From NCBI GenBank assembly GCA_004020875.1, contig SAPZ01000020.1, positions 52,719-116,718 on the forward strand: a stretch of DNA of 64,000 bases. The letters run 5' to 3'. Origin of the DNA: Mesorhizobium sp. GTDB taxonomy: Bacteria; Pseudomonadota; Alphaproteobacteria; Rhizobiales; Rhizobiaceae. Positions within the stretch are counted from its first letter, which is position 1; every line of letters begins with the position of its first letter. Positions 1-64,000 of the stretch are shown here, piece after piece. Under the pieces are notes generated by a model. It was not told the DNA's origin, searched no databases, and saw nothing but the letters and a program-made list of their open reading frames with translations. The position numbers were made by a program, and so were the translations under genes.

Positions 1-482
1 ACCCATTCCGCGACCTCCAGCGGGCGCTCCAGCGCCAGGTCGATCCGGTCCTCCTGCAGCAGTTTCGAGACATCGCCGGTGGCGCTGTCGAGGAAACGGA
101 ACGACAGGCCAGGCGCCATCGCGGCGATGCGCGCGGCAAAGGGCGGCATCAGGAGCATGGAGAAGAAATCGGCGCCCATGAAGGTAAAGGTTCGTTCCAG
201 CCTTGCCGGATCGAAATCGGTTGCCGGCTGAAAGGCGCGCTCGATCTCGCGCAGTGCCGCGCGCACCGGCTCCGCCAGGCTCTCGGCGCGCGGCGTCGGC
301 ACCATGTCGTTGCCGCGGCGCACGAAGAGCTGGTCGTTGAGCGCATGGCGCAGCCGGTTGAGCGCGGCGCTGACGGCGGGTTGGCTGAGTCCGATCTGCT
401 CGCCGGCGCGCGTCACGCTCTTCTCGCGCAGAAGCGCGTCAAGCACCCTCACCAGATTGAGGTCGAGCGCATTCAAATTCAT
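1..482 (-). CDS. LysR-family transcriptional regulator (3' part beyond the window)
   Basis: Reading leftward from an ATG at 482, the protein begins MNLNALDLNLVRVLDALL and continues through a typical LysR winged helix-turn-helix (VTRAGEQIGLSQPAVSAALN, about residues 23-42, then NRLRHALNDQLFVRRG). The start of the effector-binding domain follows (FTFMGADFFSML). The frame is open to base 1, so about 160 residues are visible and the C-terminal half lies outside. It is transcribed divergently from the cupin gene at 589 with about 105 bp between starts, so that gene is its likeliest target. The ligand cannot be told from the visible part. Confidence 0.85.
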   Translation of the reverse strand, partial: MNLNALDLNLVRVLDALLREKSVTRAGEQIGLSQPAVSAALNRLRHALNDQLFVRRGNDMVPTPRAESLAEPVRAALREIERAFQPATDFDPARLERTFTFMGADFFSMLLMPPFAARIAAMAPGLSFRFLDSATGDVSKLLQEDRIDLALERPLEVAEW

Positions 483-588
483 CGCATCGATCCGCCCCAT
501 ACGATCATTCGATTTCCATCGCCGGCCCGTCCCAGGCTAGGTCGCCGTCGAAGCCGTTTCGTCGGCGCCCAACAGAGAAAGAGCAATC

Positions 589-1068
589 ATGACAATGATC
601 AACACCAGCATGGCAGGCAAGGAACTCCTTTGGTTCAACAACACGCTTGTCGCCATCCAGGTCTCTTCGGCTGACGGCGAGGATGGGATCTGTGTTGTCG
701 AACACCGCCAGCCCTATGGCGATTCCGCGCCGCTGCACGTGCACCGCAACGAGGACGAGGTGTTTCATATCCTCGAAGGGCGGATATCTTTCGTCATCGA
801 CGGCCGCGAGCGGGTCGCCGGCGCCGGCGAGACGGTGCTCGCGCCGAAAGGCCTGCCGCACACTTATAGGGTGGAGTCCCGCGAGGGCGCGCACACACTC
901 ACGGTGACGCGCGGTTCGGACTTCGAAACGATGCTGCGCAAGGCAAGCCGCCCCGCCGAACGGCCCGACCTGCCGCCGTTGGCGGCGCCGACGCCGCAGA
1001 CGATCGAGATGCTGACCAGGCTGTGCGCGGAGAACGGCATCGACATTGTCGGGCCGCCGCTGGGGTGA
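589..1068 (+). CDS. Cupin-domain protein
   Basis: A 159-residue single-domain cupin. The first cupin motif is visible as [17 protein letters not shown] (about residues 47-63), with two His and a Glu that would bind a metal. The second motif is degenerate around [10 protein letters not shown]. Such small cupins include dioxygenases, isomerases and quercetinase-like proteins; nothing here fixes the substrate. The start follows a purine-rich AGAAAGAG and fits the family. It is divergent from the LysR gene at 482 and probably LysR-controlled. The C-terminal 50 residues (PERPDLPPL region) are Pro-rich and unlike the cupin core. Confidence 0.8.
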
Positions 1069-1174
1069 GTCTTCCCTTCAACCGATTTGCATCTTCCCCG
1101 CCCGCAATCTCCGCTTGATGCCGTTTGTGCAACGCGATACGCCCTTGCCAAAATCGACAGACCGGAGACTTGCC

Positions 1175-2572
1175 GTGAGCGCTGAAAAGACCAGAACCGA
1201 AACCGATACGTTCGGTCCCATCGAGGTGGCGGCCGACCGCTATTGGGGCGCCCAGGCGCAGCGCTCTCTGGGCAATTTCAAGATCGGCTGGGAAAAGCAG
1301 CCGGCTTCGATCGTGCGCGCGCTCGGCATCGTCAAGCGCGCCGCGGCCGAAGTGAACATGGAGATGAGGCGGCTCGATCCGGCAATCGGCAAGGCGATCG
1401 TCGAGGCCGCGCAGGAAGTCATCGACGGCAAGCTCAACGAGCATTTCCCGCTGGTTGTGTGGCAGACCGGCTCCGGCACGCAGTCCAACATGAACGCCAA
1501 CGAAGTGATCTCCAACCGGGCGATCGAGATGCTCGGCGGCGTCATGGGCTCGAAGAAGCCGGTTCATCCCAACGACCATGTCAATATGAGCCAGTCGTCC
1601 AACGACACCTATCCGACGGCCATGCACATCGCCTGCGCCGAGCGGGTCGTGCACCACCTGATTCCGGCCCTGCATCATCTGCACAAGGCGCTCGACGCCA
1701 AGGCGCGCGCTTTCAACCACATCATCAAGATCGGCCGCACGCACACACAGGACGCCACGCCGCTGACGCTTGGCCAGGAATTTTCCGGCTATGCCGCGCA
1801 GGTCGCCTCGTCGATCAAGAGGATCCAGCAGACGCTGCCCGGCCTGCAGGAACTGGCGCAAGGCGGCACCGCCGTCGGCACCGGCCTCAACGCGCCGGTC
1901 GGCTTCGCGGAAAAGGTGGCGGACCGCATCGCCGCCATCACCGGCATCGCCTTCGTGACCGCGCCGAACAAGTTCGAGGCGCTCGCGGCGCATGATTCCA
2001 TGGTGTTCTCGCACGGCGCGATCAACGCGGCGGCCGCGGCACTGTTCAAGATCGCCAATGACATCCGGCTGCTCGGCTCCGGCCCGCGCTCGGGCCTCGG
2101 CGAGCTGTCGCTGCCGGAGAACGAGCCGGGCTCCTCGATCATGCCGGGCAAGGTCAACCCGACCCAGTGCGAGGCGTTGACGCAGGTCTGCGTGCAGGTG
2201 TTCGGCAACAATGCCGCGCTCACCTTCGCCGGCAGCCAGGGGCATTTCGAGCTCAATGTCTACAACCCGCTGATGGCCTACAATTTCCTGCAGTCGGTGC
2301 AGCTGCTTGCGGATGCTTCCATCTCCTTCACCGACAACTGCGTTGTCGGCATCGAGGCGCGGGAGGACAACATCAAGGCCGCTCTCGAGCGCTCGCTGAT
2401 GCTGGTCACGGCGCTGGCGCCGACCATCGGCTACGACAACGCCGCCAAGATCGCCAAGACCGCACACAAGAACGGCACGACCTTGCGTGAGGAGGCCCTG
2501 GCCACGGGGCTGGTCAGCGAGGCCGACTACGACCGGCTGGTACGGCCGGAGGACATGACACATCCCGGATAA
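1175..2572 (+). CDS. fumC: Class II fumarate hydratase
   Basis: Cytosolic TCA-cycle enzyme interconverting fumarate and L-malate; class II needs no Fe-S cluster. The fumarase/aspartase signature [11 protein letters not shown] lies near residue 318, the position of the catalytic loop Ser in E. coli FumC. Other conserved blocks are [14 protein letters not shown] and [13 protein letters not shown] place the start at the GTG at 1175, preceded by GGAG at 1164, which gives 465 aa, the usual FumC length. An upstream in-frame start at 1046 would add 43 non-conserved residues and overlap the cupin gene. It appears monocistronic. Confidence 0.95.
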
Positions 2573-2711
2573 GCGTTGGCATTGCTTCGTCATCATCGGG
2601 CTGAGTGACGCGAAGCGGAACGCAGACCCGAGGATCATGCCGTTACATCCGAGCACTGCCTGCGGTACAAATATTGCCTCGCCCCGCCCTCCGGTCGAGG
2701 TCACGAAACGG

Positions 2712-2748
2712 ATCCCAGGGTCTTCGCGACGGAGCTTCGCCCTGGGAT
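2712..2748. repeat. Hairpin in the fumC-DoxX intergenic region
   Basis: The 369 bp between fumC and the next gene (2573-2941) hold no convincing gene. A perfect 9-bp inverted pair, ATCCCAGGG at 2712-2720 and CCCTGGGAT at 2740-2748, brackets a 19-nt partly self-complementary loop. The surrounding sequence resembles short dispersed intergenic repeats that I associate with Mesorhizobium genomes; this is memory, not a search. It could affect fumC mRNA 3' ends but has no T tract. Confidence 0.45.
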
Positions 2749-2941
2749 GACGACCTTGGGAGGAATTTTGCGGCGGGAGAATTTGCTCCCGCAGGCAATG
2801 CTCGCGACATGAATTTCGCGTCGGATCCGCGACTATAGGATATAGACTCTGTGAACAATGTGTCACCACATAAGCGGCTTTGGTGAACAGTCTTCCTGAT
2901 CTATCTGACTGGGCATTCAACCCCCGCTCGGAGAACCCGCC

Positions 2942-3364
2942 ATGTCCATCAACTCTTCCGTCGCCGGCAACGGCGCAGCATCCAACAGCTCCACCACGAT
3001 CCTGCTCGGCCGCATCCTGCTTTCCGTCATCTTCCTGCTTTCCGGCTTCGGCAAGCTCACCGCCATTTCCGGCACCGCCGGCTATTTCGGCGCTCTCGGC
3101 CTGCCGGTGCCGAGCGTAACCGCCGTCCTCGTCGGCCTGATCGAACTGCTCGGCGGCCTTGCCATACTCGTCGGCCTCCAGACCCGCATCGTCGCCTGGG
3201 TGCTCGCCATCTTCACGATCGCTACCGGGCTGGTCGCTCACACCGGCTGGGCCGATCAGATGCAGATGATCCAGTTCCTCAAGAACCTCGCCATCACCGG
3301 CGGCTTCATCCTGCTCGCCTCCTCCGGCGCCGGCGCCTATTCGCTCGACGCCAAGCGCGCCTGA
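2942..3364 (+). CDS. DoxX-family membrane protein
   Basis: 140 aa with four predicted membrane segments (about residues 20-38, 58-78, 83-101, 117-134) and the DoxX features LLSGFGKL and LVGLQTRIVAW. DoxX/SURF4-type proteins are small quinone- or redox-linked inner-membrane proteins of mostly unknown role. The start has a good GGAGAA site 7 nt upstream. It is followed by a strong terminator at 3389-3417 and then by a second DoxX gene with the same architecture, so the two look like a tandem duplication in separate transcription units. Confidence 0.8.
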   Translation: MSINSSVAGNGAASNSSTTILLGRILLSVIFLLSGFGKLTAISGTAGYFGALGLPVPSVTAVLVGLIELLGGLAILVGLQTRIVAWVLAIFTIATGLVAHTGWADQMQMIQFLKNLAITGGFILLASSGAGAYSLDAKRA

Positions 3365-3388
3365 GCCTCCCCAAGCCTTCAACGCCAA

Positions 3389-3417
3389 GCGGCGCGGAAT
3401 TTTCCGCGCCGCTTTTT
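3389..3417 (+). terminator. Rho-independent terminator after the first DoxX gene
   Basis: An 11-bp perfect GC-rich inverted repeat (3389-3399 with 3402-3412) is followed directly by TTTTT. It lies 25 bp after the DoxX stop codon. Confidence 0.85.
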
Positions 3418-3482
3418 CGTTGCAGGCGTAGACTGCGCCGCAGCTGGCATCAGCCGGACCGGGCCGGCAAGGGAGGTGGCCA

Positions 3483-3905
3483 ATGTTTCGCAATGCGTTG
3501 CTTCTGGTCTCGCGGCTGCTTCTAGCCGCGCTCTTCGTGCCGTCGGGCTTCCAGGCCCTCACCCACATCTCCGGCACGATCAATTATTTCGCCGGCCTCG
3601 GCCTGCCGCTGCCGACCTTGGCCGCCTGGGGCACGGGCCTGTTCGAATTAGTTGCGGGGCTCTTGATCCTCGTCGGTTTCCAGACCCGGATCGTGGCACT
3701 TTTGCTTGCCGCCTTCTGTCTCGTCGCGGGCTTCATCGGCCATTACGGCCAGGGCGCCGACGACGCCACGCTGGCGTTCCTGCACCAGCAGATGCTGATG
3801 AAGGACATCGCCATTGCCGGCGGCTTCCTGGCGCTCGCCATGGCCGGCGCCGGCGCGTGGTCGGCCGACGGGCGCAACTTCGGGATCAGCGCCGAGGTGA
3901 CCTGA
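3483..3905 (+). CDS. DoxX-family membrane protein (second copy)
   Basis: 140 aa, four membrane segments, colinear with the protein encoded at 2942 (shared pattern SGFxxLTxISGTxxYFxxLGLPxP and LILVGFQTRIVA). GGGAGGT precedes the ATG. The tandem copies have diverged well beyond recent duplication. It converges with ppx, whose stop lies only 26 bp downstream. A third DoxX-type protein, more divergent, is at 38010-38429. Confidence 0.8.
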   Translation: MFRNALLLVSRLLLAALFVPSGFQALTHISGTINYFAGLGLPLPTLAAWGTGLFELVAGLLILVGFQTRIVALLLAAFCLVAGFIGHYGQGADDATLAFLHQQMLMKDIAIAGGFLALAMAGAGAWSADGRNFGISAEVT

Positions 3906-3930
3906 GCCAGCCCTATTTCACCGAAACGTC

Positions 3931-5466
3931 CTATTTGACCGAAACGCTCGGACCGCCTTCGACCGCCAGCACGAGGCGACGGTTGGTGATGCGCGCCAGC
4001 TGCGCCAGCCGGCCGGCCGGGCGCTCGCCATAGAGATCGGACAGCGAGGCCGGCAGCACCAGCGCCAGCGCGCCGTTGCCGCGGCTTTCCCATTTCAGCC
4101 TCGGCATCACGCCCGGCATCGCCGCGGTGAGGAGATAGACCACGCGCATCATCGCCGCCAGCACGCGGGCGCGCTCGAGCAGCCTGGGCGGTGCCAGCGC
4201 CTTGATCTCGGGCGCGATGCCGTCGTTGAAGATGCCGTCATGGCGGTAAGCATTGGCCAGGGCCAGATAGGCACGGCCGGGATGGTCGACGCCGATGAAG
4301 GAGGCATGCGCGATGATGTTGAGCGACTGCCTGCCGCGATATTCGGGATGCGCGCGCCAGCCGATATCGGCGAGCAGGCAAGCGGCATGACGGTAGCGCG
4401 TTTCGTCTTCCGTCTCGTCGATGCCGAATGCCTTGAATGCCTTGCCGGTCCATTCGACAAGGTCATGCGCGTGGTGCACCGAGCGCGAGCGCAACAGCGC
4501 CAGTTCCTCGGCCGCCGAGATCAACGGATCGGCCTTCTGCTCCTCCGCGTCGAGCAGCGAATAGAGAAAGCCCTCGCGCACGCCCTGCGCCGAGACGACG
4601 ATCTTCGAGGGCTGCATCGCCGACATGATCTCCTGCAGCACGACGGCGCCGTAGGGCAGCAGCGAGCGGCGGTTCTTGGAGACGCCTTCGATGCCCCTCA
4701 CCTTCTCGACCTCGCCCTTGGCCACCTGCTTCAGGAACGCCTGTGCGCTGTCAACCGGAATCTCGTAGTGATGCATGACGCCGAGGGGGTAGTTGGTCAT
4801 CTCCATATGCAGCCTGGCAAGGTTTCGCCAGGTGCCGCCGACGGCATAGAAGACCCTGCCTTGCCCGCCCTTGAGCAGCTTTGCCCGCGCCAGTTCCTGG
4901 CGCGCGATCTTCTGCGCCTGCACCAGGGAGTTCTTCGCCATGTCCTGCAGGCGCAGGCCGCCGAGCGGCAGCGTAATGCCGTCGCCGATCGCCTCTCGGT
5001 TGATGTCGATCAGCTCGAGACTGCCGCCGCCGAGGTCACCGGCGATGCCGTTGGCCGGATGGAAACCGGAAATGACGCCGAGCGCCGAATAATAAGCTTC
5101 CTGGCGGCCGGTGAGCACGCGGATCTCGGTCCTCAGCACCTCCTCGGCGCGGTGGATGAAATCGGGACCGTTGACCGCCTCACGCGCGGCGGCGGTCGCC
5201 AGCACATAGATGTGCTCGGCGCCTGCCTGATCCGACAGCGCGCGGAAGCGGCGGAACTCCTCCATAGAGCGCGTCACGGCTTCCGGATCGAGCTTGCCCG
5301 TCGAAACGATGCCGCGGCCGAGGCCGGCCAGCATCTTTTCGTTGAACAGCAGCGAGGGCGAGCGCGCCAGCCCTTCATAGACGACAAGGCGGATCGAGTT
5401 CGACCCTATGTCGATGATCGACAGCGGTCGCCGGTCCTGAAGCCGGCCCTGGGAAACTGCAATCAC
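3931..5466 (-). CDS. ppx: Exopolyphosphatase (Ppx/GppA family)
   Basis: 511 aa. Hydrolyses terminal phosphates of inorganic polyphosphate and possibly pppGpp. The ASKHA-fold phosphate motifs are visible: [16 protein letters not shown] near residue 18 and [11 protein letters not shown] near residue 143. A C-terminal all-helical HD-like region follows ([14 protein letters not shown] near 360). The GTG start at 5466 overlaps the stop of ppk1 in GTGA, so translation is coupled. A polyP kinase and phosphatase in one operon is the common alphaproteobacterial arrangement and lets the cell set polyP, a phosphate and stress reserve. The gene name ppx rather than gppA rests on this context. Confidence 0.9.
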
Positions 5467-7658
5467 GCGGCGCTGTTCTTCTTGCGGCGTTTGAACTGGG
5501 CGATGCGCTTGGGCGCATGCGATTTCAGCGCGTCACCCCGTCCGGAGAGGCTCGGATTGGTCATGAAATATTCCTGCGCGTTGAACGGCTCCTCGCCCTC
5601 CTCCAGCACAACGCGCCGGGAGGTGCCGTCAGCCAATACGTCGAAACTTTGCTGGTTGTCCATGATGTTGCCCAGCATGATCTGGCCAAGCACCTGTTCA
5701 TGCACAGTTGGATTGGTGATCGGCACCAGGGTCTCGACGCGGCGGTCGAGATTGCGCGGCATCATGTCGGCGGACGAGATGTAGACGATCGCCTCGTCCG
5801 ACGGCAGGCCGTAGCCATTGCCGAAGCAGTAGATGCGGCTGTGCTCGAGGAAGCGTCCGACGATCGATTTCACCCTGATGTTTTCCGATAGGCCCGGCAC
5901 CTGCGGCCTCAGGCAGCAGATGCCGCGCACGACGAGGTCGATCTCGACCCCGGCCCGGCTGGCGTCGTAGAGCGCGTCGATGACCGTCGGGTCGACCAGC
6001 GCGTTCATCTTCATCCAGATGCGCGCCGGCCGGCCCTCCCGGGCGTGGACGATCTCCTCCGCGATGTGCTTCAGAATGCGGTTGCGCAGCGTGAAGGGCG
6101 ACACGGCAAGGCGCATCTCCTCGGCCGGTTCGGCATAGCCGGTGATGAAGTTGAATATCTGCGCGACATCGCGCGCGATCGTCGGGTCGGTGGTGAAGAA
6201 GGACAGGTCGGTGTAGATGCGGGCGGTGACCGGGTGGTAGTTGCCGGTGCCGAGATGGACGTAGTTGCGTAGCCGGCCGTCCTCGCGGCGCACGATCAAG
6301 GACATCTTGGCGTGGGTCTTCAGCTCCAGGAAGCCGAACACGACCTGGACGCCGGCGCGTTCGAGGTCGCGCGCCCAGCGGATGTTCGCCTCCTCGTCGA
6401 ACCGCGCCTTGAGCTCGACCAGCGCCGTCACCGACTTGCCGGCCTCGGCGGCGTCGATCAGCGCGCGCACGATCGGGCTGTCGTTCGAGGTGCGGTAGAG
6501 CGTCTGCTTTATCGCCACCACCTCCGGATCGGCGGCGGCCTGACGCAGGAACTGCACCACCACGTCGAAGGATTCGTAGGGGTGGTGGACGATGATGTCC
6601 TTCTCGCGGATCGCAGCCAGGCAGTCGCCGCCATGCTCGCGGATTCGTTCGGGAAAGCGCGGATTGTAGGGGGTGAACTTCAGGTCGTCGCGTGGAATGG
6701 CGACAATCTCGGAAATCTGGTTGAGCGCAAGCGGACCGGTGAGAACGCTGATGCGGCTCGTCGAGACGCCCAGCTCGCCGGCGACGAAATCGCGCAATTC
6801 CGCCGGCATCAGCGTATCGAATTCGATACGGATCACTGAACCGCGGCGACGCCGCTTCAGCGCCGTCTCGAACAGGCGCACAAGGTCTTCCGACTCTTCT
6901 TCCACCTCGATATCGCTGTCGCGGATGATGCGGAACGTGCCCGAGCCCTTGACCTCATAGCCGGGGAACAGCTTGCCGATATAGATGCCGACCGCCTCCT
7001 CCAGCGGAATGAAGCGCACATGGCGCCTGCGGTCCGGCAGGCGGATGAAGCGCCTGAGCGCCACCGGCAGGCGCAAGAGCGCGCTCATCTCCTCGCCATT
7101 CTTGCGGTGGCGCAGTTGCAAGGCGATGGAAAAGCCGAGATTGGGGATGAAGGGAAACGGATGCGCCGGATCGATCGACAGCGGCGTCAGCACAGGGAAG
7201 ACCTGTTCCTGGAAATGCTCCTCCAGCCAAGTCTTCTCATCCTTGGTCAGCGCGTCTCGGGTGATGCTTTCGATGCCTTCCTTGTTGAGCAGGGCCATCA
7301 GCGCCGAGAGGCTCTTCTGCTGGTCCTCCTGCAGGCGCTCGACCTCGCGCAGCAATTGCTCGAGCTGCTGCTCGGGCGTGCGGCCGTCCGGGCTTTTCAG
7401 GGCAATGCCCTCGCGCACCTGACCGGCGAGGCCGGCGACGCGGACCATGAAGAACTCGTCGAGGTTGGCGGCCGAAATCGACAGGAAGCGCACCCGCTCA
7501 AGCAGCGGATGATGCTCGTTGAGGGACTCTTCCAGCACGCGCCGGTTGAACTGCAGCCAGGAAAACTCGCGATTGACGAAACGGTCGGGATTGCCACCGT
7601 CGGGGCTCGCCGCCTCGACGGTGATGAACTCGCTCTGCACCGGCTTCAGTTCGTTCAT
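5463..7658 (-). CDS. ppk1: Polyphosphate kinase 1
   Basis: Reversibly moves the gamma phosphate of ATP onto polyphosphate. The start chosen at 7658 (MNELKPVQ) has a GAGCGGGA site and gives 731 aa. An upstream ATG at 7700 has no ribosome-binding site. The N-domain [19 protein letters not shown] is highly typical. The two phospholipase-D-like catalytic domains carry the histidines in LKTHAKMSL (the phosphohistidine segment, about residue 440) and in HLGTGNYHP. The last region includes [33 protein letters not shown]. It is first in the operon with ppx. Confidence 0.95.
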
Positions 7659-7907
7659 GTTTCCCGCTCTTGCCTGCAACCGCCTTAGGGAGACCCGCAT
7701 ATTGCCGTTCGGCGACGCTCTAACATCTCTTTGTGACGCAGGATCGTCACGGAATCGCTCCGTGCCAGCCTTACGCGCTTAACCGGCTCAACTTATCCTC
7801 TGGCAGCCTTTTGCGACAGTTTGATTTCATCGATCTTGCAAACTGGCATGTTATGCTTCAGATGCAGGCGGGTGACACCCACTGGCCGAATCCAATTGGA
7901 GACGACG

Positions 7908-8153
7908 ATGGCAGGCGGCAGCATTCCCCATTTTCAGAACGACGCGGGCCATCCGGTCATCGAGATCGGTGTCAAGGAATTCATGTGCACCGGCGCCAAC
8001 CCGCCTTTCGACCATCCGCATGTGTTCCTCGACATGGGCGACGATAATGAAAAGGTCTGCCCCTACTGCTCGACGCTTTACCGCTATTCGCCGTCGCTGA
8101 AGGCGACGGAAACGCAGCCGGCCGGCTGCCTCTATGTTGACCAGGCCGCCTGA
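7908..8153 (+). CDS. Zinc-finger protein, zf-CHCC family
   Basis: 81 aa starting at MAGGSIPHF, with a GGAGACGACG site; longer readings to 7821 lack one. The pattern C-x8-H...C-P-Y-C (FMCTGANPPFDHPHVFLDM ... KVCPYC) is the zinc-binding zf-CHCC domain also found in the mitochondrial complex I subunit NDUFS6. Alphaproteobacteria carry this as a free-standing small protein, probably linked to NADH dehydrogenase assembly; that role is an inference from homology. The monooxygenase gene follows 29 bp later on the same strand and may share a transcript. Confidence 0.85.
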   Translation: MAGGSIPHFQNDAGHPVIEIGVKEFMCTGANPPFDHPHVFLDMGDDNEKVCPYCSTLYRYSPSLKATETQPAGCLYVDQAA

Positions 8154-8182
8154 GCCTGCAGATCATGAATGACTGCTAGACC

Positions 8183-9418
8183 ATGAATGAGACAGGGTCC
8201 CGGCAAGTCGTCATAGCCGGGGCCGGCATCGCCGGACTGACTGCGGCACTCGCCTTTTCAGCCCGCGGCTTGCCAGTGAAACTGTTCGAGCAGGCCAAGC
8301 AGCTCCAAGCGGCCGGCTCCGGCCTTCAGCTGGCTCCCAACGCGACCCGCATCCTGCGCCGGCTTGGCGTACTGGACCGCCTGTTGCCCAACGCGGTCCG
8401 GCCCGAAGCGGTGGTGCTGAAGGATGCGAAAAGCCTGCGCGAGCTGGCGCGCGTACCGCTTGGACAGGCAGCCGAGCAGCGCTGGGGCGCGCCCTATCTG
8501 GTGTCCCACCGCGCCGACCTGCAGGCGGCCCTGGCGGAGGAAATGGCGGGGCGGTCGGATATCGAACTCGTCACCGGCGCGCGGGTGACTGGCATCGCCA
8601 CCGACCCGCGAAGCGTAACCACGACGGTCGAGATCGAGGGGAAAACCACCTCGGTCGCAAGCAGCCTGCTGGTCGGAGCTGATGGCGTCTGGTCGACGGT
8701 TCGCGCGCGGCTTGCGGCCCGGGACCCCGCCTTCGCGAAAAGCCGCTTCTCGGGCCGACTGGCCTGGCGCGCCACTGTGGCGGTCGACGGCCCTGCCGGG
8801 CAGGCTTTTGCCGAGATCGGAGCGGCGGGCTGCGTCACCACCTTCCTGCATCCTGGCTTCCATCTGGTCGCCTATCCGGTGAGCAAGGGCCGCACCGTCA
8901 ACCTTGCCGCTTTCACCAGAGGCGAACGTATCGCGGAAGGCTGGTCGGGCCATGCCGACCCGGCCGTCCTGTCCAATGCCATGCGTGGCACCGCAACCAT
9001 GCTCGCAAGGCTCGTCGCGCTGGCGGGGCCGTGGACGGCGTTTCCAATGCACACTGTCCAGCAACCGCGCTGGGCGGTCCCGCAAGGCATCGCGCTGATC
9101 GGCGACGCCGCGCATGCCATGACCCCGTTCGCGGCGCAGGGCGCGGCCATGGGGATCGAGGACGCCTCGATGCTCGCCAATGCGGTTGCCGATTTTCCCG
9201 GCGATCCGGCCCACAGCCTCGCTGTCTGGGAAAATCTCAGGCGGCCGCGCGTCGCAAGAGTGCTGAAGCGCGGCGCGCTCAATCGGCTGACCTGGCACGC
9301 CTGGGGACCGGTGGCAGTCGCCCGCAATCTGGTGCTGGCGACGCGGCCGCCGGAAAAGCTCGCGGCGGACCTGGACTGGCTCTACGGGTGGGAGGAGCGG
9401 AAGGTGGCGCGGCGGTAG
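8183..9418 (+). CDS. FAD-dependent monooxygenase (salicylate hydroxylase-like)
   Basis: 411 aa group A flavoprotein hydroxylase. The Rossmann GxGxxG is VIAGAGIAGLTAALAFSARG at residues 9-28. The second FAD motif is IALIGDAAHAMTPFAAQGA near residue 302. A DG motif (LLVGADGVWSTVR) lies near 162. The family includes salicylate hydroxylase, UbiH/Coq6 and zeaxanthin epoxidase; the AP(N)ATRIL region is typical of the salicylate hydroxylase branch. No pathway neighbours identify the aromatic substrate. Confidence 0.85.
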   Translation: MNETGSRQVVIAGAGIAGLTAALAFSARGLPVKLFEQAKQLQAAGSGLQLAPNATRILRRLGVLDRLLPNAVRPEAVVLKDAKSLRELARVPLGQAAEQRWGAPYLVSHRADLQAALAEEMAGRSDIELVTGARVTGIATDPRSVTTTVEIEGKTTSVASSLLVGADGVWSTVRARLAARDPAFAKSRFSGRLAWRATVAVDGPAGQAFAEIGAAGCVTTFLHPGFHLVAYPVSKGRTVNLAAFTRGERIAEGWSGHADPAVLSNAMRGTATMLARLVALAGPWTAFPMHTVQQPRWAVPQGIALIGDAAHAMTPFAAQGAAMGIEDASMLANAVADFPGDPAHSLAVWENLRRPRVARVLKRGALNRLTWHAWGPVAVARNLVLATRPPEKLAADLDWLYGWEERKVARR

Positions 9419-9448
9419 AGCGCCCGAGGACTCGATCGCGGTGCTACG

Positions 9449-10117
9449 TCAGTTATACAACCCCATCGACCACCACAGCGACACCGGCAGCGGGTTCCAC
9501 CATCCCGTGCGAATGCCGGCGACACGCAGTCCCGCCGCCGTCCAGGTGTTGCAGCCGACCAGCGCGTTAAAGTGGCCGCCGGCTTCGTAGAAACGGTCAT
9601 AGGTTGAATAACCCGCGTTCTCGACCACCATCGGTCCGTTCGGCCCCTGCCGGAAACTCGCGGCGATGTAGTCGAGCAGCGCTGCGAAATGCGCCTCATC
9701 GATGTCGAAGCCGGAGACATCCGAGTGCGGCTCCTTGATCGTGCCGGCGACATCGACATGCATCACCGAGGCGTCAAGCGTCAGCGCCTTCAAAGCCGGC
9801 GCGGCCTTCAATTGCGACCATGTCGGCGTCTCCAGGTAGAAGGCGCGGCCGCCCCAGCCGAAGACAATGTAGCGTGCACCCGGGGCATCCATCGGCAGAC
9901 CGGCACCGGCCAGGAAGGCGAAGCGCCGGCGAACGCCGTCATCGAGAGGGACAGCGATGTCGGTATGGATCGGGTTCTTCAGCACCAATATGCGCCGCGT
10001 CCCCTCGCCTTCGGCCATCGCCGCAGGCCAGAGCGGGCGCGGCACCAACGTGCCGAGCGCGGCGGCAAGAAGCACCGCGGCAACCAGTGTGGCCAGGGAG
10101 CGCCAGATTTTTCTCAT
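9449..10117 (-). CDS. DUF2459 (TIGR02117-type) exported protein
   Basis: 222 aa from the ATG at 10117 (MRKIWRSLATLV), with an N-terminal hydrophobic segment (residues 6-27) that anchors or exports the protein. Family features include KNPIHTDIAVPL, YIVFGWGGRAFYLETPTW, and the C-terminal VVENAGYSTYDRFYEAGGHFNALVGCNTWTA with a conserved Asn-Thr. The function of this family is unknown; it is often near urate or polyhydroxyalkanoate genes, which are not seen here. It converges with nothing and ends 30 bp after the monooxygenase. Confidence 0.75.
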   Translation of the reverse strand: MRKIWRSLATLVAAVLLAAALGTLVPRPLWPAAMAEGEGTRRILVLKNPIHTDIAVPLDDGVRRRFAFLAGAGLPMDAPGARYIVFGWGGRAFYLETPTWSQLKAAPALKALTLDASVMHVDVAGTIKEPHSDVSGFDIDEAHFAALLDYIAASFRQGPNGPMVVENAGYSTYDRFYEAGGHFNALVGCNTWTAAGLRVAGIRTGWWNPLPVSLWWSMGLYN

Positions 10118-10175
10118 AAAGGTGTGGCTTTCCCTTTCAATCGAGCCAACCGCTATCAGCGGTTGCCCAAATAGC

Positions 10176-10209
10176 AAAAAAGCCCGACCGTCGCGCGGCC
10201 GGGCTTTTT
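10176..10209 (-). terminator. Bidirectional-looking terminator at the end of aapP
   Basis: A 10-bp perfect stem (AAAAAGCCCG at 10177-10186 with CGGGCTTTTT at 10200-10209) plus an inner CCG/CGG pair. T runs flank it on both strands. Its position 18 bp past the aapP stop marks it as the aap operon terminator. Confidence 0.8.
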
Positions 10210-10227
10210 GAATTGGCGTCAGATTGG

Positions 10228-11031
10228 TCAGTGCAGGATCTGCGACAGGAACAGTTTCGTCCGCTCATGGCGCGGATGATCGAAGAACTCGGCTGGCGTG
10301 TTCTGCTCGACGATCTGGCCCTGATCCATGAAGATCACGCGGTTGGCGACCTTGCGGGCAAAGCCCATCTCGTGGGTGACGCACAGCATCGTCATGCCCT
10401 CTTCCGCCAGGCCCACCATCGTCTCCAGCACTTCCTTGATCATCTCGGGATCGAGCGCCGAGGTCGGCTCGTCGAACAGCATGATGCGCGGATTCATGCA
10501 CAGCGAGCGCGCGATCGCCACGCGCTGCTGCTGGCCGCCGGAGAGCTGGCCCGGATATTTGTTGGCCTGTTCCGGGATCTTGACGCGCTTGAGGAAATGC
10601 ATGGCGATTTCCTCGGCCTGCTTCTTCGGCATCTTGCGCACCCAGATCGGCGCCAGTGTGCAGTTTTCCAGAATGGTAAGGTGCGGGAACAGGTTGAAAT
10701 GCTGGAACACCATGCCGACCTCGCGGCGCACCTCGTCGATCTTCTTCAGATCGTTGGTGAGCTCCTTGCCGTCGACGATGATCTTGCCCTTCTGGTGCTC
10801 CTCCAGCCGGTTGATGCAGCGGATCATGGTCGACTTGCCGGAGCCGGAGGGACCGCAAATGACGATGCGCTCGCCGCGCATCACCTTGAGGTTGATGTCC
10901 TTCAGGACATGGAACTCGCCATACCATTTGTGCATGCCGACAATGTCGATGGCGACATCGGTGGTCGAGATGTGCATCTTCTTGGCATCGACCTTCAGGT
11001 CTTCCGCGCTGACGGCGTTCTCGGTGGTCAT
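10228..11031 (-). CDS. aapP: General L-amino acid ABC transporter ATP-binding protein
   Basis: 267 aa cytoplasmic ATPase of the Aap system. Walker A is [14 protein letters not shown], the ABC signature is [16 protein letters not shown], and Walker B is [15 protein letters not shown], with the switch His in [10 protein letters not shown]. The ATG at 11031 is preceded by AAGGGGA at good spacing; a TTG 6 bp upstream is not needed. It is last in the order aapJ-aapQ-aapM-aapP, as in Rhizobium leguminosarum, where the system takes up many L-amino acids. The operon terminator follows. Confidence 0.95.
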
Positions 11032-11100
11032 GGCCAATTCCCCTTATCGTTGTTCTTGGTGCATGTCCCAAAACCGCAACACAGTTTTGGTCGATATGCA

Positions 11101-12258
11101 TCAGCGTTTGTAGCCGGTGTCGAGCCGGCGTTCGGTGTACATTGAATAGCGCGACATACCGAAGCACAACAGCCAGAAAACGAAGGCGGCAAAGATCAGG
11201 CCGGACTTCGGGGTTTGCGGTGTCGCCCAGTTCGGGTCGGCGAAGTTCTGCTTGACCACGCCGAGCAGGTCGAACATCGAGATGATCAGGACCAGGCTCG
11301 TGTCCTTGAGCATGCCGATGAAGGTGTTGACGATGCCTGGGATGACCAGTTTCAGGGCCTGCGGCAGCACGATCAGGCCCATCTTCTGCCAATAGCCGAG
11401 GCCGAGCGAATCGGCGCCTTCATACTGGCCCTTCGGGATCGCCTGCAGGCCGCCGCGGATCACTTCCGCCATATAGGCGGCGGCAAACAGCGACACGCCA
11501 ATCAGGGCCCGCAGGTATTTGTCGAAGCTGACGCCTTCCGGCAGGAACAGCGGCAGCATGACGCTGGCGAAGAACAGCACCGTGATCAGCGGAATGCCGC
11601 GCACCGTCTCGATGAAGACGATGCACAGCCATTTGACTATCGGCATCTTCGAACGCCGGCCGAGCGCCAGGACGATGCCCATCGGCAGCGACACGGCAAT
11701 GCCGACGAAAGACAGGCTGAGCGTGACCAGCAGCCCGCCCCAACGCGGGGTCTCGACATGCGGCAGGCCGAACACGCCGCCGACCAGCAGGAAGAAGGCG
11801 ACTATCGGCAACGCCACGAAGAGAAGAAGCGCGTTCAGCCCCTTGCGCGGCACGCGCGGGATCAGCATCGGCACCAGCAGCGCCACGAACAGGACGGCGA
11901 CGAGAATTGGCCGCCAGCGCTCCTCGATGGGATAGGTGCCGAACATGAGCTGGCCGAACTTGGCGTTGACAAAGGCCCAGCAGGCACCGGTCCAACCGTC
12001 GGGCTGGATGCCGCCTTGCGAAGCGGTCGTGCATACCGTGCGGTCCGGGCCGGTCCAAACGGCGTTGATGAAGGCCCAGTTGATGATTTGCGGCAAGATC
12101 CAAAGCACGATGGCGATGCCCAGCACAGTGAGGATGGTGTCGCCGACCGAACCGATCAGGTTCTTGCGTACCCAGGCATAGGCGCCGCGTTCGGTAGGCG
12201 GCGCGGGCTGCGCCAGCGCCATCTCGGTGCGCACCCAGGACATATCGTGTTCCTGCAT
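11101..12258 (-). CDS. aapM: General L-amino acid ABC transporter permease
   Basis: 385 aa inner-membrane permease of the HisM type. Several membrane segments are evident, including one near residues 38-60 and a cluster over residues 100-375. The EAA loop is [22 protein letters not shown] near residue 282. A periplasmic insertion ([20 protein letters not shown]) between the first two segments is typical of AapM. The ATG follows AGGTAAGGCC. Only 4 bp separate it from the aapQ stop, consistent with one mRNA. Confidence 0.93.
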
Positions 12259-12262
12259 GGCC

Positions 12263-13450
12263 TTACCTCTCCACCAGCGCCATTCTGGCGTTGACGATGT
12301 TCATGACGAAGGACGTCACGAGACTCAGCACCAGATAGGCGATCATCATGATGAACACCCCCTCTACCGCCTGTCCGGTCTGGTTCAGCACGGTGCCGGC
12401 GGTAGCTGTCAGATCAGGATAGCCGATGGCAATGGCCAGGGATGAGTTCTTGGTCAGGTTGAGATACTGGCTGGTGAGCGGCGGGATGACGATGCGCATC
12501 GCCTGCGGGATCACCACCAGCCGCAGGATCGGGCCGGAGCGCAGGCCAAGTGCGGCTGCCGCCTCGGTCTGGCCCTTGCTGACGCCCCTGATGCCGGCGC
12601 GCACGATCTCGGCGATGAACGCCGCGGTGTAAAAGGACAGCGCCAGCAGCAGCGACAGGAACTCCGGCTTGATCCAGAAGCCGCCGGTCAGGTTGAAGGT
12701 CGACTGCTTCGGAAAATCGAAGGTGAGCGGCATGCCGCTGAGCAGAAAGGCAAGCACCGGCAGGCCGATGATGAGAGCGACCGACGTCCAGAACACCGGG
12801 AATTGCTGGCCGGTTGCCCGCTGCCGCTGCCGCGCCCTGTGGGCGACGAACCAGGCCATCGCGATGGCGAGCAGCAATGCCACGCCGATCAGCCAGGAAC
12901 CATCTGCCCAGACGGCGCGCGGCAGATAGAAACCACGCTGGTTGAGGAAGGAGCCGAGGGGCAAATGGATGCTCTCGCGCGGCGGCGGCAGCACGGCGAG
13001 CACGCCGGAATACCAGAAGAAGATGACCAGCAGCGGCGGGATGTTTCGGAAAATCTCGACATAGACCGTGCAGATCTTGCGGATCAGCCAGTTCTGCGAG
13101 AGGCGGCCGATGCCGATGAGGAAGCCGACGATAGTGGCAAGCACGATGCCGGCGACGGCAATGATGATCGTATTGAGCAGACCGACGACCAGCGCTCGGA
13201 AATAGGTCGAGTCGGAAGTGTAAGCGATCGGCGTGTCCGAGATGTCGAAGCCGGCCCTGCTCTTGAGGAAGCCGAAGCCTGAGGCGATGTGCAGGCGCTG
13301 GAGGTTTTCGATGACGTTGTGGACGATCCACCAGATCGAGCTGAACAGCAGGATCACCACCAGCGTCTGAAAGAACAGGCTGCGTATTCTCGGGTCATTG
13401 ATGAAGGAGCCGCGGCTCGGCTCCCCGCGAAGGATTTCCTGCGAAGCCAT
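12263..13450 (-). CDS. aapQ: General L-amino acid ABC transporter permease
   Basis: 395 aa partner of AapM. The N-terminal helix is [19 protein letters not shown], followed by a periplasmic loop and multiple membrane spans. The EAA-type loop [22 protein letters not shown] lies near residue 298. A long loop holding [12 protein letters not shown] between central spans is usual for AapQ. The start has AGGGGA upstream. Separated from aapJ by 62 bp that hold a strong stem-loop. Confidence 0.93.
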
Positions 13451-13473
13451 GGACCGTCCCCTGGAAAGAGAAA

Positions 13474-13500
13474 CCGGGAGGCAGACAACCTGCCTCCCGG
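13474..13500 (-). promoter_or_regulatory. Stem-loop between aapJ and aapQ
   Basis: A perfect 10-bp GC-rich stem (13474-13483 with 13491-13500) with a 7-nt loop, followed on the transcribed strand by TTTCTCTTT. In periplasmic-binding-protein operons such hairpins protect the 3' end of the binding-protein mRNA and reduce read-through into the permease genes, so the binding protein is made in excess. That role here is inferred. Confidence 0.7.
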
Positions 13501-13512
13501 ATCACGTTTCTG

Positions 13513-14541
13513 TCAGCGGACCGGCGGACCGTATTGCAGGCCGCCCTTGGTCCACAGCGCGTTGATGCCGCGCGCGATCTTGAGCGGGCTGCCCGAGCCG
13601 ACATTGCGCTCGAACATTTCACCATAGTTGCCGACAGCCTTGACGATGTTGACAACCCAATCGTTGGAAAGACCGAGATCGGCGCCATACTTGCCGTCCG
13701 GCTCGGTGCCGAGAAGGCGCTGGATATTCGGGTCGGTCGACGTCTTCATCTCATCGACATTCGCCTGGGTGATTCCGGCTTCCTCTGCGTTGAGCAGCGC
13801 GAAATAGGTCCAGCGCGCGATGTGAGCCCACTGGTCATCGCCCTGGCGCACGGCCGGTCCGAGCGGCTCCTTGGAGATGATCTCGGGCAGCACGACGTGA
13901 TCGGCCGGCGATGACAGCGTCAGGCGGATGCCATATAGGCCGGACTGGTCGGTGGTGTAAGCATCGCAGCGGCCGGCATCATAGGCGGCGTTGACCTCTT
14001 CCAGCTTCTCAAACACGACGGGATTGTATTCCATCTTGTTCTTCTTGAAGTAGTCGGCGAGGTTCAGCTCGGTCGTGGTGCCGCTCTGCACGCAGACGGC
14101 GGCTCCCGAAAGCTGCAGCGCCGAGTTCACGCCCGGCAGCTTCTTGGCGTTGATCATGAAACCCTGACCGTCATAGTAGGTGACGCCGACGAAATCGAGG
14201 CCGAGCGCGCTGTCGCGATTGCTGGTCCAGGTGGTATTGCGCGACAGGATATCGATCTCGCCCGACTGCAGCGCAGTGAAACGCTCCTTTGCGCTGAGCG
14301 GCGTGAACTTGACCTTGGAGGCGTCACCGAAAACGGCGGCCGCAACGGCGCGGCAAAAGTCCGCGTCGATGCCTTTCCAGTCACCCTTGTCGTCCGGCGC
14401 CGAAAAGCCGGCGAGACCGGTCGAGACGCCGCACTGGAGAAAGCCCTTCTGCTTCACGGTATCGAGCGTGCCTGCCGAAGCGGCGGACGCCATGAACCCG
14501 AGCGCGGCGGCGCCAAGAATGCCGATTGCAATGTGTTTCAT
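13513..14541 (-). CDS. aapJ: General L-amino acid-binding periplasmic protein
   Basis: 342 aa from the ATG at 14541. A Sec signal peptide (MKHIAIGILGAAALGFMASA, cut near ASA-G) is followed by an SBP type 3 fold: TLDTVKQKGFLQCGVSTGL, GFSAPDDKGDWKGIDADFCR, and the family signature region LSAKERFTALQSGEIDILSRN. It delivers amino acids to AapQMP. An in-frame ATG 9 bp upstream is possible, but the AAAAGGG site is better spaced for 14541. First gene of the operon; the 480-bp region upstream must contain its promoter. Confidence 0.95.
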   Translation of the reverse strand: MKHIAIGILGAAALGFMASAASAGTLDTVKQKGFLQCGVSTGLAGFSAPDDKGDWKGIDADFCRAVAAAVFGDASKVKFTPLSAKERFTALQSGEIDILSRNTTWTSNRDSALGLDFVGVTYYDGQGFMINAKKLPGVNSALQLSGAAVCVQSGTTTELNLADYFKKNKMEYNPVVFEKLEEVNAAYDAGRCDAYTTDQSGLYGIRLTLSSPADHVVLPEIISKEPLGPAVRQGDDQWAHIARWTYFALLNAEEAGITQANVDEMKTSTDPNIQRLLGTEPDGKYGADLGLSNDWVVNIVKAVGNYGEMFERNVGSGSPLKIARGINALWTKGGLQYGPPVR

Positions 14542-15023
14542 GACCCACATACCCTTTTCTGTTACAGGCGCCCCTACTGGCAGGCGACGCTTGATCTTTT
14601 TTCGTTTGTGAATGCAGCTCCCACTTCAAGGCCCACTCCCGGACCCGCATCGGTTGCCGATGCGCTGCCTCCCATTCACGAAACGCATCGAAGGCGATTA
14701 TTCCTGTGAGGTCAAGGGAAATGACCGAAACCTCAAAGGTTTGAAAAGCAATTGCCGCAGATGCCCGAATTGCGGACAAGAGCCCATGAAATCGGCAGAA
14801 CATGCGAACAAATCAGTCAAGTTTCGGCGGCGCGAATCCATGATCCGACGGCCCCATCCGCTCGGCAATAGCCGTGCTTTATTGGGCGCGGGCGGAGTTG
14901 GATTGGCCTAGCTGAAGACCGGCTTTTGGCGGGCCTGGCGCGGTTGCGCGGGCTTGGCCGCCGCTTTATGGCTGGTCCCCTTAGATCATTCGACCCCTCA
15001 CATTAATCGGCTGGCGACGAACC
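14542..15023. other. Divergent intergenic region aapJ/metC
   Basis: 482 bp without a supportable gene. It must hold the leftward aapJ promoter and the rightward metC promoter. The part around 14700-14830 is AT-richer than the rest. I looked for a sigma-54 -24/-12 element and an NtrC-like dyad, since aap is nitrogen-regulated in R. leguminosarum, and saw no clear match. Confidence 0.5.
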
Positions 15024-16196
15024 ATGGCTAAAAACGGCATCGAAATGGGCACCAACACGCTGCTTGCCCATTCCGGCAACAACCCGCGCGACTATTTCGG
15101 CTTCGTCAACCCGCCGGTCGTGCACGCCTCCACGGTGCTTTACCCGGACGCGGCATCGATGGCTGGACGCAGGCAGAAATATACATACGGCACGCGCGGC
15201 ACGCCGACGATGGATGCGCTGACGCTCGCCGTCGATGCGCTGGAAGGCTCAGCCGGCACCATCGCGGTGCCTTCGGGATTGGCGGCGGTGACGGTGCCGC
15301 TGCTCGCCTTCCTGGCCGCCGGCGACCATCTGCTGATCGTCGATAGCGTCTACCAGCCGACGCGCCACTTCGCGGACACGATGCTGAAGCGGCTCGGCGT
15401 GGAGGTCGAATATTACGAGCCGCGAATCGGCGCCGGTATCGCTTCGCTGATCAGGCCCCACACCAGGGTTGTGTTCACCGAATCGCCGGGATCGAACACC
15501 TATGAGGTCCAGGACATCCCGGCGATCGCCAACGTTGCGCATGAAGCGGGCGCGATCGTGATGATGGACAACACCTGGGCGACGCCACTCTATTTCAAGC
15601 CGCTCGACCATGGGGTCGACATCTCGATTCATGCAGCGACGAAATATCCGGCGGGCCATTCCGACGTGCTGCTTGGCCTGGTTTCGGCCAACGAGGCCTG
15701 CTGGACGAAGCTTTATGACGGCTTCTGCACGCTGGGCTGCTGTTCCGGTCCGGACGATGTCTACCAGGTCCTGCGCGGCCTGCGCACGATGGGCGTGCGG
15801 CTCGAACATCACCGCAAGTCCGCGCTCGATATCGCCCGCTGGCTGGAGGAGCAGGCGGGGGTCGCGCAAGTGCTGCACCCGGCGCTGGAAAGCCATCCCG
15901 ATCATGCGCTGTGGAAGCGCGATTTCTGCGGCTCGAGCGGCGTTTTCTCGGTCGTGCTCAAGGGCGGCGGACAGAAAGCGCAGCACGCTTTCCTCGACGC
16001 GCTCAAGATCTTCGGCCTCGGCTATTCCTGGGGCGGCTATGAGAGTCTCGCCGTGCCGGTCTTCCTCGGCGACCGCATGCTTGCAAAGGGCTCTTATGCC
16101 GGTCCGCTGATCCGTCTGCAGATCGGGCTGGAGGATGTCGAAGACCTCAAGGCTGACATCGCGCGTGGGCTCGCGGCGGCGGCTGCCGCCGAGTGA
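15024..16196 (+). CDS. metC: Cystathionine beta-lyase
   Basis: 390 aa PLP enzyme of the Cys/Met-metabolism family, cleaving cystathionine to homocysteine in methionine synthesis. The PLP-binding lysine is in SIHAATKYPAGHSDVLLG (Lys near residue 210). The phosphate-binding YTYGTRGTPTMDAL and the FTESPGSNTYEVQD block are also family-specific. Length is that expected of MetC, and the GYSWGGYESLA segment near residue 335 favours beta-lyase over gamma-synthase. The ATG has only a weak GGCGACGA site. Confidence 0.9.
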   Translation: MAKNGIEMGTNTLLAHSGNNPRDYFGFVNPPVVHASTVLYPDAASMAGRRQKYTYGTRGTPTMDALTLAVDALEGSAGTIAVPSGLAAVTVPLLAFLAAGDHLLIVDSVYQPTRHFADTMLKRLGVEVEYYEPRIGAGIASLIRPHTRVVFTESPGSNTYEVQDIPAIANVAHEAGAIVMMDNTWATPLYFKPLDHGVDISIHAATKYPAGHSDVLLGLVSANEACWTKLYDGFCTLGCCSGPDDVYQVLRGLRTMGVRLEHHRKSALDIARWLEEQAGVAQVLHPALESHPDHALWKRDFCGSSGVFSVVLKGGGQKAQHAFLDALKIFGLGYSWGGYESLAVPVFLGDRMLAKGSYAGPLIRLQIGLEDVEDLKADIARGLAAAAAAE

Positions 16197-16267
16197 CGAA
16201 CTGATCGGCGGGCGATTTCGACCAGACAAGCCTCTGCCGGAGCAGTAGCATGCCGGTGTACCCACTC

Positions 16268-16297
16268 GGGAACCTTTTGCCGGCAAGCGCATCCAAT
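16268..16297 (+). promoter_or_regulatory. Predicted ECF promoter of the sigma gene (autoregulation)
   Basis: GGGAAC at 16268, then 15 bases, then GCATCCAAT ending at 16297. The same two blocks with identical spacing recur at 17028-17057 ahead of the neighbouring DUF4142 gene. The -35 AAC element is typical of ECF promoters. Confidence 0.7.
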
Positions 16298-16330
16298 CGC
16301 GGATGAAAAACTGCGGGAGATCAGAGCGAG

Positions 16331-17014
16331 ATGAGAAGGCCCGCTATTGAAGCCGCCGGGATCGGCGCGACAGAGGCTGGCGACACGGCGCTGGTGCGCC
16401 GGGCGCTGGCGCGTGACCCGGATGCGGTCCGCGCCATCATCAAGACGCACAACCAGCGGCTCTACCGCATCGCGCGCGGTGTGGTGCGCAACGACGCCGA
16501 GGCCGAGGATGTCGTGCAGGAGGCTTATATGCGCGCCTTCTCCAGTCTCGCCGCCTTTCGCGGCGAGGCCTCGCTTTCGACCTGGCTGTCTCGCATCGTC
16601 ATCAACGAGGCGCTTGGCAGGCTGCGCAAGCGCAGGCGCATCGTGGCGATGCCCGAAAACCCGGAGGCGCGGATCATCCCGTTTCCCCTGAACCCAAGCG
16701 ATGATCCGGAGCGGACAATGGCGCAGCGGCAGATCCTCGGGCTTGTCGAACGGGCGACCGACAGCCTTCCCGATGTCTATCGCACCGTTTTCGTCGCTCG
16801 TGTCATCGAGGGCCTCAGCATTGAGGAGACCGCCGACCTTCTGGGCATCCGGCCGGAGACAGTGAAGACCAGGCTGCACCGGGCGCGCAGCCTAGTGCGC
16901 AAGGCGCTCGACGACGAGATCGGCCCGGTGCTGCTCGACGCCTTCCCCTTCGCCGGACGACGCTGCGAGCGGCTGACCCGGGCGGTGATGGGACGGCTGG
17001 GATTCGAGCCCTGA
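16331..17014 (+). CDS. ECF-type RNA polymerase sigma factor
   Basis: 227 aa. Region 2 is visible at about residues 40-105 (ARGVVRNDAEAEDVVQEAYM, then FRGEASLSTWLSRIVINEAL). Region 4 lies at about residues 145-195 (LPDVYRTVFVARVIEGLS, then EETADLLGIRPETVKTRLHR). No region 3 is present, as expected for ECF. No anti-sigma gene is adjacent; instead a DUF4142 protein and a cupredoxin follow, under a promoter with the same motif as this gene's own. The C-terminal RRCERLTRAVMGRLG extension resembles short tails seen in ECFs that lack a membrane anti-sigma. Confidence 0.9.
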   Translation: MRRPAIEAAGIGATEAGDTALVRRALARDPDAVRAIIKTHNQRLYRIARGVVRNDAEAEDVVQEAYMRAFSSLAAFRGEASLSTWLSRIVINEALGRLRKRRRIVAMPENPEARIIPFPLNPSDDPERTMAQRQILGLVERATDSLPDVYRTVFVARVIEGLSIEETADLLGIRPETVKTRLHRARSLVRKALDDEIGPVLLDAFPFAGRRCERLTRAVMGRLGFEP

Positions 17015-17027
17015 TTTTGGTTTTTCC

Positions 17028-17057
17028 GGGAACGTTTCGTTCTCGCCCGCATCCAAT
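17028..17057 (+). promoter_or_regulatory. Predicted ECF promoter of the DUF4142-cupredoxin pair
   Basis: GGGAAC, 15 bases, GCATCCAAT: same blocks and spacing as at 16268-16297, with the 15-base spacer itself different. It lies 55 bp upstream of the DUF4142 start. Confidence 0.7.
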
Positions 17058-17111
17058 GGTGGTCAACACCAGATGAAGCCCGAGGCCGCGCCTACGGGCG
17101 AAGGAGATGCC

Positions 17112-17636
17112 ATGTTCATGCGACCGACCGCCGCCCTCGCCGCCCTTTTCCTGATGAGCACCGCGCCACTGGCGCTGGCCGCCGAGAAGCCCACCGACCC
17201 GCAGATCGCCCACATCGCCTATACGGCAGGCACGATCGACATCGAGGCGGCCAAGCTGGCGATCGAGAAATCCAAGAACAAGGAGATCATCGCCTTCGCC
17301 AAGGATATGGAGCGCGACCATGAGGCAGTGAACAAACAGGCGCTCGACCTGGTGAAGAAGCTGAAGGTCACGCCAGAAGACAATGACACCAGCAAGACGT
17401 TGGCCAAGGCAGCCAAGGAAGAACGCGCCAAGCTGGCGAAGCTCAAGGGTGCCGACTTCGACAAGGCCTATATCGAGAACGAGATCGCCTATCACAAGCA
17501 GGTCGACGGCGCGCTCGAAACCCTGCTCATCCCCTCAGCCAGCAATGCCGAGCTGAAGAGCCTGCTGGAGACCGGCCTCAAGATCTTCCAGGGGCATGAA
17601 CAGCATGCCGAACATGTCGCCGGCATGCTGAAATGA
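17112..17636 (+). CDS. DUF4142 periplasmic protein
   Basis: 174 aa from the ATG at 17112 (AAGGAGATGCC upstream); the longer reading from 17073 lacks a site. A signal peptide (ALAALFLMSTAPLALAA) precedes a four-helix, ferritin-like DUF4142 domain with AKLAIEKSKNKEIIAFAKDM and HEQHAEHVAGML. DUF4142 proteins are exported and often accompany ECF sigma factors and copper proteins. The stop overlaps the cupredoxin start by 4 bp (ATGA), so the two are co-translated and probably act together in the periplasm. Confidence 0.85.
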   Translation: MFMRPTAALAALFLMSTAPLALAAEKPTDPQIAHIAYTAGTIDIEAAKLAIEKSKNKEIIAFAKDMERDHEAVNKQALDLVKKLKVTPEDNDTSKTLAKAAKEERAKLAKLKGADFDKAYIENEIAYHKQVDGALETLLIPSASNAELKSLLETGLKIFQGHEQHAEHVAGMLK

Positions 17637-17941
17637 GACCGCTGCTTCTCGCGCCGATGCTGGCAACGGTGCTCGTTGCATCGCCGGCCTTCGCGGCGAC
17701 CATCGAGGTGACGATCGACAAGCTGGTCTTTTCGCCGGGAAGCGTTCAGGCCAAGGTCGGCGACACGATCGAGTGGACGAACAAGGACATGTTTGCCCAC
17801 ACCGCGACGGTCAAAGGCGCCTGGGATGTGATGATCCCGGCAAAGTCGAAGGGCAAGGTCACGCTGAAGACGGCGGGAGCGGTCGACTATTTCTGCCGCT
17901 TCCACCCGAATATGAGGGGTCGCGTCGAGGTCGCCCCCTGA
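17633..17941 (+). CDS. Cupredoxin (amicyanin/pseudoazurin-like blue copper protein)
   Basis: 102 aa with signal peptide (MRPLLLAPMLATVLVASPAFA). The type 1 copper ligands are recognisable: His in DMFAHTATV (about residue 59), and Cys, His and Met in YFCRFHPNM (about residues 85-92). The predicted role is periplasmic electron transfer or copper binding. It is translationally coupled to the DUF4142 gene, and both are probably under the ECF sigma encoded upstream. Confidence 0.88.
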   Translation: MRPLLLAPMLATVLVASPAFAATIEVTIDKLVFSPGSVQAKVGDTIEWTNKDMFAHTATVKGAWDVMIPAKSKGKVTLKTAGAVDYFCRFHPNMRGRVEVAP

Positions 17942-17987
17942 TCCTCTACAACCGGGGGCGAGACGCGACTCGCTCCCGGAAATTGCC

Positions 17988-18626
17988 TTAATGATCGCCC
18001 TTGTGCCGATGCCGATGGGAGGCCTGTTTTGCCCGGTTGCCGCAGGCAGCCATGCTGCACCAGCGGCGCCGGTGGCCGCGGGTATGATCGGCAAAAAGCA
18101 GCGTGCAGGCTGGCCCCTCGCAGGCCTTCACATGTGAAAAATCTTCGGTGCAGATGAGTCTGGCCAGAGCCTCTCCGATCGGCAGAAGGAGCGCCTCGGG
18201 CGTGCGCCATTTGCGCTCCGTGACAAGCTGAAATGGGATGTACCTGCCGGCTGGCATGTCCTTGCCCGCAAGCGAAGGGGAGATCCGGCTGAAGGTCGCG
18301 TCCCGCTCGAGCAAGCGGTTGAGCGGCTCCAGCTGCGCAAGGTCCATTGCGCTCAAGGGCCGCCCCTTGTGTTCGCGCACGAACCCGCGGAACCATTCCC
18401 TCAGGTGCCTTGCCTGATCGGCGACCTTATCGAGTTCACCCGGAAGGGCATGGCTGCGTACGCCAGCGAGCGCCTCGGCCGTCACGAGACGTGCCTGCTC
18501 CAGCCAGCCCAGCAATCCCTCGCCGTCGTCGATCCAGTCCACGGGGCTATCGACCGGCGTCGCGACCGAATTGAGGAAATCCAGGCCGAGCGCATCGCCC
18601 ACAAACATCGCAGGTAGGCGGTCCAT
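17988..18626 (-). CDS. CGNR zinc-finger transcriptional regulator
   Basis: 212 aa from the ATG at 18626 (GGAGTTGTG upstream). The C-terminus carries the CGNR signature: CEGPACTLLFAD then WCSMAACGNRAKQASHR, four Cys predicted to bind Zn next to the basic CGNR helix. The N-terminal helical DUF1470-type domain starts FVGDALGLDFLNSVATP. It is divergent from the hydrolase gene at 18946, with an inverted repeat between, so it may regulate that gene and itself. Confidence 0.85.
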   Translation of the reverse strand: MDRLPAMFVGDALGLDFLNSVATPVDSPVDWIDDGEGLLGWLEQARLVTAEALAGVRSHALPGELDKVADQARHLREWFRGFVREHKGRPLSAMDLAQLEPLNRLLERDATFSRISPSLAGKDMPAGRYIPFQLVTERKWRTPEALLLPIGEALARLICTEDFSHVKACEGPACTLLFADHTRGHRRRWCSMAACGNRAKQASHRHRHKGDH

Positions 18627-18727
18627 CACAACTCCAATTCCGCGCCCGCAGCCGTCCGCGCGTCGATTCGTGAACACATGATCGTGATAACCTCTTTAAA
18701 GCCGGTTGACAAGTTACGCTCACACTC

Positions 18728-18760
18728 GGTAACCATTCTATATGATTTTAAGCGGTTACC
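18728..18760. promoter_or_regulatory. Inverted repeat between CGNR regulator and hydrolase
   Basis: GGTAACC at 18728-18734 and GGTTACC at 18754-18760 are exact reverse complements, centred 26 bp apart, each followed by ATT. They sit in the 319-bp AT-richer divergent region, so an operator for the CGNR protein is plausible. The rest of this gap shows no gene. Confidence 0.4.
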
Positions 18761-18945
18761 ATTTTTGTGCCGGACCCGGAAGGAACCGGCAATGCGCGGC
18801 AACGAGGTGAACCTTGAAAAATTCCCGATGTAGCAGCTCGCGGCGCCTCAAGCGGCGCAGAGACCGATCTCGCCAGCGGCAGACTGTTGCTCGCTAAGAT
18901 CATAACTGTCTCAATGGCAATAAATTGGTTATAATGGAGAGAAAG

Positions 18946-19788
18946 ATGACCACCTACCGTACCGCAGATGTTGACGGCTTCACCGTTTTCTATCGCGAGG
19001 CCGGCACCCCCGGCGCGCCGAAACTGCTCTTGCTGCATGGCTTTCCGAGCTCGGGCCATATGTTCCGCGACCTGATTCCGCTGCTCGCCGAGCGTTTCCA
19101 TATCGTCGCGCCCGACCTGCCGGGCTTCGGCCGCTCCGACATGCCGCAGGCCAGCGACTTCACCTACACCTTCGACCGCATCGCCGAGGTCATCGACCGC
19201 TTCACTGAAATTGTCGGCTTCGATCGCTACGCCATCTATGTCTTCGACTATGGCGCACCGACCGGGTTCCGGCTGGCGTTGAAGCATCCCGAGCGCATCG
19301 CCGCGATCATTTCGCAGAACGGCAACGCGTATGAGGAAGGTTTGAGCGATGGCTGGAATCCTATCCAGACCTATTGGCGGGATCCTACGCCCGCCAACCG
19401 CGAAGCGTTGCGGGGCTTCCTCAAGCCGGAAGCGGTTGCCTGGCAATATACGCATGGCGCACCGGCGGAGATGGTCGCGCCGGACGGGCATTCGCTGGAC
19501 AGCTTCTATCTCGCCCGCCCCGGCAATGAGGACGTTCAGCTTGACCTCTTCAGCGACTACAAGAGCAACGTCGCGCTCTACCCGGCGTTCCAGGCCTATT
19601 TCCGCGCGCACAGACCGCCTCTCCTGGCGGTGTGGGGCAAGAACGACCCCTTCTTCCTGCCGCCCGGTGCCGAGGCGTTCAAGCGCGACATACCGAACGC
19701 GGTCGTGCGCTTCCTCGACACAGGTCATTTCGCCCTCGAAACCCACGCCGAGGATGTCGCTGCCGCCATCCGCGACTTCCTCGGCTGA
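18946..19788 (+). CDS. Alpha/beta hydrolase (epoxide hydrolase / haloalkane dehalogenase type)
   Basis: 280 aa from ATG 18946 with GGAGAGAAAG. The oxyanion-hole motif is LLHGFPSSGHMF. The nucleophile elbow is YVFDYGAPTG with Asp as nucleophile, which excludes serine esterases. The acid Asp is in WGKNDPFF and the His in DTGHFALE. The family covers epoxide hydrolases and dehalogenases; the substrate is unknown. The SDR remnant follows 19 bp later. Confidence 0.8.
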   Translation: MTTYRTADVDGFTVFYREAGTPGAPKLLLLHGFPSSGHMFRDLIPLLAERFHIVAPDLPGFGRSDMPQASDFTYTFDRIAEVIDRFTEIVGFDRYAIYVFDYGAPTGFRLALKHPERIAAIISQNGNAYEEGLSDGWNPIQTYWRDPTPANREALRGFLKPEAVAWQYTHGAPAEMVAPDGHSLDSFYLARPGNEDVQLDLFSDYKSNVALYPAFQAYFRAHRPPLLAVWGKNDPFFLPPGAEAFKRDIPNAVVRFLDTGHFALETHAEDVAAAIRDFLG

Positions 19789-19807
19789 TCAGAAAAGAGA
19801 ACTCGCC

Positions 19808-20076
19808 ATGTCGAAATCCGTCGCCGTCAGGTCAACAGTGTGCTGCCTGGTCCGGTGATGATCGACCGACGACGCTCCTATCTCGAACATTGGGCGCCAC
19901 TGCACACGCAAAGCCTTGAGGAAGAGACGGCCAATTTCCCCAGGGAAGCAGTCATTGCCCGGCACGGCGAGCCGGCGGACATCGCCGAGTTGATGGCTTT
20001 CCTCGTCTCATCCGCCCCTCGCTGGATGACCGGCTCGACGCTGCGCATGGACGGCGGCGAGGCGAAGTCCGTTTAA
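19808..20076 (+). pseudogene. C-terminal remnant of a short-chain dehydrogenase
   Basis: From 19840 the reading MIDRRRSYLEHWAPLH ... FLVSSAPRWMTGSTLRMDGGE is the substrate-loop and C-terminal end of an SDR enzyme. The Rossmann and YxxxK parts are missing. A start with ATG at 19808 and a ribosome site reads only 16 codons, ending in a stop at 19856, and the SDR frame (RQVNSVLPGPVM) is shifted against it. The simplest reading is an internal deletion that removed most of the gene and broke the frame. Confidence 0.7.
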
Positions 20077-20109
20077 CTTGACGCGTCGATCGCAAAGGAG
20101 GATGGACCG

Positions 20110-20394
20110 ATGATTGCATGGGACCGCGTGACCCGCGCTCATGTCGTGCGCGCGATGGAAGACTACGACCGGCTGGGGCCCGAGCGGTTCTTTGCCGAAC
20201 ATGGCTTTGCCCCCACCACCACCTATGAGCTGGCCTCGGAGGGCCGTCTCTACCCGCCAAAGGCGATCTTGGGCACCGCCTATGAGTTAGCCACCGGCGC
20301 GCGGCTCGCCTCGGGTGATTTCGAGGGCGGCAAGAGCGGCGCGGTCAAGGTGCTCGGTAGATTGGGCTTCGCCGTACGGGCCAAAGAGAGTTAG
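20110..20394 (+). CDS. Stand-alone domain resembling the N-terminal head of McrA-type restriction enzymes
   Basis: 94 aa with a strong AAAGGAGG site. The pattern WDRVTRAHVVRAMEDYDRLG ... FFAEHGFAPTTTYELASEGR ... YPPKAILGTAYELATGARL ... DFEGGKSGAVKVLGRLGFAV matches my recollection of the N-terminal head domain of ScoMcrA-like type IV restriction endonucleases. Those continue into a modified-base-binding domain and an HNH nuclease; here the protein ends after the head domain. It may be an antitoxin-like or regulatory domain, or a decayed restriction gene, though the clean start and stop argue for a real small gene. No nuclease gene is adjacent. Confidence 0.6.
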   Translation: MIAWDRVTRAHVVRAMEDYDRLGPERFFAEHGFAPTTTYELASEGRLYPPKAILGTAYELATGARLASGDFEGGKSGAVKVLGRLGFAVRAKES

Positions 20395-20606
20395 CTCGCC
20401 GACGGTTCCCTGATCGAATCCGCAAACCATCGTAACGCATTGGCGCGTTTGACAAAGGCAAAGCCGCTGGCGGCATGTCCTCCGCAGCGCGCCGCGCAAT
20501 AACATTCTCTGCGGCCGCGAATATACGGATTGGTTTGGCTTCCAAATCCGCGAATTCAGCGTCATTGCGAGCAACGCAATTCCACCCATTCGATCCAAGG
20601 CTTGCC

Positions 20607-21692
20607 ATGGCGTTCCGCCTCTTTGTTCCAATCCTTGCGGGCGCGACGCTTCGCGAACGGCTGCTCGCCTGCATCGGCGCGACCATCGGCATCGCGCTCA
20701 CCGGCATGATCAGCGGGCTCGCTATGGGCAGCGGGTCGCTCGTGGCGATGCTCGTGGCGCCGATGGGCGCTTCCGCGGTGCTGCTTTTTGCCGTTCCATC
20801 AAGCCCGCTGGCGCAGCCCTGGTCGATCATCGGAGGCAACACGATTTCGGCGCTGGTCGGAGTGACGGTGGCGCATTTTGTGCACGACACGGTAATCGCC
20901 TCCGGGCTTGCGGTGGCGCTGGCGATCGCCGCCATGTCGTTCACGCGATCATTGCATCCGCCGGGCGGTGCGGCGGCGCTTACGGGCGTGCTCGGCGGGC
21001 CGGCGGTTGCCGCGGCCGGCTTCCTGTTTCCGTTTGTGCCGGTGGCGCTTAACTCAACCATCCTGGTCACGCTCGGCTTCCTCTTCCATAAGCTGTCGCG
21101 CCGCAACTATCCCCATGTGCATGTGCCAGCCAACAGCAGTCACGGCACAGCCGACCGCCCGCCGGCCGAGCGCGTCGGCTTTCGGCCCGAGGATGTCGAT
21201 GCGGCGCTCTCGGCGCTCGACGAAACCTTCGATATCGACCGCGATGACCTGGAGCGCCTGCTGCGCCAGGTCGAGCTGCAGGCGATGGTCCGTTCGCAAC
21301 GCACGCTGCTTTGCCGGGACATCATGTCCCGCGACGTGATCTCCGTGTCGGAGACGGCTTCAGCCCACGAGGCGCGCAACCTTTTGATCGACCACAACAT
21401 CCGCACCTTACCGGTCGTCGACGCGGAAGGACGGCTCACCGGCGCACTCGGCCTGCGCGAGTTGACGAGAGCGACCGACACGGTCGGAGGAGTGATGTCG
21501 AAAGCAAGCACTGCTTTGCCCGACGTGCCGGCGATGAGCCTGCTGCCGACACTGACCGATGGGCGCAGTCATGCGGTGGTGATCGTCGATGGCGGCCGGC
21601 ATGTACTCGGGCTGATCACGCAGACCGACCTTCTGGCGGCAGCCGCGCGCGTGCAGCAGGCAGGCAAGGCGCCGTTGAAAGCGGTGGCCTAA
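20607..21692 (+). CDS. HPP-family membrane protein with C-terminal CBS pair
   Basis: 361 aa from ATG 20607. The N-terminal half (residues 10-165) has four or five membrane spans with the HPP motif FTRSLHPPGGAAALTG. A cytoplasmic linker (VDAALSALDETFDIDRDDLERLLRQVE) leads to two CBS domains (DIMSRDVISVSE..., then VMSKASTALPD...) that usually bind adenine nucleotides. HPP proteins include nitrite transporters in cyanobacteria and chloroplasts. The CBS pair suggests gating by energy charge; both points are inference. Confidence 0.82.
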   Translation: MAFRLFVPILAGATLRERLLACIGATIGIALTGMISGLAMGSGSLVAMLVAPMGASAVLLFAVPSSPLAQPWSIIGGNTISALVGVTVAHFVHDTVIASGLAVALAIAAMSFTRSLHPPGGAAALTGVLGGPAVAAAGFLFPFVPVALNSTILVTLGFLFHKLSRRNYPHVHVPANSSHGTADRPPAERVGFRPEDVDAALSALDETFDIDRDDLERLLRQVELQAMVRSQRTLLCRDIMSRDVISVSETASAHEARNLLIDHNIRTLPVVDAEGRLTGALGLRELTRATDTVGGVMSKASTALPDVPAMSLLPTLTDGRSHAVVIVDGGRHVLGLITQTDLLAAAARVQQAGKAPLKAVA

Positions 21693-21786
21693 AGAGCAGT
21701 ACCAGGAACGCGGCAACGTTTTTCCGCCCGAAAGTCTGACGCGGTTCAGCGCTTTCCTGAAACGCAGAGCCGCTTCAGACGAGGCG

Positions 21787-22653
21787 TCAGTCAGGCAAAC
21801 CGGCCGCCTGGTCGCGACGCCGCGTGGCACGCGTGGCCTTGTCCGACCGGGTGACATGAGCCCATGAACCGTCATAGACCGCCTGCCTGCGCTCGATCCA
21901 GGCGCTCAAGCCTTCGCGCAGGTCTGCTGTCGGGGCCAAGCGGGCGAATTGCTCCGCCTCCACCAGCAGGCCTTCCGCGATGCTCGAGTTGATGCCGCGC
22001 GCCACCGCTGTGAGGATACTGGCGACCGCCGTCTGCGAATGAGTGACGATGCGGCGGGCAAGGTCAAGGGCCGCCGGCATCAGCTCTTCGTGCGGTACGA
22101 CCTTGTTGACCAGGCCAAGCTCGGCGGCGCGAGCGGCGGAAAATGTCTCGCCGGTCAACAGCAGCTCCAGCGCGCGCTTGCGACCGGCAAGCCGTGGCAG
22201 GCGCTGGGTGCCCCCGAAAGTCGGCGGCATGGCAAGCTTGATCTCCGGCTTGGCGAACAAGGCGCGGTCGCTGGCGACGGCCAGCGGCACCGCTTCCGTG
22301 ATCTCGCAGCCGCCGCCAAAGGCGAGGCCGTTGACGGCGGCGATCACCGGCTTGCGGAACGCTTCCAGCCGCGCCGTCAGACGCTGGCCACGCATGACGA
22401 AATCGCGCAGCGCGACATTGGTGCCCTCGGCCACGCTCAACGAGAATTCGTGGATATCCCCGCCGGCGGAAAAGGCGCGTTCCCCTGCCCCCGTGAGGAT
22501 GACGGCGCGCACGTCATCGTCCGTCTCGATCAGGTCGAGGTGCGACAGCAGCCGGTCGATCAGCGCGTAATTCAGCGCGTTCAGCTTGTCGGGGCGGTTG
22601 AGTGTGAGGATCGCAACGCCGTCGCGCGTCTCGCTCAGTACAAGGTCGGTCAT
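21787..22653 (-). CDS. Enoyl-CoA hydratase/isomerase family protein
   Basis: 288 aa crotonase-fold enzyme. The oxyanion-hole segments are ERAFSAGGDIHEFS (about residues 58-71) and AAVNGLAFGGGCEITEA (about 105-121). At the usual Glu positions, E is present at CEITEA and in PEIKLAMPP. It probably hydrates an enoyl-CoA in beta-oxidation or aromatic degradation. Divergent from a TetR gene, with a palindrome between the two starts, which suggests local control. Confidence 0.82.
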   Translation of the reverse strand: MTDLVLSETRDGVAILTLNRPDKLNALNYALIDRLLSHLDLIETDDDVRAVILTGAGERAFSAGGDIHEFSLSVAEGTNVALRDFVMRGQRLTARLEAFRKPVIAAVNGLAFGGGCEITEAVPLAVASDRALFAKPEIKLAMPPTFGGTQRLPRLAGRKRALELLLTGETFSAARAAELGLVNKVVPHEELMPAALDLARRIVTHSQTAVASILTAVARGINSSIAEGLLVEAEQFARLAPTADLREGLSAWIERRQAVYDGSWAHVTRSDKATRATRRRDQAAGLPD

Positions 22654-22707
22654 GGCTTTTTCCTTTCCGGTGGTTCGGCGGGATAAGGAGCAGGCTTTCG
22701 ATTGCTT

Positions 22708-22729
22708 GTATATTCACTAGTGGGTATAC
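22708..22729. promoter_or_regulatory. Candidate TetR operator
   Basis: A 22-bp palindrome with outer arms GTATA/TATAC and inner CACTAGTG, broken by only one mismatched dinucleotide pair per arm. It lies 8 bp before the TetR start and 55 bp before the hydratase start, a typical autoregulatory operator position. Confidence 0.65.
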
Positions 22730-22736
22730 TTTCATA

Positions 22737-23327
22737 ATGAGCGAAAAGACCAATCCCACCCGAAAACGCCTTGTCGATGCGGCGACCAAGCTCTTTTATG
22801 CCGAAGGCATCGGCCGCGTCAGCGTCGACGCCGTGGCCGAGAAGGCAGGACTTACCAAGCGCACGCTCTACTACCATTTCAAGAGCAAGGACGACCTGAT
22901 CGCGGCCTATCTCGATGGACGCGACCAGCCTAATCTCGAGCAGATGGCGGGGTGGTTCGATGCGGCGGAGGGCGGCGCGGACAAAAAGGTCGAGGCGATC
23001 TTCACCAATCTGGCGCGGGTTGCCCGCCATCCCAAATGGAAGGGCTGCGGCTTCCTGCGCACGGCGGCCGAGCTGGCGGCGAAGCCGGGACATCCGGCAG
23101 TGAAGGCTGGAGCACGCCACAAGACCAATTTCGAGAAATGGCTGGCCGGTGCGCTTTCAAGCCACGACGTCGCCCAGGCGAAGATGCTGGCGCGCGAGAT
23201 CGTGCTTTTGATGGACGGCGCCTTTTCCAGCATGCTGATCCATCACAATCCCGACTACATCAACGCCGCCGGCCATGCCGCCGCGACGCTGATACGGGCG
23301 AGAATGGCAGGCAAACACGTAGCTTAG
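22737..23327 (+). CDS. TetR-family transcriptional regulator
   Basis: 196 aa. The N-terminal HTH spans residues 8-54 (RKRLVDAATKLFYAEGIGRV, then VDAVAEKAGLTKRTLYYHFK). The C-terminal ligand domain has the motif WKGCGFLRTAAELA (residues 99-112), seen in the TetR_C group of YezE/AcrR-like repressors. The start lies just downstream of the palindrome at 22708-22729. It likely represses itself and the enoyl-CoA hydratase gene; the ligand is perhaps an acyl-CoA, inferred from the neighbour. Confidence 0.88.
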   Translation: MSEKTNPTRKRLVDAATKLFYAEGIGRVSVDAVAEKAGLTKRTLYYHFKSKDDLIAAYLDGRDQPNLEQMAGWFDAAEGGADKKVEAIFTNLARVARHPKWKGCGFLRTAAELAAKPGHPAVKAGARHKTNFEKWLAGALSSHDVAQAKMLAREIVLLMDGAFSSMLIHHNPDYINAAGHAAATLIRARMAGKHVA

Positions 23328-23376
23328 ATGGTGGGCGCTCCCGGCGCATCGATTAAGGCGTCCGAGGGGAGCCTCT

Positions 23377-24600
23377 TCAGGACAGGGCCAGCCAGGCGGT
23401 GCCGGCGAGAAGCGTCAACAGCGTCAGCGGCAAGCCAACCTTGAAGAAGGCAGAAAAGGAAAGCTCCTTGCCGACCGCCTTCGCCTGCTCGGCGACGATC
23501 AGGTTGGCGACTGAGCCGAGCAGCGTGAAATTGCCGGCCAGCGTCGAGCTCATCGCCACGACCAGCCAGGCGCGCTCCGGGTTTTCCAGCCCGGGAATGA
23601 AGGGCCGCAGCGCCAGCACCGCCGGCACATTGCTCATGATGTTGGAGAGCACCGCGGTGAAGCCGGAAAGCCGCCAGACATCGTCGAGCCCGATGTTCTT
23701 CGCCCAGGCGATCATATCGGGCGTGAGAAGCGTACGCTCGGCGCCAGCCACCACCACGAACAGGCCGGCGAACATGAACAGCAGCGGCCCGTCGATCTCG
23801 CGATAGATGCGCCGAGGCTTGATTGCCCGGGTGACGAGCAGAAACGCGCCGGCAATCAGGGCCGCCTTGGCGACGGGAACGCCGGCGAAGAAGGCGAGCG
23901 CCAGCAGCACGCAGACGATGGTGGCCTTCAGCACCTGTCCTGGCAGCATGCGGCCTCGATACACTTCCGGGCTGAGCTCGGCGGGGCGGGAGAATTCGGC
24001 GCGATAGACGATGCGTATGATGACGATGACGCAGAGCAGGCCGAACAGGGCCACCGGCGCGAGCGCCAGCGTGAAAGCCGGATAGGAAATGCCAGACAGC
24101 GCGCCGATCACCATGTTCTGCGGGTTGCCGGTGATGGTGGCGACGCTGCCGCAGTTCGACGCCGTGCAGGTGGCGATGAGGTAAGGCACCGGGTTGCGGT
24201 TGATGACGCGGGTGACATGAACGACGATCGGCGCCATCACCAGGCAGATCGCGTCATTGACCAGAAAGGCCGAGAGCACGCCGGTCAACAGCGTCACCAT
24301 GACCAAGAGCATGAAGGGCGCATGGGCGTGTTCGATGGCAAAGCCGCCAAGCGCACGAAACGCGCCCGAAACCTTCAGATGCGCGACCACGATCATCATG
24401 CCGAGCAGCAGCGTGATGGTGTCGAAATTGATGGCTTTGTAGGCATCCTCGATGCCTATCGCGCCGATGGCGATCATGGCGGCACCGCCGAGCAGCGCGA
24501 TCCCGGCGCGGTCGAGGCGCAGCCCGGGAATGCGGCCGACCGCGACGCCGGCATAGGTAAGCACGAGGATTAAAAGCGCGCCCGCGCCGGTCCATGTCAT
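23377..24600 (-). CDS. Inner-membrane anion transporter (ArsB/NhaD - SLC13 superfamily)
   Basis: 407 aa with about eleven hydrophobic segments. Two related halves each carry the inverted-repeat helix-hairpin signature: FLVNDAICLVMAPIV with ASNCGSVATITGNPQNMV (residues 110-170) and ILSNIMSNVPAVL with STLAGNFTLLGSVANLIV (residues 310-372). This is the ion-transporter superfamily that includes ArsB, CitM and the Na+/dicarboxylate symporters. The substrate cannot be fixed; no ars or cit genes are nearby. Confidence 0.8.
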   Translation of the reverse strand: MTWTGAGALLILVLTYAGVAVGRIPGLRLDRAGIALLGGAAMIAIGAIGIEDAYKAINFDTITLLLGMMIVVAHLKVSGAFRALGGFAIEHAHAPFMLLVMVTLLTGVLSAFLVNDAICLVMAPIVVHVTRVINRNPVPYLIATCTASNCGSVATITGNPQNMVIGALSGISYPAFTLALAPVALFGLLCVIVIIRIVYRAEFSRPAELSPEVYRGRMLPGQVLKATIVCVLLALAFFAGVPVAKAALIAGAFLLVTRAIKPRRIYREIDGPLLFMFAGLFVVVAGAERTLLTPDMIAWAKNIGLDDVWRLSGFTAVLSNIMSNVPAVLALRPFIPGLENPERAWLVVAMSSTLAGNFTLLGSVANLIVAEQAKAVGKELSFSAFFKVGLPLTLLTLLAGTAWLALS

Positions 24601-24806
24601 TGCAAGAAGGTTCCCGTTGCCGGCCCTGTCCGCTAGAATCGGCCGGAGGACGGGGCGGCCTCACATTTAGCAAGGGCGGCGGAAAGGGAAAGCGTGCAAG
24701 CGCAAGGCGTGATGACGCTTTCGTGCTTTCACATTCATAATCCCTAATGTAAAGAACAGTGAATTAACATATCTGACCGATAATCCAGGCGTTGGGGACT
24801 AAACGG

Positions 24807-25019
24807 ATGAACACGGTCGTTGAAGCGGAACATCGCGTCCCATCGCGGGAGGAATTGATGCGTCCGCAGGAATGCCCCCGCTGTCACGGGGCCAAAAAAG
24901 TCTTCGTCTGCGCGCGCTGGCTGAGCTCGAATGGCCATTGCTGCCCGGAGGGCACGCACCGGATTAACTGCCCAGGACACAGCAGCGTCTGTCTCGAATG
25001 CAGCGGGCGCGGCACCTAG
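24807..25019 (+). CDS. Small cysteine-rich zinc-ribbon protein
   Basis: 70 aa from ATG 24807. It has cysteine pairs in the order CPRCHGAKKVFVC ... HCCPEG ... NCPGHSSVCLECSGRGT. The first and last pairs (CPRCHG and CLECSGRG) look like DnaJ-type CxxCxGxG zinc repeats, so a structural Zn site is expected. An upstream in-frame TTG at 24792 is possible. Role unknown; it stands alone before a histidine kinase gene. Confidence 0.6.
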   Translation: MNTVVEAEHRVPSREELMRPQECPRCHGAKKVFVCARWLSSNGHCCPEGTHRINCPGHSSVCLECSGRGT

Positions 25020-25230
25020 CGGCAACCCGACAGCCGCCGATCGACCACAGCGTCACCGCTGCGGAATCCTGTACTCTGGCATTTGCAAGGCCGCCGTCAT
25101 TCAGGCTTGACATGGCCAGGTCCGCCGGGGCTATTGCGATCAGCGCCCCGTGGACTTGGCTATTGCCTTGTGCTTCACCGCCGCCTACCACTTGGCGAAT
25201 TCACGATTTTCCTCAGGCCTCTGCAAAGCA

Positions 25231-27090
25231 ATGATCGTCCGACTGCGACGCGCCCTGCGATGGCAAGCGCTTCCGCTTCTTGTCGGCTTTGCCGTTGTCG
25301 CACTGATCATAACCGCGCGCGCCATTCTCGCCGAAGCGCAGATCGCGGACCGCGACGCCAGCCGCGAAGCGATCGAAGCCCAGCAAACGCTCTCGAGCCT
25401 GCTTTCGCTCGCCCAGGATGCCGAGACCAGCCAACGCGGCTATCTACTGACCGGCGAGAAGAACTATCTCCTGCCCTACCAGCATGCGGTCGAGGCGCTG
25501 CCGGCGCTGCTCAAGCGCGTCGATGAGATGTTTCCGGTCGGCAGCGATCGGGCGCAGCAGGTGGTCGGCATCAAAGACGCGCTTACCCGCAAGCTAGCCG
25601 AGCTTGCTGAGACGATCAGGCTCTACGACACGGGTAACACGGCGAAAGCGCTGGACATCGTGCGCGGCGGCAGGGGCAAGCTGGATATGGACCAGATCCG
25701 CGCCAACATCGATGCGATCCGGCGCATCGACGGAGCGAACCTCGCAGCCCGTGCAGCGCGGATGGAACAGATCGAAGGCTGGCTGCGCATCGGCTCATTC
25801 GCGGCGCTGCTGGGCATCTTCCTGCTCGGCATCTATACGATCCGCCAGTCCAGCCGCCGCTTCCGAGAGGTGGCTGCCGCGCAGGACGCGTTGAGCGCCA
25901 AGAACGCGGCGCTGCTCAACGAGATCGACACGCGTGAGAAGGCGGAGTCGCAGCTTCGCCAGGTGCAGAAGATGGAGGCCGTGGGCCAGCTCACGGGCGG
26001 CATCGCGCATGATTTCAACAATATGCTGGCTGTCATCACCAGCGCCATGAACCTCGCGCAGCGCAAGCTCGCTCGCGGCGAGCATGACGTGCAGAGCTTC
26101 GTTGAGGCGGCGGCCGATGCCGCGGCACGCGCCGCCAACCTCACCGCCAGGCTGCTTGCCTTTTCCCGGCAGCAGCCGCTGGCGCCGCAGATCGTCGATG
26201 CCAATCGCCTTGTCACCGGCATGTCGGACCTCTTGCGGCGCACGCTCGGCCATGCGATCGAGATCGAAACGGTGCTGGCGGGCGGGCTTTGGAAAACGCA
26301 TGCCGACCCGAGCCAAGTCGAGAACGCCATCATCAACCTGGCGGTCAACGCACGCGACGCCATGGATGAAAAGGGCAAGCTCACCATCGAGACCGCCAAC
26401 TGCCATCTCGACGAGGCCTATGCGGCGGCGCATCCCGAAGTGAAGGCCGGCCAGTATGTCATGATCGCGGTGACGGATACCGGGGTGGGCATGCCGGCGG
26501 ACATCATGGCCAAGGCCTTCGAGCCATTCTTCACCACCAAGCCCGCGACCAAGGGAACGGGCCTCGGTCTCAGCCAAGTGTTCGGCTTCGTCAAGCAATC
26601 CGGCGGACACGTCAAGATCTATTCGGAGCCCGGCGAAGGCACGACAATCAAGATCTATCTTCCGCGCTTCACCGGTCCGGAGGAAGCGGCGCCGCCGGTG
26701 AAGCCTGGCGGCAGGAGCGATGTTCCGGCAACCGAAACCGTGCTGCTCGTCGAGGACGATGCCCGCGTGCGCGCTTCGACGGCGGCTGCCTTGCTGGAAC
26801 TCGGCTATACCGTGATCGAAGCCGCGAGCGGTGACGAAGCGTTACAGAAACTCGATCAGAACGCCGCCATTGCGCTCATGCTTACGGACATCGTGATGCC
26901 GGGCATGAATGGCCGGCAACTCGCCGAACAGGCACGCAAGCGGTCCCTCTCCCTGAAAGTGGTTTTCATGACCGGCTTCACGCGCAACGCCGTCGTGCAT
27001 AATGGCGTGCTCGACCATGATGTGCACTTCCTCGCCAAGCCGTTCACGCTGGAACAGCTGGCGGCGAAGCTCCGAGACGCGCTGGCTTAA
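25231..27090 (+). CDS. Hybrid sensor histidine kinase (CHASE3 - HisKA - HATPase - receiver)
   Basis: 619 aa from ATG 25231. One membrane helix near residues 15-32, then a periplasmic CHASE3 sensor (AQDAETSQRGYLLTGEKNYL), then a second helix near 192-212. The H-box is AVGQLTGGIAHDFNNMLAVI with the phospho-His; ATP-binding N, G1 and G2 boxes are NLAVNARDAM, DTGVGMP and TGLGLSQVFG. A C-terminal receiver domain (residues 500-619) has acidic VEDD, phospho-acceptor Asp in LTDIVMPGMNG and Lys in AKPFT. No cognate regulator is adjacent. The start is uncertain because the 210 bp upstream is also open. Confidence 0.88.
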   Translation: MIVRLRRALRWQALPLLVGFAVVALIITARAILAEAQIADRDASREAIEAQQTLSSLLSLAQDAETSQRGYLLTGEKNYLLPYQHAVEALPALLKRVDEMFPVGSDRAQQVVGIKDALTRKLAELAETIRLYDTGNTAKALDIVRGGRGKLDMDQIRANIDAIRRIDGANLAARAARMEQIEGWLRIGSFAALLGIFLLGIYTIRQSSRRFREVAAAQDALSAKNAALLNEIDTREKAESQLRQVQKMEAVGQLTGGIAHDFNNMLAVITSAMNLAQRKLARGEHDVQSFVEAAADAAARAANLTARLLAFSRQQPLAPQIVDANRLVTGMSDLLRRTLGHAIEIETVLAGGLWKTHADPSQVENAIINLAVNARDAMDEKGKLTIETANCHLDEAYAAAHPEVKAGQYVMIAVTDTGVGMPADIMAKAFEPFFTTKPATKGTGLGLSQVFGFVKQSGGHVKIYSEPGEGTTIKIYLPRFTGPEEAAPPVKPGGRSDVPATETVLLVEDDARVRASTAAALLELGYTVIEAASGDEALQKLDQNAAIALMLTDIVMPGMNGRQLAEQARKRSLSLKVVFMTGFTRNAVVHNGVLDHDVHFLAKPFTLEQLAAKLRDALA

Positions 27091-27104
27091 TTGTCCGGCC
27101 GTTC

Positions 27105-27269
27105 TTAGATCCGTCCGAGCACGACCAGAATAATGACGATGACAAGAACCAACCCAAGACCGCCGCCGCCATAATAGCCCGTGCCGTAGAACGGTCCGCC
27201 CCCCAGACCGCTGAAACCGCCAAGCAAGGCCAGAATGAGAATAATGATAAGAATTGTGCCGAGACCCAT
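27105..27269 (-). CDS. DUF3309-type small membrane protein
   Basis: 54 aa: MGLGTILIIILILALLGGFS, a Gly/Tyr-rich middle (PFYGTGYYGGGG), and a second hydrophobic stretch ending VVLGRI. This is the two-helix DUF3309 pattern common in rhizobia. A GGAAC-N19-TT stress-promoter candidate lies 51 bp upstream at 27320-27345. Function unknown. It is convergent with the kinase gene, 14 bp apart. Confidence 0.8.
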   Translation of the reverse strand: MGLGTILIIILILALLGGFSGLGGGPFYGTGYYGGGGLGLVLVIVIILVVLGRI

Positions 27270-27319
27270 GTTCTTTTCCTCTCTCTGAAGCGCGACCCGG
27301 CGCTTTTCATCGGGAAATC

Positions 27320-27345
27320 AACTCGCAAGGGGCGCGCATTGTTCC
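27320..27345 (-). promoter_or_regulatory. Candidate EcfG promoter of the DUF3309 gene
   Basis: On the minus strand GGAAC, 19 bases, TT (GTTCC at 27341-27345 and AA at 27320-27321 on the plus strand). This fits the published Sinorhizobium RpoE2 consensus GGAAC-N18/19-TT. Confidence 0.45.
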
Positions 27346-27364
27346 ACCCGGTTCCGGGCAGATG

Positions 27365-27502
27365 CTAACGGGCCTTGGCCGAGTGGGATGATACGATCGG
27401 CGGCCCGGGATTAGCTTCAAGTCTGATCGGTACCAAAAACATGAGTGCAATCGCAATCGCGATCGACACAATGATGGCCGCGGTGCTGAAGATGTCCTTC
27501 AT
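27365..27502 (-). CDS. One-helix membrane peptide, 45 aa
   Basis: MKDIFSTAAIIVSIAIAIAL begins a protein with one membrane helix (residues 6-26) and a short polar tail (LEANPGPPIVSSHSAKAR). AGGATG precedes the ATG. A perfect EcfG-type promoter (27535-27559, minus) lies 33 bp upstream, back-to-back with another on the plus strand. No family recognised. Confidence 0.65.
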   Translation of the reverse strand: MKDIFSTAAIIVSIAIAIALMFLVPIRLEANPGPPIVSSHSAKAR

Positions 27503-27534
27503 GTTCGCATCCTGAATATTCAAAGGTGCTGAAC

Positions 27535-27559
27535 AACGCTGCGCAATACTTCCCGTTCC
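27535..27559 (-). promoter_or_regulatory. EcfG-type general-stress promoter (strict)
   Basis: Minus strand GGAAC-N16-CGTT (GTTCC 27555-27559; AACG 27535-27538). Directs transcription of the 45-aa gene ending at 27365. Confidence 0.75.
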
Positions 27560-27572
27560 ACTTCGCCCTAGC

Positions 27573-27598
27573 GGAACCTTTTTCAGATGCGCGACGTT
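27573..27598 (+). promoter_or_regulatory. EcfG-type general-stress promoter (strict)
   Basis: GGAAC at 27573-27577, 17 bases, CGTT at 27595-27598. It lies 47 bp upstream of the small membrane protein at 27646 and 13 bp from the divergent promoter. Confidence 0.75.
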
Positions 27599-27645
27599 GG
27601 GGGCAGCCCAGTTAGGGTAATCGTGGGTATAACGGAGGCTCGCTT

Positions 27646-27813
27646 ATGGGCGCATCGGTACTCATCGGCATCCTGATCACCTTCCTGGTGGTGATCCTAG
27701 TGCTGTATCTCGTGCAGCGCTTACCGCTCGATGCCCGCGCGCGACAGATCGCGCAAATCATCGTCATCATCATCGGAATCATATCCTTGCTCAGATATCT
27801 TGCGGTCTTCTAG
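27646..27813 (+). CDS. Small two-helix membrane protein (Thivi_2564-like)
   Basis: 55 aa with a strong ACGGAGG site. Two hydrophobic segments (residues 4-23 and 37-52) flank a short polar turn QRLPLDARARQ. The arrangement resembles the Thivi_2564 family of tiny membrane proteins, from memory. The strict EcfG promoter upstream makes it a likely general-stress gene. Confidence 0.7.
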   Translation: MGASVLIGILITFLVVILVLYLVQRLPLDARARQIAQIIVIIIGIISLLRYLAVF

Positions 27814-27857
27814 CCGCGATCCATATTCGGCGCGGGAAACTCCGAAGCCTGGTGTCC

Positions 27858-28163
27858 ATGAGAACCCTATGGATCGCACTCCTTGCCGGCAACTTGTCGA
27901 GTGCCGCTACGCTGCTGTGCGCCGCGAGCACCGCCCACGCCCGGCCGGACACGCGCGCCATGACTTGCGCGGACACGCAGGCGCTGATCAAACTCGACCA
28001 TGCGGTGGTTTTGACCACCGGTCCGGACACTTATGACCGCTTCGTGCGGCAATTCGGCAACGAGTGCGACTGGCCGGAAGTCCCAATATCGACGGCCGTT
28101 CCCGCCAAGGACGGCGAGTGCGGCCTCTATCGGTGCGAGGAGCCGGTCGACCTTCCCGATTGA
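27858..28163 (+). CDS. Exported Cys-containing hypothetical protein
   Basis: 101 aa from ATG 27858; a GTG 6 bp earlier is possible. The signal peptide (MRTLWIALLAGNLSSAATLL) ends near AHA-RPD. The mature part has four Cys (MTCADTQ, NECDWP, GECGLYRCEE) likely forming two disulfides. No family recognised, but the TCADTQALI start of the domain and conserved Cys pattern suggest a real secreted protein. 44 bp after the preceding membrane gene, possibly co-transcribed. Confidence 0.65.
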   Translation: MRTLWIALLAGNLSSAATLLCAASTAHARPDTRAMTCADTQALIKLDHAVVLTTGPDTYDRFVRQFGNECDWPEVPISTAVPAKDGECGLYRCEEPVDLPD

Positions 28164-28187
28164 CAACTGCCTCTTGCGGTCCCGCGC

Positions 28188-28212
28188 GGAACCATAGCAA
28201 CCTCATGCTGTT
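28188..28212 (+). promoter_or_regulatory. Candidate EcfG promoter of the GFA gene
   Basis: GGAAC at 28188-28192, 18 bases, TT at 28211-28212 (-10 TGTT). 68 bp before the GFA start codon. Confidence 0.4.
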
Positions 28213-28279
28213 GAAGGGGCAAGCAGCAGGACTGGCCGGCCGCGAGTTGGTTTTGCGTGTAACAGCGGAGGAACGGCAA

Positions 28280-28759
28280 ATGCCTGAAATCGCACGAACC
28301 GGCAGTTGCTTGTGCGGCGGCGTGCAGTTCCGCGTGGCCGGCGATCCACACCGGGTCGGCCTCTGCCACTGCAAGGATTGCCGCAAGACCAGCGGATCGG
28401 CCTTTCATGCCTATGCCGTGTGGCCGCTGCAAGCGTTCGAAATCAGCGGGATCACCAGCACCTATGGCGCTCGAAGTTTTTGCCCTACATGCGGAAGCCG
28501 CGTTCCATTCGTCGGCGAAGAGGAGGTCGAGGTCACGATCGGCAGCCTTGACGTCGCGCCGACCGAAGGCTTGGTGCCGGAATACGAGCTCTGGATTGGA
28601 AGACGCGAAACCTGGCTGCAGGCCCTCCCCGCGGCACGTCAGTTCGAACATGACCGTGCCGCCGTTGATTCGGTTGCCGGTGATGAAATCGACCCCGGGG
28701 CCGCGGCAGAAGTCGGCCTAGATCGGATCGCTGGCAGACCTAAGTCTGAACGGCGATGA
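28280..28759 (+). CDS. GFA-family (glutathione-dependent formaldehyde-activating type) protein
   Basis: 159 aa with a CGGAGGAACGG site. Zinc ligands follow the GFA/Mss4-like fold: SCLCGGVQF (C-x-C), LCHCKDCRKTSG (C-x-C-x2-C) and FCPTCGSRVPF (C-x2-C). Most GFA proteins are not the true formaldehyde enzyme and their substrates are unknown. The last 45 residues (HDRAAVDSVAGDEIDPGAAA...) extend past the usual end and are low-complexity. Confidence 0.82.
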   Translation: MPEIARTGSCLCGGVQFRVAGDPHRVGLCHCKDCRKTSGSAFHAYAVWPLQAFEISGITSTYGARSFCPTCGSRVPFVGEEEVEVTIGSLDVAPTEGLVPEYELWIGRRETWLQALPAARQFEHDRAAVDSVAGDEIDPGAAAEVGLDRIAGRPKSERR

Positions 28760-28802
28760 CCTTCAGTCCAGGGAACCCTTCCGGCTTCCTGGAAAGGGCT
28801 GG

Positions 28803-29033
28803 CTACCCGATTGAGATGCGAAGATTTTCTCCAAGCTCCGTCTGTTTCAACCACTGGTAGGTTTGCAGGTCAACCGGCCGCCTATAGCATTCGCGCTGGG
28901 TCGTGATCTGCGCGTTTTCAAGCAGCGAAATCCATGGAGCTTTATCCGCTTTGCGGAACGCAAGAATTCTTGGCCGCGCCTCTTTCGTGATGCCACCTTT
29001 TGCCTTGCTTCTCCTCCCGGCCGTTGTGTTCAT
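28803..29033 (-). CDS. Hypothetical basic protein, 76 aa
   Basis: From ATG 29033: MNTTAGRRSKAKGGITKEAR then KADKAPWISLLENAQITTQ. It is a basic N-terminus with a short helical body. The ribosome site is poor and no family is recognised, but the opposite strand offers nothing better and the region is flanked by AT-rich spacer. Treat as tentative. Confidence 0.35.
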   Translation of the reverse strand: MNTTAGRRSKAKGGITKEARPRILAFRKADKAPWISLLENAQITTQRECYRRPVDLQTYQWLKQTELGENLRISIG

Positions 29034-29036
29034 CAC

Positions 29037-29250
29037 CTGAAATACGAAGCCGCGGTTAAATACCGCGAAATCTTTTAAGCTTAAGAAATTTTAGACCATT
29101 GCCCTTCAGGTTGTATAAAAATATGTCGCTCGGACTTGTCAAAGGCAGTAAGCCTTATGATTTCAGACCTTGTACAAAAGGCCACCTTTGTTTCTTTCAT
29201 TTTTTACTACATAGTGCCGCCGAATCTTGAAACCGGACGGGGCGGTTTTC
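29037..29250. other. AT-rich intergenic segment
   Basis: About 210 bp, clearly poorer in GC than the rest of the window (for example the run around 29080-29215), lying between the hypothetical gene and the PAS protein. No gene, hairpin terminator or EcfG promoter is visible. It probably carries the promoter of the PAS gene. Confidence 0.45.
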
Positions 29251-29856
29251 ATGACGTCGGCGCCTGACCACGGCCGAAACATGCATATGCGGAATCCACT
29301 GATTGACGGGTTCGGGACCTGGGACGTCAAGCGTGACCGCGTCTATGGCAACGCCAACGTTTCAGACTATTTCGGCCTGACACTCCACGAATTCTCGCAT
29401 GGTGCATCGTTGGAGCGGCGCATCCAAAGCATCGATGTGGATGACCGGCGCAGGGTCCGGTTGGCGATCCGCAAGACGACAGAACGCAAGTCGGGCTTCA
29501 GGAAAGTCTACAGGGTCCGGTCGCAAAAGATGGGGCTGCGCAAAATCCTGGCCGTCTGCCAATGCTACGTAGATAGCGTGGGCGAGGCAGCACTCTACCC
29601 TGCCTGGTTCGCCGATCTGACTAGGGATGCGACCTCGGAGGAACAATCGCTACGCTGCCCTCGTCTTCGTTCATGGCCGCTATCCGATTGGGCGCGCAAA
29701 ATATCGGCCTTTCCGCATGATGTACAACAGGTTCGTTGGCCGGGCGTCCGTGCAACCGGGTGCAACCACGCCGCGCCACGTCATGATATTCGTGCAAGCA
29801 TAGTGATCCAGACTGACCGCGCAGACACTTGGGGGGGCACCTATGGACCAGCCTAG
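29251..29856 (+). CDS. PAS-domain protein with possibly frameshifted C-terminus
   Basis: From ATG 29251 (a TTG at 29227 is also open). A PAS_3-like fold is readable: NPLIDGFGTWDVKRDRVYGN (strands A-B), YFGLTLHEFSHGASLERRIQ, IDVDDRRRVRLAIRKTTE, and KVYRVRSQKMGLRKILAVCQ. After about residue 128 (DLTRDATSEEQ, near 29645) the composition changes to a Cys/Trp/Arg-rich string with no PAS-associated look. An overlapping frame there reads NRYAALVFVHGRYPIGRAK, so a frameshift near 29640 is possible. It overlaps the next start by 14 bp. Confidence 0.55.
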   Translation: MTSAPDHGRNMHMRNPLIDGFGTWDVKRDRVYGNANVSDYFGLTLHEFSHGASLERRIQSIDVDDRRRVRLAIRKTTERKSGFRKVYRVRSQKMGLRKILAVCQCYVDSVGEAALYPAWFADLTRDATSEEQSLRCPRLRSWPLSDWARKISAFPHDVQQVRWPGVRATGCNHAAPRHDIRASIVIQTDRADTWGGTYGPA

Positions 29857-30034
29857 CAAAATGGAAAACCTGCAGTTTGCACAGGGAATATTGCGAGAAC
29901 TTCGCCAGAAGGCCGAAGCCGACGGCGAAAAACTTCTGACCTATCTCATCGACATGGCTTACCTTGAGGCCAGCGACCGCATCCGCGCCCACTGGATCGG
30001 CCACGAACATGAAAGCCGCCGTGCCAAGGGCTGA
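29843..30034 (+). CDS. Small helical protein, 63 aa
   Basis: MDQPSKMENLQFAQGILREL continues as an amphipathic helix (RQKAEADGEKLLTYLIDMAY) and a charged end (HEHESRRAKG). A strong GGGGGG-type site precedes the ATG. It resembles small alphaproteobacterial regulators or adaptor peptides of unknown function. It overlaps the PAS gene's 3' end, which suggests coupling. Confidence 0.65.
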   Translation: MDQPSKMENLQFAQGILRELRQKAEADGEKLLTYLIDMAYLEASDRIRAHWIGHEHESRRAKG

Positions 30035-30164
30035 GCCGCCCAAGGCGATCCGGACGATGCGCGCCGCGGTTTTCTGTGCGGAATTTTTCCTGAACCGATA
30101 CATGAGCGGTTCAGCGTTTCGTCAGTGGCCGGATCGCCCTGGCCCAGCGAGGCATCCTGAACGC

Positions 30165-30200
30165 AAAAAAGCCCGCCATGCCTCTTCGGCATGGCGGGCT
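30165..30200 (-). terminator. Terminator of msrA
   Basis: A 13-bp perfect stem (30170-30182 with 30188-30200), 5-nt loop, followed on the minus strand by a run of six T. It lies 50 bp beyond the msrA stop. Confidence 0.85.
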
Positions 30201-30249
30201 GAATCTCGGGTGATCAGGGCTAGCTAAATGCAATAACCTCGCCGCCGAT

Positions 30250-30771
30250 CTATGATGCGGCAGCCTTTTGGCGAACCGGAAGCTTCCACCCCGGCCGTGC
30301 GAAATGGCAAGTGTAGCCGTTGGGATAGCGTTCCAGATAGTCCTGGTGCTCGGGCTCGGCTTCCCAGAACGGGCCTACCGGAGCAAGCTCGGTGACGACC
30401 TTGCCCGGCCACAGGCCGGACGCGTCGACGTCGGCGATCGTGTCCTCGGCGACCCGCTTCTGCTCGTCGCTGGTGTAGTAGATCGCCGAACGATAGCTCA
30501 TGCCGATGTCGTTGCCCTGGCGGTCCTTCGTCGTCGGATCATGGATCTGGAAGAAGAATTCGAGCAGCGTGCGGAAACTGGTCCTGGCCGGGTCGAAGAT
30601 GATTTCGATTGCCTCGGCGTGAGTGCCGTGGTTGCGATAGGTCGCGTTGGCGACATCGCCGCCGCTGTAGCCGACCCGCGTTGAAATGACGCCTGGCAAG
30701 CGTCGGATCAAATCCTGCATGCCCCAGAAGCAGCCGCCGGCAAGGACTGCGCGCTCGGTGGAAGAAGCCAT
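30250..30771 (-). CDS. msrA: Peptide methionine sulfoxide reductase A
   Basis: 173 aa. Reduces methionine-S-sulfoxide in proteins using thioredoxin. The catalytic motif GGCFWG is at residues 12-17 (nucleophilic Cys near 14), followed by [13 protein letters not shown] and the glutamates of [11 protein letters not shown]. No MsrB domain is fused. An AAAGGAGG site lies upstream. No EcfG promoter seen for it, although it sits in the stress-gene stretch. Confidence 0.95.
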
Positions 30772-30936
30772 GTCACACCTCCTTTGGATTGCTCCATAGA
30801 TAGGCGTTGTGGCTGGCTACTTCCAGCGGCTCGAGTAGTCGTCCGCCAAGGCTTGGCCGATTGCGCCATGATTGGTCGGTCACCGAAGGCGAACACCCGC
30901 CGGCAAGTGCTCGGCGGGTGTTCGAAATTGCGGTGA

Positions 30937-31137
30937 TCAGCGCTCCCGGCCCCGGCCGCCGTGGTCGTGATCATGGCCGCCGCCAAGGCAGGCCCCGTCG
31001 CCGAGGCCGCAGCAGCGACCGCTCCAAAGCTTGTTCGTCGAAGTGTTGCCGCATCCTTGCTGGTCGGCCATTGCCGAACCGGCAAATGCAGCGACGGCGA
31101 CAAAGGCAAGAAGAGTATTGCGAAGCATTTTGGTCAT
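30937..31137 (-). CDS. Small exported Gly/His/Cys-rich protein
   Basis: 66 aa with GGAGGAATCCAG before the ATG. Signal peptide MTKMLRNTLLAFVAVAAFAG, cut near AMA-D. The mature peptide is about 40 aa, with Cys at QGCGNT, RCCGLG and GACLGG, and ends in HDHDHGG, a His/Asp metal-binding-like tail. It looks like a small periplasmic metal-binding or disulfide peptide; function unknown. Confidence 0.6.
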   Translation of the reverse strand: MTKMLRNTLLAFVAVAAFAGSAMADQQGCGNTSTNKLWSGRCCGLGDGACLGGGHDHDHGGRGRER

Positions 31138-31282
31138 CTGGATTCCTCCGTGTAATGAATGTCCATTTGCAGCGATATGTCGCTTGAGAACATGAAATGG
31201 TTCACGAAGTTCTCGGAAAATGCCGTTGCGCCTGTATCACTATCTCGAAAACCTGCTCACCGCGGCTCTGCCCCCGCCGCGA

Positions 31283-31609
31283 TCACTCGCAGGATTTCGA
31301 TTTGAATCTTCGGATCACCACCTCGAAGACGATGTCCGAAATCCACATGGCCGAGACGCCGATCAGGAAGGCGGCGGCGAGCGTGGTGGTGTCGTCGGCG
31401 GCGTTGGGCATCGGCAAGCCGCTTGCCTGAACCCAGGCGACGGCAGGCAATGTCAGATAGGCGGCGGCCAAGGCGCCGCAGATGGGCGAGGCAATCATCT
31501 CGCGCAGCTTGTAGCGATGGCGCGACAGCGCCCGCAGTACACCGCCGGCGAGCCCCGCCGCCACGACCTGGCCCTTGATGCCCAGAAGATCGAAAATGTC
31601 ATGCATCAC
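31283..31609 (-). CDS. Holin-like phage membrane protein
   Basis: 108 aa with three hydrophobic stretches (about residues 12-26, 40-62, 78-97) and a basic C-terminus VVIRRFKSKSC, a holin-like layout. It is the last gene of the phage lysis cassette; its start overlaps the stop of the Rz1-like gene by 4 bp. The holin assignment rests on topology and position. Confidence 0.6.
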   Translation of the reverse strand: MMHDIFDLLGIKGQVVAAGLAGGVLRALSRHRYKLREMIASPICGALAAAYLTLPAVAWVQASGLPMPNAADDTTTLAAAFLIGVSAMWISDIVFEVVIRRFKSKSCE

Positions 31610-31800
31610 GGCCTCCAGCCACAGAGCTTCTCGCCCTTGCGGTTGTGCGCAAGCAGCGCTCTCGCCTCCTGATCCGACAGCCTTTCGACAACCCTGGCGG
31701 AGAGGCGCATAGGCGCGGCGGCGGCGCAGAAACCGACTCTGGCCGTCGTGCAGCCGGCAAGCGCGGCGACGGTCGCTGCGAGGATCAATCCCTTGCCCAT
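31606..31800 (-). CDS. Rz1-like small outer-membrane lipoprotein (o-spanin)
   Basis: 64 aa. A lipoprotein signal MGKGLILAATVAALAGCTTA gives the lipobox LAGC with Cys at residue 16; the mature part is 48 aa, ending LLAHNRKGEKLCGWRP. It overlaps the end of the Rz-like gene in another frame by 16 bp, the overlapping layout of spanin pairs. I infer that it spans to the outer membrane with the inner partner encoded at 31785. Confidence 0.6.
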   Translation of the reverse strand: MGKGLILAATVAALAGCTTARVGFCAAAAPMRLSARVVERLSDQEARALLAHNRKGEKLCGWRP

Positions 31801-32024
31801 GACTTCAGCTCCTTCCTGACCGCTTCAGCAGGCAGGGCGCCGATGTCGTTGTCGACCTGGTCGGCGATATTGCGGGCCGCGGCCTCCGCCTCTGCCTGTT
31901 TGTTTCGTTCGGCCCTTGCGCCCGCAAGGCGCTGGTGAAAGCCCCAGCCGAGCGTGCCGACAAGGCCGGCGCCGATGGCCAGGATCGTCGGATTGGTGAG
32001 AAGCCATGCCAGCAGCGCGCTCAT
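31785..32024 (-). CDS. Rz-like inner-membrane protein (i-spanin)
   Basis: 79 aa with one N-terminal membrane helix (LLTNPTILAIGAGLVGTLGW) and a charged, coiled-coil periplasmic part (ARAERNKQAEAEAAARNIAD ... KELKSWARD). This matches phage i-spanins, which join an o-spanin to disrupt the outer membrane during lysis. The start overlaps the preceding 36-aa gene in ATGA, and its own end overlaps the Rz1-like gene. Confidence 0.65.
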   Translation of the reverse strand: MSALLAWLLTNPTILAIGAGLVGTLGWGFHQRLAGARAERNKQAEAEAAARNIADQVDNDIGALPAEAVRKELKSWARD

Positions 32025-32131
32025 AGCAGCGCTCCGATGACAAGGCCGGCGGCGAAGCAGGTGGCGCCCACGATCACATACGGCCTGGCGGCCTCAATGC
32101 AGGCGGCGAGCAGACCTTGCAGATTTCCCAT
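32021..32131 (-). CDS. 36-aa membrane peptide of the lysis cassette
   Basis: MGNLQGLLAACIEAARPYVI followed by VGATCFAAGLVIGALL: one membrane helix. It overlaps the next gene by 4 bp (ATGA) and lies 2 bp after the upstream gene's stop, so the spacing alone argues that it is translated. It may be a pinholin or antiholin; that is speculative. Confidence 0.6.
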   Translation of the reverse strand: MGNLQGLLAACIEAARPYVIVGATCFAAGLVIGALL

Positions 32132-32133
32132 GG

Positions 32134-32337
32134 TCAGTGCTCCCAGCCGAACCGGCGCGCGAGCAGATGCCACCACTCGGCCGCGCCGGCGATGGCAAGA
32201 CCAAGACCGGTCTCCAGCGCCATCTGGATATCGGGATCGGCGGAAAACGCCGAGGCATCGTCGGCGCCCAGAAGGCCCCGGGCGACAAGCACGCCCGCGC
32301 CATAGCGCAGGGCGATGCGGATGATGACGGCAATCAT
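32134..32337 (-). CDS. Small phage-type protein, 67 aa
   Basis: MIAVIIRIALRYGAGVLVAR, an acidic middle (GADDASAFSADPDIQMALE), then GLGLAIAGAAEWWHLLARRFGW. It has an amphipathic plus membrane-like helix layout that I recall from hypothetical genes next to endolysins in rhizobial prophages. Its ATG overlaps the stop of the chimeric gene in ATGA, and it leads the lysis cassette. Confidence 0.6.
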   Translation of the reverse strand: MIAVIIRIALRYGAGVLVARGLLGADDASAFSADPDIQMALETGLGLAIAGAAEWWHLLARRFGWEH

Positions 32338-33482
32338 TGGCAGAGCACTCCGAGGAGATTGCAGGGAAGATGCGCGGCCCAGGCGGTGAGCGAGCCGAGC
32401 GCCAGCGCGATCAGAGCGAGGATGCCGGCTGCCTTGGCGGGCGATGCGGATTTGGGCGGCGCGGCCGGCGCCTCGGCGCCGGCATGCTGCCCTGCGTCGG
32501 CCGGCGGCGCGGTCGGCGCCAAAGCATCGCTGGATGCTCGCGCTGGCGGTATCGTCGTCAGCGATGCTGCCGATATCAGCAGCGCCTGCCGGCGCACCGA
32601 GGCGACACGCACGCTCCAGCCCCGACCGAAGCTCGGCCAGGTCGGCAGCTTTTCGAGGAAGGCGAGCCGCGCGTCGCAGAGCGCGTCGATGACGACGCCG
32701 GCCGGTTTTGCCCCCGCCGCGGCGAGGGTGGCCGGGCCGATGCGGCCGTCCTGGACAACGCCGAGCACGGCTTGAAGATATTTCGCCGCCCTGCCCGGCC
32801 CGCTGTTCACAGCGAAGTCGAAGACGGCGTAGTCGATGCCATCGGGCAGGTCGGCGCCGGCTACCGCATCCCAATAGAAGCAGCGGTAGAGACGGAACTC
32901 CTCGAACCAGGCGTGGAGCGTCGAAAAAACCTTGAAGCGGCCGGAGTGCATGCGGTCGAGCATGTCCATCAGGCCAGCCTCGACCGAGACGGAGCCATCC
33001 GCGAAGCGGGCGTGGCCGGTGAGCATGCTCAGCCCATGCGCGGCATATTGCTTGGCAAGCGCCACGCCGGCGCCCTCCAGCGTCTCGCGGCGGCCGTCGC
33101 GCGGCCAGGCGAAGGGCAGCCATTCGCCCCAGGCCTTCAGCGCCAGCGCCTGCATCGCGGGCGTCTGCTGGGAAGCGCGATGGGCCTTGGTCACGTAGAC
33201 GACATCAGCCTCGGTGTCCCAGGCCAGTTCTATCGCAGCGGAAGGATGGTCCCAGCCGAAATCGAGCGCGCCGATGCGCGGCCACCAGCGCGGCAGCTTG
33301 AACGGCTCGCAGGCGATCAACTCCTCCGCCACCGGGAAGATGCGGCCGGAGCCCAGTACTGGAATGCCCTTGGCCCGAGCTTCCCTCTCGTGCTCGGGGT
33401 ATGCCGCGATGATCTCAGCGCGCTGCTGGGGCGAATAGTGCCCGGCATCGTTGATGGTCATGAAGGTAACGTGGCGGGACAT
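32334..33482 (-). pseudogene. In-frame chimera: terminase large subunit C-terminus fused to truncated GH108 endolysin
   Basis: 382 codons, open throughout. Residues 1 to about 200 are the nuclease half of a phage/GTA large terminase (VTFMTINDAGHYSPQQRAEI, GSGRIFPVAEE, the nuclease Asp in RIGALDFGWDHPSAA, end HAWFEEFRLY). From RCFYWDAVAGADLPDGIDYA to RRQALLIS it is the second half of a GH108 (ZliS/secretion activator-type) lysozyme with its PG_binding_3 region. A Pro/Ala linker and C-terminal membrane helix (ILALIALALGSLTAWAAHL) follow. The GH108 N-terminus with the catalytic Glu is gone. A deletion removing portal, capsid and tail genes best explains the join. GGAG precedes the ATG at 33482, so it could still be translated. 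Confidence 0.7.
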
Positions 33483-33493
33483 GGCAACTCCAG

Positions 33494-33667
33494 TTCCTCG
33501 CCCCGCGAGAGCGGGGAGAGGTGGCGCGGCGAAGCCGCGACGGAGAGGGGCAGCGCCGACGTTTGATGGAAGAGCGGAAAGCTATTCGTAGGGGCTGTCG
33601 CTCTACGAAGGCCCCTCTCCGGCCGCTGCGCGGCCACCTCTCCCCCCGCTTCGCGCGGGGCGAGGAA
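33494..33667. repeat. Palindromic intergenic repeat, copy 1
   Basis: 174 bp bounded by TTCCTCGCCCC and GGGGCGAGGAA. The two halves are inverted and each contains small hairpins (CCCCGC/GCGGGG, CGCGGC/GCCGCG, GGCCGC/GCGGCC). It is closely similar to the copy at 34123-34288, including the spacer, and related to 38526-38757. It lies inside the broken terminase gene, just downstream of the lipoprotein gene. Confidence 0.8.
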
Positions 33668-33671
33668 AAGA

Positions 33672-34025
33672 TCAGCCCTTATACCCTTCGTTGGCGCAGT
33701 CGTTCTTCCAGGCCCAGTCGAAATCGGCCTGCGACATGGACGAGCCGAGGCCCGGTTCTACATAAGGCCCGGCGCCGTCGATATAGACGATGAAGCGCGC
33801 TTGCTTGGTGAAGATGCCGACCTTGCTTGTGACGACGCCGCAGGTCTGTCCGGTCGCGTTGTCGCCGGTGAGGTCAACATGCGAGAATGTCGCCTCCGGA
33901 TTGTTGACCAGGCGACGCATCTTGGCCTCGGCCGCCGCGATCGCATCGGCGCGCCAGTCGCCGCTGGAGCCGGAACAGGCCGAAAGCAGCGCGCAGGCAA
34001 GAAGCAGGTTCGGTAAAGGTCGCAT
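33672..34025 (-). CDS. Exported lipoprotein between two repeats
   Basis: 117 aa. Lipoprotein signal MRPLPNLLLACALLSACSGS with lipobox LSAC (Cys at residue 17). The mature domain has GQTCGVVTSKVGIFTKQARF and FDWAWKNDC, a likely disulfide pair. GGAG precedes the ATG. It has no phage look and is framed on both sides by copies of the same palindromic repeat, all within the terminase gene. Function unknown. Confidence 0.75.
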   Translation of the reverse strand: MRPLPNLLLACALLSACSGSSGDWRADAIAAAEAKMRRLVNNPEATFSHVDLTGDNATGQTCGVVTSKVGIFTKQARFIVYIDGAGPYVEPGLGSSMSQADFDWAWKNDCANEGYKG

Positions 34026-34122
34026 GTCGGCTCCGGATCGCGGCCGAAAACTACTCGACCTTCGGTTGCAGCCAAAGCAGCATCGCCAATCATGGTTTCA
34101 GCGCGGTTTCGCGAAGCGCTCG

Positions 34123-34288
34123 TTCCTCGCCCCACGCAAGTGGGGAGAGGTGGCGCGGCGAAGCCGCGACGGAGAGGGGCAGCGCCAGCGTTTGACAAAG
34201 AACGGAAAGCTACTCGTTAAGCTTGTCGCCCTACGAAATCCCCCTCTCCGGCCGCTGCGCGGCCACCCCGCCTTGCGGGGGCGAGGAA
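34123..34288. repeat. Palindromic intergenic repeat, copy 2
   Basis: 166 bp, same ends and hairpin order as copy 1 at 33494-33667, and same orientation. Its right end forms the new 3' end of the terminase N-terminal fragment, which reads into it before a stop at 34231. Confidence 0.8.
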
Positions 34289-34965
34289 CCCAGGCCTTGA
34301 ACCGCATCCGCGCTCAAAAACCTCAGCACCACATCTGACATCCCAAGCAGCGGCGTGAAGGTCACGATCGTGATGCCATCCGTTGCATTGGTGCGCGTCA
34401 GCCCTTCGGAATAGATGTCCAGCGGCGGCTCCTCGTCGAACCAGACGCCATGCAGCGTCTCGCCCTGCCATTTCTCGCGGCCCTTCTCGTAGCTCTTGAA
34501 GGAGAGCACGCTTTCGCCGGCCTGCACGTCGCCGCCGCCACCCCAGCGCACGACGACGCTGTCCAGCGCTCCGGGCGCGCCGCGGCCCATCACCGTGCCG
34601 GCGATGGCATTGGCCGGGATCATGCCGGTTCCCCATTCGCCCTGCTGCTGCGGCGGGCCGACCAGCACGCGCTGCGGATTGTCGCGCGTGCCTTCGCCGG
34701 TGACGCCGGCGGCCCAGAGCCTGACGGGCTGGTCGAAGACTTTGCCTGCCCACCAGCCGGGATAGCGGCCGGTGAGGTGCATGGCCCATTCGGCGCCCCC
34801 TGCCCTGGTCTTGCCGAGCTGATTGCCGGCCATGAACAGGCGCTCCCGGTGCGTCGCGCCCGCCGCGTGAAAGGCGGCCTGCCTTTCGTATGGCGCGTAG
34901 GCGGCAAGGAGATTACGGCGCCGCCTTCGGTCCAATTCCTCGAGCAGCGCCAGATAGGTCTGCAT
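34231..34965 (-). pseudogene. Terminase large subunit, N-terminal ATPase fragment
   Basis: From ATG 34965 (MQTYLALLEELDRRRRRNLL) the ATPase half of a phage/GTA large terminase is intact. Walker A is ERLFMAGNQLGKTRAGG and Walker B is LHGVWFDEEPP, with the coupling motif TIVTFTPLLG. After FLSADAVQGL the frame runs into repeat copy 2 (GSSPPQGGVAAQRPERG) and stops. The nuclease half resumes about 800 bp on at 33482. As DNA packaging needs both halves, the gene is broken. Confidence 0.8.
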
Positions 34966-35335
34966 CGCTGTCGATGAGCGGCCGGAGGCTCGCCTCGAGA
35001 CCGCGGATGCGGTTGCGGATCTCCTCATCGCTCAGTTGCTCGAGAGTGGTTTTATCATCGAAACTTTCCGAGCTGGCCGCAAAATCCTTGGGCAGCAGCG
35101 TCAGCACGACCTTGAGATACTGGTCGGGCTTTTCGGCCCTGACCGCCGCGATGACGCCGGCGCCATGGGCGCGGAAATCGGCGCGAAGGGCGGCGGCGAA
35201 GTCGTCGACGAGCGTCTTTCGCGGGCGCTTCGGGCACGCGGCGGCGCCGGCTTGAACCGGGGCGGACCTCGCCGGCTTCGCGCCGGCAGGCTTGCCGCTC
35301 GCGGCCTTGCCGGCGTCAGCCCTAGAGCGCCGCAT
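34913..35335 (-). CDS. Small-terminase-like phage protein
   Basis: About 140 aa from ATG 35335: an Ala/Lys/Arg/Pro-rich N-terminus then LVDDFAAALRADFRAHGAGV, IAAVRAEKPDQYLKVVLTLL and LEQLSDEEIRNRIRGLEASL. The YLKVV...LSDEE region is what I recall from small packaging proteins preceding large terminases in alphaproteobacterial prophages. It overlaps the terminase start by 53 bp, as usual for small/large terminase pairs. Confidence 0.6.
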   Translation of the reverse strand: MRRSRADAGKAASGKPAGAKPARSAPVQAGAAACPKRPRKTLVDDFAAALRADFRAHGAGVIAAVRAEKPDQYLKVVLTLLPKDFAASSESFDDKTTLEQLSDEEIRNRIRGLEASLRPLIDSDADLSGAARGIGPKAAP

Positions 35336-35678
35336 CGGACGGTGTCGCTTTCGCAGTCCTTGCCTTGCGCGGCTTGCGCGCCGGCTTCTTGCGCGGCTTG
35401 GCGCGCCTCGGAGGCTCGCCATCGACGGCCGGCCCGGGTATCGCCTTCAGCTTCGCTGTCGCGGCACGGACGAGCGACGCATCAAGGCCCCGGAGCGGGA
35501 AGCCGAAACCGGCGACCGCCTCGACCGGTCCGCCGCGCACCATGCCGATGCGCACGCCCGGCGCGACCTGCTCGACGCGTCCAGTGCGACGTGGCGGGTC
35601 CGCGCCCTCGTACGCGCCGATGGCGCTGACGATCTCGGCGCCGTCATCGGCGGTGATGATGGTGGCGTAACGCGGCAT
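35322..35678 (-). CDS. Hypothetical protein at the head of the phage remnant
   Basis: 118 aa from ATG 35678 (GAGGCTCC upstream). The N-terminus MPRYATIITADDGAEIVSAI leads to RVEQVAPGVRIGMVRGGPVE, and a very basic Ala/Lys/Arg/Pro tail (KPRKKPARKPRKARTAKAT) suggests nucleic-acid binding. It overlaps the small-terminase-like gene by 14 bp, so it belongs to the same operon. No family recognised. Confidence 0.55.
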   Translation of the reverse strand: MPRYATIITADDGAEIVSAIGAYEGADPPRRTGRVEQVAPGVRIGMVRGGPVEAVAGFGFPLRGLDASLVRAATAKLKAIPGPAVDGEPPRRAKPRKKPARKPRKARTAKATPSDAAL

Positions 35679-35744
35679 GGAGCCTCGGGGCAGAATGGTG
35701 AGGCCGCGCTCCATCGCGCCAGCGCTCGAAAGAAATGGATGGCC

Positions 35745-35772
35745 GAAAAACAAAACCCGCCTCGCGGCGGGT
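35745..35772 (-). terminator. Terminator just upstream of the phage operon
   Basis: ACCCGCC/GGCGGGT stem (35755-35761 with 35766-35772), TCGC loop, followed on the minus strand by TTTTGTTTTT. It lies 77 bp before the first phage gene and no gene is visible on that strand further right, so it would block incoming transcripts or act as an attenuator. The rest of the 370-bp gap (35679-36048) holds the promoter of the next plus-strand gene. Confidence 0.65.
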
Positions 35773-35955
35773 CGTTGGCGCAAATCAGCACCATGAGTAA
35801 AATATTAGCATAGCTGCCCTCACCGGGCAAGAGGTTGCAGGCATATTTTCCTATCTTGCCGATAGCCCGCCTTATCCGAGACATGCTGTCGAAAAAACCC
35901 AATGCGCCACAGCCAGGGATTGAACAAGTGGCCAAATTTCGCACGAATTTTTGTC

Positions 35956-35980
35956 GGAACCAACCGTGGCCCGACGGGTT
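35956..35980 (+). promoter_or_regulatory. Candidate EcfG promoter
   Basis: GGAAC at 35956-35960, 18 bases, TT at 35979-35980 (-10 GGTT), 68 bp before the exported protein at 36049. Confidence 0.4.
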
Positions 35981-36048
35981 CCACCCTCAGTCGCAGACGC
36001 GACGGACCCTGCAAGAGACGAACCGTCTCGCAACAGAGGAGAAGAATC

Positions 36049-36366
36049 ATGCTTACGAAGATTCTCGCGGCTTCGGCCCTGACAATCGGCCTCGCCACGG
36101 CGGCGATGGCCCAGACCGCGAATTCGACCAACGGCGCGGCCGGCAGCGGTCAAAGCATCACCGTCGACCCGAGGACGCCGGCCACCCCACCGCCTGACCA
36201 GATGGCGCCTGACACCGGCACGACGGGCAGCATCACCGGCGGCGATATGAATTCCAACGCCGACAAGAACTGCCCGAACAGCCCGCAGGGCGCGCAGGGC
36301 GATGCCAACAACACCGCCGCCAGCACGGTGCAGCCGAACGTCAACGATAACAATTGCGGCAAGTAG
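36049..36366 (+). CDS. Exported Asn/Thr/Pro-rich protein
   Basis: 105 aa, AGAGGAGAAGAATC before the ATG. Signal peptide MLTKILAASALTIGLATAAM, cut at AMA-Q. The mature protein is low-complexity (TANSTNGAAGSG, TPATPPPDQMAPDTGTTG) with two Cys (KNCPNSP and NNCGK). It resembles the secreted protein at 55056-55355 in its Asn/Pro/Thr bias and terminal NCGxx. Likely a periplasmic stress protein of unknown role, with its own terminator. Confidence 0.7.
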   Translation: MLTKILAASALTIGLATAAMAQTANSTNGAAGSGQSITVDPRTPATPPPDQMAPDTGTTGSITGGDMNSNADKNCPNSPQGAQGDANNTAASTVQPNVNDNNCGK

Positions 36367-36387
36367 GCCTGCAACTCGCTCTTCGCA

Positions 36388-36416
36388 AAGGCCGTGGAGC
36401 CCACGGCCTTTTGCTT
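36388..36416 (+). terminator. Terminator
   Basis: 10-bp perfect stem (36388-36397 with 36401-36410), 3-nt loop, followed by TTGCTTT. 22 bp after the exported-protein stop. Confidence 0.8.
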
Positions 36417-36447
36417 TGCCGGCTTCACCGGCGCGGCAAGGGCGGTC

Positions 36448-36472
36448 GGAACCATGCGGCCTTCCGACCGTT
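36448..36472 (+). promoter_or_regulatory. EcfG-type general-stress promoter (strict)
   Basis: GGAAC at 36448-36452, 16 bases, CGTT at 36469-36472, 24 bp before the start codon of the DUF883-like gene. Confidence 0.75.
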
Positions 36473-36496
36473 GCAAGGGGCAAAAAGGAGAAACCC

Positions 36497-37039
36497 ATGG
36501 CAGACAACGATAGCAGTAGCGGTGGCGCCGCAAACGGCACCGGCACCTCGAGCAGCAGCCCAGCCAGCGAAGCACGCCCCCGTAACGCCGCCTCGCGTAG
36601 CAGCCGCGCTTCGCGCAGCGGCGCGGCATCGCGCGGCAACGCGGCTTCCACCAGGGCGTCCGAAGGCGCAATGAAGAAGCAGATCGCGGAGTTGAAGCGC
36701 GAGGTGAACCGCCTGAACCGCGCCCTTTCCGAGCAGGCCGAGGAAGCGACCGAGACCGCGCAGGGCTGGTACCAGAGTGCGGCCGAGAGCGCGTCGAACC
36801 TCTATAGCGGGGCGGCCGACCGCGCGTCGAACCTTTACAGCGGAGCCTCCGGTCGCGCGTCGCGGGCGGCAAGCCAATTGCGCAGCCAGGCGCAGAGCGT
36901 TTCGGAAACCGTGCAGCAGAATCCGGGCACCTTCTCGACGGCCATGCTGATCGGCGGCCTTGTCGGGCTGCTGGCCGGCATGGCGATCAGCCGGAACTCG
37001 GACCCGGAGCCGGATTGGCTGCATCGCTGGCACAGATAG
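36497..37039 (+). CDS. DUF883-like membrane-anchored stress protein
   Basis: 180 aa, AAGGAGAAACCC before the ATG. The N-terminus (1-58) is a disordered Ser/Ala/Arg stretch. A coiled coil follows (MKKQIAELKREVNRLNRALS, then EEATETAQGWYQSAAE), with repeats of SASNLYSGAADRASNLYSGA. A single C-terminal membrane helix is AMLIGGLVGLLAGMAI. This order matches ElaB/YgaM/YqjD-type DUF883 proteins, which tether to the inner membrane and bind ribosomes in E. coli; that role is not shown here. A strict EcfG promoter lies upstream. Confidence 0.75.
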   Translation: MADNDSSSGGAANGTGTSSSSPASEARPRNAASRSSRASRSGAASRGNAASTRASEGAMKKQIAELKREVNRLNRALSEQAEEATETAQGWYQSAAESASNLYSGAADRASNLYSGASGRASRAASQLRSQAQSVSETVQQNPGTFSTAMLIGGLVGLLAGMAISRNSDPEPDWLHRWHR

Positions 37040-37118
37040 CGTTTTCCGGTCCGCCTCGAGCTGCCGGGCAGAGCCAACAGTGGTAAGCGGTGGCTGCCTT
37101 GCGGCAGCCGCGCGGAAG

Positions 37119-37150
37119 AAAGGCCGGGCCGCGCGCTCGGCCTTTCTCTT
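37119..37150 (+). terminator. Terminator of the DUF883-like gene
   Basis: AAAGGCCG/CGGCCTTT stem (37119-37126 with 37138-37145) followed by CTCTT, preceded by a second hairpin near 37092-37110. The T tract is weak. Confidence 0.55.
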
Positions 37151-37277
37151 GGACGCCGCGCTATTTTCTTTCCAAGGTTGTGTCGTCCCCGCGCTTTTGC
37201 TGTGGCCGGTTGTCCTACGGGCTGGCCATTAGCCAGAGCTTATGGGATCATTCCGCCGGGGAATCGCGGAGAGCGGC

Positions 37278-37547
37278 ATGGACAGACCTGCCATGGCATC
37301 CGTCTTTCGGATGCGGCATGTGCCTGCAAGCATTTCGGGCGTTCGCAGCCTTGGCAGGGGCCAGGCCGATCCGATCTTTCATTCGAGACCACTCGGCGAG
37401 GCGATCCGCTTCATCGCCCAGGCCGATGGCCAGTACGACCTCAGCGCCGTCGCCGTCTTCTACGGCGACCGCCAGACGCCGCCGCTCGGCAACCGCGAGA
37501 TCCGGCAGCTCTGGAGCGAGTATGGCGAGCGGTTGATAGAGGCGTAG
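37278..37547 (+). CDS. Hypothetical protein, 89 aa
   Basis: From ATG 37278 with GGAGAGCGGC; an upstream in-frame start at 37242 is weaker. The C-terminal half is well formed: PLGEAIRFIAQADGQYDLSA, VAVFYGDRQTPPLGNREIRQ, LWSEYGERLIEA. The opposite-strand frame is also open but less protein-like. No family recognised; the next gene follows after 76 bp. Confidence 0.55.
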   Translation: MDRPAMASVFRMRHVPASISGVRSLGRGQADPIFHSRPLGEAIRFIAQADGQYDLSAVAVFYGDRQTPPLGNREIRQLWSEYGERLIEA

Positions 37548-37623
37548 AGCCGCGCAGGCTTTTGCGCCGGATCGGAAACGCCGCTCATGCGTTCTTGTGG
37601 CGAGGTCAATGGGAGGAAGCACC

Positions 37624-37929
37624 ATGAACGTCGCCAATCTTCAGCTTGAGGGCCTGCTGATGGCCGTCGCGGCAATCAACCATGTGCTGGTCAAGAAGGG
37701 CGTGCTCACCGTTGAGGAGATCGACATCGCGCTGCGCAAGGCCGAAGCCGGCGAGACCGGCGAGGAGCGTTCCGAGGCGATCTCGGCGTCGAACCGCGAC
37801 GCCATCAATTTCCCGATCCGGCTGCTCGAACTCGCCAACCAGTGCCAGCCCGAGGCGGACATGCCGTCCTTCTCGAAACTGGCGCGCATGGTCGGGCAGA
37901 TGAAGGAGCCCTATAACGACCAGATGTGA
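37624..37929 (+). CDS. Hypothetical helical protein, 101 aa
   Basis: From ATG 37624 with GGAGGAAGCACC. MNVANLQLEGLLMAVAAINH, then VLVKKGVLTVEEIDIALRKA (a helix-loop-helix like those in small regulatory subunits), then NFPIRLLELANQCQPEADMP. Soluble and mostly alpha-helical. I do not recognise a family, but the KGVLTxEEIDxAL segment is reminiscent of thiocyanate/nitrile hydratase accessory motifs; weak. Confidence 0.65.
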   Translation: MNVANLQLEGLLMAVAAINHVLVKKGVLTVEEIDIALRKAEAGETGEERSEAISASNRDAINFPIRLLELANQCQPEADMPSFSKLARMVGQMKEPYNDQM

Positions 37930-38009
37930 GGGGCTCGGCTGATTGCAAGGCGCGCCAATCGCGGGTGCCGGCGCCCGCCCTACATCCACCCTGCGGGCAT
38001 CTCCCCCTG

Positions 38010-38429
38010 TCACGCCCGGCCCGGCCAACCTTGCTTGAGGGCAAGCACGCTCCCCGGGCCGTGCGCCGCGGCGTAGAGCAGGCCGGCGGCGAAGGGGAAG
38101 TGGGACATGAAGGCGCCGAACTCGGCCTGGTTCCCGGCCCAGTGCGACGGGCCGTGAAAGGCAAAACCGAGGAAGACGACATAGACCGCGCCGATCAGAG
38201 CCAACGGCGTCATGAAGGCGCCGGTCAGGAATGCGATCACCAGCAGCGTCTCAAGGATCGCCGCGCACCATGCCAGGAACAGCGGGAACGGGAAGCCTGC
38301 GGCGGCGATGTAGCCGGCGGTTGCGCCCATATCCATCAGCTTGAAGGCCACGCCCATCGCGAACATGGCGGCGAAGATCAGGCGGGCGATGAGAATGGCG
38401 GCGGTCTGCCAGGTCGATTGGGTTTCCAC
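38010..38429 (-). CDS. DoxX-family membrane protein (third)
   Basis: 139 aa from a GTG at 38429 with GGAGGG 7 nt upstream; the ATG at 38468 has none. Four membrane segments (about residues 10-30, 48-68, 73-92, 108-125) with AAMFAMGVAFKLMDMGATAG in the DoxX position. Substantially diverged from the tandem pair at 2942 and 3483. It ends 81 bp from the hypothetical gene on the other strand. Confidence 0.75.
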   Translation of the reverse strand: METQSTWQTAAILIARLIFAAMFAMGVAFKLMDMGATAGYIAAAGFPFPLFLAWCAAILETLLVIAFLTGAFMTPLALIGAVYVVFLGFAFHGPSHWAGNQAEFGAFMSHFPFAAGLLYAAAHGPGSVLALKQGWPGRA

Positions 38430-38525
38430 GAGTGTCCCTCCGGATTGTTGAAGCGGTCGATGCCCCAAGGACGGATGGAGGAAGAGGATTCCGACAGGGG
38501 GTGGGAAAATTGTTGGAGCGCCAAC

Positions 38526-38757
38526 TTCCTCGCCCCTGCAACGCAGGGGAGAGGTGGCCGCGAAGCGGTCGGAGAGGGAGCAGCGCCAGCGACAGACGAT
38601 GAAGCACGGTGTGGCGCGCCCGAGGTTCTAAATCGCGATACGATCTCTCGGATCCGCTCCATGCGCTTTAGGGAGACATGCTTTAGCTCTACGAATGCCC
38701 CTCTCCGTCGCGGCTTCGCCGCGCCACCTCTCCCCCCGCTTCGCGCGGGGCGAGGAA
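38526..38757. repeat. Palindromic intergenic repeat, copy 3 (larger centre)
   Basis: 232 bp with the same TTCCTCGCCCC and GGGGCGAGGAA ends and similar hairpins as at 33494 and 34123, but a longer, different centre. The right inner edge keeps the shared CTCTACGAATGCCCCTCTCC block. It lies between the DoxX gene and kynA. Confidence 0.7.
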
Positions 38758-38763
38758 AAAAGC

Positions 38764-39519
38764 TCAGCCGGCCTTCGCCTGTGCCGGATGGCTGATCGAG
38801 TCCCGCACGGTGCCGTATTCGGCACCCCAGCGGTCGGTCATGTCGCAGCGTATGTCCCAGAGCTCGGGGAAGAAACGGTGGCGGGCACCACCTTCCAGGA
38901 TCTCCACCGGCCGGCCCTTCAGCGACTTCGCGCCCAGCCCGATCGAGCGGTGGATCAGATAGAGGTGGTTGGCGCGGAATTTCTGGAACAGCTCGTCGAA
39001 CTCGATCAGCGCCTCCGCTACCACATAGGCGTCGCCATGGTCGTAATGCTCGTCATAGATGTCCGCCACGGTCAGCCCGCCGCCATCGAGGTAGGCATGC
39101 TTGAAGGCCCGCCAAAGGTCCGGCGGCAGGCGAAGCAGGAATTTGAAGCCGGGCGATTCCTGGCCGCTGCCATTGCCGAGCTGCAGGCGGATCTGCTGAT
39201 ACTCCTTGGGCGACATGGTCTCCAGGAGATCGAGCTGCGCCGTCATCATGCGCATCAACCGGTGCACGCGGCCCATCAGCGTGACGATGCGGTGCGTGTT
39301 CTGTTTCTCCAGGTAGTCGAGCACGTCGACCAGCGTGTAGGCGATGAGCTTCATCCACAGCTCCTCGACCTGGTGCACGATCTGGAACTGCAATTCGTCG
39401 GCGTTGACCATTTCGGCAAGCGGCTTCTGGCAGGCGAGCAGCTGGTCGCATTTGAGGTAGACGCCGTAGTCGCGCACCTCGGGCGTCTCGATGCGGGCGT
39501 GATAATCCGTCTTGTCCAT
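38764..39519 (-). CDS. kynA: Tryptophan 2,3-dioxygenase
   Basis: 251 aa heme enzyme opening the indole ring of L-tryptophan to N-formylkynurenine. Signatures: FQIVHQVEELWMKLIAYTLV with a heme-pocket His, RLQLGNGSGQESPGFKFLL, and the C-terminal IHRSIGLGAKSLKGRPVEIL with FFPELWDIR. It is shorter at the ends than animal TDO but normal for this bacterial group. Divergent from an Lrp-type regulator, the usual KynR-like arrangement. kynB and kynU are not adjacent. Confidence 0.93.
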   Translation of the reverse strand: MDKTDYHARIETPEVRDYGVYLKCDQLLACQKPLAEMVNADELQFQIVHQVEELWMKLIAYTLVDVLDYLEKQNTHRIVTLMGRVHRLMRMMTAQLDLLETMSPKEYQQIRLQLGNGSGQESPGFKFLLRLPPDLWRAFKHAYLDGGGLTVADIYDEHYDHGDAYVVAEALIEFDELFQKFRANHLYLIHRSIGLGAKSLKGRPVEILEGGARHRFFPELWDIRCDMTDRWGAEYGTVRDSISHPAQAKAG

Positions 39520-39570
39520 TGCTCATTCTCCTCGGGGCATGACCGCGCACAAGGATAGTGCTTGCGGCTT

Positions 39571-39581
39571 GAACATTGTTC
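39571..39581. promoter_or_regulatory. Palindrome between kynA and lrp
   Basis: GAACATTGTTC, a perfect 5-1-5 palindrome, 52 bp before kynA and 72 bp before the regulator gene. Candidate site for the Lrp-type protein; short, so only suggestive. Confidence 0.4.
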
Positions 39582-39652
39582 CTTTCTGTTATCCAAATGG
39601 CCTAAAAAGAAGGACGCTTACCGATCATGCCCGCCCCTGTGGAGAACGAACA

Positions 39653-40123
39653 GTGCTGGATGCCTTGGACCGCAGAATAGTCGGCGCGCTTGAGCGCGAT
39701 GCTCGTATCTCATTCGGCGAGCTCGCCGAGGAGGTCGGCTTGAGCAAGACGCCATGCTGGAAGCGCGTGAAGGCGCTGGAAGAGGCAGGCGTCATCCGTG
39801 GCTATTCGACCCGCATCGATCCCGCGGCGATCGGCTTCGGCATCGAGGCCTTCATCCAGGTGTCGATCGACTTCGAGGTGTCGGATGCTTTCGAAACGGC
39901 TGTGAAGAAGCACCCGCTGATCCGCCGCTGCTACGCCACGACCGGCGAGGCCGACTATCTGCTGCAGATCGTCACCGTTGATATGAGGGCACTCGACCGC
40001 ATGCTGCGCGAAGAGCTCAGCCGGCTGCCAGGCGTTCGCCGCACCGTCACCTCGATGGCGATGCGCGAGATCAAGGGCGACATCTCGCTTGCCGCGGCGG
40101 CTGCGCATGCCCTGCGGGGCTAG
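39653..40123 (+). CDS. Lrp/AsnC-family regulator, probably of kynA
   Basis: 156 aa from a GTG at 39653 with GGAG 9 nt upstream; the longer open frame to 39512 runs through the promoter region. N-terminal HTH: LDALDRRIVGALERDARISF, then ELAEEVGLSKTPCWKRVKAL. C-terminal RAM domain: AFIQVSIDFEVSDAFETAVK and CYATTGEADYLLQIV. The KTPCWKRV form of the recognition helix is the one found in KynR-like regulators of tryptophan/kynurenine catabolism, which respond to kynurenine; ligand inferred. Confidence 0.88.
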   Translation: MLDALDRRIVGALERDARISFGELAEEVGLSKTPCWKRVKALEEAGVIRGYSTRIDPAAIGFGIEAFIQVSIDFEVSDAFETAVKKHPLIRRCYATTGEADYLLQIVTVDMRALDRMLREELSRLPGVRRTVTSMAMREIKGDISLAAAAAHALRG

Positions 40124-40256
40124 CGGCAAGACGACTTGCCACCCGCGCCGCCTCTTCCTTCTCGGCGTCGGCCTTGCGCTTCGGGCACTCCTCGAAATCA
40201 TGGTCGCGGCCGCCGCAATAGGAGCAGCATTTGGCGGGGGTGTCGGGGTGGAGCAT
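40071..40256 (-). CDS. Small CCHC zinc-knuckle protein
   Basis: From ATG 40256 (61 aa): MLHPDTPAKCCSYCGGRDHD then FEECPKRKADAEKEEAARVA. CSYCGGRDHDFEEC is exactly C-x2-C-x4-H-x4-C, the zinc-knuckle spacing of retroviral nucleocapsid proteins. Two upstream in-frame starts (40265 and TTG 40271) are possible. The 3' end overlaps the end of the Lrp gene on the other strand by 53 bp. The strict CCHC and charged tail suggest a small nucleic-acid-binding protein; function unknown. Confidence 0.6.
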   Translation of the reverse strand: MLHPDTPAKCCSYCGGRDHDFEECPKRKADAEKEEAARVASRLAASPAGHAQPPRQARCRP

Positions 40257-40399
40257 CGAGACCATTCCCAAGAATGCACGAAAAGGTTTCCGGTTGCAGC
40301 AAATGCGTGAACCGTCGCAACAGCCGCCCTACCCATCCCCGAGAGATCAAAGTTCAAGGAGCTCGCCGCTGGCGCGGCGGGCTCCCGACCGGTCACCGC

Positions 40400-40753
40400 T
40401 CACGCATGCGCGTGAGGATGACGGAAGTCCCAGACGGCCCAGGCCGATGCCACGACCACCAGCACGCCGAGAACGACATGCGTGGCCATCACATGCGTGT
40501 CAGCCGCGAAGCGCAGGAGCCAGGGCGACACGATCAGCCAGAGCCCGAGGACCGCGCTTACCCATTCTTCCCACTCGGCGAACACCGAAAGCGTCGCCAG
40601 AGCCAGCGCGCCGAGCAGAACGCCGACGATCCAGGCGTTCCACGCAGGCACCATCGCCGCGGTGAATCCGATGACCCAAGGTGAGATGAACAGGCAGATC
40701 GCGAGGACCAGAGTGATCCAGTCCAGGCTCTTTCTTGCTTCCATCATTGCCAT
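40400..40753 (-). CDS. SPW-repeat membrane protein
   Basis: 117 aa from ATG 40753 (GGAGG 6 nt upstream). Four membrane helices in two repeats, each with the SPW signature: CLFISPWVIGF and WLIVSPWLLRF. Family of unknown function. The C-terminus FRHPHAHA is His-rich. It stands alone between the zinc-knuckle gene and the HWE kinase. Confidence 0.85.
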   Translation of the reverse strand: MAMMEARKSLDWITLVLAICLFISPWVIGFTAAMVPAWNAWIVGVLLGALALATLSVFAEWEEWVSAVLGLWLIVSPWLLRFAADTHVMATHVVLGVLVVVASAWAVWDFRHPHAHA

Positions 40754-40936
40754 GACAACCTCCATGGATGAAGCTTGACCAAAGCAACTGTATCCGCGTG
40801 GACATTGCACGCTCACCATTGATATAATTACGCTTTTGCGGCGCTGCAAGGAGGGCCTGAGCGACCGCGGCCCGCCCCGGGCTTTCGTGCGCCTGACGGC
40901 AAGGTGCAAATCACACCGGCGCCGGCGATCCGACGC

Positions 40937-42016
40937 TCAAACGGCGATGTCGCTGTCAGTATCGGTGCCGAGCTGCGGGACGATGATCGCCTCGAGCGGG
41001 GCGTCGAGCGTCCATTTCAAGCTGCCGGGCGAGCGTTCGAGGCTGGAGGAACCGCTCAGCGACTGCGGAGCCACCCGCTGCAGCACCACGGTGCCGAAGC
41101 CCTTGCGTTCGGCGGCTCCCTTCTCCTTGCCAGTCTTCTCGGCGATCCCATTTCCTGCCGCGCCGGACGTCTCCTGCCACAGAAGATGAAACCGCCGCCG
41201 CGCGTCCGGACCCGTCTCGACCTTCCAGGTGATTTCCACATGGCCGCCGTCGACGGCAAGAGCGCCATATTTGGAGGAGTTTGTGCCGAGCTCATGGAAG
41301 GCCATGCCCAGATTCTGCACCGCATTCGACTGCAGCGTCAGCAGCGGCCCGGACAGCGAGATACGTTCCTCGTGGCCGAAGGGCTTCAGATGCTCCTGTA
41401 CCAGGTCGAACAGGCTGGCGCCGGCCCATTCCGACGTGACCAGAAGGTCGTGCGAGCGTGACAGCGCCATGATGCGCGCGCGGATCATCTGCTCGAACTC
41501 ACTGGGATCGGTCGAGCGCTTGCTGGTTTCCCTGACCATGGACAGGATCACCGCGAACTGGTTCTTGACGCGGTGATTGACCTCGCGCATCAGGAGCCGG
41601 ATGCGGCGCTCGCTTTCCTTGGCGGACGTGATATCGCGGGCGATCTGGGAGGCGCCGACGATCTCGCCCGTACTGTTCCTGATGGGAGAGACGGTGATCG
41701 AGACGGCGATCAACGAGCCGTCCTTGCGCTTGCGCGTCGTCTCAAGACTCCCCACGCCTTCGCCCCGGCGGATACGGCCGATGATCTCGGCCTCCTCGTT
41801 GTGCATGTGGTCGGGGATCAAGAGCAGGATCGACTGGCCGATCACCTCCTCGGCGCTGTAGCCGAACATACGCTCGGCCGCGTGGTTCCAATCGGTGATG
41901 ATGCTGTTGAGGTCCTTGCCGATGATAGCGTCATAGGACGAGTCGACGATCGCCGCGAGGCGAGCGTCAGCGTTGGCGTTCGGACGAAAAATCCCCCCTG
42001 GACTGGTCATGCGCAT
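40937..42016 (-). CDS. PAS-HWE sensor histidine kinase
   Basis: 359 aa. An N-terminal PAS/PAC (residues 15-135: IVDSSYDAIIGKDLNSIITD, WNHAAERMFGYSAEEVIGQS, then SLETTRKRKDGSLIAVSI) leads to an HWE/HisKA_2 core with phospho-His in LLMREVNHRVKNQFAVILSM and the N-box in FHELGTNSSKYGAL. No membrane segment, so cytoplasmic. HWE kinases in this group often feed PhyR of the general stress response; that is inference. No response regulator adjacent. The start is one of several ATGs near 42010-42016. Confidence 0.87.
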   Translation of the reverse strand: MRMTSPGGIFRPNANADARLAAIVDSSYDAIIGKDLNSIITDWNHAAERMFGYSAEEVIGQSILLLIPDHMHNEEAEIIGRIRRGEGVGSLETTRKRKDGSLIAVSITVSPIRNSTGEIVGASQIARDITSAKESERRIRLLMREVNHRVKNQFAVILSMVRETSKRSTDPSEFEQMIRARIMALSRSHDLLVTSEWAGASLFDLVQEHLKPFGHEERISLSGPLLTLQSNAVQNLGMAFHELGTNSSKYGALAVDGGHVEITWKVETGPDARRRFHLLWQETSGAAGNGIAEKTGKEKGAAERKGFGTVVLQRVAPQSLSGSSSLERSPGSLKWTLDAPLEAIIVPQLGTDTDSDIAV

Positions 42017-42067
42017 CAAATAGGGCCGCCCAAGACCAAGGCAACGTGTCCGCTGGATCGCATCTGC

Positions 42068-42313
42068 CTACAGCTTGGAGTCGCCGGAGCCATTGCCGGC
42101 TGTCCTGTCCGAGGATATCACGCCGAAATCCTGGGACTTCACGCCCGCATTCGCCGTGAGGAACCCATCCGAGGCCAGTCCACGACGCAAAAGTTCGCGG
42201 ACTGCGGCCGAACGGCTCGGCATGCGCTTTTCGAAACGCCAGTTCTCCAACGCCGCCAGTTCCTCTTCGGTCAGCATGATCTGCAACCTTTGCGGCCGTT
42301 CGAGCTCAGCCAT
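42068..42313 (-). CDS. Ribbon-helix-helix regulator
   Basis: 81 aa from ATG 42313 with GGAGGCAGGC. The RHH fold is readable: PQRLQIMLTEEELAALENWR (beta strand and helix A), then PSRSAAVRELLRRGLAS (helix B). The C-terminal tail (VKSQDFGVISSDRTAGNGSG) is disordered. Such proteins are antitoxins or small regulators; no toxin gene is beside it. It lies upstream of the HWE kinase on the same strand, 52 bp away, and could be co-transcribed with it. Confidence 0.75.
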   Translation of the reverse strand: MAELERPQRLQIMLTEEELAALENWRFEKRMPSRSAAVRELLRRGLASDGFLTANAGVKSQDFGVISSDRTAGNGSGDSKL

Positions 42314-42580
42314 GCCTGCCTCCATCACAGACAAAAACGCTGCGAATGAGTAAATGCCTCATCGTGAGTAGAAGTAGGGTTTGTCGCATAGGACGTCAAG
42401 AATGACCAAGCTGTGAAAGACGGCACAGGCTACCGATACCAACGATGCGCCGAAACCACATTTGTTGTTCTATGCTAACTCATTGATATTGTTTCGGCTT
42501 TCTGGCTTTTTTGCTTGCAATCCATGACCGTCGGGCGCATGGTGGAAATCGAGGGATCACCTCCAGGGAGGAGGCAGTCC

Positions 42581-42919
42581 ATGTTCCTACGATTTTCCAT
42601 CCGATTGCGCGACGACGTCCACCACAGGGTCCAGCGGGCCCTGCGGACCAAGGGTATCGTCAACATCATCCGACTTTCCGAAGAGATCAGGTTGGATCAT
42701 CTGGCCGAGAACATCGCCCGCGAGGACATCGAAAGCCTGGTGATGGAGGTATCACAGCTCTACGGGGCGCCGATCGAGTTCGACGACAAGGCCCTGACGG
42801 CGCTCGACCTGCCGGAGGTCCATGCGCCCGACAATCGCAACGACCTCGAAAAGATGCTGGATGGGCACACGTCCGGCGGTGAGATCACCATCGACGTACT
42901 GCATATGAAACGGTGCTAG
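42581..42919 (+). CDS. Hypothetical protein, 112 aa
   Basis: From ATG 42581 with AGGGAGGAGG. MFLRFSIRLRDDVHHRVQRA, then RLSEEIRLDHLAENIAREDI, then ESLVMEVSQLYGAPIEFDDK. Acidic and helical. The preceding 267 bp is AT-rich with no EcfG promoter match. No family recognised. Confidence 0.6.
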   Translation: MFLRFSIRLRDDVHHRVQRALRTKGIVNIIRLSEEIRLDHLAENIAREDIESLVMEVSQLYGAPIEFDDKALTALDLPEVHAPDNRNDLEKMLDGHTSGGEITIDVLHMKRC

Positions 42920-42965
42920 GCGCGTCGCGTCTGGACCTCGATCGACCGCGCCCCTCGGAACCCCG

Positions 42966-43187
42966 CTAGGCCTTCTTCGGGCGCTTCGGAGCGGTTTTCC
43001 TTGGCAGCGCCACTGGCGCTTCGGCTTCATGCGCCAGCCTGGCGGCGCGCAACCGCTCGGTCTTGGCCGCCCTCTCCCTTGCTTCCAGGTCCTGAATCTG
43101 CCGAGCGACCCGAGAGGTCGTGTCGGTCTTGGCTTCCGTGCGGGATGGGACCGACTTGAACAGGCCGGTATCCGGTAACGACTTCAT
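42966..43187 (-). CDS. Small basic protein with RAAKTxRLRAARL motif
   Basis: 73 aa from ATG 43187 (GAGGAG 6 nt upstream). MKSLPDTGLFKSVPSRTEAK, then RVARQIQDLEARERAAKTER, then LRAARLAHEAEAPVALPRKT. The helical KTERLRAARL block recurs as KTARLRAARL in the protein at 54433-54699, so the two are distant paralogues. Function unknown; the charge suggests RNA or DNA contact. It follows the cspA-like gene past a terminator. Confidence 0.6.
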   Translation of the reverse strand: MKSLPDTGLFKSVPSRTEAKTDTTSRVARQIQDLEARERAAKTERLRAARLAHEAEAPVALPRKTAPKRPKKA

Positions 43188-43203
43188 TGTCATCTCCTCA
43201 ATC

Positions 43204-43229
43204 AAAAAAGGCCGGGCAAGCCCGACCTT
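43204..43229 (-). terminator. Terminator of the cold-shock gene
   Basis: GGCCGGGC/GCCCGACC-type stem with one mismatch and an AA loop, followed on the minus strand by six T (43204-43209). It lies 63 bp after the cold-shock gene's stop. Confidence 0.75.
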
Positions 43230-43292
43230 CTCCAACACGCCTCTGCGGCCACTGCCAGTACATCCGTGGTCAAGGACCCCGAGGCGCTGTAA

Positions 43293-43502
43293 TTAGGCGG
43301 CTTGCAGATTCTCGGCCGAGCTTTTGCCGCTGCGGGCATCCTTCACGACGTCGAAGCTGACCTTCTGGCCTTCAACGAGGGAGCGCAGCCCTGCGCGCTC
43401 TACAGCCGAGATGTGAACGAACACGTCCGGCTGGCCGCCGCCCTGCTCGATAAAGCCGAAACCCTTGGTGGAATTGAAAAACTTCACCGTTCCAGTAGTC
43501 AT
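43293..43502 (-). CDS. cspA: Cold-shock domain protein
   Basis: 69 aa, AGGAG before the ATG at 43502. A single OB-fold with RNP1 KGFGFIE (about residues 14-20) and RNP2 VFVHISAV (about 29-36). Binds single-stranded nucleic acid as an RNA chaperone. The start codon overlaps the stop of a 61-codon upstream reading frame (43499-43684). A long AT-rich 5' region, usual for csp genes, precedes it. The symbol is generic; rhizobia have several csp genes. Confidence 0.92.
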
Positions 43503-43684
43503 TGCGATCTCCTTACAAATCGACGCAAAATCATACGCACCCGGCAACCGCCAGGCGACGCTATGTTCGAAATTGAGAGGGAAGATCGTAAGAGCGCAAT
43601 TTTGCGCGAAAACAACGTTCTTTCAGCAAGATCGATTTGCAACATATAGCTCTTAATTTCCTCATCGACAAGGGCTTCCGGCAT
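43499..43684 (-). CDS. Possible upstream reading frame coupled to cspA
   Basis: 61 codons, ATG 43684 with GGAAG 5 nt upstream, reading [20 protein letters not shown], then [20 protein letters not shown]. It ends in TGA overlapping the cspA ATG (ATGA). It covers the AT-rich leader, so it may be coding or may simply be the csp 5' UTR. If translated, cspA translation would be coupled to it. Confidence 0.35.
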
Positions 43685-43791
43685 AATACTTCCAAAGCGC
43701 GACCTTTCCAGACGAAAGCAGCTCGCGCTGGAATGGCCGATCCGAAAGAGCATTGGTTTCGGCGAGCTTCGGTTTCCTGAACGGAGCAGCA

Positions 43792-43949
43792 ATGACCGAA
43801 AGGGACAACAATCCAACCCCCCAGGAAGTGGTGCAGCGACTGGTGCAGGAGACGGGTATCAGCGACGCGATCTCGTCCGCTTTATCGGCCTGGACTGGAG
43901 TTCTCTTGTCCGGGAGGCCAAGTTGATCGCTTCCCCGCCACGGGACTAA
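43792..43949 (+). pseudogene. Frameshifted small gene
   Basis: Frame 1 from ATG 43792 reads MTERDNNPTPQEVVQRLVQE then TGISDA and would stop at 43926 after a poor-looking tail. A second frame carries on from about 43868 as DLVRFIGLDWSSLVREAKLI to a stop at 43949. The two pieces join into one plausible 50-residue helical protein (RLVQETGISDA + DLVRFIGLDW). A small deletion has probably broken a working gene, or a programmed shift occurs. No homologue could be checked. Confidence 0.4.
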
Positions 43950-43956
43950 CCCGGAT

Positions 43957-44370
43957 TCAGTCCCTGGAATCCAGCTGGTCGAGGATGGCGAGGCCGGTTT
44001 CGTATTTCTCAGGCGCCACACCCGCCTGGTGCGCCTGCCAGAGATTGTCGCGCAGATCGGCTATCTTCACCGGCAATGCCAGCTCGTTAGAGGCGGCGCG
44101 GCAGAGGAAGCCCTCCTCGCTCTCGTCCATGCGCCGCGTCAACGCATCGACCGCGGCCACCACCGACTGGCCGAAACCGGCGCCCTCCAGCCTCTCCAAA
44201 GTCCACCCGTCACCCTTCTCGACAACATCGTGCAGGTAGGCGACGGTCTTTTCGTCCAGCGTCTCGACGGCATCGGCAACGCGCCTCAGATGTTCGATAT
44301 AGGGCCGGCCGGTCTTGTCCTTTTGGCCGCGGTGAGCCTGCTCGGCGATCTTTGCTGTCTGGTGAAGCAT
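43957..44370 (-). CDS. HD-domain phosphohydrolase (small alarmone hydrolase-like)
   Basis: 137 aa. HD-domain metal ligands are visible: AEQAHRGQKDKTGRPYIEHL (His near residue 12 and His near 26) and VAYLHDVVEKGDG (HD pair near 47-48), with NLWQAHQ later. The AHRGQKDKTGxPYxxH start is that of RelA/SpoT hydrolase domains, so this may be a small alarmone hydrolase that clears (p)ppGpp. It has no synthetase part. An EcfG-like promoter candidate lies at 44504-44528. Confidence 0.78.
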   Translation of the reverse strand: MLHQTAKIAEQAHRGQKDKTGRPYIEHLRRVADAVETLDEKTVAYLHDVVEKGDGWTLERLEGAGFGQSVVAAVDALTRRMDESEEGFLCRAASNELALPVKIADLRDNLWQAHQAGVAPEKYETGLAILDQLDSRD

Positions 44371-44503
44371 GTTCCTTCCAATCTCGTCACAATAGAGCCC
44401 GCCCCGGCGAGGGACGGCCGAGGCGGGCTTACTCGGGTCTGCACCCGGTAGGTGGCGCGCCTTTCGCGGGGGGAGCGGGGCTGCGCGCCATCCTGCCTTC
44501 CAG

Positions 44504-44528
44504 AACAGCGGCGCCGAGCGAATGTTCC
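44504..44528 (-). promoter_or_regulatory. Candidate EcfG promoter of the HD-domain gene
   Basis: Minus strand GGAAC-N18-TT (GTTCC at 44524-44528, AA at 44504-44505), -10 TGTT, 134 bp before the start. The surrounding gap 44371-44827 (457 bp) has no other supportable gene. Confidence 0.35.
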
Positions 44529-44771
44529 CGCCGCTGCGGGATTTTTAAGATACCGCGCCGCCGTTCCACATTAGACCAATGCGGCCAAGAAGAAGCCCGG
44601 TCGCAAGCCGGGCTGTGAGGTCTTGCAGACAAAGCCGACCGGAGGGCAAATCGACCGGAGGGCCGTTCGTTGTGCCTCTGTTAATTTGCCGGGTCATCAG
44701 GACGGCCGGATGACCTCGCCAGCCCATAAGATCCAGCGACCGACACCACCGGAGAAAAAGACTTTTCAGCA

Positions 44772-44796
44772 GGAACCTCGCGACCGCGCTGCCGTT
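44772..44796 (+). promoter_or_regulatory. EcfG-type general-stress promoter (strict)
   Basis: GGAAC at 44772-44776, 16 bases, CGTT at 44793-44796, 31 bp before the CsbD start codon. Confidence 0.78.
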
Positions 44797-44827
44797 AGCC
44801 CTCCATGTCCAACAGGAGGTCCGGCAA

Positions 44828-45031
44828 ATGGATTGGAACCGCGTAGAAGGCAATTGGAAGCAGATGAAGGGCAAGGTCAAGGAACAGTGGGGCAAGCTCA
44901 CCGACGACGATCTCGACCGCATCGCGGGAAAGCGCGACCAGCTCGAAGGCAAGATTCAGGAGCGCTACGGCATCGAGAAGGATCGGGTGCGCCGCGACAT
45001 CGATGACTGGTACAGCCGCCAAGGCTGGTGA
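44828..45031 (+). CDS. CsbD-family stress protein
   Basis: 67 aa, AGGAGG upstream. MDWNRVEGNWKQMKGKVKEQ then WGKLTDDDLDRIAGKRDQLE: the classic CsbD pattern. CsbD is a sigma-B-dependent stress protein in Bacillus; its rhizobial homologues are general-stress genes. The strict EcfG promoter ahead fits. The 265 bp downstream (45032-45296) contains no gene. Confidence 0.93.
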   Translation: MDWNRVEGNWKQMKGKVKEQWGKLTDDDLDRIAGKRDQLEGKIQERYGIEKDRVRRDIDDWYSRQGW

Positions 45032-45263
45032 CAGCCGACGCCCGAAGCCCGAAGCAAAGGGCGCTGCCGTGCAGCAGCTCCTTTTTGGTGAGCCGTTCAG
45101 GGTCGCGCGAGGCGGGCGCTTATCTCCATCTCGACACCCGGTCGAGCGGCGTCGGCAAATCGGCAGTCCCGCCAGGGACGAGTTCCGCCAGCGCCGCGGC
45201 ATCGCGGCGGAATTTCGCCAGAGAGAATGACCGGCCGCAGCTCGCCATGCCATCCTCCGGGCC

Positions 45264-45288
45264 GGAACCTTCATTCGGGGTCCGCATT
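45264..45288 (+). promoter_or_regulatory. Candidate EcfG promoter
   Basis: GGAAC at 45264-45268, 18 bases, TT at 45287-45288 (-10 CATT). It sits only 9 bp from the next start codon, so the mRNA would be almost leaderless if this is used. Confidence 0.3.
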
Positions 45289-45296
45289 TGTTGGCT

Positions 45297-45521
45297 ATGG
45301 ATGTTTTCGACACAAATTCTCTGGTCATCGAACAGGCAAAGGCCCTGCGCGCCGAAAACAGCCGCATGCGGGAACTGGCATGGGCATATGTGGAGCAGTC
45401 CAGGGTCCTCGCCCGGCATTTGGCGGCGATACGGAACCAGTCAGGTCGGGCATTGCCGAAGATGGGCGACGGACACTTGACTGAGATCGAGCGGGCCCTA
45501 GATAACCTGGATCGCTGGTAA
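45297..45521 (+). CDS. Small helical protein, 74 aa
   Basis: From ATG 45297: MDVFDTNSLVIEQAKALRAE, then NSRMRELAWAYVEQSRVLAR, then HLAAIRNQSGRALPKMGDGH. Strongly amphipathic coiled-coil-like helix. No ribosome site is visible, which matches the near-leaderless promoter placement. No family recognised. Confidence 0.55.
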   Translation: MDVFDTNSLVIEQAKALRAENSRMRELAWAYVEQSRVLARHLAAIRNQSGRALPKMGDGHLTEIERALDNLDRW

Positions 45522-45562
45522 CCCACCACTGGACATCATTAGCGGCTGAGAGACGACGAACG

Positions 45563-45590
45563 CGCTCCCGTCTGAAAACGGGAGAGCGCT
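45563..45590 (+). promoter_or_regulatory. Hairpin enclosing the ribosome-binding site of the next gene
   Basis: GCGCTCCCGT pairs with ACGGGAG-AG-CGC around a CTGAAA loop, with a 2-nt bulge. The paired right arm contains the GGGAGAG Shine-Dalgarno of the 59-aa gene whose ATG follows immediately. Translation would be low unless the stem opens. Confidence 0.45.
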
Positions 45591-45770
45591 ATGCGCCAAA
45601 CCAAAACTGCGTTGCCCCGGGCACGCGACCCCTTCCAAGATCAACTTGTCCAAGGCAGCAAAGACGCGATCAAGCGATCCCGGGAATTGCTGCGCCGCAC
45701 CGAGCGTCTGGTGCGCTCGGAACTGCCGAATGTCTCGGAACAGCCTTCCGACGAAACTCCTAATCCTTAG
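45591..45770 (+). CDS. Small basic protein, 59 aa
   Basis: MRQTKTALPRARDPFQDQLV, then QGSKDAIKRSRELLRRTERL, then VRSELPNVSEQPSDETPNP. An amphipathic basic helix with an acidic tail. GGGAGAG precedes the ATG within a hairpin. No family recognised. Confidence 0.55.
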   Translation: MRQTKTALPRARDPFQDQLVQGSKDAIKRSRELLRRTERLVRSELPNVSEQPSDETPNP

Positions 45771-45862
45771 AGCAATTCCAGAAACATTTGGGCGGCTTTC
45801 CGCCCGGAATTGCGTAAAAACAAGGAGATAGAAGATTTCACCGTTTCCGTGAAACGGTGAAA
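45771..45862. repeat. Two adjacent palindromes
   Basis: First, GCAATTCC ... GGAATTGC (about 45772-45823) encloses a GGCGG/CCGCC hairpin. Second, TTTCACCGTTTC/GAAACGGTGAAA (45836-45862) is a perfect 12-bp stem with a 3-nt loop. Both types are frequent intergenic palindromes in Mesorhizobium as I recall. The rest of the 353-bp gap up to 46123 has no gene. Confidence 0.6.
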
Positions 45863-46123
45863 TGCTCTGGTCGCACGACTGCTTCGAGCGCAGCGTAACC
45901 ATGTCGCTGTTCCCCATCGCCGTGAACAGCGAATTTGACGCGATTGGCCTCAGGCCGTCGCACCAGTCATGCCTTCCGGCATTTCGCGGGGAAAAAGCGC
46001 CGAATTATCAAATGTTAGCGCGCTCTGTTCAACAACCCCATACCTCGTCAAGCGCGCCTGTTTTTGAATCACTTGTGACATCCCCTGTGACCGGGCCGCT
46101 CGGCCTGCTCATGGAAGACATGA

Positions 46124-46843
46124 ATGCTCGAATCGCTTTTCCTGAACCTTGGCCAGCACGACAGCCTCTCGGACGAGGAACAATCCCTGCTCGGCGATTT
46201 GATGGCCGGCGAGCGCAGCTTCGCCGCGGGGCAGGATATCGTCGCTTCCGGATCGCGACCGGTGTACAGCACGCTTATCCTGGACGGCCTCGCGGCCCGC
46301 TACAAGGTGCTTGCCGATGGCGGCCGGCAGTTCAGCTCGCTGCAGGTTCCAGGCGATTTCGTCGACCTATACGCCTTCCTGCTGAAGACCATGGACCACG
46401 GCGTCATCGCGCTGTCGCCCTGCCGCGTCATCCTGGCCGACCACTCCAAGCTGCGCAGCATCACCGAGCGGGCGCCGCACCTGACGCGGCTTCTGTGGCT
46501 CGACACGCTGATCGACGGCGCCATCCACCGCGAATGGATCGTGGCCATGGGACGCCGCTCGAAGGTCTCGCATCTGGCGCATCTGTTCTGTGAGCTGTTC
46601 GTCAGGCTGCAGGTGGTGAAGCGGACCAACGGCATGAGCTTCCATTTGCCCGTTTCGCAAGCCGAGCTCGCCGATGTGCTCGGCCTGTCGGTGGTGCATA
46701 TGAACCGCGTCATCAGCGCGCTGCGCAACAGCGGCGTGATCGCCTGGGCGAACCATACGGTGACGATCCTCGACTGGCGGAAGCTGCAGCAGATCGCCGA
46801 ATTCGACCCGACCTATCTCTCGATGACCCGCGAGCCGCGTTAA
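46124..46843 (+). CDS. Crp/Fnr-family transcriptional regulator (paralogue 1)
   Basis: 239 aa. Cyclic-nucleotide-binding-like domain (GERSFAAGQDIVASGSRPVY, LAARYKVLADGGRQFSSLQV, PGDFVDLYAFLLKTMDHGV) then a winged helix (LPVSQAELADVLGLSVVHMN, RVISALRNSGVIAW). There is no N-terminal Cys cluster, so it is not an Fnr-type oxygen sensor. It is strikingly close to the product of 57283-58002: same start MLESLFLNLGQHD and same end FDPTYLSMxREPR. No specific target is evident. Confidence 0.88.
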   Translation: MLESLFLNLGQHDSLSDEEQSLLGDLMAGERSFAAGQDIVASGSRPVYSTLILDGLAARYKVLADGGRQFSSLQVPGDFVDLYAFLLKTMDHGVIALSPCRVILADHSKLRSITERAPHLTRLLWLDTLIDGAIHREWIVAMGRRSKVSHLAHLFCELFVRLQVVKRTNGMSFHLPVSQAELADVLGLSVVHMNRVISALRNSGVIAWANHTVTILDWRKLQQIAEFDPTYLSMTREPR

Positions 46844-46887
46844 CGCGCTCTGCCCGACCCCGCTGCGCTTTTCCGGCCGACCCCCCG

Positions 46888-46992
46888 TCAGTCACCGCGT
46901 CGTTTCCGGTGCGGAGACTCCTGATTCTCGTCGCGCAGCATCTGCCTGTCGTCGGGATCGATCAGATCCGAGCGGCGCTTATGTTCCGGCAT
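46888..46992 (-). CDS. Possible 34-aa charged peptide
   Basis: MPEHKRRSDLIDPDDRQMLR then DENQESPHRKRRGD. Very charged, ATG at 46992 with no good ribosome site. Listed because the composition is protein-like and the region is otherwise empty. Confidence 0.25.
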   Translation of the reverse strand: MPEHKRRSDLIDPDDRQMLRDENQESPHRKRRGD

Positions 46993-47057
46993 GAAGCGAT
47001 GCTGCCTGAGTTCAACTGAGCTCAGCGCTACAGCCCCTCAAATCACGATTGCGCATC

Positions 47058-47082
47058 GGAACAAGTCCGGGCGCTTCCGGTT
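47058..47082 (+). promoter_or_regulatory. Candidate EcfG promoter
   Basis: GGAAC at 47058-47062, 18 bases, TT at 47081-47082 (-10 GGTT), 24 bp before the next start codon, the same distance as for the strict promoter at 36448. Confidence 0.45.
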
Positions 47083-47106
47083 TCGCATTGATCAGGACTA
47101 CGTGAA

Positions 47107-47310
47107 ATGGCCCAGGATCGACCTCATAACGAAGCTCTCGCGAAGCTGCTGAGACAGCAGTTTTCCAGCGAGTTCTTAAGACGGCACCTGCGCGCGTGGC
47201 CACTTTTCCGAGTTGACCGTCAGCTTCCCGAGCGCCTTCGGGCCCTGCTTGAAAGGCTCGGGCGAAGGAGCGGTCGAAACGGTTATCACAAAGGGGATGA
47301 CAAGCGCTGA
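47107..47310 (+). CDS. Hypothetical basic protein, 67 aa
   Basis: MAQDRPHNEALAKLLRQQFS, then SEFLRRHLRAWPLFRVDRQL, then PERLRALLERLGRRSGRNGY. The ALAKLLRQQF ... LPERLRALLERLG pattern weakly recalls the helices of NepR anti-sigma factors (IPDRFLDLLxxLD), but the spacing differs. Ribosome site weak. A promoter candidate lies upstream. Confidence 0.5.
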   Translation: MAQDRPHNEALAKLLRQQFSSEFLRRHLRAWPLFRVDRQLPERLRALLERLGRRSGRNGYHKGDDKR

Positions 47311-47372
47311 GAGGCCAAGTTCGAGATAGTCGGGCCGTCTGCAATTCTGGTCCGGCGCAAAACGGACGGCGC

Positions 47373-47570
47373 TTAATTGAGAAGCCGCTCCCGGTGCGCA
47401 ATGTGCAGCGCCTGCGTGACTTCGAACAGTTCAAGCAGTTCTATTGCCTGCTGGGCCGGTGCGCCCAGTTCGGTGAGTCGATCGATAATCTCACGCTGGC
47501 GGGAGATATGACGCGCTCCCATTCGGATATGACGATTGAGCATTTCAAGCTCGGTTTCGGAGCTAGCCAT
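47373..47570 (-). CDS. Small helical protein, 65 aa
   Basis: From ATG 47570: MASSETELEMLNRHIRMGAR, then HISRQREIIDRLTELGAPAQ, then QAIELLELFEVTQALHIAHR. This is a rhizobial hypothetical family in which RHxRxGxRHIxRQREI precedes a second helix. Divergent from the 47741 gene, which belongs to a related helical family. Function unknown. Confidence 0.6.
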   Translation of the reverse strand: MASSETELEMLNRHIRMGARHISRQREIIDRLTELGAPAQQAIELLELFEVTQALHIAHRERLLN

Positions 47571-47740
47571 CTGGTCGCAACGTGGGTGGCGCGGTGAGGA
47601 TCGTCTCGCAACGTGCGCCTGCGATCGTGCGCCGGCTTTGATTTTCATCAATTGCCCGAGGGGCTTGGTCGTCATGGCGCGCCTCGACTCCTCTCCGCCA
47701 CGGCGATATGATTTCAAAGCTCGGAGTTAGGGCAAGGCTG

Positions 47741-48076
47741 ATGGACCGCTTTATCGCCAGAGAGAACATCAAGCACTTCGTGGACCGCCTTCAGACGGAG
47801 ACGGACGACGCCACCAGAGCGACGGTTCAAAGGTTGCTGATTGCTGAAGAGGACAAATTCGCGAAATTGTCCGAACGGCTGGATATGGTGGACCAGAACA
47901 TCCTCCGGATCGCCGATCTTGCAGTGCTGCAGCGCGCAAAGGTCAATGACATGCGCCCTGATGGCGACGGCGCGGCATTGGCCCACCGTCACCTCGAAAA
48001 CCTCGAGGAATTACACAGACTCTTTGTCGCGAGCCGGCAGCTCGTGGTCACCATGATGGATAGGTCCAGCCTATAA
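47741..48076 (+). CDS. Helical hypothetical protein, 111 aa
   Basis: From ATG 47741 with GGCAAGG; an ATG at 47708 is also open. MDRFIARENIKHFVDRLQTE, then ATRATVQRLLIAEEDKFAKL, then HRHLENLEELHRLFVASRQL. The FIARENIKHF..RL....D...R..V..LL..EEDK motif is frequent in small rhizobial proteins of unknown function. Confidence 0.65.
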   Translation: MDRFIARENIKHFVDRLQTETDDATRATVQRLLIAEEDKFAKLSERLDMVDQNILRIADLAVLQRAKVNDMRPDGDGAALAHRHLENLEELHRLFVASRQLVVTMMDRSSL

Positions 48077-48156
48077 TCGGCAGCCGGTCGAATACGCACG
48101 TCTAAACAAATGTGGATGAAGGCGGCGTCGCCTGATGCCAGGGTGACGGCGGCCGT

Positions 48157-48181
48157 GGAACCGATTCCCCGTCGCTCCATT
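48157..48181 (+). promoter_or_regulatory. Candidate EcfG promoter of the Nramp-like gene
   Basis: GGAAC at 48157-48161, 18 bases, TT at 48180-48181 (-10 CATT), 129 bp before the start. The weakest of the set. Confidence 0.3.
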
Positions 48182-48309
48182 ATCCCGTGTCTTCTTTAGC
48201 GTTGCTCATGTCATGAACAGCCTTCTCGATACGATCGTGCACATCGCGCCGACCGACGCGGCTTCGACAGAAATGGCAGCGCCCTCAAACTGAAAAGGAA
48301 CGGCAGGCG

Positions 48310-49620
48310 ATGACCGAGGTCGGTGCCCGGGTCGAGAAAGAACAAAGCAACATTCTGGCAAAAGGCCCGTTCCAGCGGCTCGTTCGCACGGTCGGGCCGG
48401 GCTTTATCACCGGCGCGTCCGATGATGATCCGTCCGGCATCGGAACCTACAGCCAGGCCGGCGCCCAGCTCGGCTTCAACATCGGCTGGGCCATGCTGTT
48501 CACCTTCCCGCTGATGGCGGCGATCCAGGAGATCGCGGCTCGCATCGGACGCACCACCGGCAAGGGCATCTCCGGCAACCTCAGCCGGCATTATCCGGCC
48601 TCGCTGCTTTACGTGGTCGTGATGCTGCTGTTCGTCGCCAACGTCATCAACATCGGCGCCGATCTCAGCGCTATGGCGGATGCGTTGAAACTGCTGGTCG
48701 GCGGGCCCAGCCCGGTCTACGTCATCACCTTCGCGGTGGTCTGCGTCTGCGCGATCGTGTTCCTCGACTACACGCGTTATGTGAAGGTCCTCAAATGGAC
48801 GACACTGAGCCTGTTCGCCTATGTCGTTGCGATGTTCGCCGCGAATGTGCCCTGGGCCGACGCGGCCAAGGGGCTGTTCATTCCGCATGTTGAATGGAGC
48901 GGCGCGTTCGCCACCACGCTGCTCGCGATCCTGGGCACGACCATCTCGCCCTATCTGTTCTTCTGGCAAGCCTCGCAGGAGGTGGAGGAGGAGGAACTGA
49001 AGCCTACCGCCAAGCCGCTGAGGTGGGCGCCGTGGCAGGCGTCAAGGGCGTTCCAGCGGATACGCGCCGACACGCTGGTGGGAATGGCCTTCTCGAATTT
49101 GATCGCCCTCGCAATCGTATTCACCACGGCCGCCACTCTACACAAGGCGGGGGTGACGGACATTGCCTCGTCCACGGACGCGGCAAAGGCGCTCGAGCCG
49201 GCTGCCGGCAAATTCGCCTTCATCATCTTCTCGGCCGGCATCATCGGCACCGGACTTCTGGCGGTTCCGGTGCTGGCGGGCTCAGCGGCTTTCGCCGTGG
49301 GCGAGGCGCTGCGCTGGAAGGTTGGGCTGCGGCGCCGACCGAAGGAGGCGGTGGCGTTCTACGCCACGCTCGCCGCCGCGACGGCGCTTGGCACCGTCAT
49401 CATGTTCACGCCGATCGACCCGATCAAGGCGCTCTACTGGAGCGCTGTGATCAACGGCCTATGCGCCGTCCCGGTGATGGTCGTCATGATGCTGATGTCC
49501 GGCCGAAAGGACATTATGGGGGAGTTCCCGGTCCAGGGCTGGCTGCGGGCCCTGGGCTGGTTGTCGACGATAATAATGGCCGCTTCATCGGCGGGCCTCG
49601 TGGCGCAGTGGTTTGTATAA
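48310..49620 (+). CDS. Nramp-related metal ion transporter with altered metal site
   Basis: 436 aa, about eleven membrane helices of the LeuT/APC fold. TM1 has VGPGFITGASDDDPSGIGTY where classical Nramp has DPGN. TM6 has LGTTISPYLFFWQASQEVEE where classical Nramp has the Met-Pro-His motif. The metal-binding Met is thus missing, as in the Nramp-related magnesium transporters and aluminium transporter branches. It is probably not a classic MntH Mn2+ importer. A bidirectional terminator follows. Confidence 0.82.
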   Translation: MTEVGARVEKEQSNILAKGPFQRLVRTVGPGFITGASDDDPSGIGTYSQAGAQLGFNIGWAMLFTFPLMAAIQEIAARIGRTTGKGISGNLSRHYPASLLYVVVMLLFVANVINIGADLSAMADALKLLVGGPSPVYVITFAVVCVCAIVFLDYTRYVKVLKWTTLSLFAYVVAMFAANVPWADAAKGLFIPHVEWSGAFATTLLAILGTTISPYLFFWQASQEVEEEELKPTAKPLRWAPWQASRAFQRIRADTLVGMAFSNLIALAIVFTTAATLHKAGVTDIASSTDAAKALEPAAGKFAFIIFSAGIIGTGLLAVPVLAGSAAFAVGEALRWKVGLRRRPKEAVAFYATLAAATALGTVIMFTPIDPIKALYWSAVINGLCAVPVMVVMMLMSGRKDIMGEFPVQGWLRALGWLSTIIMAASSAGLVAQWFV

Positions 49621-49663
49621 AGGGGAAGTGGCGGCAGTGACCCATTCGATGCGCCAAACGTGA

Positions 49664-49694
49664 AAACGGCGGCTGAAGCAGCCGCCGTTTCTTT
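49664..49694. terminator. Bidirectional terminator
   Basis: 12-bp perfect stem AAACGGCGGCTG/CAGCCGCCGTTT (49664-49675 with 49679-49690), 3-nt loop, then CTTT. It separates the convergent Nramp-like and exported-protein genes. Confidence 0.75.
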
Positions 49695-49711
49695 GTCGAT
49701 GCCGATTGGCC

Positions 49712-50005
49712 TCAGTTTGCGCCGCCGAGTTCCTTGGTCATCTTGCAGAAATTGTCATGCTGCTTGGCGATGGCCTCGTCGCCGCAGTCCTTCTTGATCG
49801 AGGTGCGGTCTTCCTCGCTCATGGCAAGCCATGCCTTCTTGAACTCATCGCCGGATCTCATCGTCTTCATCCCCGCATCGGTAAAGAAGGGCGACATCTT
49901 CTGCGGATCGTCCAAGGCCGATGTTCCTTTGGCGCTGCTGGCCATCGCCGCGCCCGTAGCGAGTGAAAAAGCGAGTGCGCTCATGCAAAGGATCTTGGTA
50001 TTCAT
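49712..50005 (-). CDS. Small exported protein with two Cys
   Basis: 97 aa from ATG 50005 (GGGAG 7 nt upstream); 50011 is also possible. Signal peptide MNTKILCMSALAFSLATGAA, cut near AMA-S. The mature protein SAKGTSALDDPQKMSPFFTD, then MSEEDRTSIKKDCGDEAIAK, then HDNFCKMTKELGG is helical with one disulfide. Similar small periplasmic proteins occur in Rhizobiales; function unknown. Confidence 0.65.
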   Translation of the reverse strand: MNTKILCMSALAFSLATGAAMASSAKGTSALDDPQKMSPFFTDAGMKTMRSGDEFKKAWLAMSEEDRTSIKKDCGDEAIAKQHDNFCKMTKELGGAN

Positions 50006-50227
50006 TTTCATGCTCCCAGCCTGGGTTGGGATCAACTGCTTTTCAACAGCGCGTGTCCGGGTAAAAAGTTCCGCGCGAAATCAAAGAAATGCCGGTCGCG
50101 ATTGCCGCGCGAGGGTCGTCTGCAGCCCCCTTCGATCGAGCTCGCCTTCGATCGGCTCTCGATCTCTTCGGGCGGCGGTCAACAACAAATGAGTGCCCCG
50201 ACCGCTTTCACCGGAAAATTTCTGTCG

Positions 50228-50252
50228 GGAACAAGTTCGAAAAAACTGTGTT
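50228..50252 (+). promoter_or_regulatory. Candidate EcfG promoter of the DUF892 gene
   Basis: GGAAC at 50228-50232, 18 bases, TT at 50251-50252 (-10 TGTT), 34 bp before the start codon. DUF892 genes are known members of the rhizobial general-stress regulon, which strengthens the call. Confidence 0.55.
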
Positions 50253-50286
50253 GGATTGGTTATCCACCCACCCAGGAGATGCGAAT

Positions 50287-50799
50287 ATGCCGACAACGAA
50301 GGCGGCCTCGAACAAGGGGCTTAACGAACTTTTCCACGACACGCTGAAGGACATCTATTTCGCCGAGAAGAAGATTCTCGCAACGCTGCCCAAGATGGCC
50401 AAGGCAGCGCAGGACGACGCGCTGAAGGCCGCCTTCGAAAAGCACCGCGACCAGACCGAAGAACATGTCGCGCGCCTGGAGGAAGTGTTCGAGGTGATCG
50501 ACAAGAAGCCGGTGGGCAAGACCTGCCAGGCGATCATGGGCATCACCGAGGAAGGCGCCGAGATCATGGACGAGTACAAGGGCTCGCCCTCGCTCGACGC
50601 GGGACTGCTGGCCGCGGCGCAGGCCGTCGAGCACTATGAGATTTCGCGCTACGGCACGCTCAGGACCTGGGCGCAGGAACTTGGCCTGACCGAGGCCGTC
50701 ACCTTGCTCGACAAGACGCTGAACGAAGAGAAGGAAACGGACGTCGCGCTAACCAAGCTCGCCGAGTCCGCGGTCAACGTCGCTGCTGAGGCAGCCTGA
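50287..50799 (+). CDS. DUF892 (YciE/YciF) ferritin-like stress protein
   Basis: 170 aa from ATG 50287 (CAGGAGATG upstream); the longer frame to 50089 is not needed. Four-helix ferritin-like fold with metal-type carboxylates: ELFHDTLKDIYFAEKKILAT, KHRDQTEEHVARLEEVFEVI, AAAQAVEHYEISRYGTLRTW, and LLDKTLNEEKETDVAL. Family members respond to osmotic, oxidative and stationary-phase stress. Cytoplasmic. Confidence 0.92.
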   Translation: MPTTKAASNKGLNELFHDTLKDIYFAEKKILATLPKMAKAAQDDALKAAFEKHRDQTEEHVARLEEVFEVIDKKPVGKTCQAIMGITEEGAEIMDEYKGSPSLDAGLLAAAQAVEHYEISRYGTLRTWAQELGLTEAVTLLDKTLNEEKETDVALTKLAESAVNVAAEAA

Positions 50800-50873
50800 G
50801 TTTAGAGCAGGCTGGATCGCCATTCGGGGAGGCAAGCCTGCGGGCCTGTCTTCCCGAGCTCGCCATCGACCAT

Positions 50874-50898
50874 GGAACTTCAGCCCCGGCAGGGAGTT
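50874..50898 (+). promoter_or_regulatory. Candidate EcfG promoter
   Basis: GGAAC at 50874-50878, 18 bases, TT at 50897-50898 (-10 AGTT), 23 bp before the start at 50922. Confidence 0.45.
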
Positions 50899-50921
50899 GC
50901 CGTAGCGCGGAAACACTCGCG

Positions 50922-51131
50922 ATGACAAAAGCGTCGCTCCACCGGCTGAAGGGCCTAGGTTATCTGATCTCGACGGTCAGCGTGATATTGCTCGTCATCG
51001 TAAGCTGGTCGAGAGCATCGCAAAGTCCGTTGCTGATTGCCTGCCTGCTCGGCGGCGCCGCGACCTCGATCGCCGGCATGTTCTGCCGCTGGCTTTCCTA
51101 CGAAATCGAGAAGCGCTGGGACGACCGGTAA
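50922..51131 (+). CDS. Small two-helix membrane protein, 69 aa
   Basis: MTKASLHRLKGLGYLISTVS with VILLVIVSW as helix one, then SPLLIACLLGGAATSIAGMF as helix two, and a charged end SYEIEKRWDDR. No family name known to me, but the sequence is fully membrane-protein-like. Ribosome site weak. Promoter candidate upstream. Confidence 0.65.
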   Translation: MTKASLHRLKGLGYLISTVSVILLVIVSWSRASQSPLLIACLLGGAATSIAGMFCRWLSYEIEKRWDDR

Positions 51132-51181
51132 GGGTACGCCCCTTCTTCCAGAACGGCGACCTCCTGCTAAGCACGTCAGTT

Positions 51182-52192
51182 CTACCGCGGGCGGTCCGGC
51201 CTGTTGGCGTCGGTTTGCGACATCAGCACAGTGACAAGGCAGGCGATGACAATCCATGCGGCGACTTCAATGCCCGAGGCGCCGCGCGCCGACGGCGGGA
51301 CGGTGGCGGGCGCCACCGGCTCGGCGGCCACCACTGGCGCAAGGTCCGGCCGGCTGCCGCGGCGCACCGAATAGGCGCGCGTGATCTCGGCGCCGAAGAG
51401 GAAGATCTGCGCCGAATAGTAGACCCAGACCAGCACCACCATCAGGGCTCCGGCCGCGCCGTAGGAGGTGGCGATCGCGCTGGTGCCGATGTACCAGCCG
51501 ATGAGCGACTTGCCGACGGTGAACAGCAGCGCGGTGACCAGCGCGCCGACGCCGACATCGCGCCATTTGAGCGTGCGGTCCGGCAGGACCTTGTAGATCG
51601 CGGCGAAGAGGAAGGCGATCAGCGCGAAGGAGACGATCGTGTTGATGGCGCTGAGGATCAGTTCCCCGAACGGCAGGCTCCGGTTGATGATCTCGCCCAG
51701 CGCCGCGATAGCCGTGCTGGCGGCGAGCGATACCAGCAGCAGGAAGCCGAGCGCCGCCACGAGGCCGAGGCTGGCCGCCCTCGCCCTTACAAGGCGCGAC
51801 AGCGACACCCCGTTGGGCTTCACCTTCCAGATTTCGTTGAGCGACTGCTGCATCTCGCCGAAGACGCCCGACGCCGTCACCAAAAGCGTCACCACTCCGA
51901 TCAGCGTGGCAAGCGCGCTCGACCAGCCATGCGAGGCGGTCTCTATCGTGGCCTTCAGCAGGTCGGCGCTCTGTGGCCCCATCACGCCCGATATCTGAGC
52001 CGACAGCGCCAGCTGGGCGGCATCGTTGCCGATGACGAAACCGGCGATCGCGACGACGATCAACAGGATCGGCGCCAGCGACGTGGTGGCGTAGAAGGCC
52101 ATCGCCGCGCCATGGCTCAGCGCATTGTCATCTATGTAGCCGGTGACGCTTTCCTTCAGCAGTACCCAGCCTTCGTCGACCCAGCGCAGCAT
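51182..52192 (-). CDS. YihY/BrkB-family inner-membrane protein
   Basis: 336 aa from ATG 52192 (AGGTGAGGGAG upstream). Six membrane helices with the YihY motifs DDNALSHGAAMAFYATTSLA near the N-terminus, WRDVGVGALVTALLFTVGKS, and SYGAAGALMVVLVWVYYSAQ ending in GAEITRAYSVRRG. A C-terminal extension with another helix (GIEVAAWIVIACLVTVLMSQ) follows. The former ribonuclease BN name is wrong for this family; exact role unknown. Confidence 0.88.
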   Translation of the reverse strand: MLRWVDEGWVLLKESVTGYIDDNALSHGAAMAFYATTSLAPILLIVVAIAGFVIGNDAAQLALSAQISGVMGPQSADLLKATIETASHGWSSALATLIGVVTLLVTASGVFGEMQQSLNEIWKVKPNGVSLSRLVRARAASLGLVAALGFLLLVSLAASTAIAALGEIINRSLPFGELILSAINTIVSFALIAFLFAAIYKVLPDRTLKWRDVGVGALVTALLFTVGKSLIGWYIGTSAIATSYGAAGALMVVLVWVYYSAQIFLFGAEITRAYSVRRGSRPDLAPVVAAEPVAPATVPPSARGASGIEVAAWIVIACLVTVLMSQTDANRPDRPR

Positions 52193-52480
52193 CTCCCTCA
52201 CCTGTTTCGGACACGGACCGAGCGCGGTTCGGTGTCGGCTTTGTCGCGCTGCATATTTCCTGCCATCGCTGCCAAGCCCTCTGTTGAGCGGGCCGGGTGG
52301 GACAAGAGCTCGACTGCCTTTTCGTTGGCCAGGGCGAGAAGCCGGAGAAACCAGCCCTGTTCTCTTTGCCACCAGGTCCGGCTGACGCGGCCCGCCAATC
52401 ACAACCCGGCGCGGGCGCTATGGTTCCGGGAACACCCGAGGGCCGGAGGCTCGAGGAATGCGGCCCAGCGCCGATGCCAT

Positions 52481-52521
52481 AAAGCGCGTCGCGCTGAAAC
52501 GGGTTTCAGGCGACGCGCTTT
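52481..52521. repeat. Palindrome in the gap 52193-52664
   Basis: AAAGCGCGTCGC...CTGAAAC pairs with GTTTCAGGCGACGCGCTTT, about 19 bp with a single bulged base. It is a dispersed rhizobial intergenic palindrome type as I recall. The rest of the 472-bp gap shows no gene. Confidence 0.65.
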
Positions 52522-52664
52522 AAAGTCTTTGTTTTGATGCCTGTCGTTGTCCCAGAACCGCTGCGCACGTCTGGGCGACATGCATTTAAGACCGCGTCGG
52601 CGATCTTCGCTTTGGAGAAGCGCGGTTGTATGATCGGCGGCAGGCTTATAGCCTTGTCGGGCTA

Positions 52665-53687
52665 ATGGGTATTTCGGCAATGGATTTGGAAGACCTCTAC
52701 CGGATTCTGCGGACAGGTCACGTGCAGGCCCAAGGCATTGTCGACACTGTTCCCGATCCCATGCTCGTGCTGGATTCGGCCCTGACCGTCCAGAGCGCCA
52801 ACCGCGCCTTCTTCAGAACGTTCGCGGTCGACCGTTACGACACGATCGGACAACACCTGTACGACCTGGGCAACGGTCAATGGGACATTCCCGAGCTGCG
52901 TCGTCTCCTTGGAGAGGTGATCCCGAAAAGCTCGGCGGTGATCGATTACAAAGTGGAGCATGATTTCCCGCACATCGGGAAGAAGATCATGCTTCTGACA
53001 GCGCGCACCGTGTTCAATCCGGACAACGTCAGCCACCTCATGTTGCTGTCGATCGTCGACATTACGGACAGAAGCCGAAAAGAAGCGGAATTCGAAGCGG
53101 TCTTTGGAGAATTGCGGCACCGGCTGAAGAACGTGCTCGGGCTGGTGCGGGCCCTAGCCAACCAAACCAAAGCGGAAGGCGTTTCGGGAGAGGAGTATCG
53201 CACGGCGTTCCTCGGCCGGCTGCAAGCCGTTGCGGATGCCAATGATCTGGCCTTGAGCGATCATGGTGACGATAGTCTCGATGCCCTGGTGGCGCGCGCA
53301 ACGAAGCCCTTCCAAACCGCTCCGGAGACGATCATCGTCGAGCCCAGCCCGCCCCTGACGTTGGCCTCGAAGGAGATAATGTCGCTGAGTCTCCTGCTGC
53401 ACGAACTGGCAACCAACGCGGTCAAGTATGGCGCTTTGTCAGCTCCGGCCGGGACGGTTCGAATTCGATGGGAGGTCGAGCAAGGCGATCATCCATTGCT
53501 GCGCCTGTCCTGGCGCGAGAGCGGCGGCCCGCCTGTACGCAAGCCCGCCTCGACAGGGTACGGCACCCAGCTCATTCAATTCGCGATCGCATACAATCTC
53601 GGTGGCAACGTGGAACAGAATTATCGAACCGAGGGTTTCGAAGCCGAGATAGTCGTCCCCCTCGAAAGGGCCGCTCGCCCAGATTGA
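52665..53687 (+). CDS. PAS-HWE/HisKA_2 sensor histidine kinase
   Basis: About 340 aa; ATG 52665 or 52680. An N-terminal PAS domain (VDTVPDPMLVLDSALTVQSA, NRAFFRTFAVDRYDTIGQHL) lacks the NCRFLQ flavin motif of LOV sensors. The phosphorylation site is VFGELRHRLKNVLGLVRALA and the N-box is LLHELATNAVKYGALS. Cytoplasmic. A single-domain receiver gene starts 7 bp after the stop, so the two form a two-component pair. HWE kinases of this type are known partners of the stress phosphorelay. Confidence 0.87.
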   Translation: MGISAMDLEDLYRILRTGHVQAQGIVDTVPDPMLVLDSALTVQSANRAFFRTFAVDRYDTIGQHLYDLGNGQWDIPELRRLLGEVIPKSSAVIDYKVEHDFPHIGKKIMLLTARTVFNPDNVSHLMLLSIVDITDRSRKEAEFEAVFGELRHRLKNVLGLVRALANQTKAEGVSGEEYRTAFLGRLQAVADANDLALSDHGDDSLDALVARATKPFQTAPETIIVEPSPPLTLASKEIMSLSLLLHELATNAVKYGALSAPAGTVRIRWEVEQGDHPLLRLSWRESGGPPVRKPASTGYGTQLIQFAIAYNLGGNVEQNYRTEGFEAEIVVPLERAARPD

Positions 53688-53693
53688 TGGCCG

Positions 53694-54050
53694 GTGCAAA
53701 AGACCATCCTGATCGTCGAAGATGAATTCATCATCGCGATGGATCTTAAAGTCATTCTCGAACGCCTGGGATGGCGGGTCTTAGGCCCGGTCCCCAAGGT
53801 CGCAAACGCGCTCCGCCTGCTGGAAGACGAACTGCCGACATTAGCCTTGCTCGACGTGAATTTAGGCGACCAACTTGTCACGCCCGTAGCCGAGGCCTTG
53901 CGCAGCCGCGGTGTGCCTTTTGCGGTGGCGAGCGCTTATGACAAGCCGGAACTCATCGGCGGGGCCGTCCTGGCGGGCGTACCCAATGCAGGCAAACCGA
54001 CCTCGGAGTGGAGCCTGCTGGAGGTTCTGGCGAAGCTCTCGCCGCCCTGA
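53694..54050 (+). CDS. Single-domain response regulator
   Basis: 118 aa from GTG 53694. Receiver fold: acidic pair in ILIVEDEFIIAMDLKVILER, phospho-acceptor Asp in LALLDVNLGDQLV (near residue 53), Ser/Thr switch in FAVASAYDKP, and Lys in NAGKPTSEWSLLEVL. No output domain, so it passes phosphate or acts by binding, like the Sdr-type receivers of the general stress response. Read as the partner of the kinase just upstream. Confidence 0.88.
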   Translation: MQKTILIVEDEFIIAMDLKVILERLGWRVLGPVPKVANALRLLEDELPTLALLDVNLGDQLVTPVAEALRSRGVPFAVASAYDKPELIGGAVLAGVPNAGKPTSEWSLLEVLAKLSPP

Positions 54051-54206
54051 CCCCGCGCCCCTCCACTTCATCGCCGCCTTTGCATGGCAACAAGGTCTTC
54101 AGGACCTGGGCGCGAAATGTCGTCCCATCCCGAATGCAGCGGAATTGAAACAGCAACGAACAGGCCTATAATTAGCTGACTAAGTGATTCATGGCACGGT
54201 GAACCG

Positions 54207-54392
54207 ATGGCCAAGAAGAAAGACAGACAAGCCAGTTCGGGCCTCGCGGACGCCTCCCGCGCCGAAATCCATGAGGCGGCTTATTTTGCCCGCAAATGCG
54301 GCCTCACCCGCGACGAGGCCCTGCAGATGATCCGCGAGGCGCACGCCTCGCCGGTCCTCAAGCCGGCCGAGAGCGAAAAGCGCAAGCACTGA
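54207..54392 (+). CDS. DUF3606-like small protein
   Basis: 61 aa: MAKKKDRQASSGLADASRAE then IHEAAYFARKCGLTRDEALQ, MIREAHASPVLKPAESEKRK. The A-Y-F-A-x2-x-G-L-x-x-x-E-A-x2-x-I-R-E-A-H helix pair is that of DUF3606, as in the proteins at 54788 and 60812, but degenerate at its end. Ribosome site poor. Confidence 0.55.
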   Translation: MAKKKDRQASSGLADASRAEIHEAAYFARKCGLTRDEALQMIREAHASPVLKPAESEKRKH

Positions 54393-54432
54393 TCCTTATC
54401 GAGGCGTCCGTCGATCGCGGCGGAAGGCTTGA

Positions 54433-54699
54433 TCACCGGTTTGCCGCGCTCGCTCTGCTTCTGTCCTTGCCGCTCGTCTTCGCCGCGGCCCTGGGCTTCT
54501 CCGCCGCGGCTTCCCGAGGCCTTCCCGCCGGCGTTTGCGAAAGCCTTGCCGCTCTCAGCCGAGCCGTCTTTGCCGCCCTGTCCGCCGCCTCGCCTTCGAT
54601 TATCGACCGTGCGGATTCGGTGGTGGCCTCGTGCTTGTCGTAACGCTTGGCCCGCGTGGCCGCCGAGGGCGGCTTCGCCAGATTCCGGTCATTGTCCAT
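54433..54699 (-). CDS. Small basic protein with RAAKTxRLRAARL motif (second)
   Basis: 88 aa: MDNDRNLAKPPSAATRAKRY, then DKHEATTESARSIIEGEAAD, then RAAKTARLRAARLSQTPAGR and a basic Ala/Lys tail. Shares the helix block with the protein at 42966-43187. Function unknown. Confidence 0.6.
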   Translation of the reverse strand: MDNDRNLAKPPSAATRAKRYDKHEATTESARSIIEGEAADRAAKTARLRAARLSQTPAGRPREAAAEKPRAAAKTSGKDRSRASAANR

Positions 54700-54787
54700 G
54701 CGCCAGAAACTAGAGCTTCATCCGAAATCTGCCAGCCTGGAATGAAGCGTGCCAACCCGACTGGGCCTGCGCGGCAACGAATCCGGA

Positions 54788-54967
54788 TCATGCCCGAAAT
54801 TTTCTCGACTCCCGTTCCAACGTCTCACGGTCACTTCCGTGCTTCCTGATCAGTTCATGAAGCTGCGGCACGCTGATCCGCATCTTGTTGGCAAAACAGT
54901 CGACCTTGTAGACGTCTTCAGCGGACTCGCGGTCGCTGAGATCACGTTTGCCCTTGTCGTCTGCCAT
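54788..54967 (-). CDS. DUF3606 small protein
   Basis: 59 aa from ATG 54967 (GGGAGAACGG). MADDKGKRDLSDRESAEDVY, then KVDCFANKMRISVPQLHELI, then RKHGSDRETLERESRKFRA. DUF3606 pattern VxxFAxKxxIxxxxxxxLIRxHGxDRETL, predicted DNA- or protein-binding. Function unknown; the family is frequent among EcfG-dependent genes. Confidence 0.8.
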   Translation of the reverse strand: MADDKGKRDLSDRESAEDVYKVDCFANKMRISVPQLHELIRKHGSDRETLERESRKFRA

Positions 54968-54988
54968 GACCGTTCTCCCATGCAAGGT

Positions 54989-55042
54989 CTTGCAGCTGTT
55001 CGAGGCAGCGGCGTCCTTGCAGCTGTTCGAGGCAGCGGCGTC
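54989..55042. repeat. 27-bp tandem direct repeat, two copies
   Basis: The unit from 54989 to 55015 is repeated exactly at 55016-55042. It lies directly upstream of the DUF3606 start (54967), between it and the exported-protein gene on the same strand, so it is probably in their shared transcript. Confidence 0.85.
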
Positions 55043-55055
55043 CGATCGGCCCTGG

Positions 55056-55355
55056 TCACTGGCCCGTCTGCGGCGGCACCTCGCCCGGTTTGATCACCGG
55101 CATCTCGCTGCCGGTCGGCGGCGGGGTCGTCGCGTTCTGATCGCCTGTCGGCGGCGGCTTCAGCACGCCGCCGCAATTGCCGAGCTGTTTCGACAGTTCA
55201 TCCGTATCAGCCACTTGCTTCTGTTTCTGCAGCTGGTCGTTGGCGTTCGGCTTGGCTTGGCAGTTCTGCGTCTGCTGGTCCGGCTTGGCCGTCTGCGCCG
55301 CAGCCGGCAGTGCCGGCACCAGCGCGATGGCCGCGATGAGAAGCGCTTTCTTCAT
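55056..55355 (-). CDS. Exported Pro/Gln/Asn-rich protein
   Basis: 99 aa, GAGGAGGATCCC before the ATG. Signal peptide MKKALLIAAIALVPALPAAA, then a low-complexity mature part with NCQAKPNANDQLQKQKQVAD, two Cys (QNCQAK, GNCGGV) and repeats of PPPTG. Its bias resembles that of the secreted protein at 36049. It lies 27 bp after the SDR gene on the same strand, so the two are probably one operon. Confidence 0.7.
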   Translation of the reverse strand: MKKALLIAAIALVPALPAAAQTAKPDQQTQNCQAKPNANDQLQKQKQVADTDELSKQLGNCGGVLKPPPTGDQNATTPPPTGSEMPVIKPGEVPPQTGQ

Positions 55356-55382
55356 GGGATCCTCCTCATGGTGCTCATGGGA

Positions 55383-56420
55383 TCAGTAGCCCCCGATGAT
55401 CGGCAGGATCTCGCCGGTGATATAGCTGGAGCATTGCGGCGAGGCCAGGAACACATAGGCCGGCGCGATCTCCTCCGGCTGGGCGGGACGCTTCATCGGG
55501 GTCTTGGCGCCGAACTGCGAAACGTCCTCCGCTTGCTTTTCCGACGGGTTGAGCGGCGTCCAGACCGGACCGGGCGCCACCGCGTTGACGCGGATGCCCT
55601 TCGCAATGAGGTTGCCGGAGAGCGCGCGGGTGAAGGCGTGGATGCCGCCCTTGGTCATCGAGTAATCGACCAGTTCCTTCGAGCCTTCGATACCGGTGAC
55701 GGAACCGGTGTTGATGATCGCCGAGCCCGGCTTCATGTGCGGCACGGCTTCCTGGGCCATGTGGAAATAGCCGTAGAGATTGGTCTTCAGCGTGGTGTCG
55801 AAATGCTTTTCGGTGAGATCGGCGAAGTCGGCCGAGTGAACTTGGAAGGCCGCGTTGTTGACGAGCACGTCGAGCCTGCCGAAGGCTTTGACCGTCTCGG
55901 CCACCGCCTTGCGGCAGAAGGCGCGCTTGGCGACGTCGCCGCGCAGGGTGAGGCAACGCCTGCCCTCGGCCTCGACCGCCTGCTTCGTCGCCTTGGCGTC
56001 GCGGTCCTCGCTGAGATAGACGATGGCGACATCGGCGCCTTCGCGCGCGAACAGCACGGCGACCGCGCGGCCGATTCCGGAGTCGCCGCCGGTGACCAGC
56101 GCGACCTTGTCCTTGAGCTTGCCTGATCCTTGCCAGAACGGCGCGTCATAGAGCGGCGCCGGCTCGATCGCCCATTCCTCGCCAGGCTTGGGATGATGCT
56201 GCTTCGGGAAAGGCGGCGTGGGGTAGCGGCGGGCGCCGGCCTGCATGGCGCCCGAGGCTTTCGGCTTCGGCTTGCTGCGATCGGTGGCATCGACCTGGCG
56301 CTGGACACTGCGCTGCCTGCGCGCGGTCTTTGCACTGTCCGGTCTCTCCCCCGTGACTGATTTCTCGCTGGCGGCTGATTTCTGGGGGGCGTCTGATTTC
56401 GTTCGGCTGCTGGTCGGCAT
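55383..56420 (-). CDS. SDR-family oxidoreductase (YghA-like)
   Basis: 345 aa from ATG 56420 (AAAGGAG). A disordered basic N-terminal extension (1-90) precedes the Rossmann core: ALVTGGDSGIGRAVAVLFAR, the NNAA in DVLVNNAAFQVHSA, catalytic Ser in IINTGSVTGI, and Tyr-x3-Lys in VDYSMTKGGIHAFTRAL. The C-terminus SYITGEILPIIGG is typical of the YghA group, which are NADPH-dependent aldehyde/ketone reductases linked to stress. Cytoplasmic; substrate unknown. Confidence 0.88.
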   Translation of the reverse strand: MPTSSRTKSDAPQKSAASEKSVTGERPDSAKTARRQRSVQRQVDATDRSKPKPKASGAMQAGARRYPTPPFPKQHHPKPGEEWAIEPAPLYDAPFWQGSGKLKDKVALVTGGDSGIGRAVAVLFAREGADVAIVYLSEDRDAKATKQAVEAEGRRCLTLRGDVAKRAFCRKAVAETVKAFGRLDVLVNNAAFQVHSADFADLTEKHFDTTLKTNLYGYFHMAQEAVPHMKPGSAIINTGSVTGIEGSKELVDYSMTKGGIHAFTRALSGNLIAKGIRVNAVAPGPVWTPLNPSEKQAEDVSQFGAKTPMKRPAQPEEIAPAYVFLASPQCSSYITGEILPIIGGY

Positions 56421-56577
56421 GATGGTCTCCTTTCGGGGGACAACGCATGTCGTCGCAAAAGGTTGGCCCGGTTCGTCGCCCCCGCGGAGATGCCGCGCAT
56501 ACATCAAAGTTAAATGCGGACGACCGGTCCAGGGTGATAACTCTTGGTCATTGGGGGGACTCTTGAGGAGGAGTCCC

Positions 56578-56754
56578 ATGGACGTTCGAACTTTCATCGG
56601 CAGCCTGTCGGCCGCTCTGCGGCGCCGGCGCGGCGCCACGCCGCCAACACCCGTGAGGGTGATCCGCCCTTCGCTCGCCGATGTGCCGCTGAGGCCCCGC
56701 CCGCGGCCGCCGCACCGGCCGGCGCCGCCGATCCGGCCCGCGAGCAACATGTGA
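56578..56754 (+). CDS. Small Pro/Arg-rich protein, 58 aa
   Basis: MDVRTFIGSLSAALRRRRGA, then TPPTPVRVIRPSLADVPLRP, then RPRPPHRPAPPIRPASNM. GAGGAGGAG site upstream, well placed. The tail is nearly all Pro and Arg, like proline-rich antimicrobial or RNA-binding peptides, without clear homology. Confidence 0.55.
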   Translation: MDVRTFIGSLSAALRRRRGATPPTPVRVIRPSLADVPLRPRPRPPHRPAPPIRPASNM

Positions 56755-56842
56755 TCTCGAGCTTGTCGTGCCGACTGGCCGGCCGGATGCAACCGACCGG
56801 CGACGTCATCGTTTAGGCCAATCCCCAATCTTGTGGTGCATC

Positions 56843-56953
56843 ATGAAGACCTTGCCTATCAACAGCCCAGTTCTCGTCCTTGCCGCCGCCGTGGTCACCC
56901 TGGCGCCCTTTGCCGGCCTTGCCTGGCGCACGCGCGAATGGCTCGGATGGTGA
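56843..56953 (+). CDS. One-helix membrane peptide, 36 aa
   Basis: MKTLPINSPVLVLAAAVVTL then APFAGLAWRTREWLGW. One membrane helix. The ribosome site is weak. It stands 6 bp before the DUF982 gene on the same strand. Confidence 0.4.
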   Translation: MKTLPINSPVLVLAAAVVTLAPFAGLAWRTREWLGW

Positions 56954-56959
56954 GGACCG

Positions 56960-57259
56960 ATGAGCCGTTTCCTCCCGCTCACCATCCGCTTCATCAGCGG
57001 CGGCACGATGGTGGTCACCACGGTGGCCGAGGCCAAGAAGGCGCTCGCCGGGACATGGAAGAACAAGGAAGCGCCGGCCTATCTCGAAGCAGCCCGGCTG
57101 GTGGATGACGCGATCGCGGGCATTTGCCGGCCGGCCGTCGCCTTTGCCGCCTTCAAGAAGGCCGCCGCGCAACAGGGGCTGCTGAAGGAGGCCGCGCCGA
57201 GCGCAGCGCTCACCATGCTGGACGAGCTGTGGTCGCGCTCCAAGGTTCCGCGAAGCTAG
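56960..57259 (+). CDS. DUF982 protein
   Basis: 99 aa with GGTGAGGACCG before the ATG. MSRFLPLTIRFISGGTMVVT, then TVAEAKKALAGTWKNKEAPA, then YLEAARLVDDAIAGICRPAV and FAAFKKAAAQQG. This is the DUF982 layout (beta hairpin then helices). The family is nearly restricted to Rhizobiales, with unknown function. It converges with the second Crp-type gene, 23 bp apart. Confidence 0.82.
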   Translation: MSRFLPLTIRFISGGTMVVTTVAEAKKALAGTWKNKEAPAYLEAARLVDDAIAGICRPAVAFAAFKKAAAQQGLLKEAAPSAALTMLDELWSRSKVPRS

Positions 57260-57282
57260 GAGGCCGCTCCATCGCGGCCGGC

Positions 57283-58002
57283 CTATCTCGGCTCGCGCGA
57301 CATGCTGAGATAGGTCGGATCGAATTCGGCGACCGTGACCAGCCGCTCCCAGTCGAGGATCGTGATCATATGGTTGGTCCAGCTGATGACGTTCATGCGG
57401 CGCAGCGTTCCGATCACCCTGTTCATGTGGACGACGGAAAGGCCCAGCACGTCGGCGAGCTGGGCCTGCGACAGCGGCAGATGGAAGCTCATGTCCCGGG
57501 TCTTCTTCACCACCTGAAGCCTGACGAACAGCTCGCATATTAGATGCGCGAGATGGGACAGCTTGGAGCGGCGGCCCATGGCCACGATCCATTCGCGATG
57601 GATGGCTCCGTCGACCAGCGTGTCCAGCCAGAGCAATCGGGTGAGATGCGGCGCCTGCTCGGTGATCGTCTTCAGCTTGCTGTGCTCGGCCGCCGCCACA
57701 TGACAGGGCGACAGCGCGACGATGCCGTGATCCATCGTTTTCAGCAGGAACGCATGCAGGTCCACGAAATCGCCCGCGACCTGGAGTGAGGTGAACTGTC
57801 GGCCCCCGTCCTCCAGAACCTTGTAGCGGGCAGCCAGCCCGTCAATGATCAGGGTGCTGTAGGTCGGCCTGGTTCCTTCGACAACGATATCCTCCCCCAC
57901 GCCGACATATTTCTCGATCGACAAGGTCGATGTGAGCAGAGCTTTTTCTTCGTCCGAGAGGGCGTCATGCTGGCCCAGATTGAGAAAGAGTGATTCCAGC
58001 AT
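57283..58002 (-). CDS. Crp/Fnr-family transcriptional regulator (paralogue 2)
   Basis: 239 aa from ATG 58002 with GGAGGCAGCCGG. Same length, start and end as the protein at 46124, with long shared blocks such as RLLWLDTLVDGAIHREWIVA and LADVLGLSVVHMNRVI. The two differ most in the N-terminal beta barrel (SIEKYVGVGEDIVVEGTRPT), where a ligand would bind, so they may read different signals at related DNA sites. No Fnr cysteines. Confidence 0.88.
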   Translation of the reverse strand: MLESLFLNLGQHDALSDEEKALLTSTLSIEKYVGVGEDIVVEGTRPTYSTLIIDGLAARYKVLEDGGRQFTSLQVAGDFVDLHAFLLKTMDHGIVALSPCHVAAAEHSKLKTITEQAPHLTRLLWLDTLVDGAIHREWIVAMGRRSKLSHLAHLICELFVRLQVVKKTRDMSFHLPLSQAQLADVLGLSVVHMNRVIGTLRRMNVISWTNHMITILDWERLVTVAEFDPTYLSMSREPR

Positions 58003-58111
58003 CCGGCTGCCTCCATTCGCCCCTCCTAACGCCGCAGGCCGATGCTGGTTGCGAGCGATGCCGCGCCGCAACGCCGGCGCATGGCCGATTCTCCCTCTGG
58101 ATCAGATGTTT

Positions 58112-58136
58112 GGAACCATGATCGCGTCCGCGAATT
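58112..58136 (+). promoter_or_regulatory. Candidate EcfG promoter
   Basis: GGAAC at 58112-58116, 18 bases, TT at 58135-58136 (-10 AATT), 21 bp before the DUF6894 start. Confidence 0.35.
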
Positions 58137-58157
58137 GACCGTCGGATTGGGATCAAA

Positions 58158-58397
58158 GTGCCGATGCAACGCTTCTATTTCGACCTGTACAACGCCGAGC
58201 ACAGCCAGGAAGACACTGAGGGACAGCTCTTCGCCAGCCGTGAGCGCGCCGGCATGGAGGCACTGCGCATCCTGCATGACGTCGCCCGCGACGAGATGAC
58301 GGGCGGCAGGCTTCTGACGATCACGGTCAAGGTGCTCGACGAAAAGCGTGACCAGATTTTCGAAGCGTCGCTGACGCTGGATTCGGCCTGGACCTGA
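58158..58397 (+). CDS. DUF6894-like protein
   Basis: 79 aa from GTG 58158; ATG 58164 possible. MPMQRFYFDLYNAEHSQEDT, then EGQLFASRERAGMEALRILH, then DVARDEMTGGRLLTITVKVL. Rhizobial hypothetical family with the MPRFYFDLxxGxxxxxDxEG start and ARDEMPGG block. Function unknown. The dehalogenase-like gene starts 36 bp later. Confidence 0.75.
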   Translation: MPMQRFYFDLYNAEHSQEDTEGQLFASRERAGMEALRILHDVARDEMTGGRLLTITVKVLDEKRDQIFEASLTLDSAWT

Positions 58398-58433
58398 GGC
58401 AGCCGGCGCCGGTCTCGTTCCCGGAGGCAAGCA

Positions 58434-59327
58434 ATGTTCGACGATTTCGACAGCCGCGAGATCGACACCGGTGAGGCCAGGATCTTCGCTCGCCGCGCCG
58501 GCACGGGCCCCGCCCTGCTTCTGCTGCACGGCTTTCCGCAGACGCATGCGATGTGGCGCGAGGTGGCGCCAAGCCTGGCGCGGGATTTCACTGTCGTCTG
58601 CGCCGATTTGCGCGGCTATGGGCGAAGCTCTTGCCCGACATCGGCCGCCGATCATGCGCCCTATGCCAAGCGCGCCATGGCCGCCGACATGGTGGTGCTG
58701 ATGGAGAGGTTGGGTTTCAGGCGCTTCATGGTCGCCGGTCACGATCGCGGCGGGCGTGTCGCCTACCGGCTGGCGATCGATCATCCGGACCGCGTCGAGA
58801 AGCTCGCTGTGCTCGATATCATTCCCACCGCCGATGCGTGGGCCCGCGCCGACGCAAGACTGGCCCTCGGCTACTGGCCGTGGTCGTTGTTGGCGCAAGC
58901 CGAGCCGCTGCCGGAGACAATGCTCGCGGCCGCAGCCGATGCAATCGTCGACAATGCGCTTTCCGGCTGGGGATCGTCGCCCGACGCGTTCCCGCCCGGG
59001 GTGCGGCAACTCTATGTCGACGCGCTGCGCGACCCGGCGCACATCCATGCCATTTGCGAGGAATATCGCGCGGCGGCGTCCCTCGACCGCGAGCATGACC
59101 ATGCTGACAGGAAGACCGGCCGGCACATCGCCTGCCCGCTGCTGGCGCTATGGAGCGAGCATGGGGCGCTGGCTGAATGGTACGTCGAGGAAGGCGGCCC
59201 TGAGGCGCTGTGGCGGCACTGGGCCGACGACGTCAGCGGCGGCGCGTTGCCCGGCGGTCATTTCTTTCCGGAGGAGTCGCCGATCGAAACTGCAGCCACG
59301 CTGGACGCATTCTTCTCCGGAAGATAG
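58434..59327 (+). CDS. Haloacetate dehalogenase-like alpha/beta hydrolase
   Basis: 297 aa. Oxyanion motif LLLHGFPQTHAMWREVAPSL; DLRGYGRSSCP; nucleophile Asp in MVAGHDRGGRVAYRLAIDHP; acid Asp in AVLDIIPT; His in PGGHFFPEE. The Arg pair near the nucleophile fits binding of a carboxylate, as in fluoroacetate dehalogenase. As I recall, that enzyme has a His-Trp pair in KIYHWSFLAQ that holds the halogen; here the segment is YWPWSLLAQAE, with Pro in the His position, so defluorination is doubtful. Cytoplasmic; substrate unproven. Confidence 0.82.
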   Translation: MFDDFDSREIDTGEARIFARRAGTGPALLLLHGFPQTHAMWREVAPSLARDFTVVCADLRGYGRSSCPTSAADHAPYAKRAMAADMVVLMERLGFRRFMVAGHDRGGRVAYRLAIDHPDRVEKLAVLDIIPTADAWARADARLALGYWPWSLLAQAEPLPETMLAAAADAIVDNALSGWGSSPDAFPPGVRQLYVDALRDPAHIHAICEEYRAAASLDREHDHADRKTGRHIACPLLALWSEHGALAEWYVEEGGPEALWRHWADDVSGGALPGGHFFPEESPIETAATLDAFFSGR

Positions 59328-59367
59328 CAGGCGCCCGACAGGCGTTGGCGCGAGCCGGCCAAGCGCC

Positions 59368-59592
59368 TCACGCAAGCATCAGGTATAGCAACGGCACCGC
59401 AGCAAGGCCGATCGCCATTGCGACGAGCGTGGCATGGCCCAGACGCTCCGCGCGCCTGGCGATGTCGGCTATCTCAGCCTCATCATTGATGACGTCGAGG
59501 AATGAAAGATCGAGAGGGGCGGCAGGTAGGTTGTCGTTGGCAGGCAGGGTTTCGACAGTCTGCCGGGTGGGCTTTGCAGAGATATAGGTCAA
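59368..59592 (-). CDS. Small membrane protein, 74 aa
   Basis: MTYISAKPTRQTVETLPAND, then NLPAAPLDLSFLDVINDEAE, and one C-terminal helix TLVAMAIGLAAVPLLYLML. Tail-anchored layout. No family recognised. The gap to 59918 (326 bp) has no other gene. Confidence 0.6.
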   Translation of the reverse strand: MTYISAKPTRQTVETLPANDNLPAAPLDLSFLDVINDEAEIADIARRAERLGHATLVAMAIGLAAVPLLYLMLA

Positions 59593-59818
59593 AACGTCGT
59601 CTCGCTCCGAGGCCGGCTGCGCGGCTTCTTGTTGGTGGATTTTGGTGCCCGCCGATTTACGCGGGTACGATCGGCGGGCACCAGCATGGCCGCCGATGGA
59701 GGGGGCTTTCTCGTCGGCCGCTCACCAAATTCCTAGAATCGCCACTGGTTCCACCAGCCAGCCCATTGCGTCGAATTCGTCGGACTTCAGTCTGGCGAAT
59801 TCACGAAATATTTCGGGC

Positions 59819-59843
59819 GGAACATCGGTTGCCGGCACATGTT
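59819..59843 (+). promoter_or_regulatory. Candidate EcfG promoter of the KGG gene
   Basis: GGAAC at 59819-59823, 18 bases, TT at 59842-59843 (-10 TGTT), 75 bp before the start. Confidence 0.45.
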
Positions 59844-59918
59844 CACCCTACTCAAGGATGTCGAACGCGTCCTTGAATTTCACCCCGAAGAAGAATCCGA
59901 ACCAACGGAGAGTTCGAT

Positions 59919-60134
59919 ATGCCCAATCAAGGCGGAACCCACGAACAGCACGTCAAGGCCGGCCAGCAGAGCCACAAGAACCGCGACGACCAGCATCGCG
60001 GCGGCGGACAGCAGCAGGCCGAGGACCGCAACATGGGTCAGCGGAGCGAGGGCCAGCACAGAGGCGGCAGCGGAAACTTCGCCGAAGACCGTCAGCGCGC
60101 CTCGGAGGCAGGCCGGAAAGGCGGCCAGCGCTGA
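59919..60134 (+). CDS. KGG-repeat stress protein
   Basis: 71 aa with AACGGAGAG. Highly hydrophilic Gln/Gly/His-rich (MPNQGGTHEQHVKAGQQSHK), ending GGSGNFAEDRQRASEAGRKG and GQR, the single KGG (stress-induced bacterial acidophilic repeat) motif of general-stress proteins. Likely disordered and protective. Own terminator follows. Confidence 0.82.
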   Translation: MPNQGGTHEQHVKAGQQSHKNRDDQHRGGGQQQAEDRNMGQRSEGQHRGGSGNFAEDRQRASEAGRKGGQR

Positions 60135-60147
60135 GTTCAAAACAAAG

Positions 60148-60176
60148 ATGGCGTCCGCGTTCGCGGGCGCCATTTC
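60148..60176 (+). terminator. Terminator of the KGG gene
   Basis: 12-bp stem with one G-U pair (60148-60159 with 60162-60173), followed by TTCATT. 14 bp after the stop. Confidence 0.65.
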
Positions 60177-60202
60177 ATTGTCCGCGAGATCGATCCCGGG
60201 AT

Positions 60203-60227
60203 GGAACATCTTCGCCGTCCTCCAGTT
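60203..60227 (+). promoter_or_regulatory. Candidate EcfG promoter
   Basis: GGAAC at 60203-60207, 18 bases, TT at 60226-60227 (-10 AGTT), 61 bp before the start at 60289. It would drive the run of small genes to 61620. Confidence 0.45.
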
Positions 60228-60288
60228 GACCTTGGAGCGGCCGCCGAAACAGGCTGTCGCCGCCGCAGGATGTTCAACGGAGGCATCA

Positions 60289-60783
60289 ATGTCCTTGCAC
60301 ACACTTCATCCCGAACGCGTCGATGAGACCCGCATGCAGGCCTATTCGACCTTCGGTCCCCTGCTGATCCACGCCTTGGCGCAAAAGCTGGCCCGCTGCC
60401 AGGGCGTGCGTGAGCTGGACAAGATCGAACAGTCGCTGGTGCGCCTGGTCGAGGAGACCGACGTGACCTCTACGGATGCCGAGGCCATGAAGGAGTTCGC
60501 GGTCGAGCTCGTCGTCTCGACACTGCGCAACGCGCGCGAGCATCCCGACGCCAAGCAGGACCTGGAACAGATTGACGAGCGCCGCACGCAAGGCCGATCG
60601 GAGGATCCGGACACGCTGGAAGAGCAGTTGCAGTCCGGTCTCGAGGACAGTTTTCCGGCCAGCGATCCGCCGGCCGTGGTTTCCACCGCGATCACCGGCG
60701 GCTCCAAGGACATCGTCGGGACCGACGAGGTGCTGCGCCGCAAGAAGGAAGCACGCCGCAGGCAGTCGGAGACCGCGGGCTGA
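60289..60783 (+). CDS. Hypothetical acidic protein, 164 aa
   Basis: From ATG 60289 with AACGGAGG. N-half is helical (QAYSTFGPLLIHALAQKLAR, CQGVRELDKIEQSLVRLVEE). The C-half has EDPDTLEEQLQSGLEDSFPA then SDPPAVVSTAITGGSKD, the LEDSFPASDPPAVV motif frequent in small rhizobial stress proteins. First gene in a four-gene run (60289-61620) with good ribosome sites. Confidence 0.68.
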   Translation: MSLHTLHPERVDETRMQAYSTFGPLLIHALAQKLARCQGVRELDKIEQSLVRLVEETDVTSTDAEAMKEFAVELVVSTLRNAREHPDAKQDLEQIDERRTQGRSEDPDTLEEQLQSGLEDSFPASDPPAVVSTAITGGSKDIVGTDEVLRRKKEARRRQSETAG

Positions 60784-60811
60784 CACGGCGCCGAAGCGAA
60801 GGAGACATGCA

Positions 60812-61030
60812 ATGACGCAGGCCAACGACAACATACCGCGCCGCCCGGGCGCGGCGAACGCGCCACAGGGCGGCAAGCTGCCGGTCAAGGGCGGCGACGA
60901 TCCCGACGTGCGGTTCCTGGCCGAGAACACCGACCTCTCGCCGAAGCAGGCGCGCGAGCTGATCCGCGTCCACGGACATGACCGCCACAAGCTGCTCGAG
61001 ATCGCACGAACCATGAAAGCGGAGAGCTGA
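60812..61030 (+). CDS. DUF3606-like small protein
   Basis: 72 aa with AAGGAGACATGC. MTQANDNIPRRPGAANAPQG, then DPDVRFLAENTDLSPKQARE, then LIRVHGHDRHKLLEIARTMK. Same core as the 54788 protein (VRFLAENTDLSPKQARELIRVHGHDR against FANKMRISVPQLHELIRKHGSDR). 28 bp after the upstream gene. Confidence 0.75.
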   Translation: MTQANDNIPRRPGAANAPQGGKLPVKGGDDPDVRFLAENTDLSPKQARELIRVHGHDRHKLLEIARTMKAES

Positions 61031-61061
61031 CCACTATTTCAAAATCGCAAGCGAGGAAGAC

Positions 61062-61259
61062 ATGAGCAACACACCACGTCCGGGACGCCCCGGCACATCC
61101 GATCAATGGCCGCGCTGGGAAGGCCCCAAGGCCAACAAGCCGCGCGGCTACCTGCCGCCGAAGGACGATCCCGACGAGAACCGCGATGCCGCCGGCGAGA
61201 ACAACAAGGACCCGGAGCGGTCCGACCTTGGCGACGTCGCCAAGAAGAAGGGCGATTGA
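61062..61259 (+). CDS. Small hydrophilic protein, 65 aa
   Basis: MSNTPRPGRPGTSDQWPRWE, then GPKANKPRGYLPPKDDPDEN, then NNKDPERSDLGDVAKKKGD. Low-complexity, disordered, rich in Pro, Asp and Lys. GAGGAAGAC precedes the ATG. No family known; composition like desiccation/stress hydrophilins. Confidence 0.6.
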   Translation: MSNTPRPGRPGTSDQWPRWEGPKANKPRGYLPPKDDPDENRDAAGENNKDPERSDLGDVAKKKGD

Positions 61260-61299
61260 ATCCCTTCCCGATTCACTCAGCGCAACAAGGAGCAAGACG

Positions 61300-61620
61300 A
61301 TGCCACGTGGCGACAAATCGAAATACACCGACAAGCAGGAACGCAAGGCCGACCATATCGCCGAAGGTTATGAGAAGCGCGGCGTTTCCGAAAAGGAAGC
61401 CGAGCGGCGCGCCTGGGCGACCGTCAACAAGGATGACGGCGGCGGCAAGAAGGAAGGCGGATCGGGACGCGGCAAGCACACCGGCCATCCCGCGGCGCAC
61501 AAGGGCGGCAAGATGGGCGGCAAGGCCTCGGGCGGGCGCTCCGCGGCGGACAGATCGGCTTCGGCCAAGAAGGCCGCGGCGACGCGCAAGCGGAATGCGG
61601 AGCACCACGCGCATCATTGA
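61300..61620 (+). CDS. Lys/Gly-rich small protein (often annotated plasmid stabilization protein)
   Basis: 106 aa with AAGGAGCAAGACG. MPRGDKSKYTDKQERKADHI, AEGYEKRGVSEKEAERRAWA, TVNKDDGGGKKEGGSGRGKH, then a basic Ala/Lys end with AAATRKRNAEHHAHH. The DKSKYTDKQxRKAxHIxxGYExRGVxxxEAExRAWATVNKxxGGGK pattern is widespread in proteobacteria. The label plasmid stabilization protein is used in databases but unsupported here. Possibly nucleoid-associated. Confidence 0.75.
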   Translation: MPRGDKSKYTDKQERKADHIAEGYEKRGVSEKEAERRAWATVNKDDGGGKKEGGSGRGKHTGHPAAHKGGKMGGKASGGRSAADRSASAKKAAATRKRNAEHHAHH

Positions 61621-61627
61621 GGACTTC

Positions 61628-61650
61628 CCTTCTCCCGCAAGGGGAGAAGG
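61628..61650. terminator. Hairpin between convergent genes
   Basis: CCTTCTCCC pairs with GGGAGAAGG (61628-61636 with 61642-61650), 5-nt loop, no T tract. Located between the convergent 61300 and 61658 genes; it may terminate both weakly or be an intergenic repeat. Confidence 0.45.
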
Positions 61651-61657
61651 AACAATC

Positions 61658-62116
61658 CTACAGCGGCATTTCCGAGGTCTGCTTGATGATCTGGCTGGGC
61701 ACGTCCGTCTTGACGTTCTGCACGCCCTTGATGCGGCTCAGATGCTCTGACTGGAAGCGGCGGTAGTCGTCGATGCCGGCCGCTACGATGCGCACCAGCG
61801 CGTCGCAATCGCCGAGCATCAGATAGCACTCCATCACTTCGGGAAATTTCGCCACCTCGGCGGCGAAATGCTCGATCGTGTCCTCGTCCTGCTGCTTCAG
61901 CCAGATGCGGGTGAAGAAGGTCTGGCCGCGGCCGATCTTGGCCGGGTTGAGGACCGCGACATAGCGGTCGATCACGCCCGCCTCCTCCAGCAGTTTCACG
62001 CGCCTCAGGCAGGGTGAAGGCGACAGGCCGACCTCTTTCGCCAGATCGTTGTTGGCCATGCGCCCATCGCGCTGCAGGGCGCGCAGGATGCGTCTGTCGA
62101 TCTCATCGAGCTTCAT
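61658..62116 (-). CDS. Lrp/AsnC-family regulator, probably of azlCD
   Basis: 152 aa. HTH: LDEIDRRILRALQRDGRMAN, NDLAKEVGLSPSPCLRRVKL. RAM domain: FFTRIWLKQQDEDTIEHFAA, then CYLMLGDCDALVRIVAAGID. The SPSPCLRRVKLLEE form is that of the Lrp group controlling amino-acid export. Divergent from azlC with a palindrome between, so it is probably the local branched-chain-amino-acid sensor. Confidence 0.88.
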   Translation of the reverse strand: MKLDEIDRRILRALQRDGRMANNDLAKEVGLSPSPCLRRVKLLEEAGVIDRYVAVLNPAKIGRGQTFFTRIWLKQQDEDTIEHFAAEVAKFPEVMECYLMLGDCDALVRIVAAGIDDYRRFQSEHLSRIKGVQNVKTDVPSQIIKQTSEMPL

Positions 62117-62156
62117 GGTGAAAGATTCCGATTCTTCAGCCTAACGTGCTATCCAA

Positions 62157-62171
62157 TGCCAAATTCTGGCA
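62157..62171. promoter_or_regulatory. Candidate Lrp operator
   Basis: TGCCA-AATTC-TGGCA, a perfect 5-5-5 dyad, 41 bp before the lrp start and 114 bp before azlC. Length and AT-containing centre fit Lrp-family sites. Confidence 0.5.
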
Positions 62172-62284
62172 GAAATGGCGCATTTTCGCAACCCGATTGC
62201 CTCGCGTTTCGGCTATGGTCCGGGACCGACAACCCACAACCGAGCGAAAGACGGTTGGCTGCCAGGCCGGCCGAAGGCAAAGCC

Positions 62285-63028
62285 ATGAGCGTTTCCGAGA
62301 TCGCCGTCGCCGAGGGTCAGGCCACCAACATGCGCGGCGCCGAGCTCCGACGTGGGCTTGCCGCCTCGGTGCCGGTTCTGCTCGGCATCATTCCCTATGC
62401 GCTGGTGCTCGGCGCGCAAGCCGCGCAGAAGGGCCTCGGCCTGCTTGAGGTGCCGCTGATGACCGGCCTCAATTTCGCCGGCGGTTCCGAATTCGCGGCG
62501 ATCCAGCTGTGGAGCTCGCCGCCGCACATCCTGTTGATCGCCGGCATCACCTTGCTGGTCAACAGCCGGCATTTCCTGATGGGCGCGGCCCTTGCGCCGT
62601 TCATCAAGCAGCTGCCGAAGCGACGGGTCTTTCCAGCGCTGTTCCTGATGTGCGACGAGAGCTGGGCGGTTGGCCTGGCCGATGCGCAACGCCGCGCCGC
62701 GGCCGGCACGCGGCCGGCCTTCAGCCTGCCCTTCTATCTGGGCGCCGCCCTGCCCTTCTACCTCGCCTGGGTCGCGTTCACGACCTGTGGCGCGGCGCTC
62801 GGGCCCGTGCTTGGCGACGTCGAGAAGTATGGCTTCGCGATGGCCTTCCCGGCCGTCTTCCTGGTGCTGCTTCGGGGCATGTGGAAGGGCTTCGCCGCGG
62901 CGCGGCCCTGGCTGGTCAGCCTGGCGGCAGCGGCGCTCACCTATCTCCTCGTCCCGGGCGCCTGGTATGTGGCGGTCGGTGCGCTGTCCGGCCTGGTGGC
63001 CGCATGGTTCCTGGCAGATGAGACATGA
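62285..63028 (+). CDS. azlC: Branched-chain amino acid exporter, large subunit AzlC
   Basis: 247 aa from ATG 62285. AzlC domain: RRGLAASVPVLLGIIPYALV, GLNFAGGSEFAAIQLW, LLVNSRHFLMGAALAPF, and CDESWAVGLADAQRRA, with about six membrane spans. It works with AzlD to export leucine-type amino acids or analogues. The gene overlaps azlD by 4 bp (ATGA). The open frame begins earlier (62156) but the family starts here. Confidence 0.92.
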   Translation: MSVSEIAVAEGQATNMRGAELRRGLAASVPVLLGIIPYALVLGAQAAQKGLGLLEVPLMTGLNFAGGSEFAAIQLWSSPPHILLIAGITLLVNSRHFLMGAALAPFIKQLPKRRVFPALFLMCDESWAVGLADAQRRAAAGTRPAFSLPFYLGAALPFYLAWVAFTTCGAALGPVLGDVEKYGFAMAFPAVFLVLLRGMWKGFAAARPWLVSLAAAALTYLLVPGAWYVAVGALSGLVAAWFLADET

Positions 63029-63324
63029 TCGACCCGATGACATTTCTTGCCATCCTCGCGATGGCCGGCGTGACGTATCTCACCCGTATCGGCGGCTATG
63101 TGATGCTCAAGAACCGCGCGCTCAGCCGGCGCGCCACGGCGGTGATGGAAGCCGCCCCCGGCTGCGTGCTGATCTCGGTGATCGCGCCGGACTTCGTCTC
63201 GAGGAATCCCGCCGACCTCGCGGCTCTAGCCATCACCCTGCTTGCCGCGACGCGGCTGTCGATGCTGCCGACAGTGGTGATCGGAGTGGCTTCTGCGGGC
63301 CTGTCGCGGTGGCTTATAGGATAA
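63025..63324 (+). CDS. azlD: Branched-chain amino acid exporter, small subunit AzlD
   Basis: 99 aa, three or four hydrophobic segments: MTFLAILAMAGVTYLTRIGG, ATAVMEAAPGCVLISVIAPD, DLAALAITLLAATRLSMLPT, VVIGVASAGLSRWL. The YLTRIGGY motif near the start is characteristic of AzlD. Translationally coupled to azlC. Confidence 0.92.
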   Translation: MIDPMTFLAILAMAGVTYLTRIGGYVMLKNRALSRRATAVMEAAPGCVLISVIAPDFVSRNPADLAALAITLLAATRLSMLPTVVIGVASAGLSRWLIG

Positions 63325-63330
63325 CCGGCC

Positions 63331-63807
63331 TCAGAGGCCGTACAGCCCAAGCTCGTCCGGCTGGCCGCCCTCCCCGCCCGCATGCTGCTTCAACGCGGTG
63401 TCCAGCCTGTCGTTGTCGCCGCCTTGCGGACGGACGATCGCGTTGACGAGCGTATCCAGCGAAACGCCGAGCTGGTCCAGGCCAAGCTGCCTTTCGATCT
63501 TGGGGACCGCCGACGGAGATTGCCGTTTGAACGCCTCGACGGCGTTCTTGACCGCCGAACCGTAGGAAGACACGGAGTCGTAGTCGGTCTGGTCGACGCC
63601 GAACTCCTTGCCGGCGCGCTGCATCAGCCGGACCTTCGTCGCCGTGATGTTGAGGCTGTCGAGGCTGAACATGGCGACCGCGGGCTCCGCCTGGGTGAGC
63701 GGCAACGCGGCCGGGCCGGAGGCGATGTCGGTGCTCGCGGCCGGTCTGGCCGCTGGCGGCAGACGTTGCTGAAGGATCACAAGCGCGGTGTTGAGCGTCG
63801 AAGACAT
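63331..63807 (-). CDS. Hypothetical protein, 158 aa
   Basis: From ATG 63807: MSSTLNTALVILQQRLPPAA, then VAMFSLDSLNITATKVRLMQ, then TDYDSVSSYGSAVKNAVEAF and VSLDTLVNAIVRPQGGDNDR. Mostly helical and soluble with no signal peptide. The GKEFGVDQTDYDSxxxYG segment suggests a conserved rhizobial protein, but no family name can be given. It converges with azlD, 6 bp apart. Confidence 0.6.
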   Translation of the reverse strand: MSSTLNTALVILQQRLPPAARPAASTDIASGPAALPLTQAEPAVAMFSLDSLNITATKVRLMQRAGKEFGVDQTDYDSVSSYGSAVKNAVEAFKRQSPSAVPKIERQLGLDQLGVSLDTLVNAIVRPQGGDNDRLDTALKQHAGGEGGQPDELGLYGL

Positions 63808-64000
63808 TGCCGGGTCTCGCAAGCGCCCGTCCGTCATGGACCGGGCGCCGGACAGTCAAGCCAAGACGTCATGTCCCGAGCGTTTCACCGGCAATAACCC
63901 GGTTGTCCTAAGAGTTCGATAGAACGACGGTTCACCTTTTAACGATGAACCGCGCCGTCCCTTTGTTGGGCGCAACCCGGAAGCTCAGTCGTCCCCGCCG
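63808..64000. other. Right edge, no gene assigned
   Basis: A short GGTTCA...TGAACC hairpin lies near 63939-63961. On the minus strand a TGA at 63985-63987 ends a frame that comes in from beyond the window (GGC GGG GAC GAC before it), which could be the 3' end of a neighbouring gene. Too little is visible to decide. Confidence 0.3.

Follow-up and report, generated by a model that had tools for sequence, protein, structure and literature searches.

Candidate EcfG-type promoters of the general stress response clustered in a 33-kb segment of a Mesorhizobium genome

The window, a 64,000-nucleotide stretch of Mesorhizobium sp. DNA analysed over its whole length, contains about 33 kb in which an initial annotation had noticed 16 sites resembling the EcfG promoter. 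We put at about 0.9 the probability that these sites serve the alphaproteobacterial general stress response as its promoters, and that the genome has at least 3 such clusters, the 33 kb being one. What was observed is a matching motif with its spacing and strand, enrichment within the cluster, sites that recur upstream of orthologous genes across the genus, and phyR, nepR, and ecfG in the genome. Because of the enrichment, the recurrence, and the phyR-nepR-ecfG locus, most of the sites are very probably EcfG-type promoters, which is the supported and best reading of them. In the expected mechanism, stress would cause HWE-family kinases to phosphorylate PhyR, phosphorylated PhyR would remove NepR from EcfG, and RNA polymerase carrying EcfG would transcribe from GGAAC-N16/17-(N)GTT, turning on genes for CsbD, DUF892, KGG, DUF6894, DUF3309, GFA, and small hydrophobic proteins, and also for Nramp and BrkB membrane proteins. 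We infer EcfG binding to the predicted sites, their induction by stress, and the roles of the gene products from the known system. The result is a sequence-tested map of a segment of the general-stress regulon in Mesorhizobium, in which recurring candidate promoters link small families of unassigned function to the general stress response.

All 16 sites were found in the sequence at the coordinate, strand, and spacing first given for them: four strict GGAAC-N16/17-CGTT sites (27535-, 27573+, 36448+, 44772+), eleven GGAAC-N18-TT sites, and one N19 site at 27320-. The claim that a constant 18-base spacing is unlikely by chance was borne out by a spacing control. From 27 to 61 kb there are 21 GGAAC-N18-TT matches, of which 14 lie between genes and no more than 300 bp from a same-strand start, while spacings from 6 to 39, leaving aside 18-19, reach no more than 10 matches in total and 4 intergenic in the sense direction. 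When a GTT ending is required, N18 gives 15 matches with 12 intergenic sense, and the maxima outside 18-19 are 2 and 2. The count of 14 uses the gene calls with two ORFs added by hand (47107 and 59919) and one overlapping call removed; with unaltered calls N18 gives 12, where other spacings average 1.09 and never exceed 4. The same control finds no intergenic sense N18 site in the first 27 kb of the window. Over the whole window, GGAAC-N16..19-TT occurs 35 times versus 17.9 ± 4.9 in shuffled sequence, and 0 of 100 shuffles reach 35.

An equal density elsewhere in the genome was one half of what the initial annotation had named as refuting it, and the density measured does not refute it. In 20 stretches of 20 kb (400 kb) from the same genome, there are 3 N18 sites per 57.4 kb of intergenic DNA, which is the chance level (mean 2.81, maximum 6 at other spacings), and the cluster has 12 per 12.6 kb, an 18-fold higher density (conditional binomial p = 3 × 10−7). 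The pattern GGAACMWT-N14/15-GTT has 58 matches genome-wide versus 7 for its reversed form. This count and the 400-kb sample replaced a genome-wide count of strict GGAAC-N16/17-CGTT, which does not outnumber its reversed form (127 matches versus 165) and is therefore of little use unless position or conservation is added.

Two of the 16 sites are N19; the remaining 14 belong to the 21 N18 matches. Left over are seven N18 matches, 28078-, 35958-, 38110-, 41865-, 48349-, 52403-, and 59728-, of which 52403-, before a BrkB gene, appears to be a good candidate for a 17th, overlooked promoter. That all 17 fit a −35 of GGAAC, N16/17, and a −10 of CGTT or a TT-ending variant follows from how candidates were chosen. 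Placement before genes on the correct strand holds for 16 of the 17, at about 23-211 nt from the ORF; 45264 is just 7-8 bp away from its ORF.

The orthologue counts that follow include the window itself, and the loci compared are best matches (for the kinase 20 of 30, for the hydrolase 20 of 38). At the left end, with 20 loci for each site, the N19 candidate at 27320..27345 (−, AGTT), upstream of the gene for a 54-aa DUF3309 protein (27105..27269, −; PF11752, E = 4 × 10−10), is present in 9/9 orthologues found, all AGTT, with N18 in 6 of 8 distinct sequences. The candidate at 27535..27559 (−, CGTT) is 32 nt upstream of an ORF (27365..27502, −) for a conserved 45-aa protein with, by eye, one hydrophobic stretch; the protein is 67-93% identical across 7 other genomes, and the site recurs in 8/8 orthologues, all CGTT. 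On the plus strand, an N19 candidate at 27573..27598 (CGTT) precedes a 55-aa hydrophobic protein (27646..27813; no Pfam family match; 84-98% identity among the other orthologues found) and is found in 7 of 8, all CGTT, one being without a site. The candidate at 28188..28212 (+, TGTT), before a GFA-domain protein (28280..28759, +; PF04828, E = 10−21), is kept in 8/8 with GGTT, TGTT, or AATT. Farther along, a near-palindromic candidate at 35956..35980 (+, GGTT), whose second reading is 35958-, precedes a 105-aa protein whose N-terminus, judged by eye, is signal-like (36049..36366, +; no Pfam family match); in the one relative compared, G033, the site is conserved and the protein is 84% identical. 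The candidate at 36448..36472 (+, CGTT) is 24 nt upstream of the ORF for a 180-aa protein (36497..37039, +) and is conserved in G033, with near-identical sites in SOD10 and G035. Of the target families first named, Pfam matches CsbD, DUF892, KGG, DUF3309, DUF6894, and GFA; for the 180-aa protein, the label DUF883-like is that of the initial annotation and Pfam gives no hit.

To the right, a candidate at 44504..44528 (−, TGTT) precedes an HD_4 domain protein (43957..44370, −; PF13328, E = 9 × 10−9) and, in a set of 30 loci, is TGTT in every one of the 10 orthologues found. The candidate at 44772..44796 (+, CGTT), before CsbD (44828..45031, +; PF05532, E = 5 × 10−24), occurs in 30/30 loci, the best 30 of 57 matches, always as CGTT and with a mean spacer identity of 0.38. 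Two weak candidates follow: 45264..45288 (+, CATT), 8 nt upstream of a 74-aa ORF (45297..45521, +), and 47058..47083 (+), given as GGAAC-N18-TT by the initial annotation, upstream of a 67-aa ORF (47107..47310, +); neither ORF has a Pfam family match. For 45264 the DNA was found in two relatives, G027 and G037, where GGAAC and CATTTGTT are conserved and the spacer has diverged; for 47058 it was found in one, with nearly identical sequence. As promoters, 47058, 45264, and 35956 gain little from the comparison with relatives.

The candidate at 48157..48181 (+, CATT) precedes an Nramp-family transporter (48310..49620, +; PF01566, E = 6 × 10−84), and of 8 relatives that carry this gene, 7 have a GGAACCG-type site 46-217 nt upstream and one has none. 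At 50228..50252 (+, TGTT) is the candidate for a DUF892 protein (50287..50799, +; PF05974, E = 3 × 10−57), which we take to be ferritin-like; the site is present at 16/16 loci with T, A, or G, never C, as first base of the −10, and is absent upstream of DUF892 relatives of 67% identity in L006 and L007. The next candidate, 50874..50898 (+, AGTT), recurs in 12 of the 13 orthologues that 16 loci yielded, one lacking it, before a 69-aa hydrophobic protein (50922..51131, +; no Pfam family match) that is 74-88% identical among the other orthologues. The added candidate at 52403..52427 (−, GGTT) is about 210 nt upstream of the BrkB-family gene (51182..52192, −; PF03631, E = 9 × 10−50), with a site at the same place in L004 and G033 and elsewhere upstream in L003 and L009. 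The last three candidates, each compared over 20 loci, are 58112..58136 (+, AATT), present as AATT or GATT in 13 of 15 orthologues and missing from two, before a DUF6894 protein (58164..58397, +; PF21834, E = 4 × 10−15); 59819..59843 (+, TGTT), in 11/11, before a KGG-motif protein (59919..60134, +; PF10685, E = 3 × 10−7); and 60203..60227 (+, AGTT), in 15/15 as AGTT or GGTT, before a 164-aa protein (60289..60783, +; 79-94% identity among the other orthologues), which in the shorter form 60334-60783 matches no Pfam family.

Taken together, an N18/19 site with diverged spacers stands in 131 of 135 orthologue upstream regions in Mesorhizobium (own genome included, the 45-aa ORF left out), versus 2-44 for non-overlapping spacing pairs in the same regions; the best-first choice of loci over-represents close relatives in these counts, and since the search matched only sequences with GGAAC and TT, the invariance of these two is by itself no evidence. 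At the expected place before CsbD, DUF892, HD, and KGG, mean spacer identity is 0.38-0.66. The class of −10 box differs by promoter, with a permutation statistic of 117.8 versus a shuffle maximum of 27.9, relatedness being ignored, and as nine spacer positions give 17-71 by the same statistic, only the excess over those values counts.

Non-CGTT boxes make up 13 of the 17 candidates. CGTT, TGTT, GGTT, and CATT together also account for 13, and AGTT and AATT for 4. Promoters with the first four boxes are transcribed in vitro by EcfG of Sphingopyxis granuli TFA, AGTT and AATT not being among the templates in the part of that report used here (PMC7083833). Since the variants recur in orthologues and TGTT, GGTT, and CATT are transcribed in Sphingopyxis (PMC7083833), the non-CGTT sites are more than weakened versions of the strict four. 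The Sphingopyxis EcfG, an ECF15 factor, resembles what is seen in the window in having a GGAAC −35 and a flexible −10 with CGTT the commonest; csbD, a candidate target here, is a measured direct target there, and phyR genes and an HWE kinase are among the targets there and the candidate targets here (PMC7083833). Variant −10 boxes in EcfG promoters are already known. In Sphingopyxis the variation, with up to 14 different boxes over a 79-unit regulon, is within one genome (PMC7083833); possibly new is that throughout the genus each promoter appears to retain its own form of the −10, always CGTT for CsbD and never so for DUF892, with the second sigma factor described below present or absent.

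What was called an EcfG island of 33 kb is a loose cluster that includes unrelated genes and a prophage remnant, and 36.5-44.5 kb and 52.5-58.1 kb are free of candidate promoters. That it may be a mobile genomic island finds no support so far: no tRNA was found in the window, no integrase among the subset of its proteins scanned, and base composition gives no clear signal (G+C 0.58-0.68 in the cluster versus 0.61-0.67 to its left). Nor is it the sole cluster or the densest. The single phyR-nepR-ecfG locus of the genome, on contig C9, separate from the window's contig, has 7 N18 sites in 9 kb, and contig C10, which encodes a second ECF15-like sigma factor (ecfG2, 46% to EcfG), has a larger cluster with 26 in 80 kb. 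The literature searched, which lacks most subscription journals, yielded no title that deals with clustering of EcfG regulons in Mesorhizobium.

This paralogous factor could serve some of the sites, and the fullest version of that idea has EcfG2 as the main reader of the 13 non-CGTT sites and canonical EcfG as the reader of CGTT. The CGTT share is 4/28 of the N18 and N19-GTT sites on C10, against 8/10 in the phyR-nepR-ecfG locus (Fisher p = 0.0004). Among 61 Mesorhizobium genomes, GGAACAW-N14-DGTT has a median of 44 matches in the 29 with ecfG2 and 18.5 in the 32 without (p = 4 × 10−10, uncorrected for relatedness), and CGTT pattern counts are alike in both (p = 0.11); however, the two patterns are unmatched at their other positions, and an ecfG2 neighborhood carrying such promoters may explain the difference. 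The DUF6894 site, found in 10/10 orthologues of ecfG2 genomes and 3/5 of the others, points the same way, although the two site-less orthologues are merely 41% and 55% identical. Without a close ecfG2, the form is kept before DUF892 (5/5), HD (3/3), and the gene at 60289 (5/5). For Rhizobium etli, EcfG2-dependent genes are reported to have yielded no motif, 1 of 19 units having the EcfG1 motif (PMC3892343), and in Sinorhizobium meliloti overexpression of RpoE5 is described, in the part used, as yielding one putative target (PMC6180224). These reports, and the persistence of most non-CGTT sites without ecfG2, weaken the division of labor, and we consider it unlikely.

Chance combined with selective picking of matches receives almost no credence from us. 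GGAAC-N-TT is short, and with 127 strict matches against 165 reversed a single match means little; the spacing control, the density over background, and the recurrence before orthologues all contradict it, and same-place recurrence over diverged spacers does so for most sites, with 47058 one that may be a chance match and 45264 possibly another. It is very improbable that some of the sites are read by a different ECF group whose −35 is similar, such as ECF26 (GGAATA/GT). The S. meliloti ECF26 sigmas have a related −35 and the RpoE6 motif is somewhat ECF15-like, as the part of the report used describes (PMC6180224), and the genome holds 13 further ECF-like matches to EcfG. The enrichment, in searches of GGAAC patterns, is nevertheless for GGAAC followed by N18/19-TT, a form that belongs to ECF15.

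EcfG-type promoters being the preferred reading, we also hold tentatively a bolder proposal, more apt to be wrong than right: the −10 of each EcfG promoter would be a setting held by selection, not drift, forming a genus-wide code in which CGTT promoters and the others belong to distinct, enduring tiers that fix how strongly or in what order the response runs, and the regulon would be carried in clusters, some bringing a second EcfG of their own together with a receiver protein whose C-terminal PhyR-sigma2-like domain is in reversed order. Promoter-specific −10 boxes make two open points testable, the −10 variation of EcfG and the purpose of second EcfG factors.

Second factors are described in related systems. 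R. etli likewise has a canonical ecfG with nepR and phyR and a second EcfG elsewhere; the part of that report consulted does not mention clustering of the regulon (PMC3892343). Around ecfG2 on R. etli p42f we count 12 intergenic sense N18 sites in 40 kb, and at most 3 at spacings except 18-19. In S. meliloti, a different genus, where RpoE2 is the general-stress sigma, the rpoE5 promoter has GGAAC and ends in GGCATT (PMC6180224, in part), as does a site upstream of Mesorhizobium ecfG2. The p42f region and C10 both have HWE kinase and CheB/CheR genes. The window, unlike the p42f region, is without ecfG2. It encodes a PAS-HWE histidine kinase (40937..42016, −; HWE_HK E = 10−24), a possible stress sensor, and a second HWE kinase (52722..53687, +; E = 10−13, scanned from 52761) adjoining a single-domain receiver (53694..54050, +; Response_reg E = 3 × 10−6, 27.6 bits, below the cut-off of 30.2).

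Because the sites in the initial annotation had been picked by their spacing, every GGAAC-N-TT spacing from 6 to 39 was scanned. All 16 of its candidate promoters are present at the places it gave. Between 27 and 61 kb, GGAAC-N18-TT (an N18 site, a candidate EcfG-type promoter) has 21 matches, 14 of them intergenic and no more than 300 bp from a start on the same strand (intergenic sense), versus a maximum of 10 matches and 4 intergenic sense at spacings other than 18-19. For the form ending in GTT the N18 counts are 15 and 12, with at most 2 and 2 outside 18-19. These counts use gene calls edited by hand (two ORFs in, one out); the unedited calls give 12 intergenic sense N18 sites versus an other-spacing mean of 1.09 and maximum of 4. 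No intergenic sense N18 site lies at 1-27 kb.

Whether such sites are equally dense elsewhere was asked of the window's own genome (6.66 Mb in 103 contigs, the window being the end of contig C18). In twenty 20-kb stretches from elsewhere, 57.4 kb of intergenic DNA contains 3 intergenic sense N18 sites, about the other-spacing mean of 2.81, versus 12 in 12.6 kb for the cluster (p = 3 × 10−7). A stricter pattern, GGAACMWT-N14/15-GTT, is matched 58 times genome-wide versus 7 for its reverse, and 6 of the 58 lie within the 33 kb. The clustering proposed at the outset is thus borne out, but the single island becomes one of at least 3 clusters, because contigs C9 and C10 are also dense in N18 sites. 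On C9, phyR, nepR, and ecfG lie together with an adjoining kinase gene, HWE-like by eye, and the locus has 7 N18 sites in 9 kb; PhyR has the receiver and both sigma-like domains, and this nepR is the sole NepR match in the genome. The largest cluster seen, with 26 N18 sites, is on C10 at 20-100 kb. Besides genes for a catalase, HWE kinases, a CheB/CheR protein, and small proteins, it carries ecfG2, which encodes the genome's second ECF15-like sigma factor (46% identical to EcfG).

In named relatives (L003, L004, L006, L007, and others), a site generally stands about as far from its gene as in the window, with a diverged spacer; the exceptions are the 69-aa hydrophobic 50922 in L007, Nramp in L008, and, in both L006 and L007, the 67% DUF892 relatives. 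Orthologues were then counted in loci retrieved by searching 61 genomes of the genus, taken best-first up to a cap with the window's own locus included, the denominators being orthologues found within the loci compared and the site being required at its expected place. Among the best 20 loci, the site is found for DUF3309 in 9/9, the 45-aa ORF at 27365-27502(-) in 8/8, the 55-aa hydrophobic 27646 in 7/8, and GFA in 8/8; among the best 30 loci of 57 matches, HD has 10/10 and CsbD 30/30; among 16 loci, DUF892 has 16/16 and 50922 12/13; and among a further 20-locus set, DUF6894 has 13/15, KGG 11/11, and the 164-aa 60289 15/15. As a control, 131 of 135 upstream regions contain an N18/19 site at any place in 320 bp, versus 2-44 for non-overlapping spacing pairs. 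Genome G033 has much of the cluster, including the 27-37 kb sites; its stretch lacks the prophage core, Nramp, and the ORFs that follow 45264 and 47058. Of 8 relatives with the Nramp gene, 7 have a site before it, at variable distance. The seven best named matches to the Nramp protein in the genome collection are all Mesorhizobium (76-90% identity), which would place the window's genome in that genus. A diverged spacer accompanies site 45264 in the two relatives that keep it; 47058 is shared with a single relative whose DNA there is almost identical, and 35956 with G033, the one relative examined for it. Site 52403- before BrkB, absent from the initial annotation, is retained in L004 and G033.

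The search imposes GGAAC and TT, leaving the first two -10 bases free. Counted over distinct sequences, the -10 is CGTT in 26/26 for CsbD, TGTT in 9/9 for HD, AGTT in 8/8 for DUF3309, AATT or GATT in 11/11 for DUF6894, and T/A/G-GTT in 13/13 for DUF892; it varies for GFA (GGTT, TGTT, AATT) and 50922 (four kinds, CGTT once). The two free bases are C and G in all 26 CsbD sequences, where commonest-base fractions in spacer columns are 0.3-0.7, and the heterogeneity statistic for -10 class is 117.8 versus 17-71 at nine spacer positions. From this uniformity per promoter and the excess over spacer positions, several promoters seem each to have a -10 of their own that persists across relatives. PMC7083833 describes up to 14 different -10 boxes in Sphingopyxis EcfG promoters, with unequal output in vitro from CGTT, TGTT, CATT, and GGTT templates. 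Selection on promoter strength would be the simplest account.

The non-CGTT promoters might be read by the product of ecfG2, a gene found in 29 of the 61 genomes (E ≤ 1 × 10−45). Ignoring kinship, and with two patterns unmatched at their other positions, GGAACAW-N14-DGTT matches have a median of 44 in ecfG2 genomes versus 18.5 in the rest (p = 4 × 10−10), and CGTT-pattern matches are not clearly higher (p = 0.11). The ecfG2 neighborhoods of two other genomes hold 13 and 14 N18 sites (maximum 4 for any spacing other than 18-19), and that of Rhizobium etli p42f, which shares HWE kinase and CheB/CheR genes with C10, holds 12 in 40 kb. Judged by sequence, however, ecfG2 is unnecessary to explain the window's non-CGTT promoters, because most that can be traced are unchanged in form in genomes without it; DUF6894 there has its site in 3/5.

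Motif, spacing, strand, clustering, and recurrence are all observed, as is the presence of a PhyR-NepR-EcfG switch, and the window cluster is well supported as a general-stress gene cluster of an already known type. By analogy with the known system, stress would activate HWE kinases, of which the cluster encodes two (40937-42016 and 52722-53687), PhyR would then capture NepR, and EcfG would then start transcription at these promoters. Specialist attention is best directed to the clustering and to the -10 boxes specific to single promoters.

Near-palindromic sites readable as EcfG-type promoters on both strands occur at window 35956-35982, L001 15183-15210, and C10 41998-42025 and 66430-66456. 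An N19 match with GGTT (53612-53637), within an HWE kinase gene and 57 nt upstream of a receiver gene, is present in G033 too; coding conservation alone may explain this. A prophage remnant inside the cluster (31283-35714; 5 ORFs missing from the G033 stretch) has the N- and C-terminal parts of terminase on separate ORFs, the latter also with a peptidoglycan-active domain. Two Crp/Fnr-type paralogues (46124-46843 and 57283-58002) have, by eye, a third relative near ecfG on C9. On C10, L104:15456-16058 (minus strand) encodes a protein of 200 aa whose N-terminus looks receiver-like, both by eye and from its resemblance to p42f response regulators, and whose C-terminal part matches PhyR_sigma2 (30.1 bits, cut-off 27), a domain order opposite to PhyR; 62-63% relatives lie in the ecfG2 cluster of G039 and in that of G058. 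GGAAC-N18/19-TT is dense in R. etli p42f 40000-80000 (L120), with CGTT in 3 of 13 distinct sites. In the one-contig genome G039, many GGAACAW-N14-DGTT sites lie on contig 1 at 2.62-2.95 Mb, a stretch that includes CsbD, and near ecfG2 at 5.51-5.57 Mb. Outside the window's cluster, an ECF sigma factor gene is followed by one for a DUF4142 protein (16331-17636).
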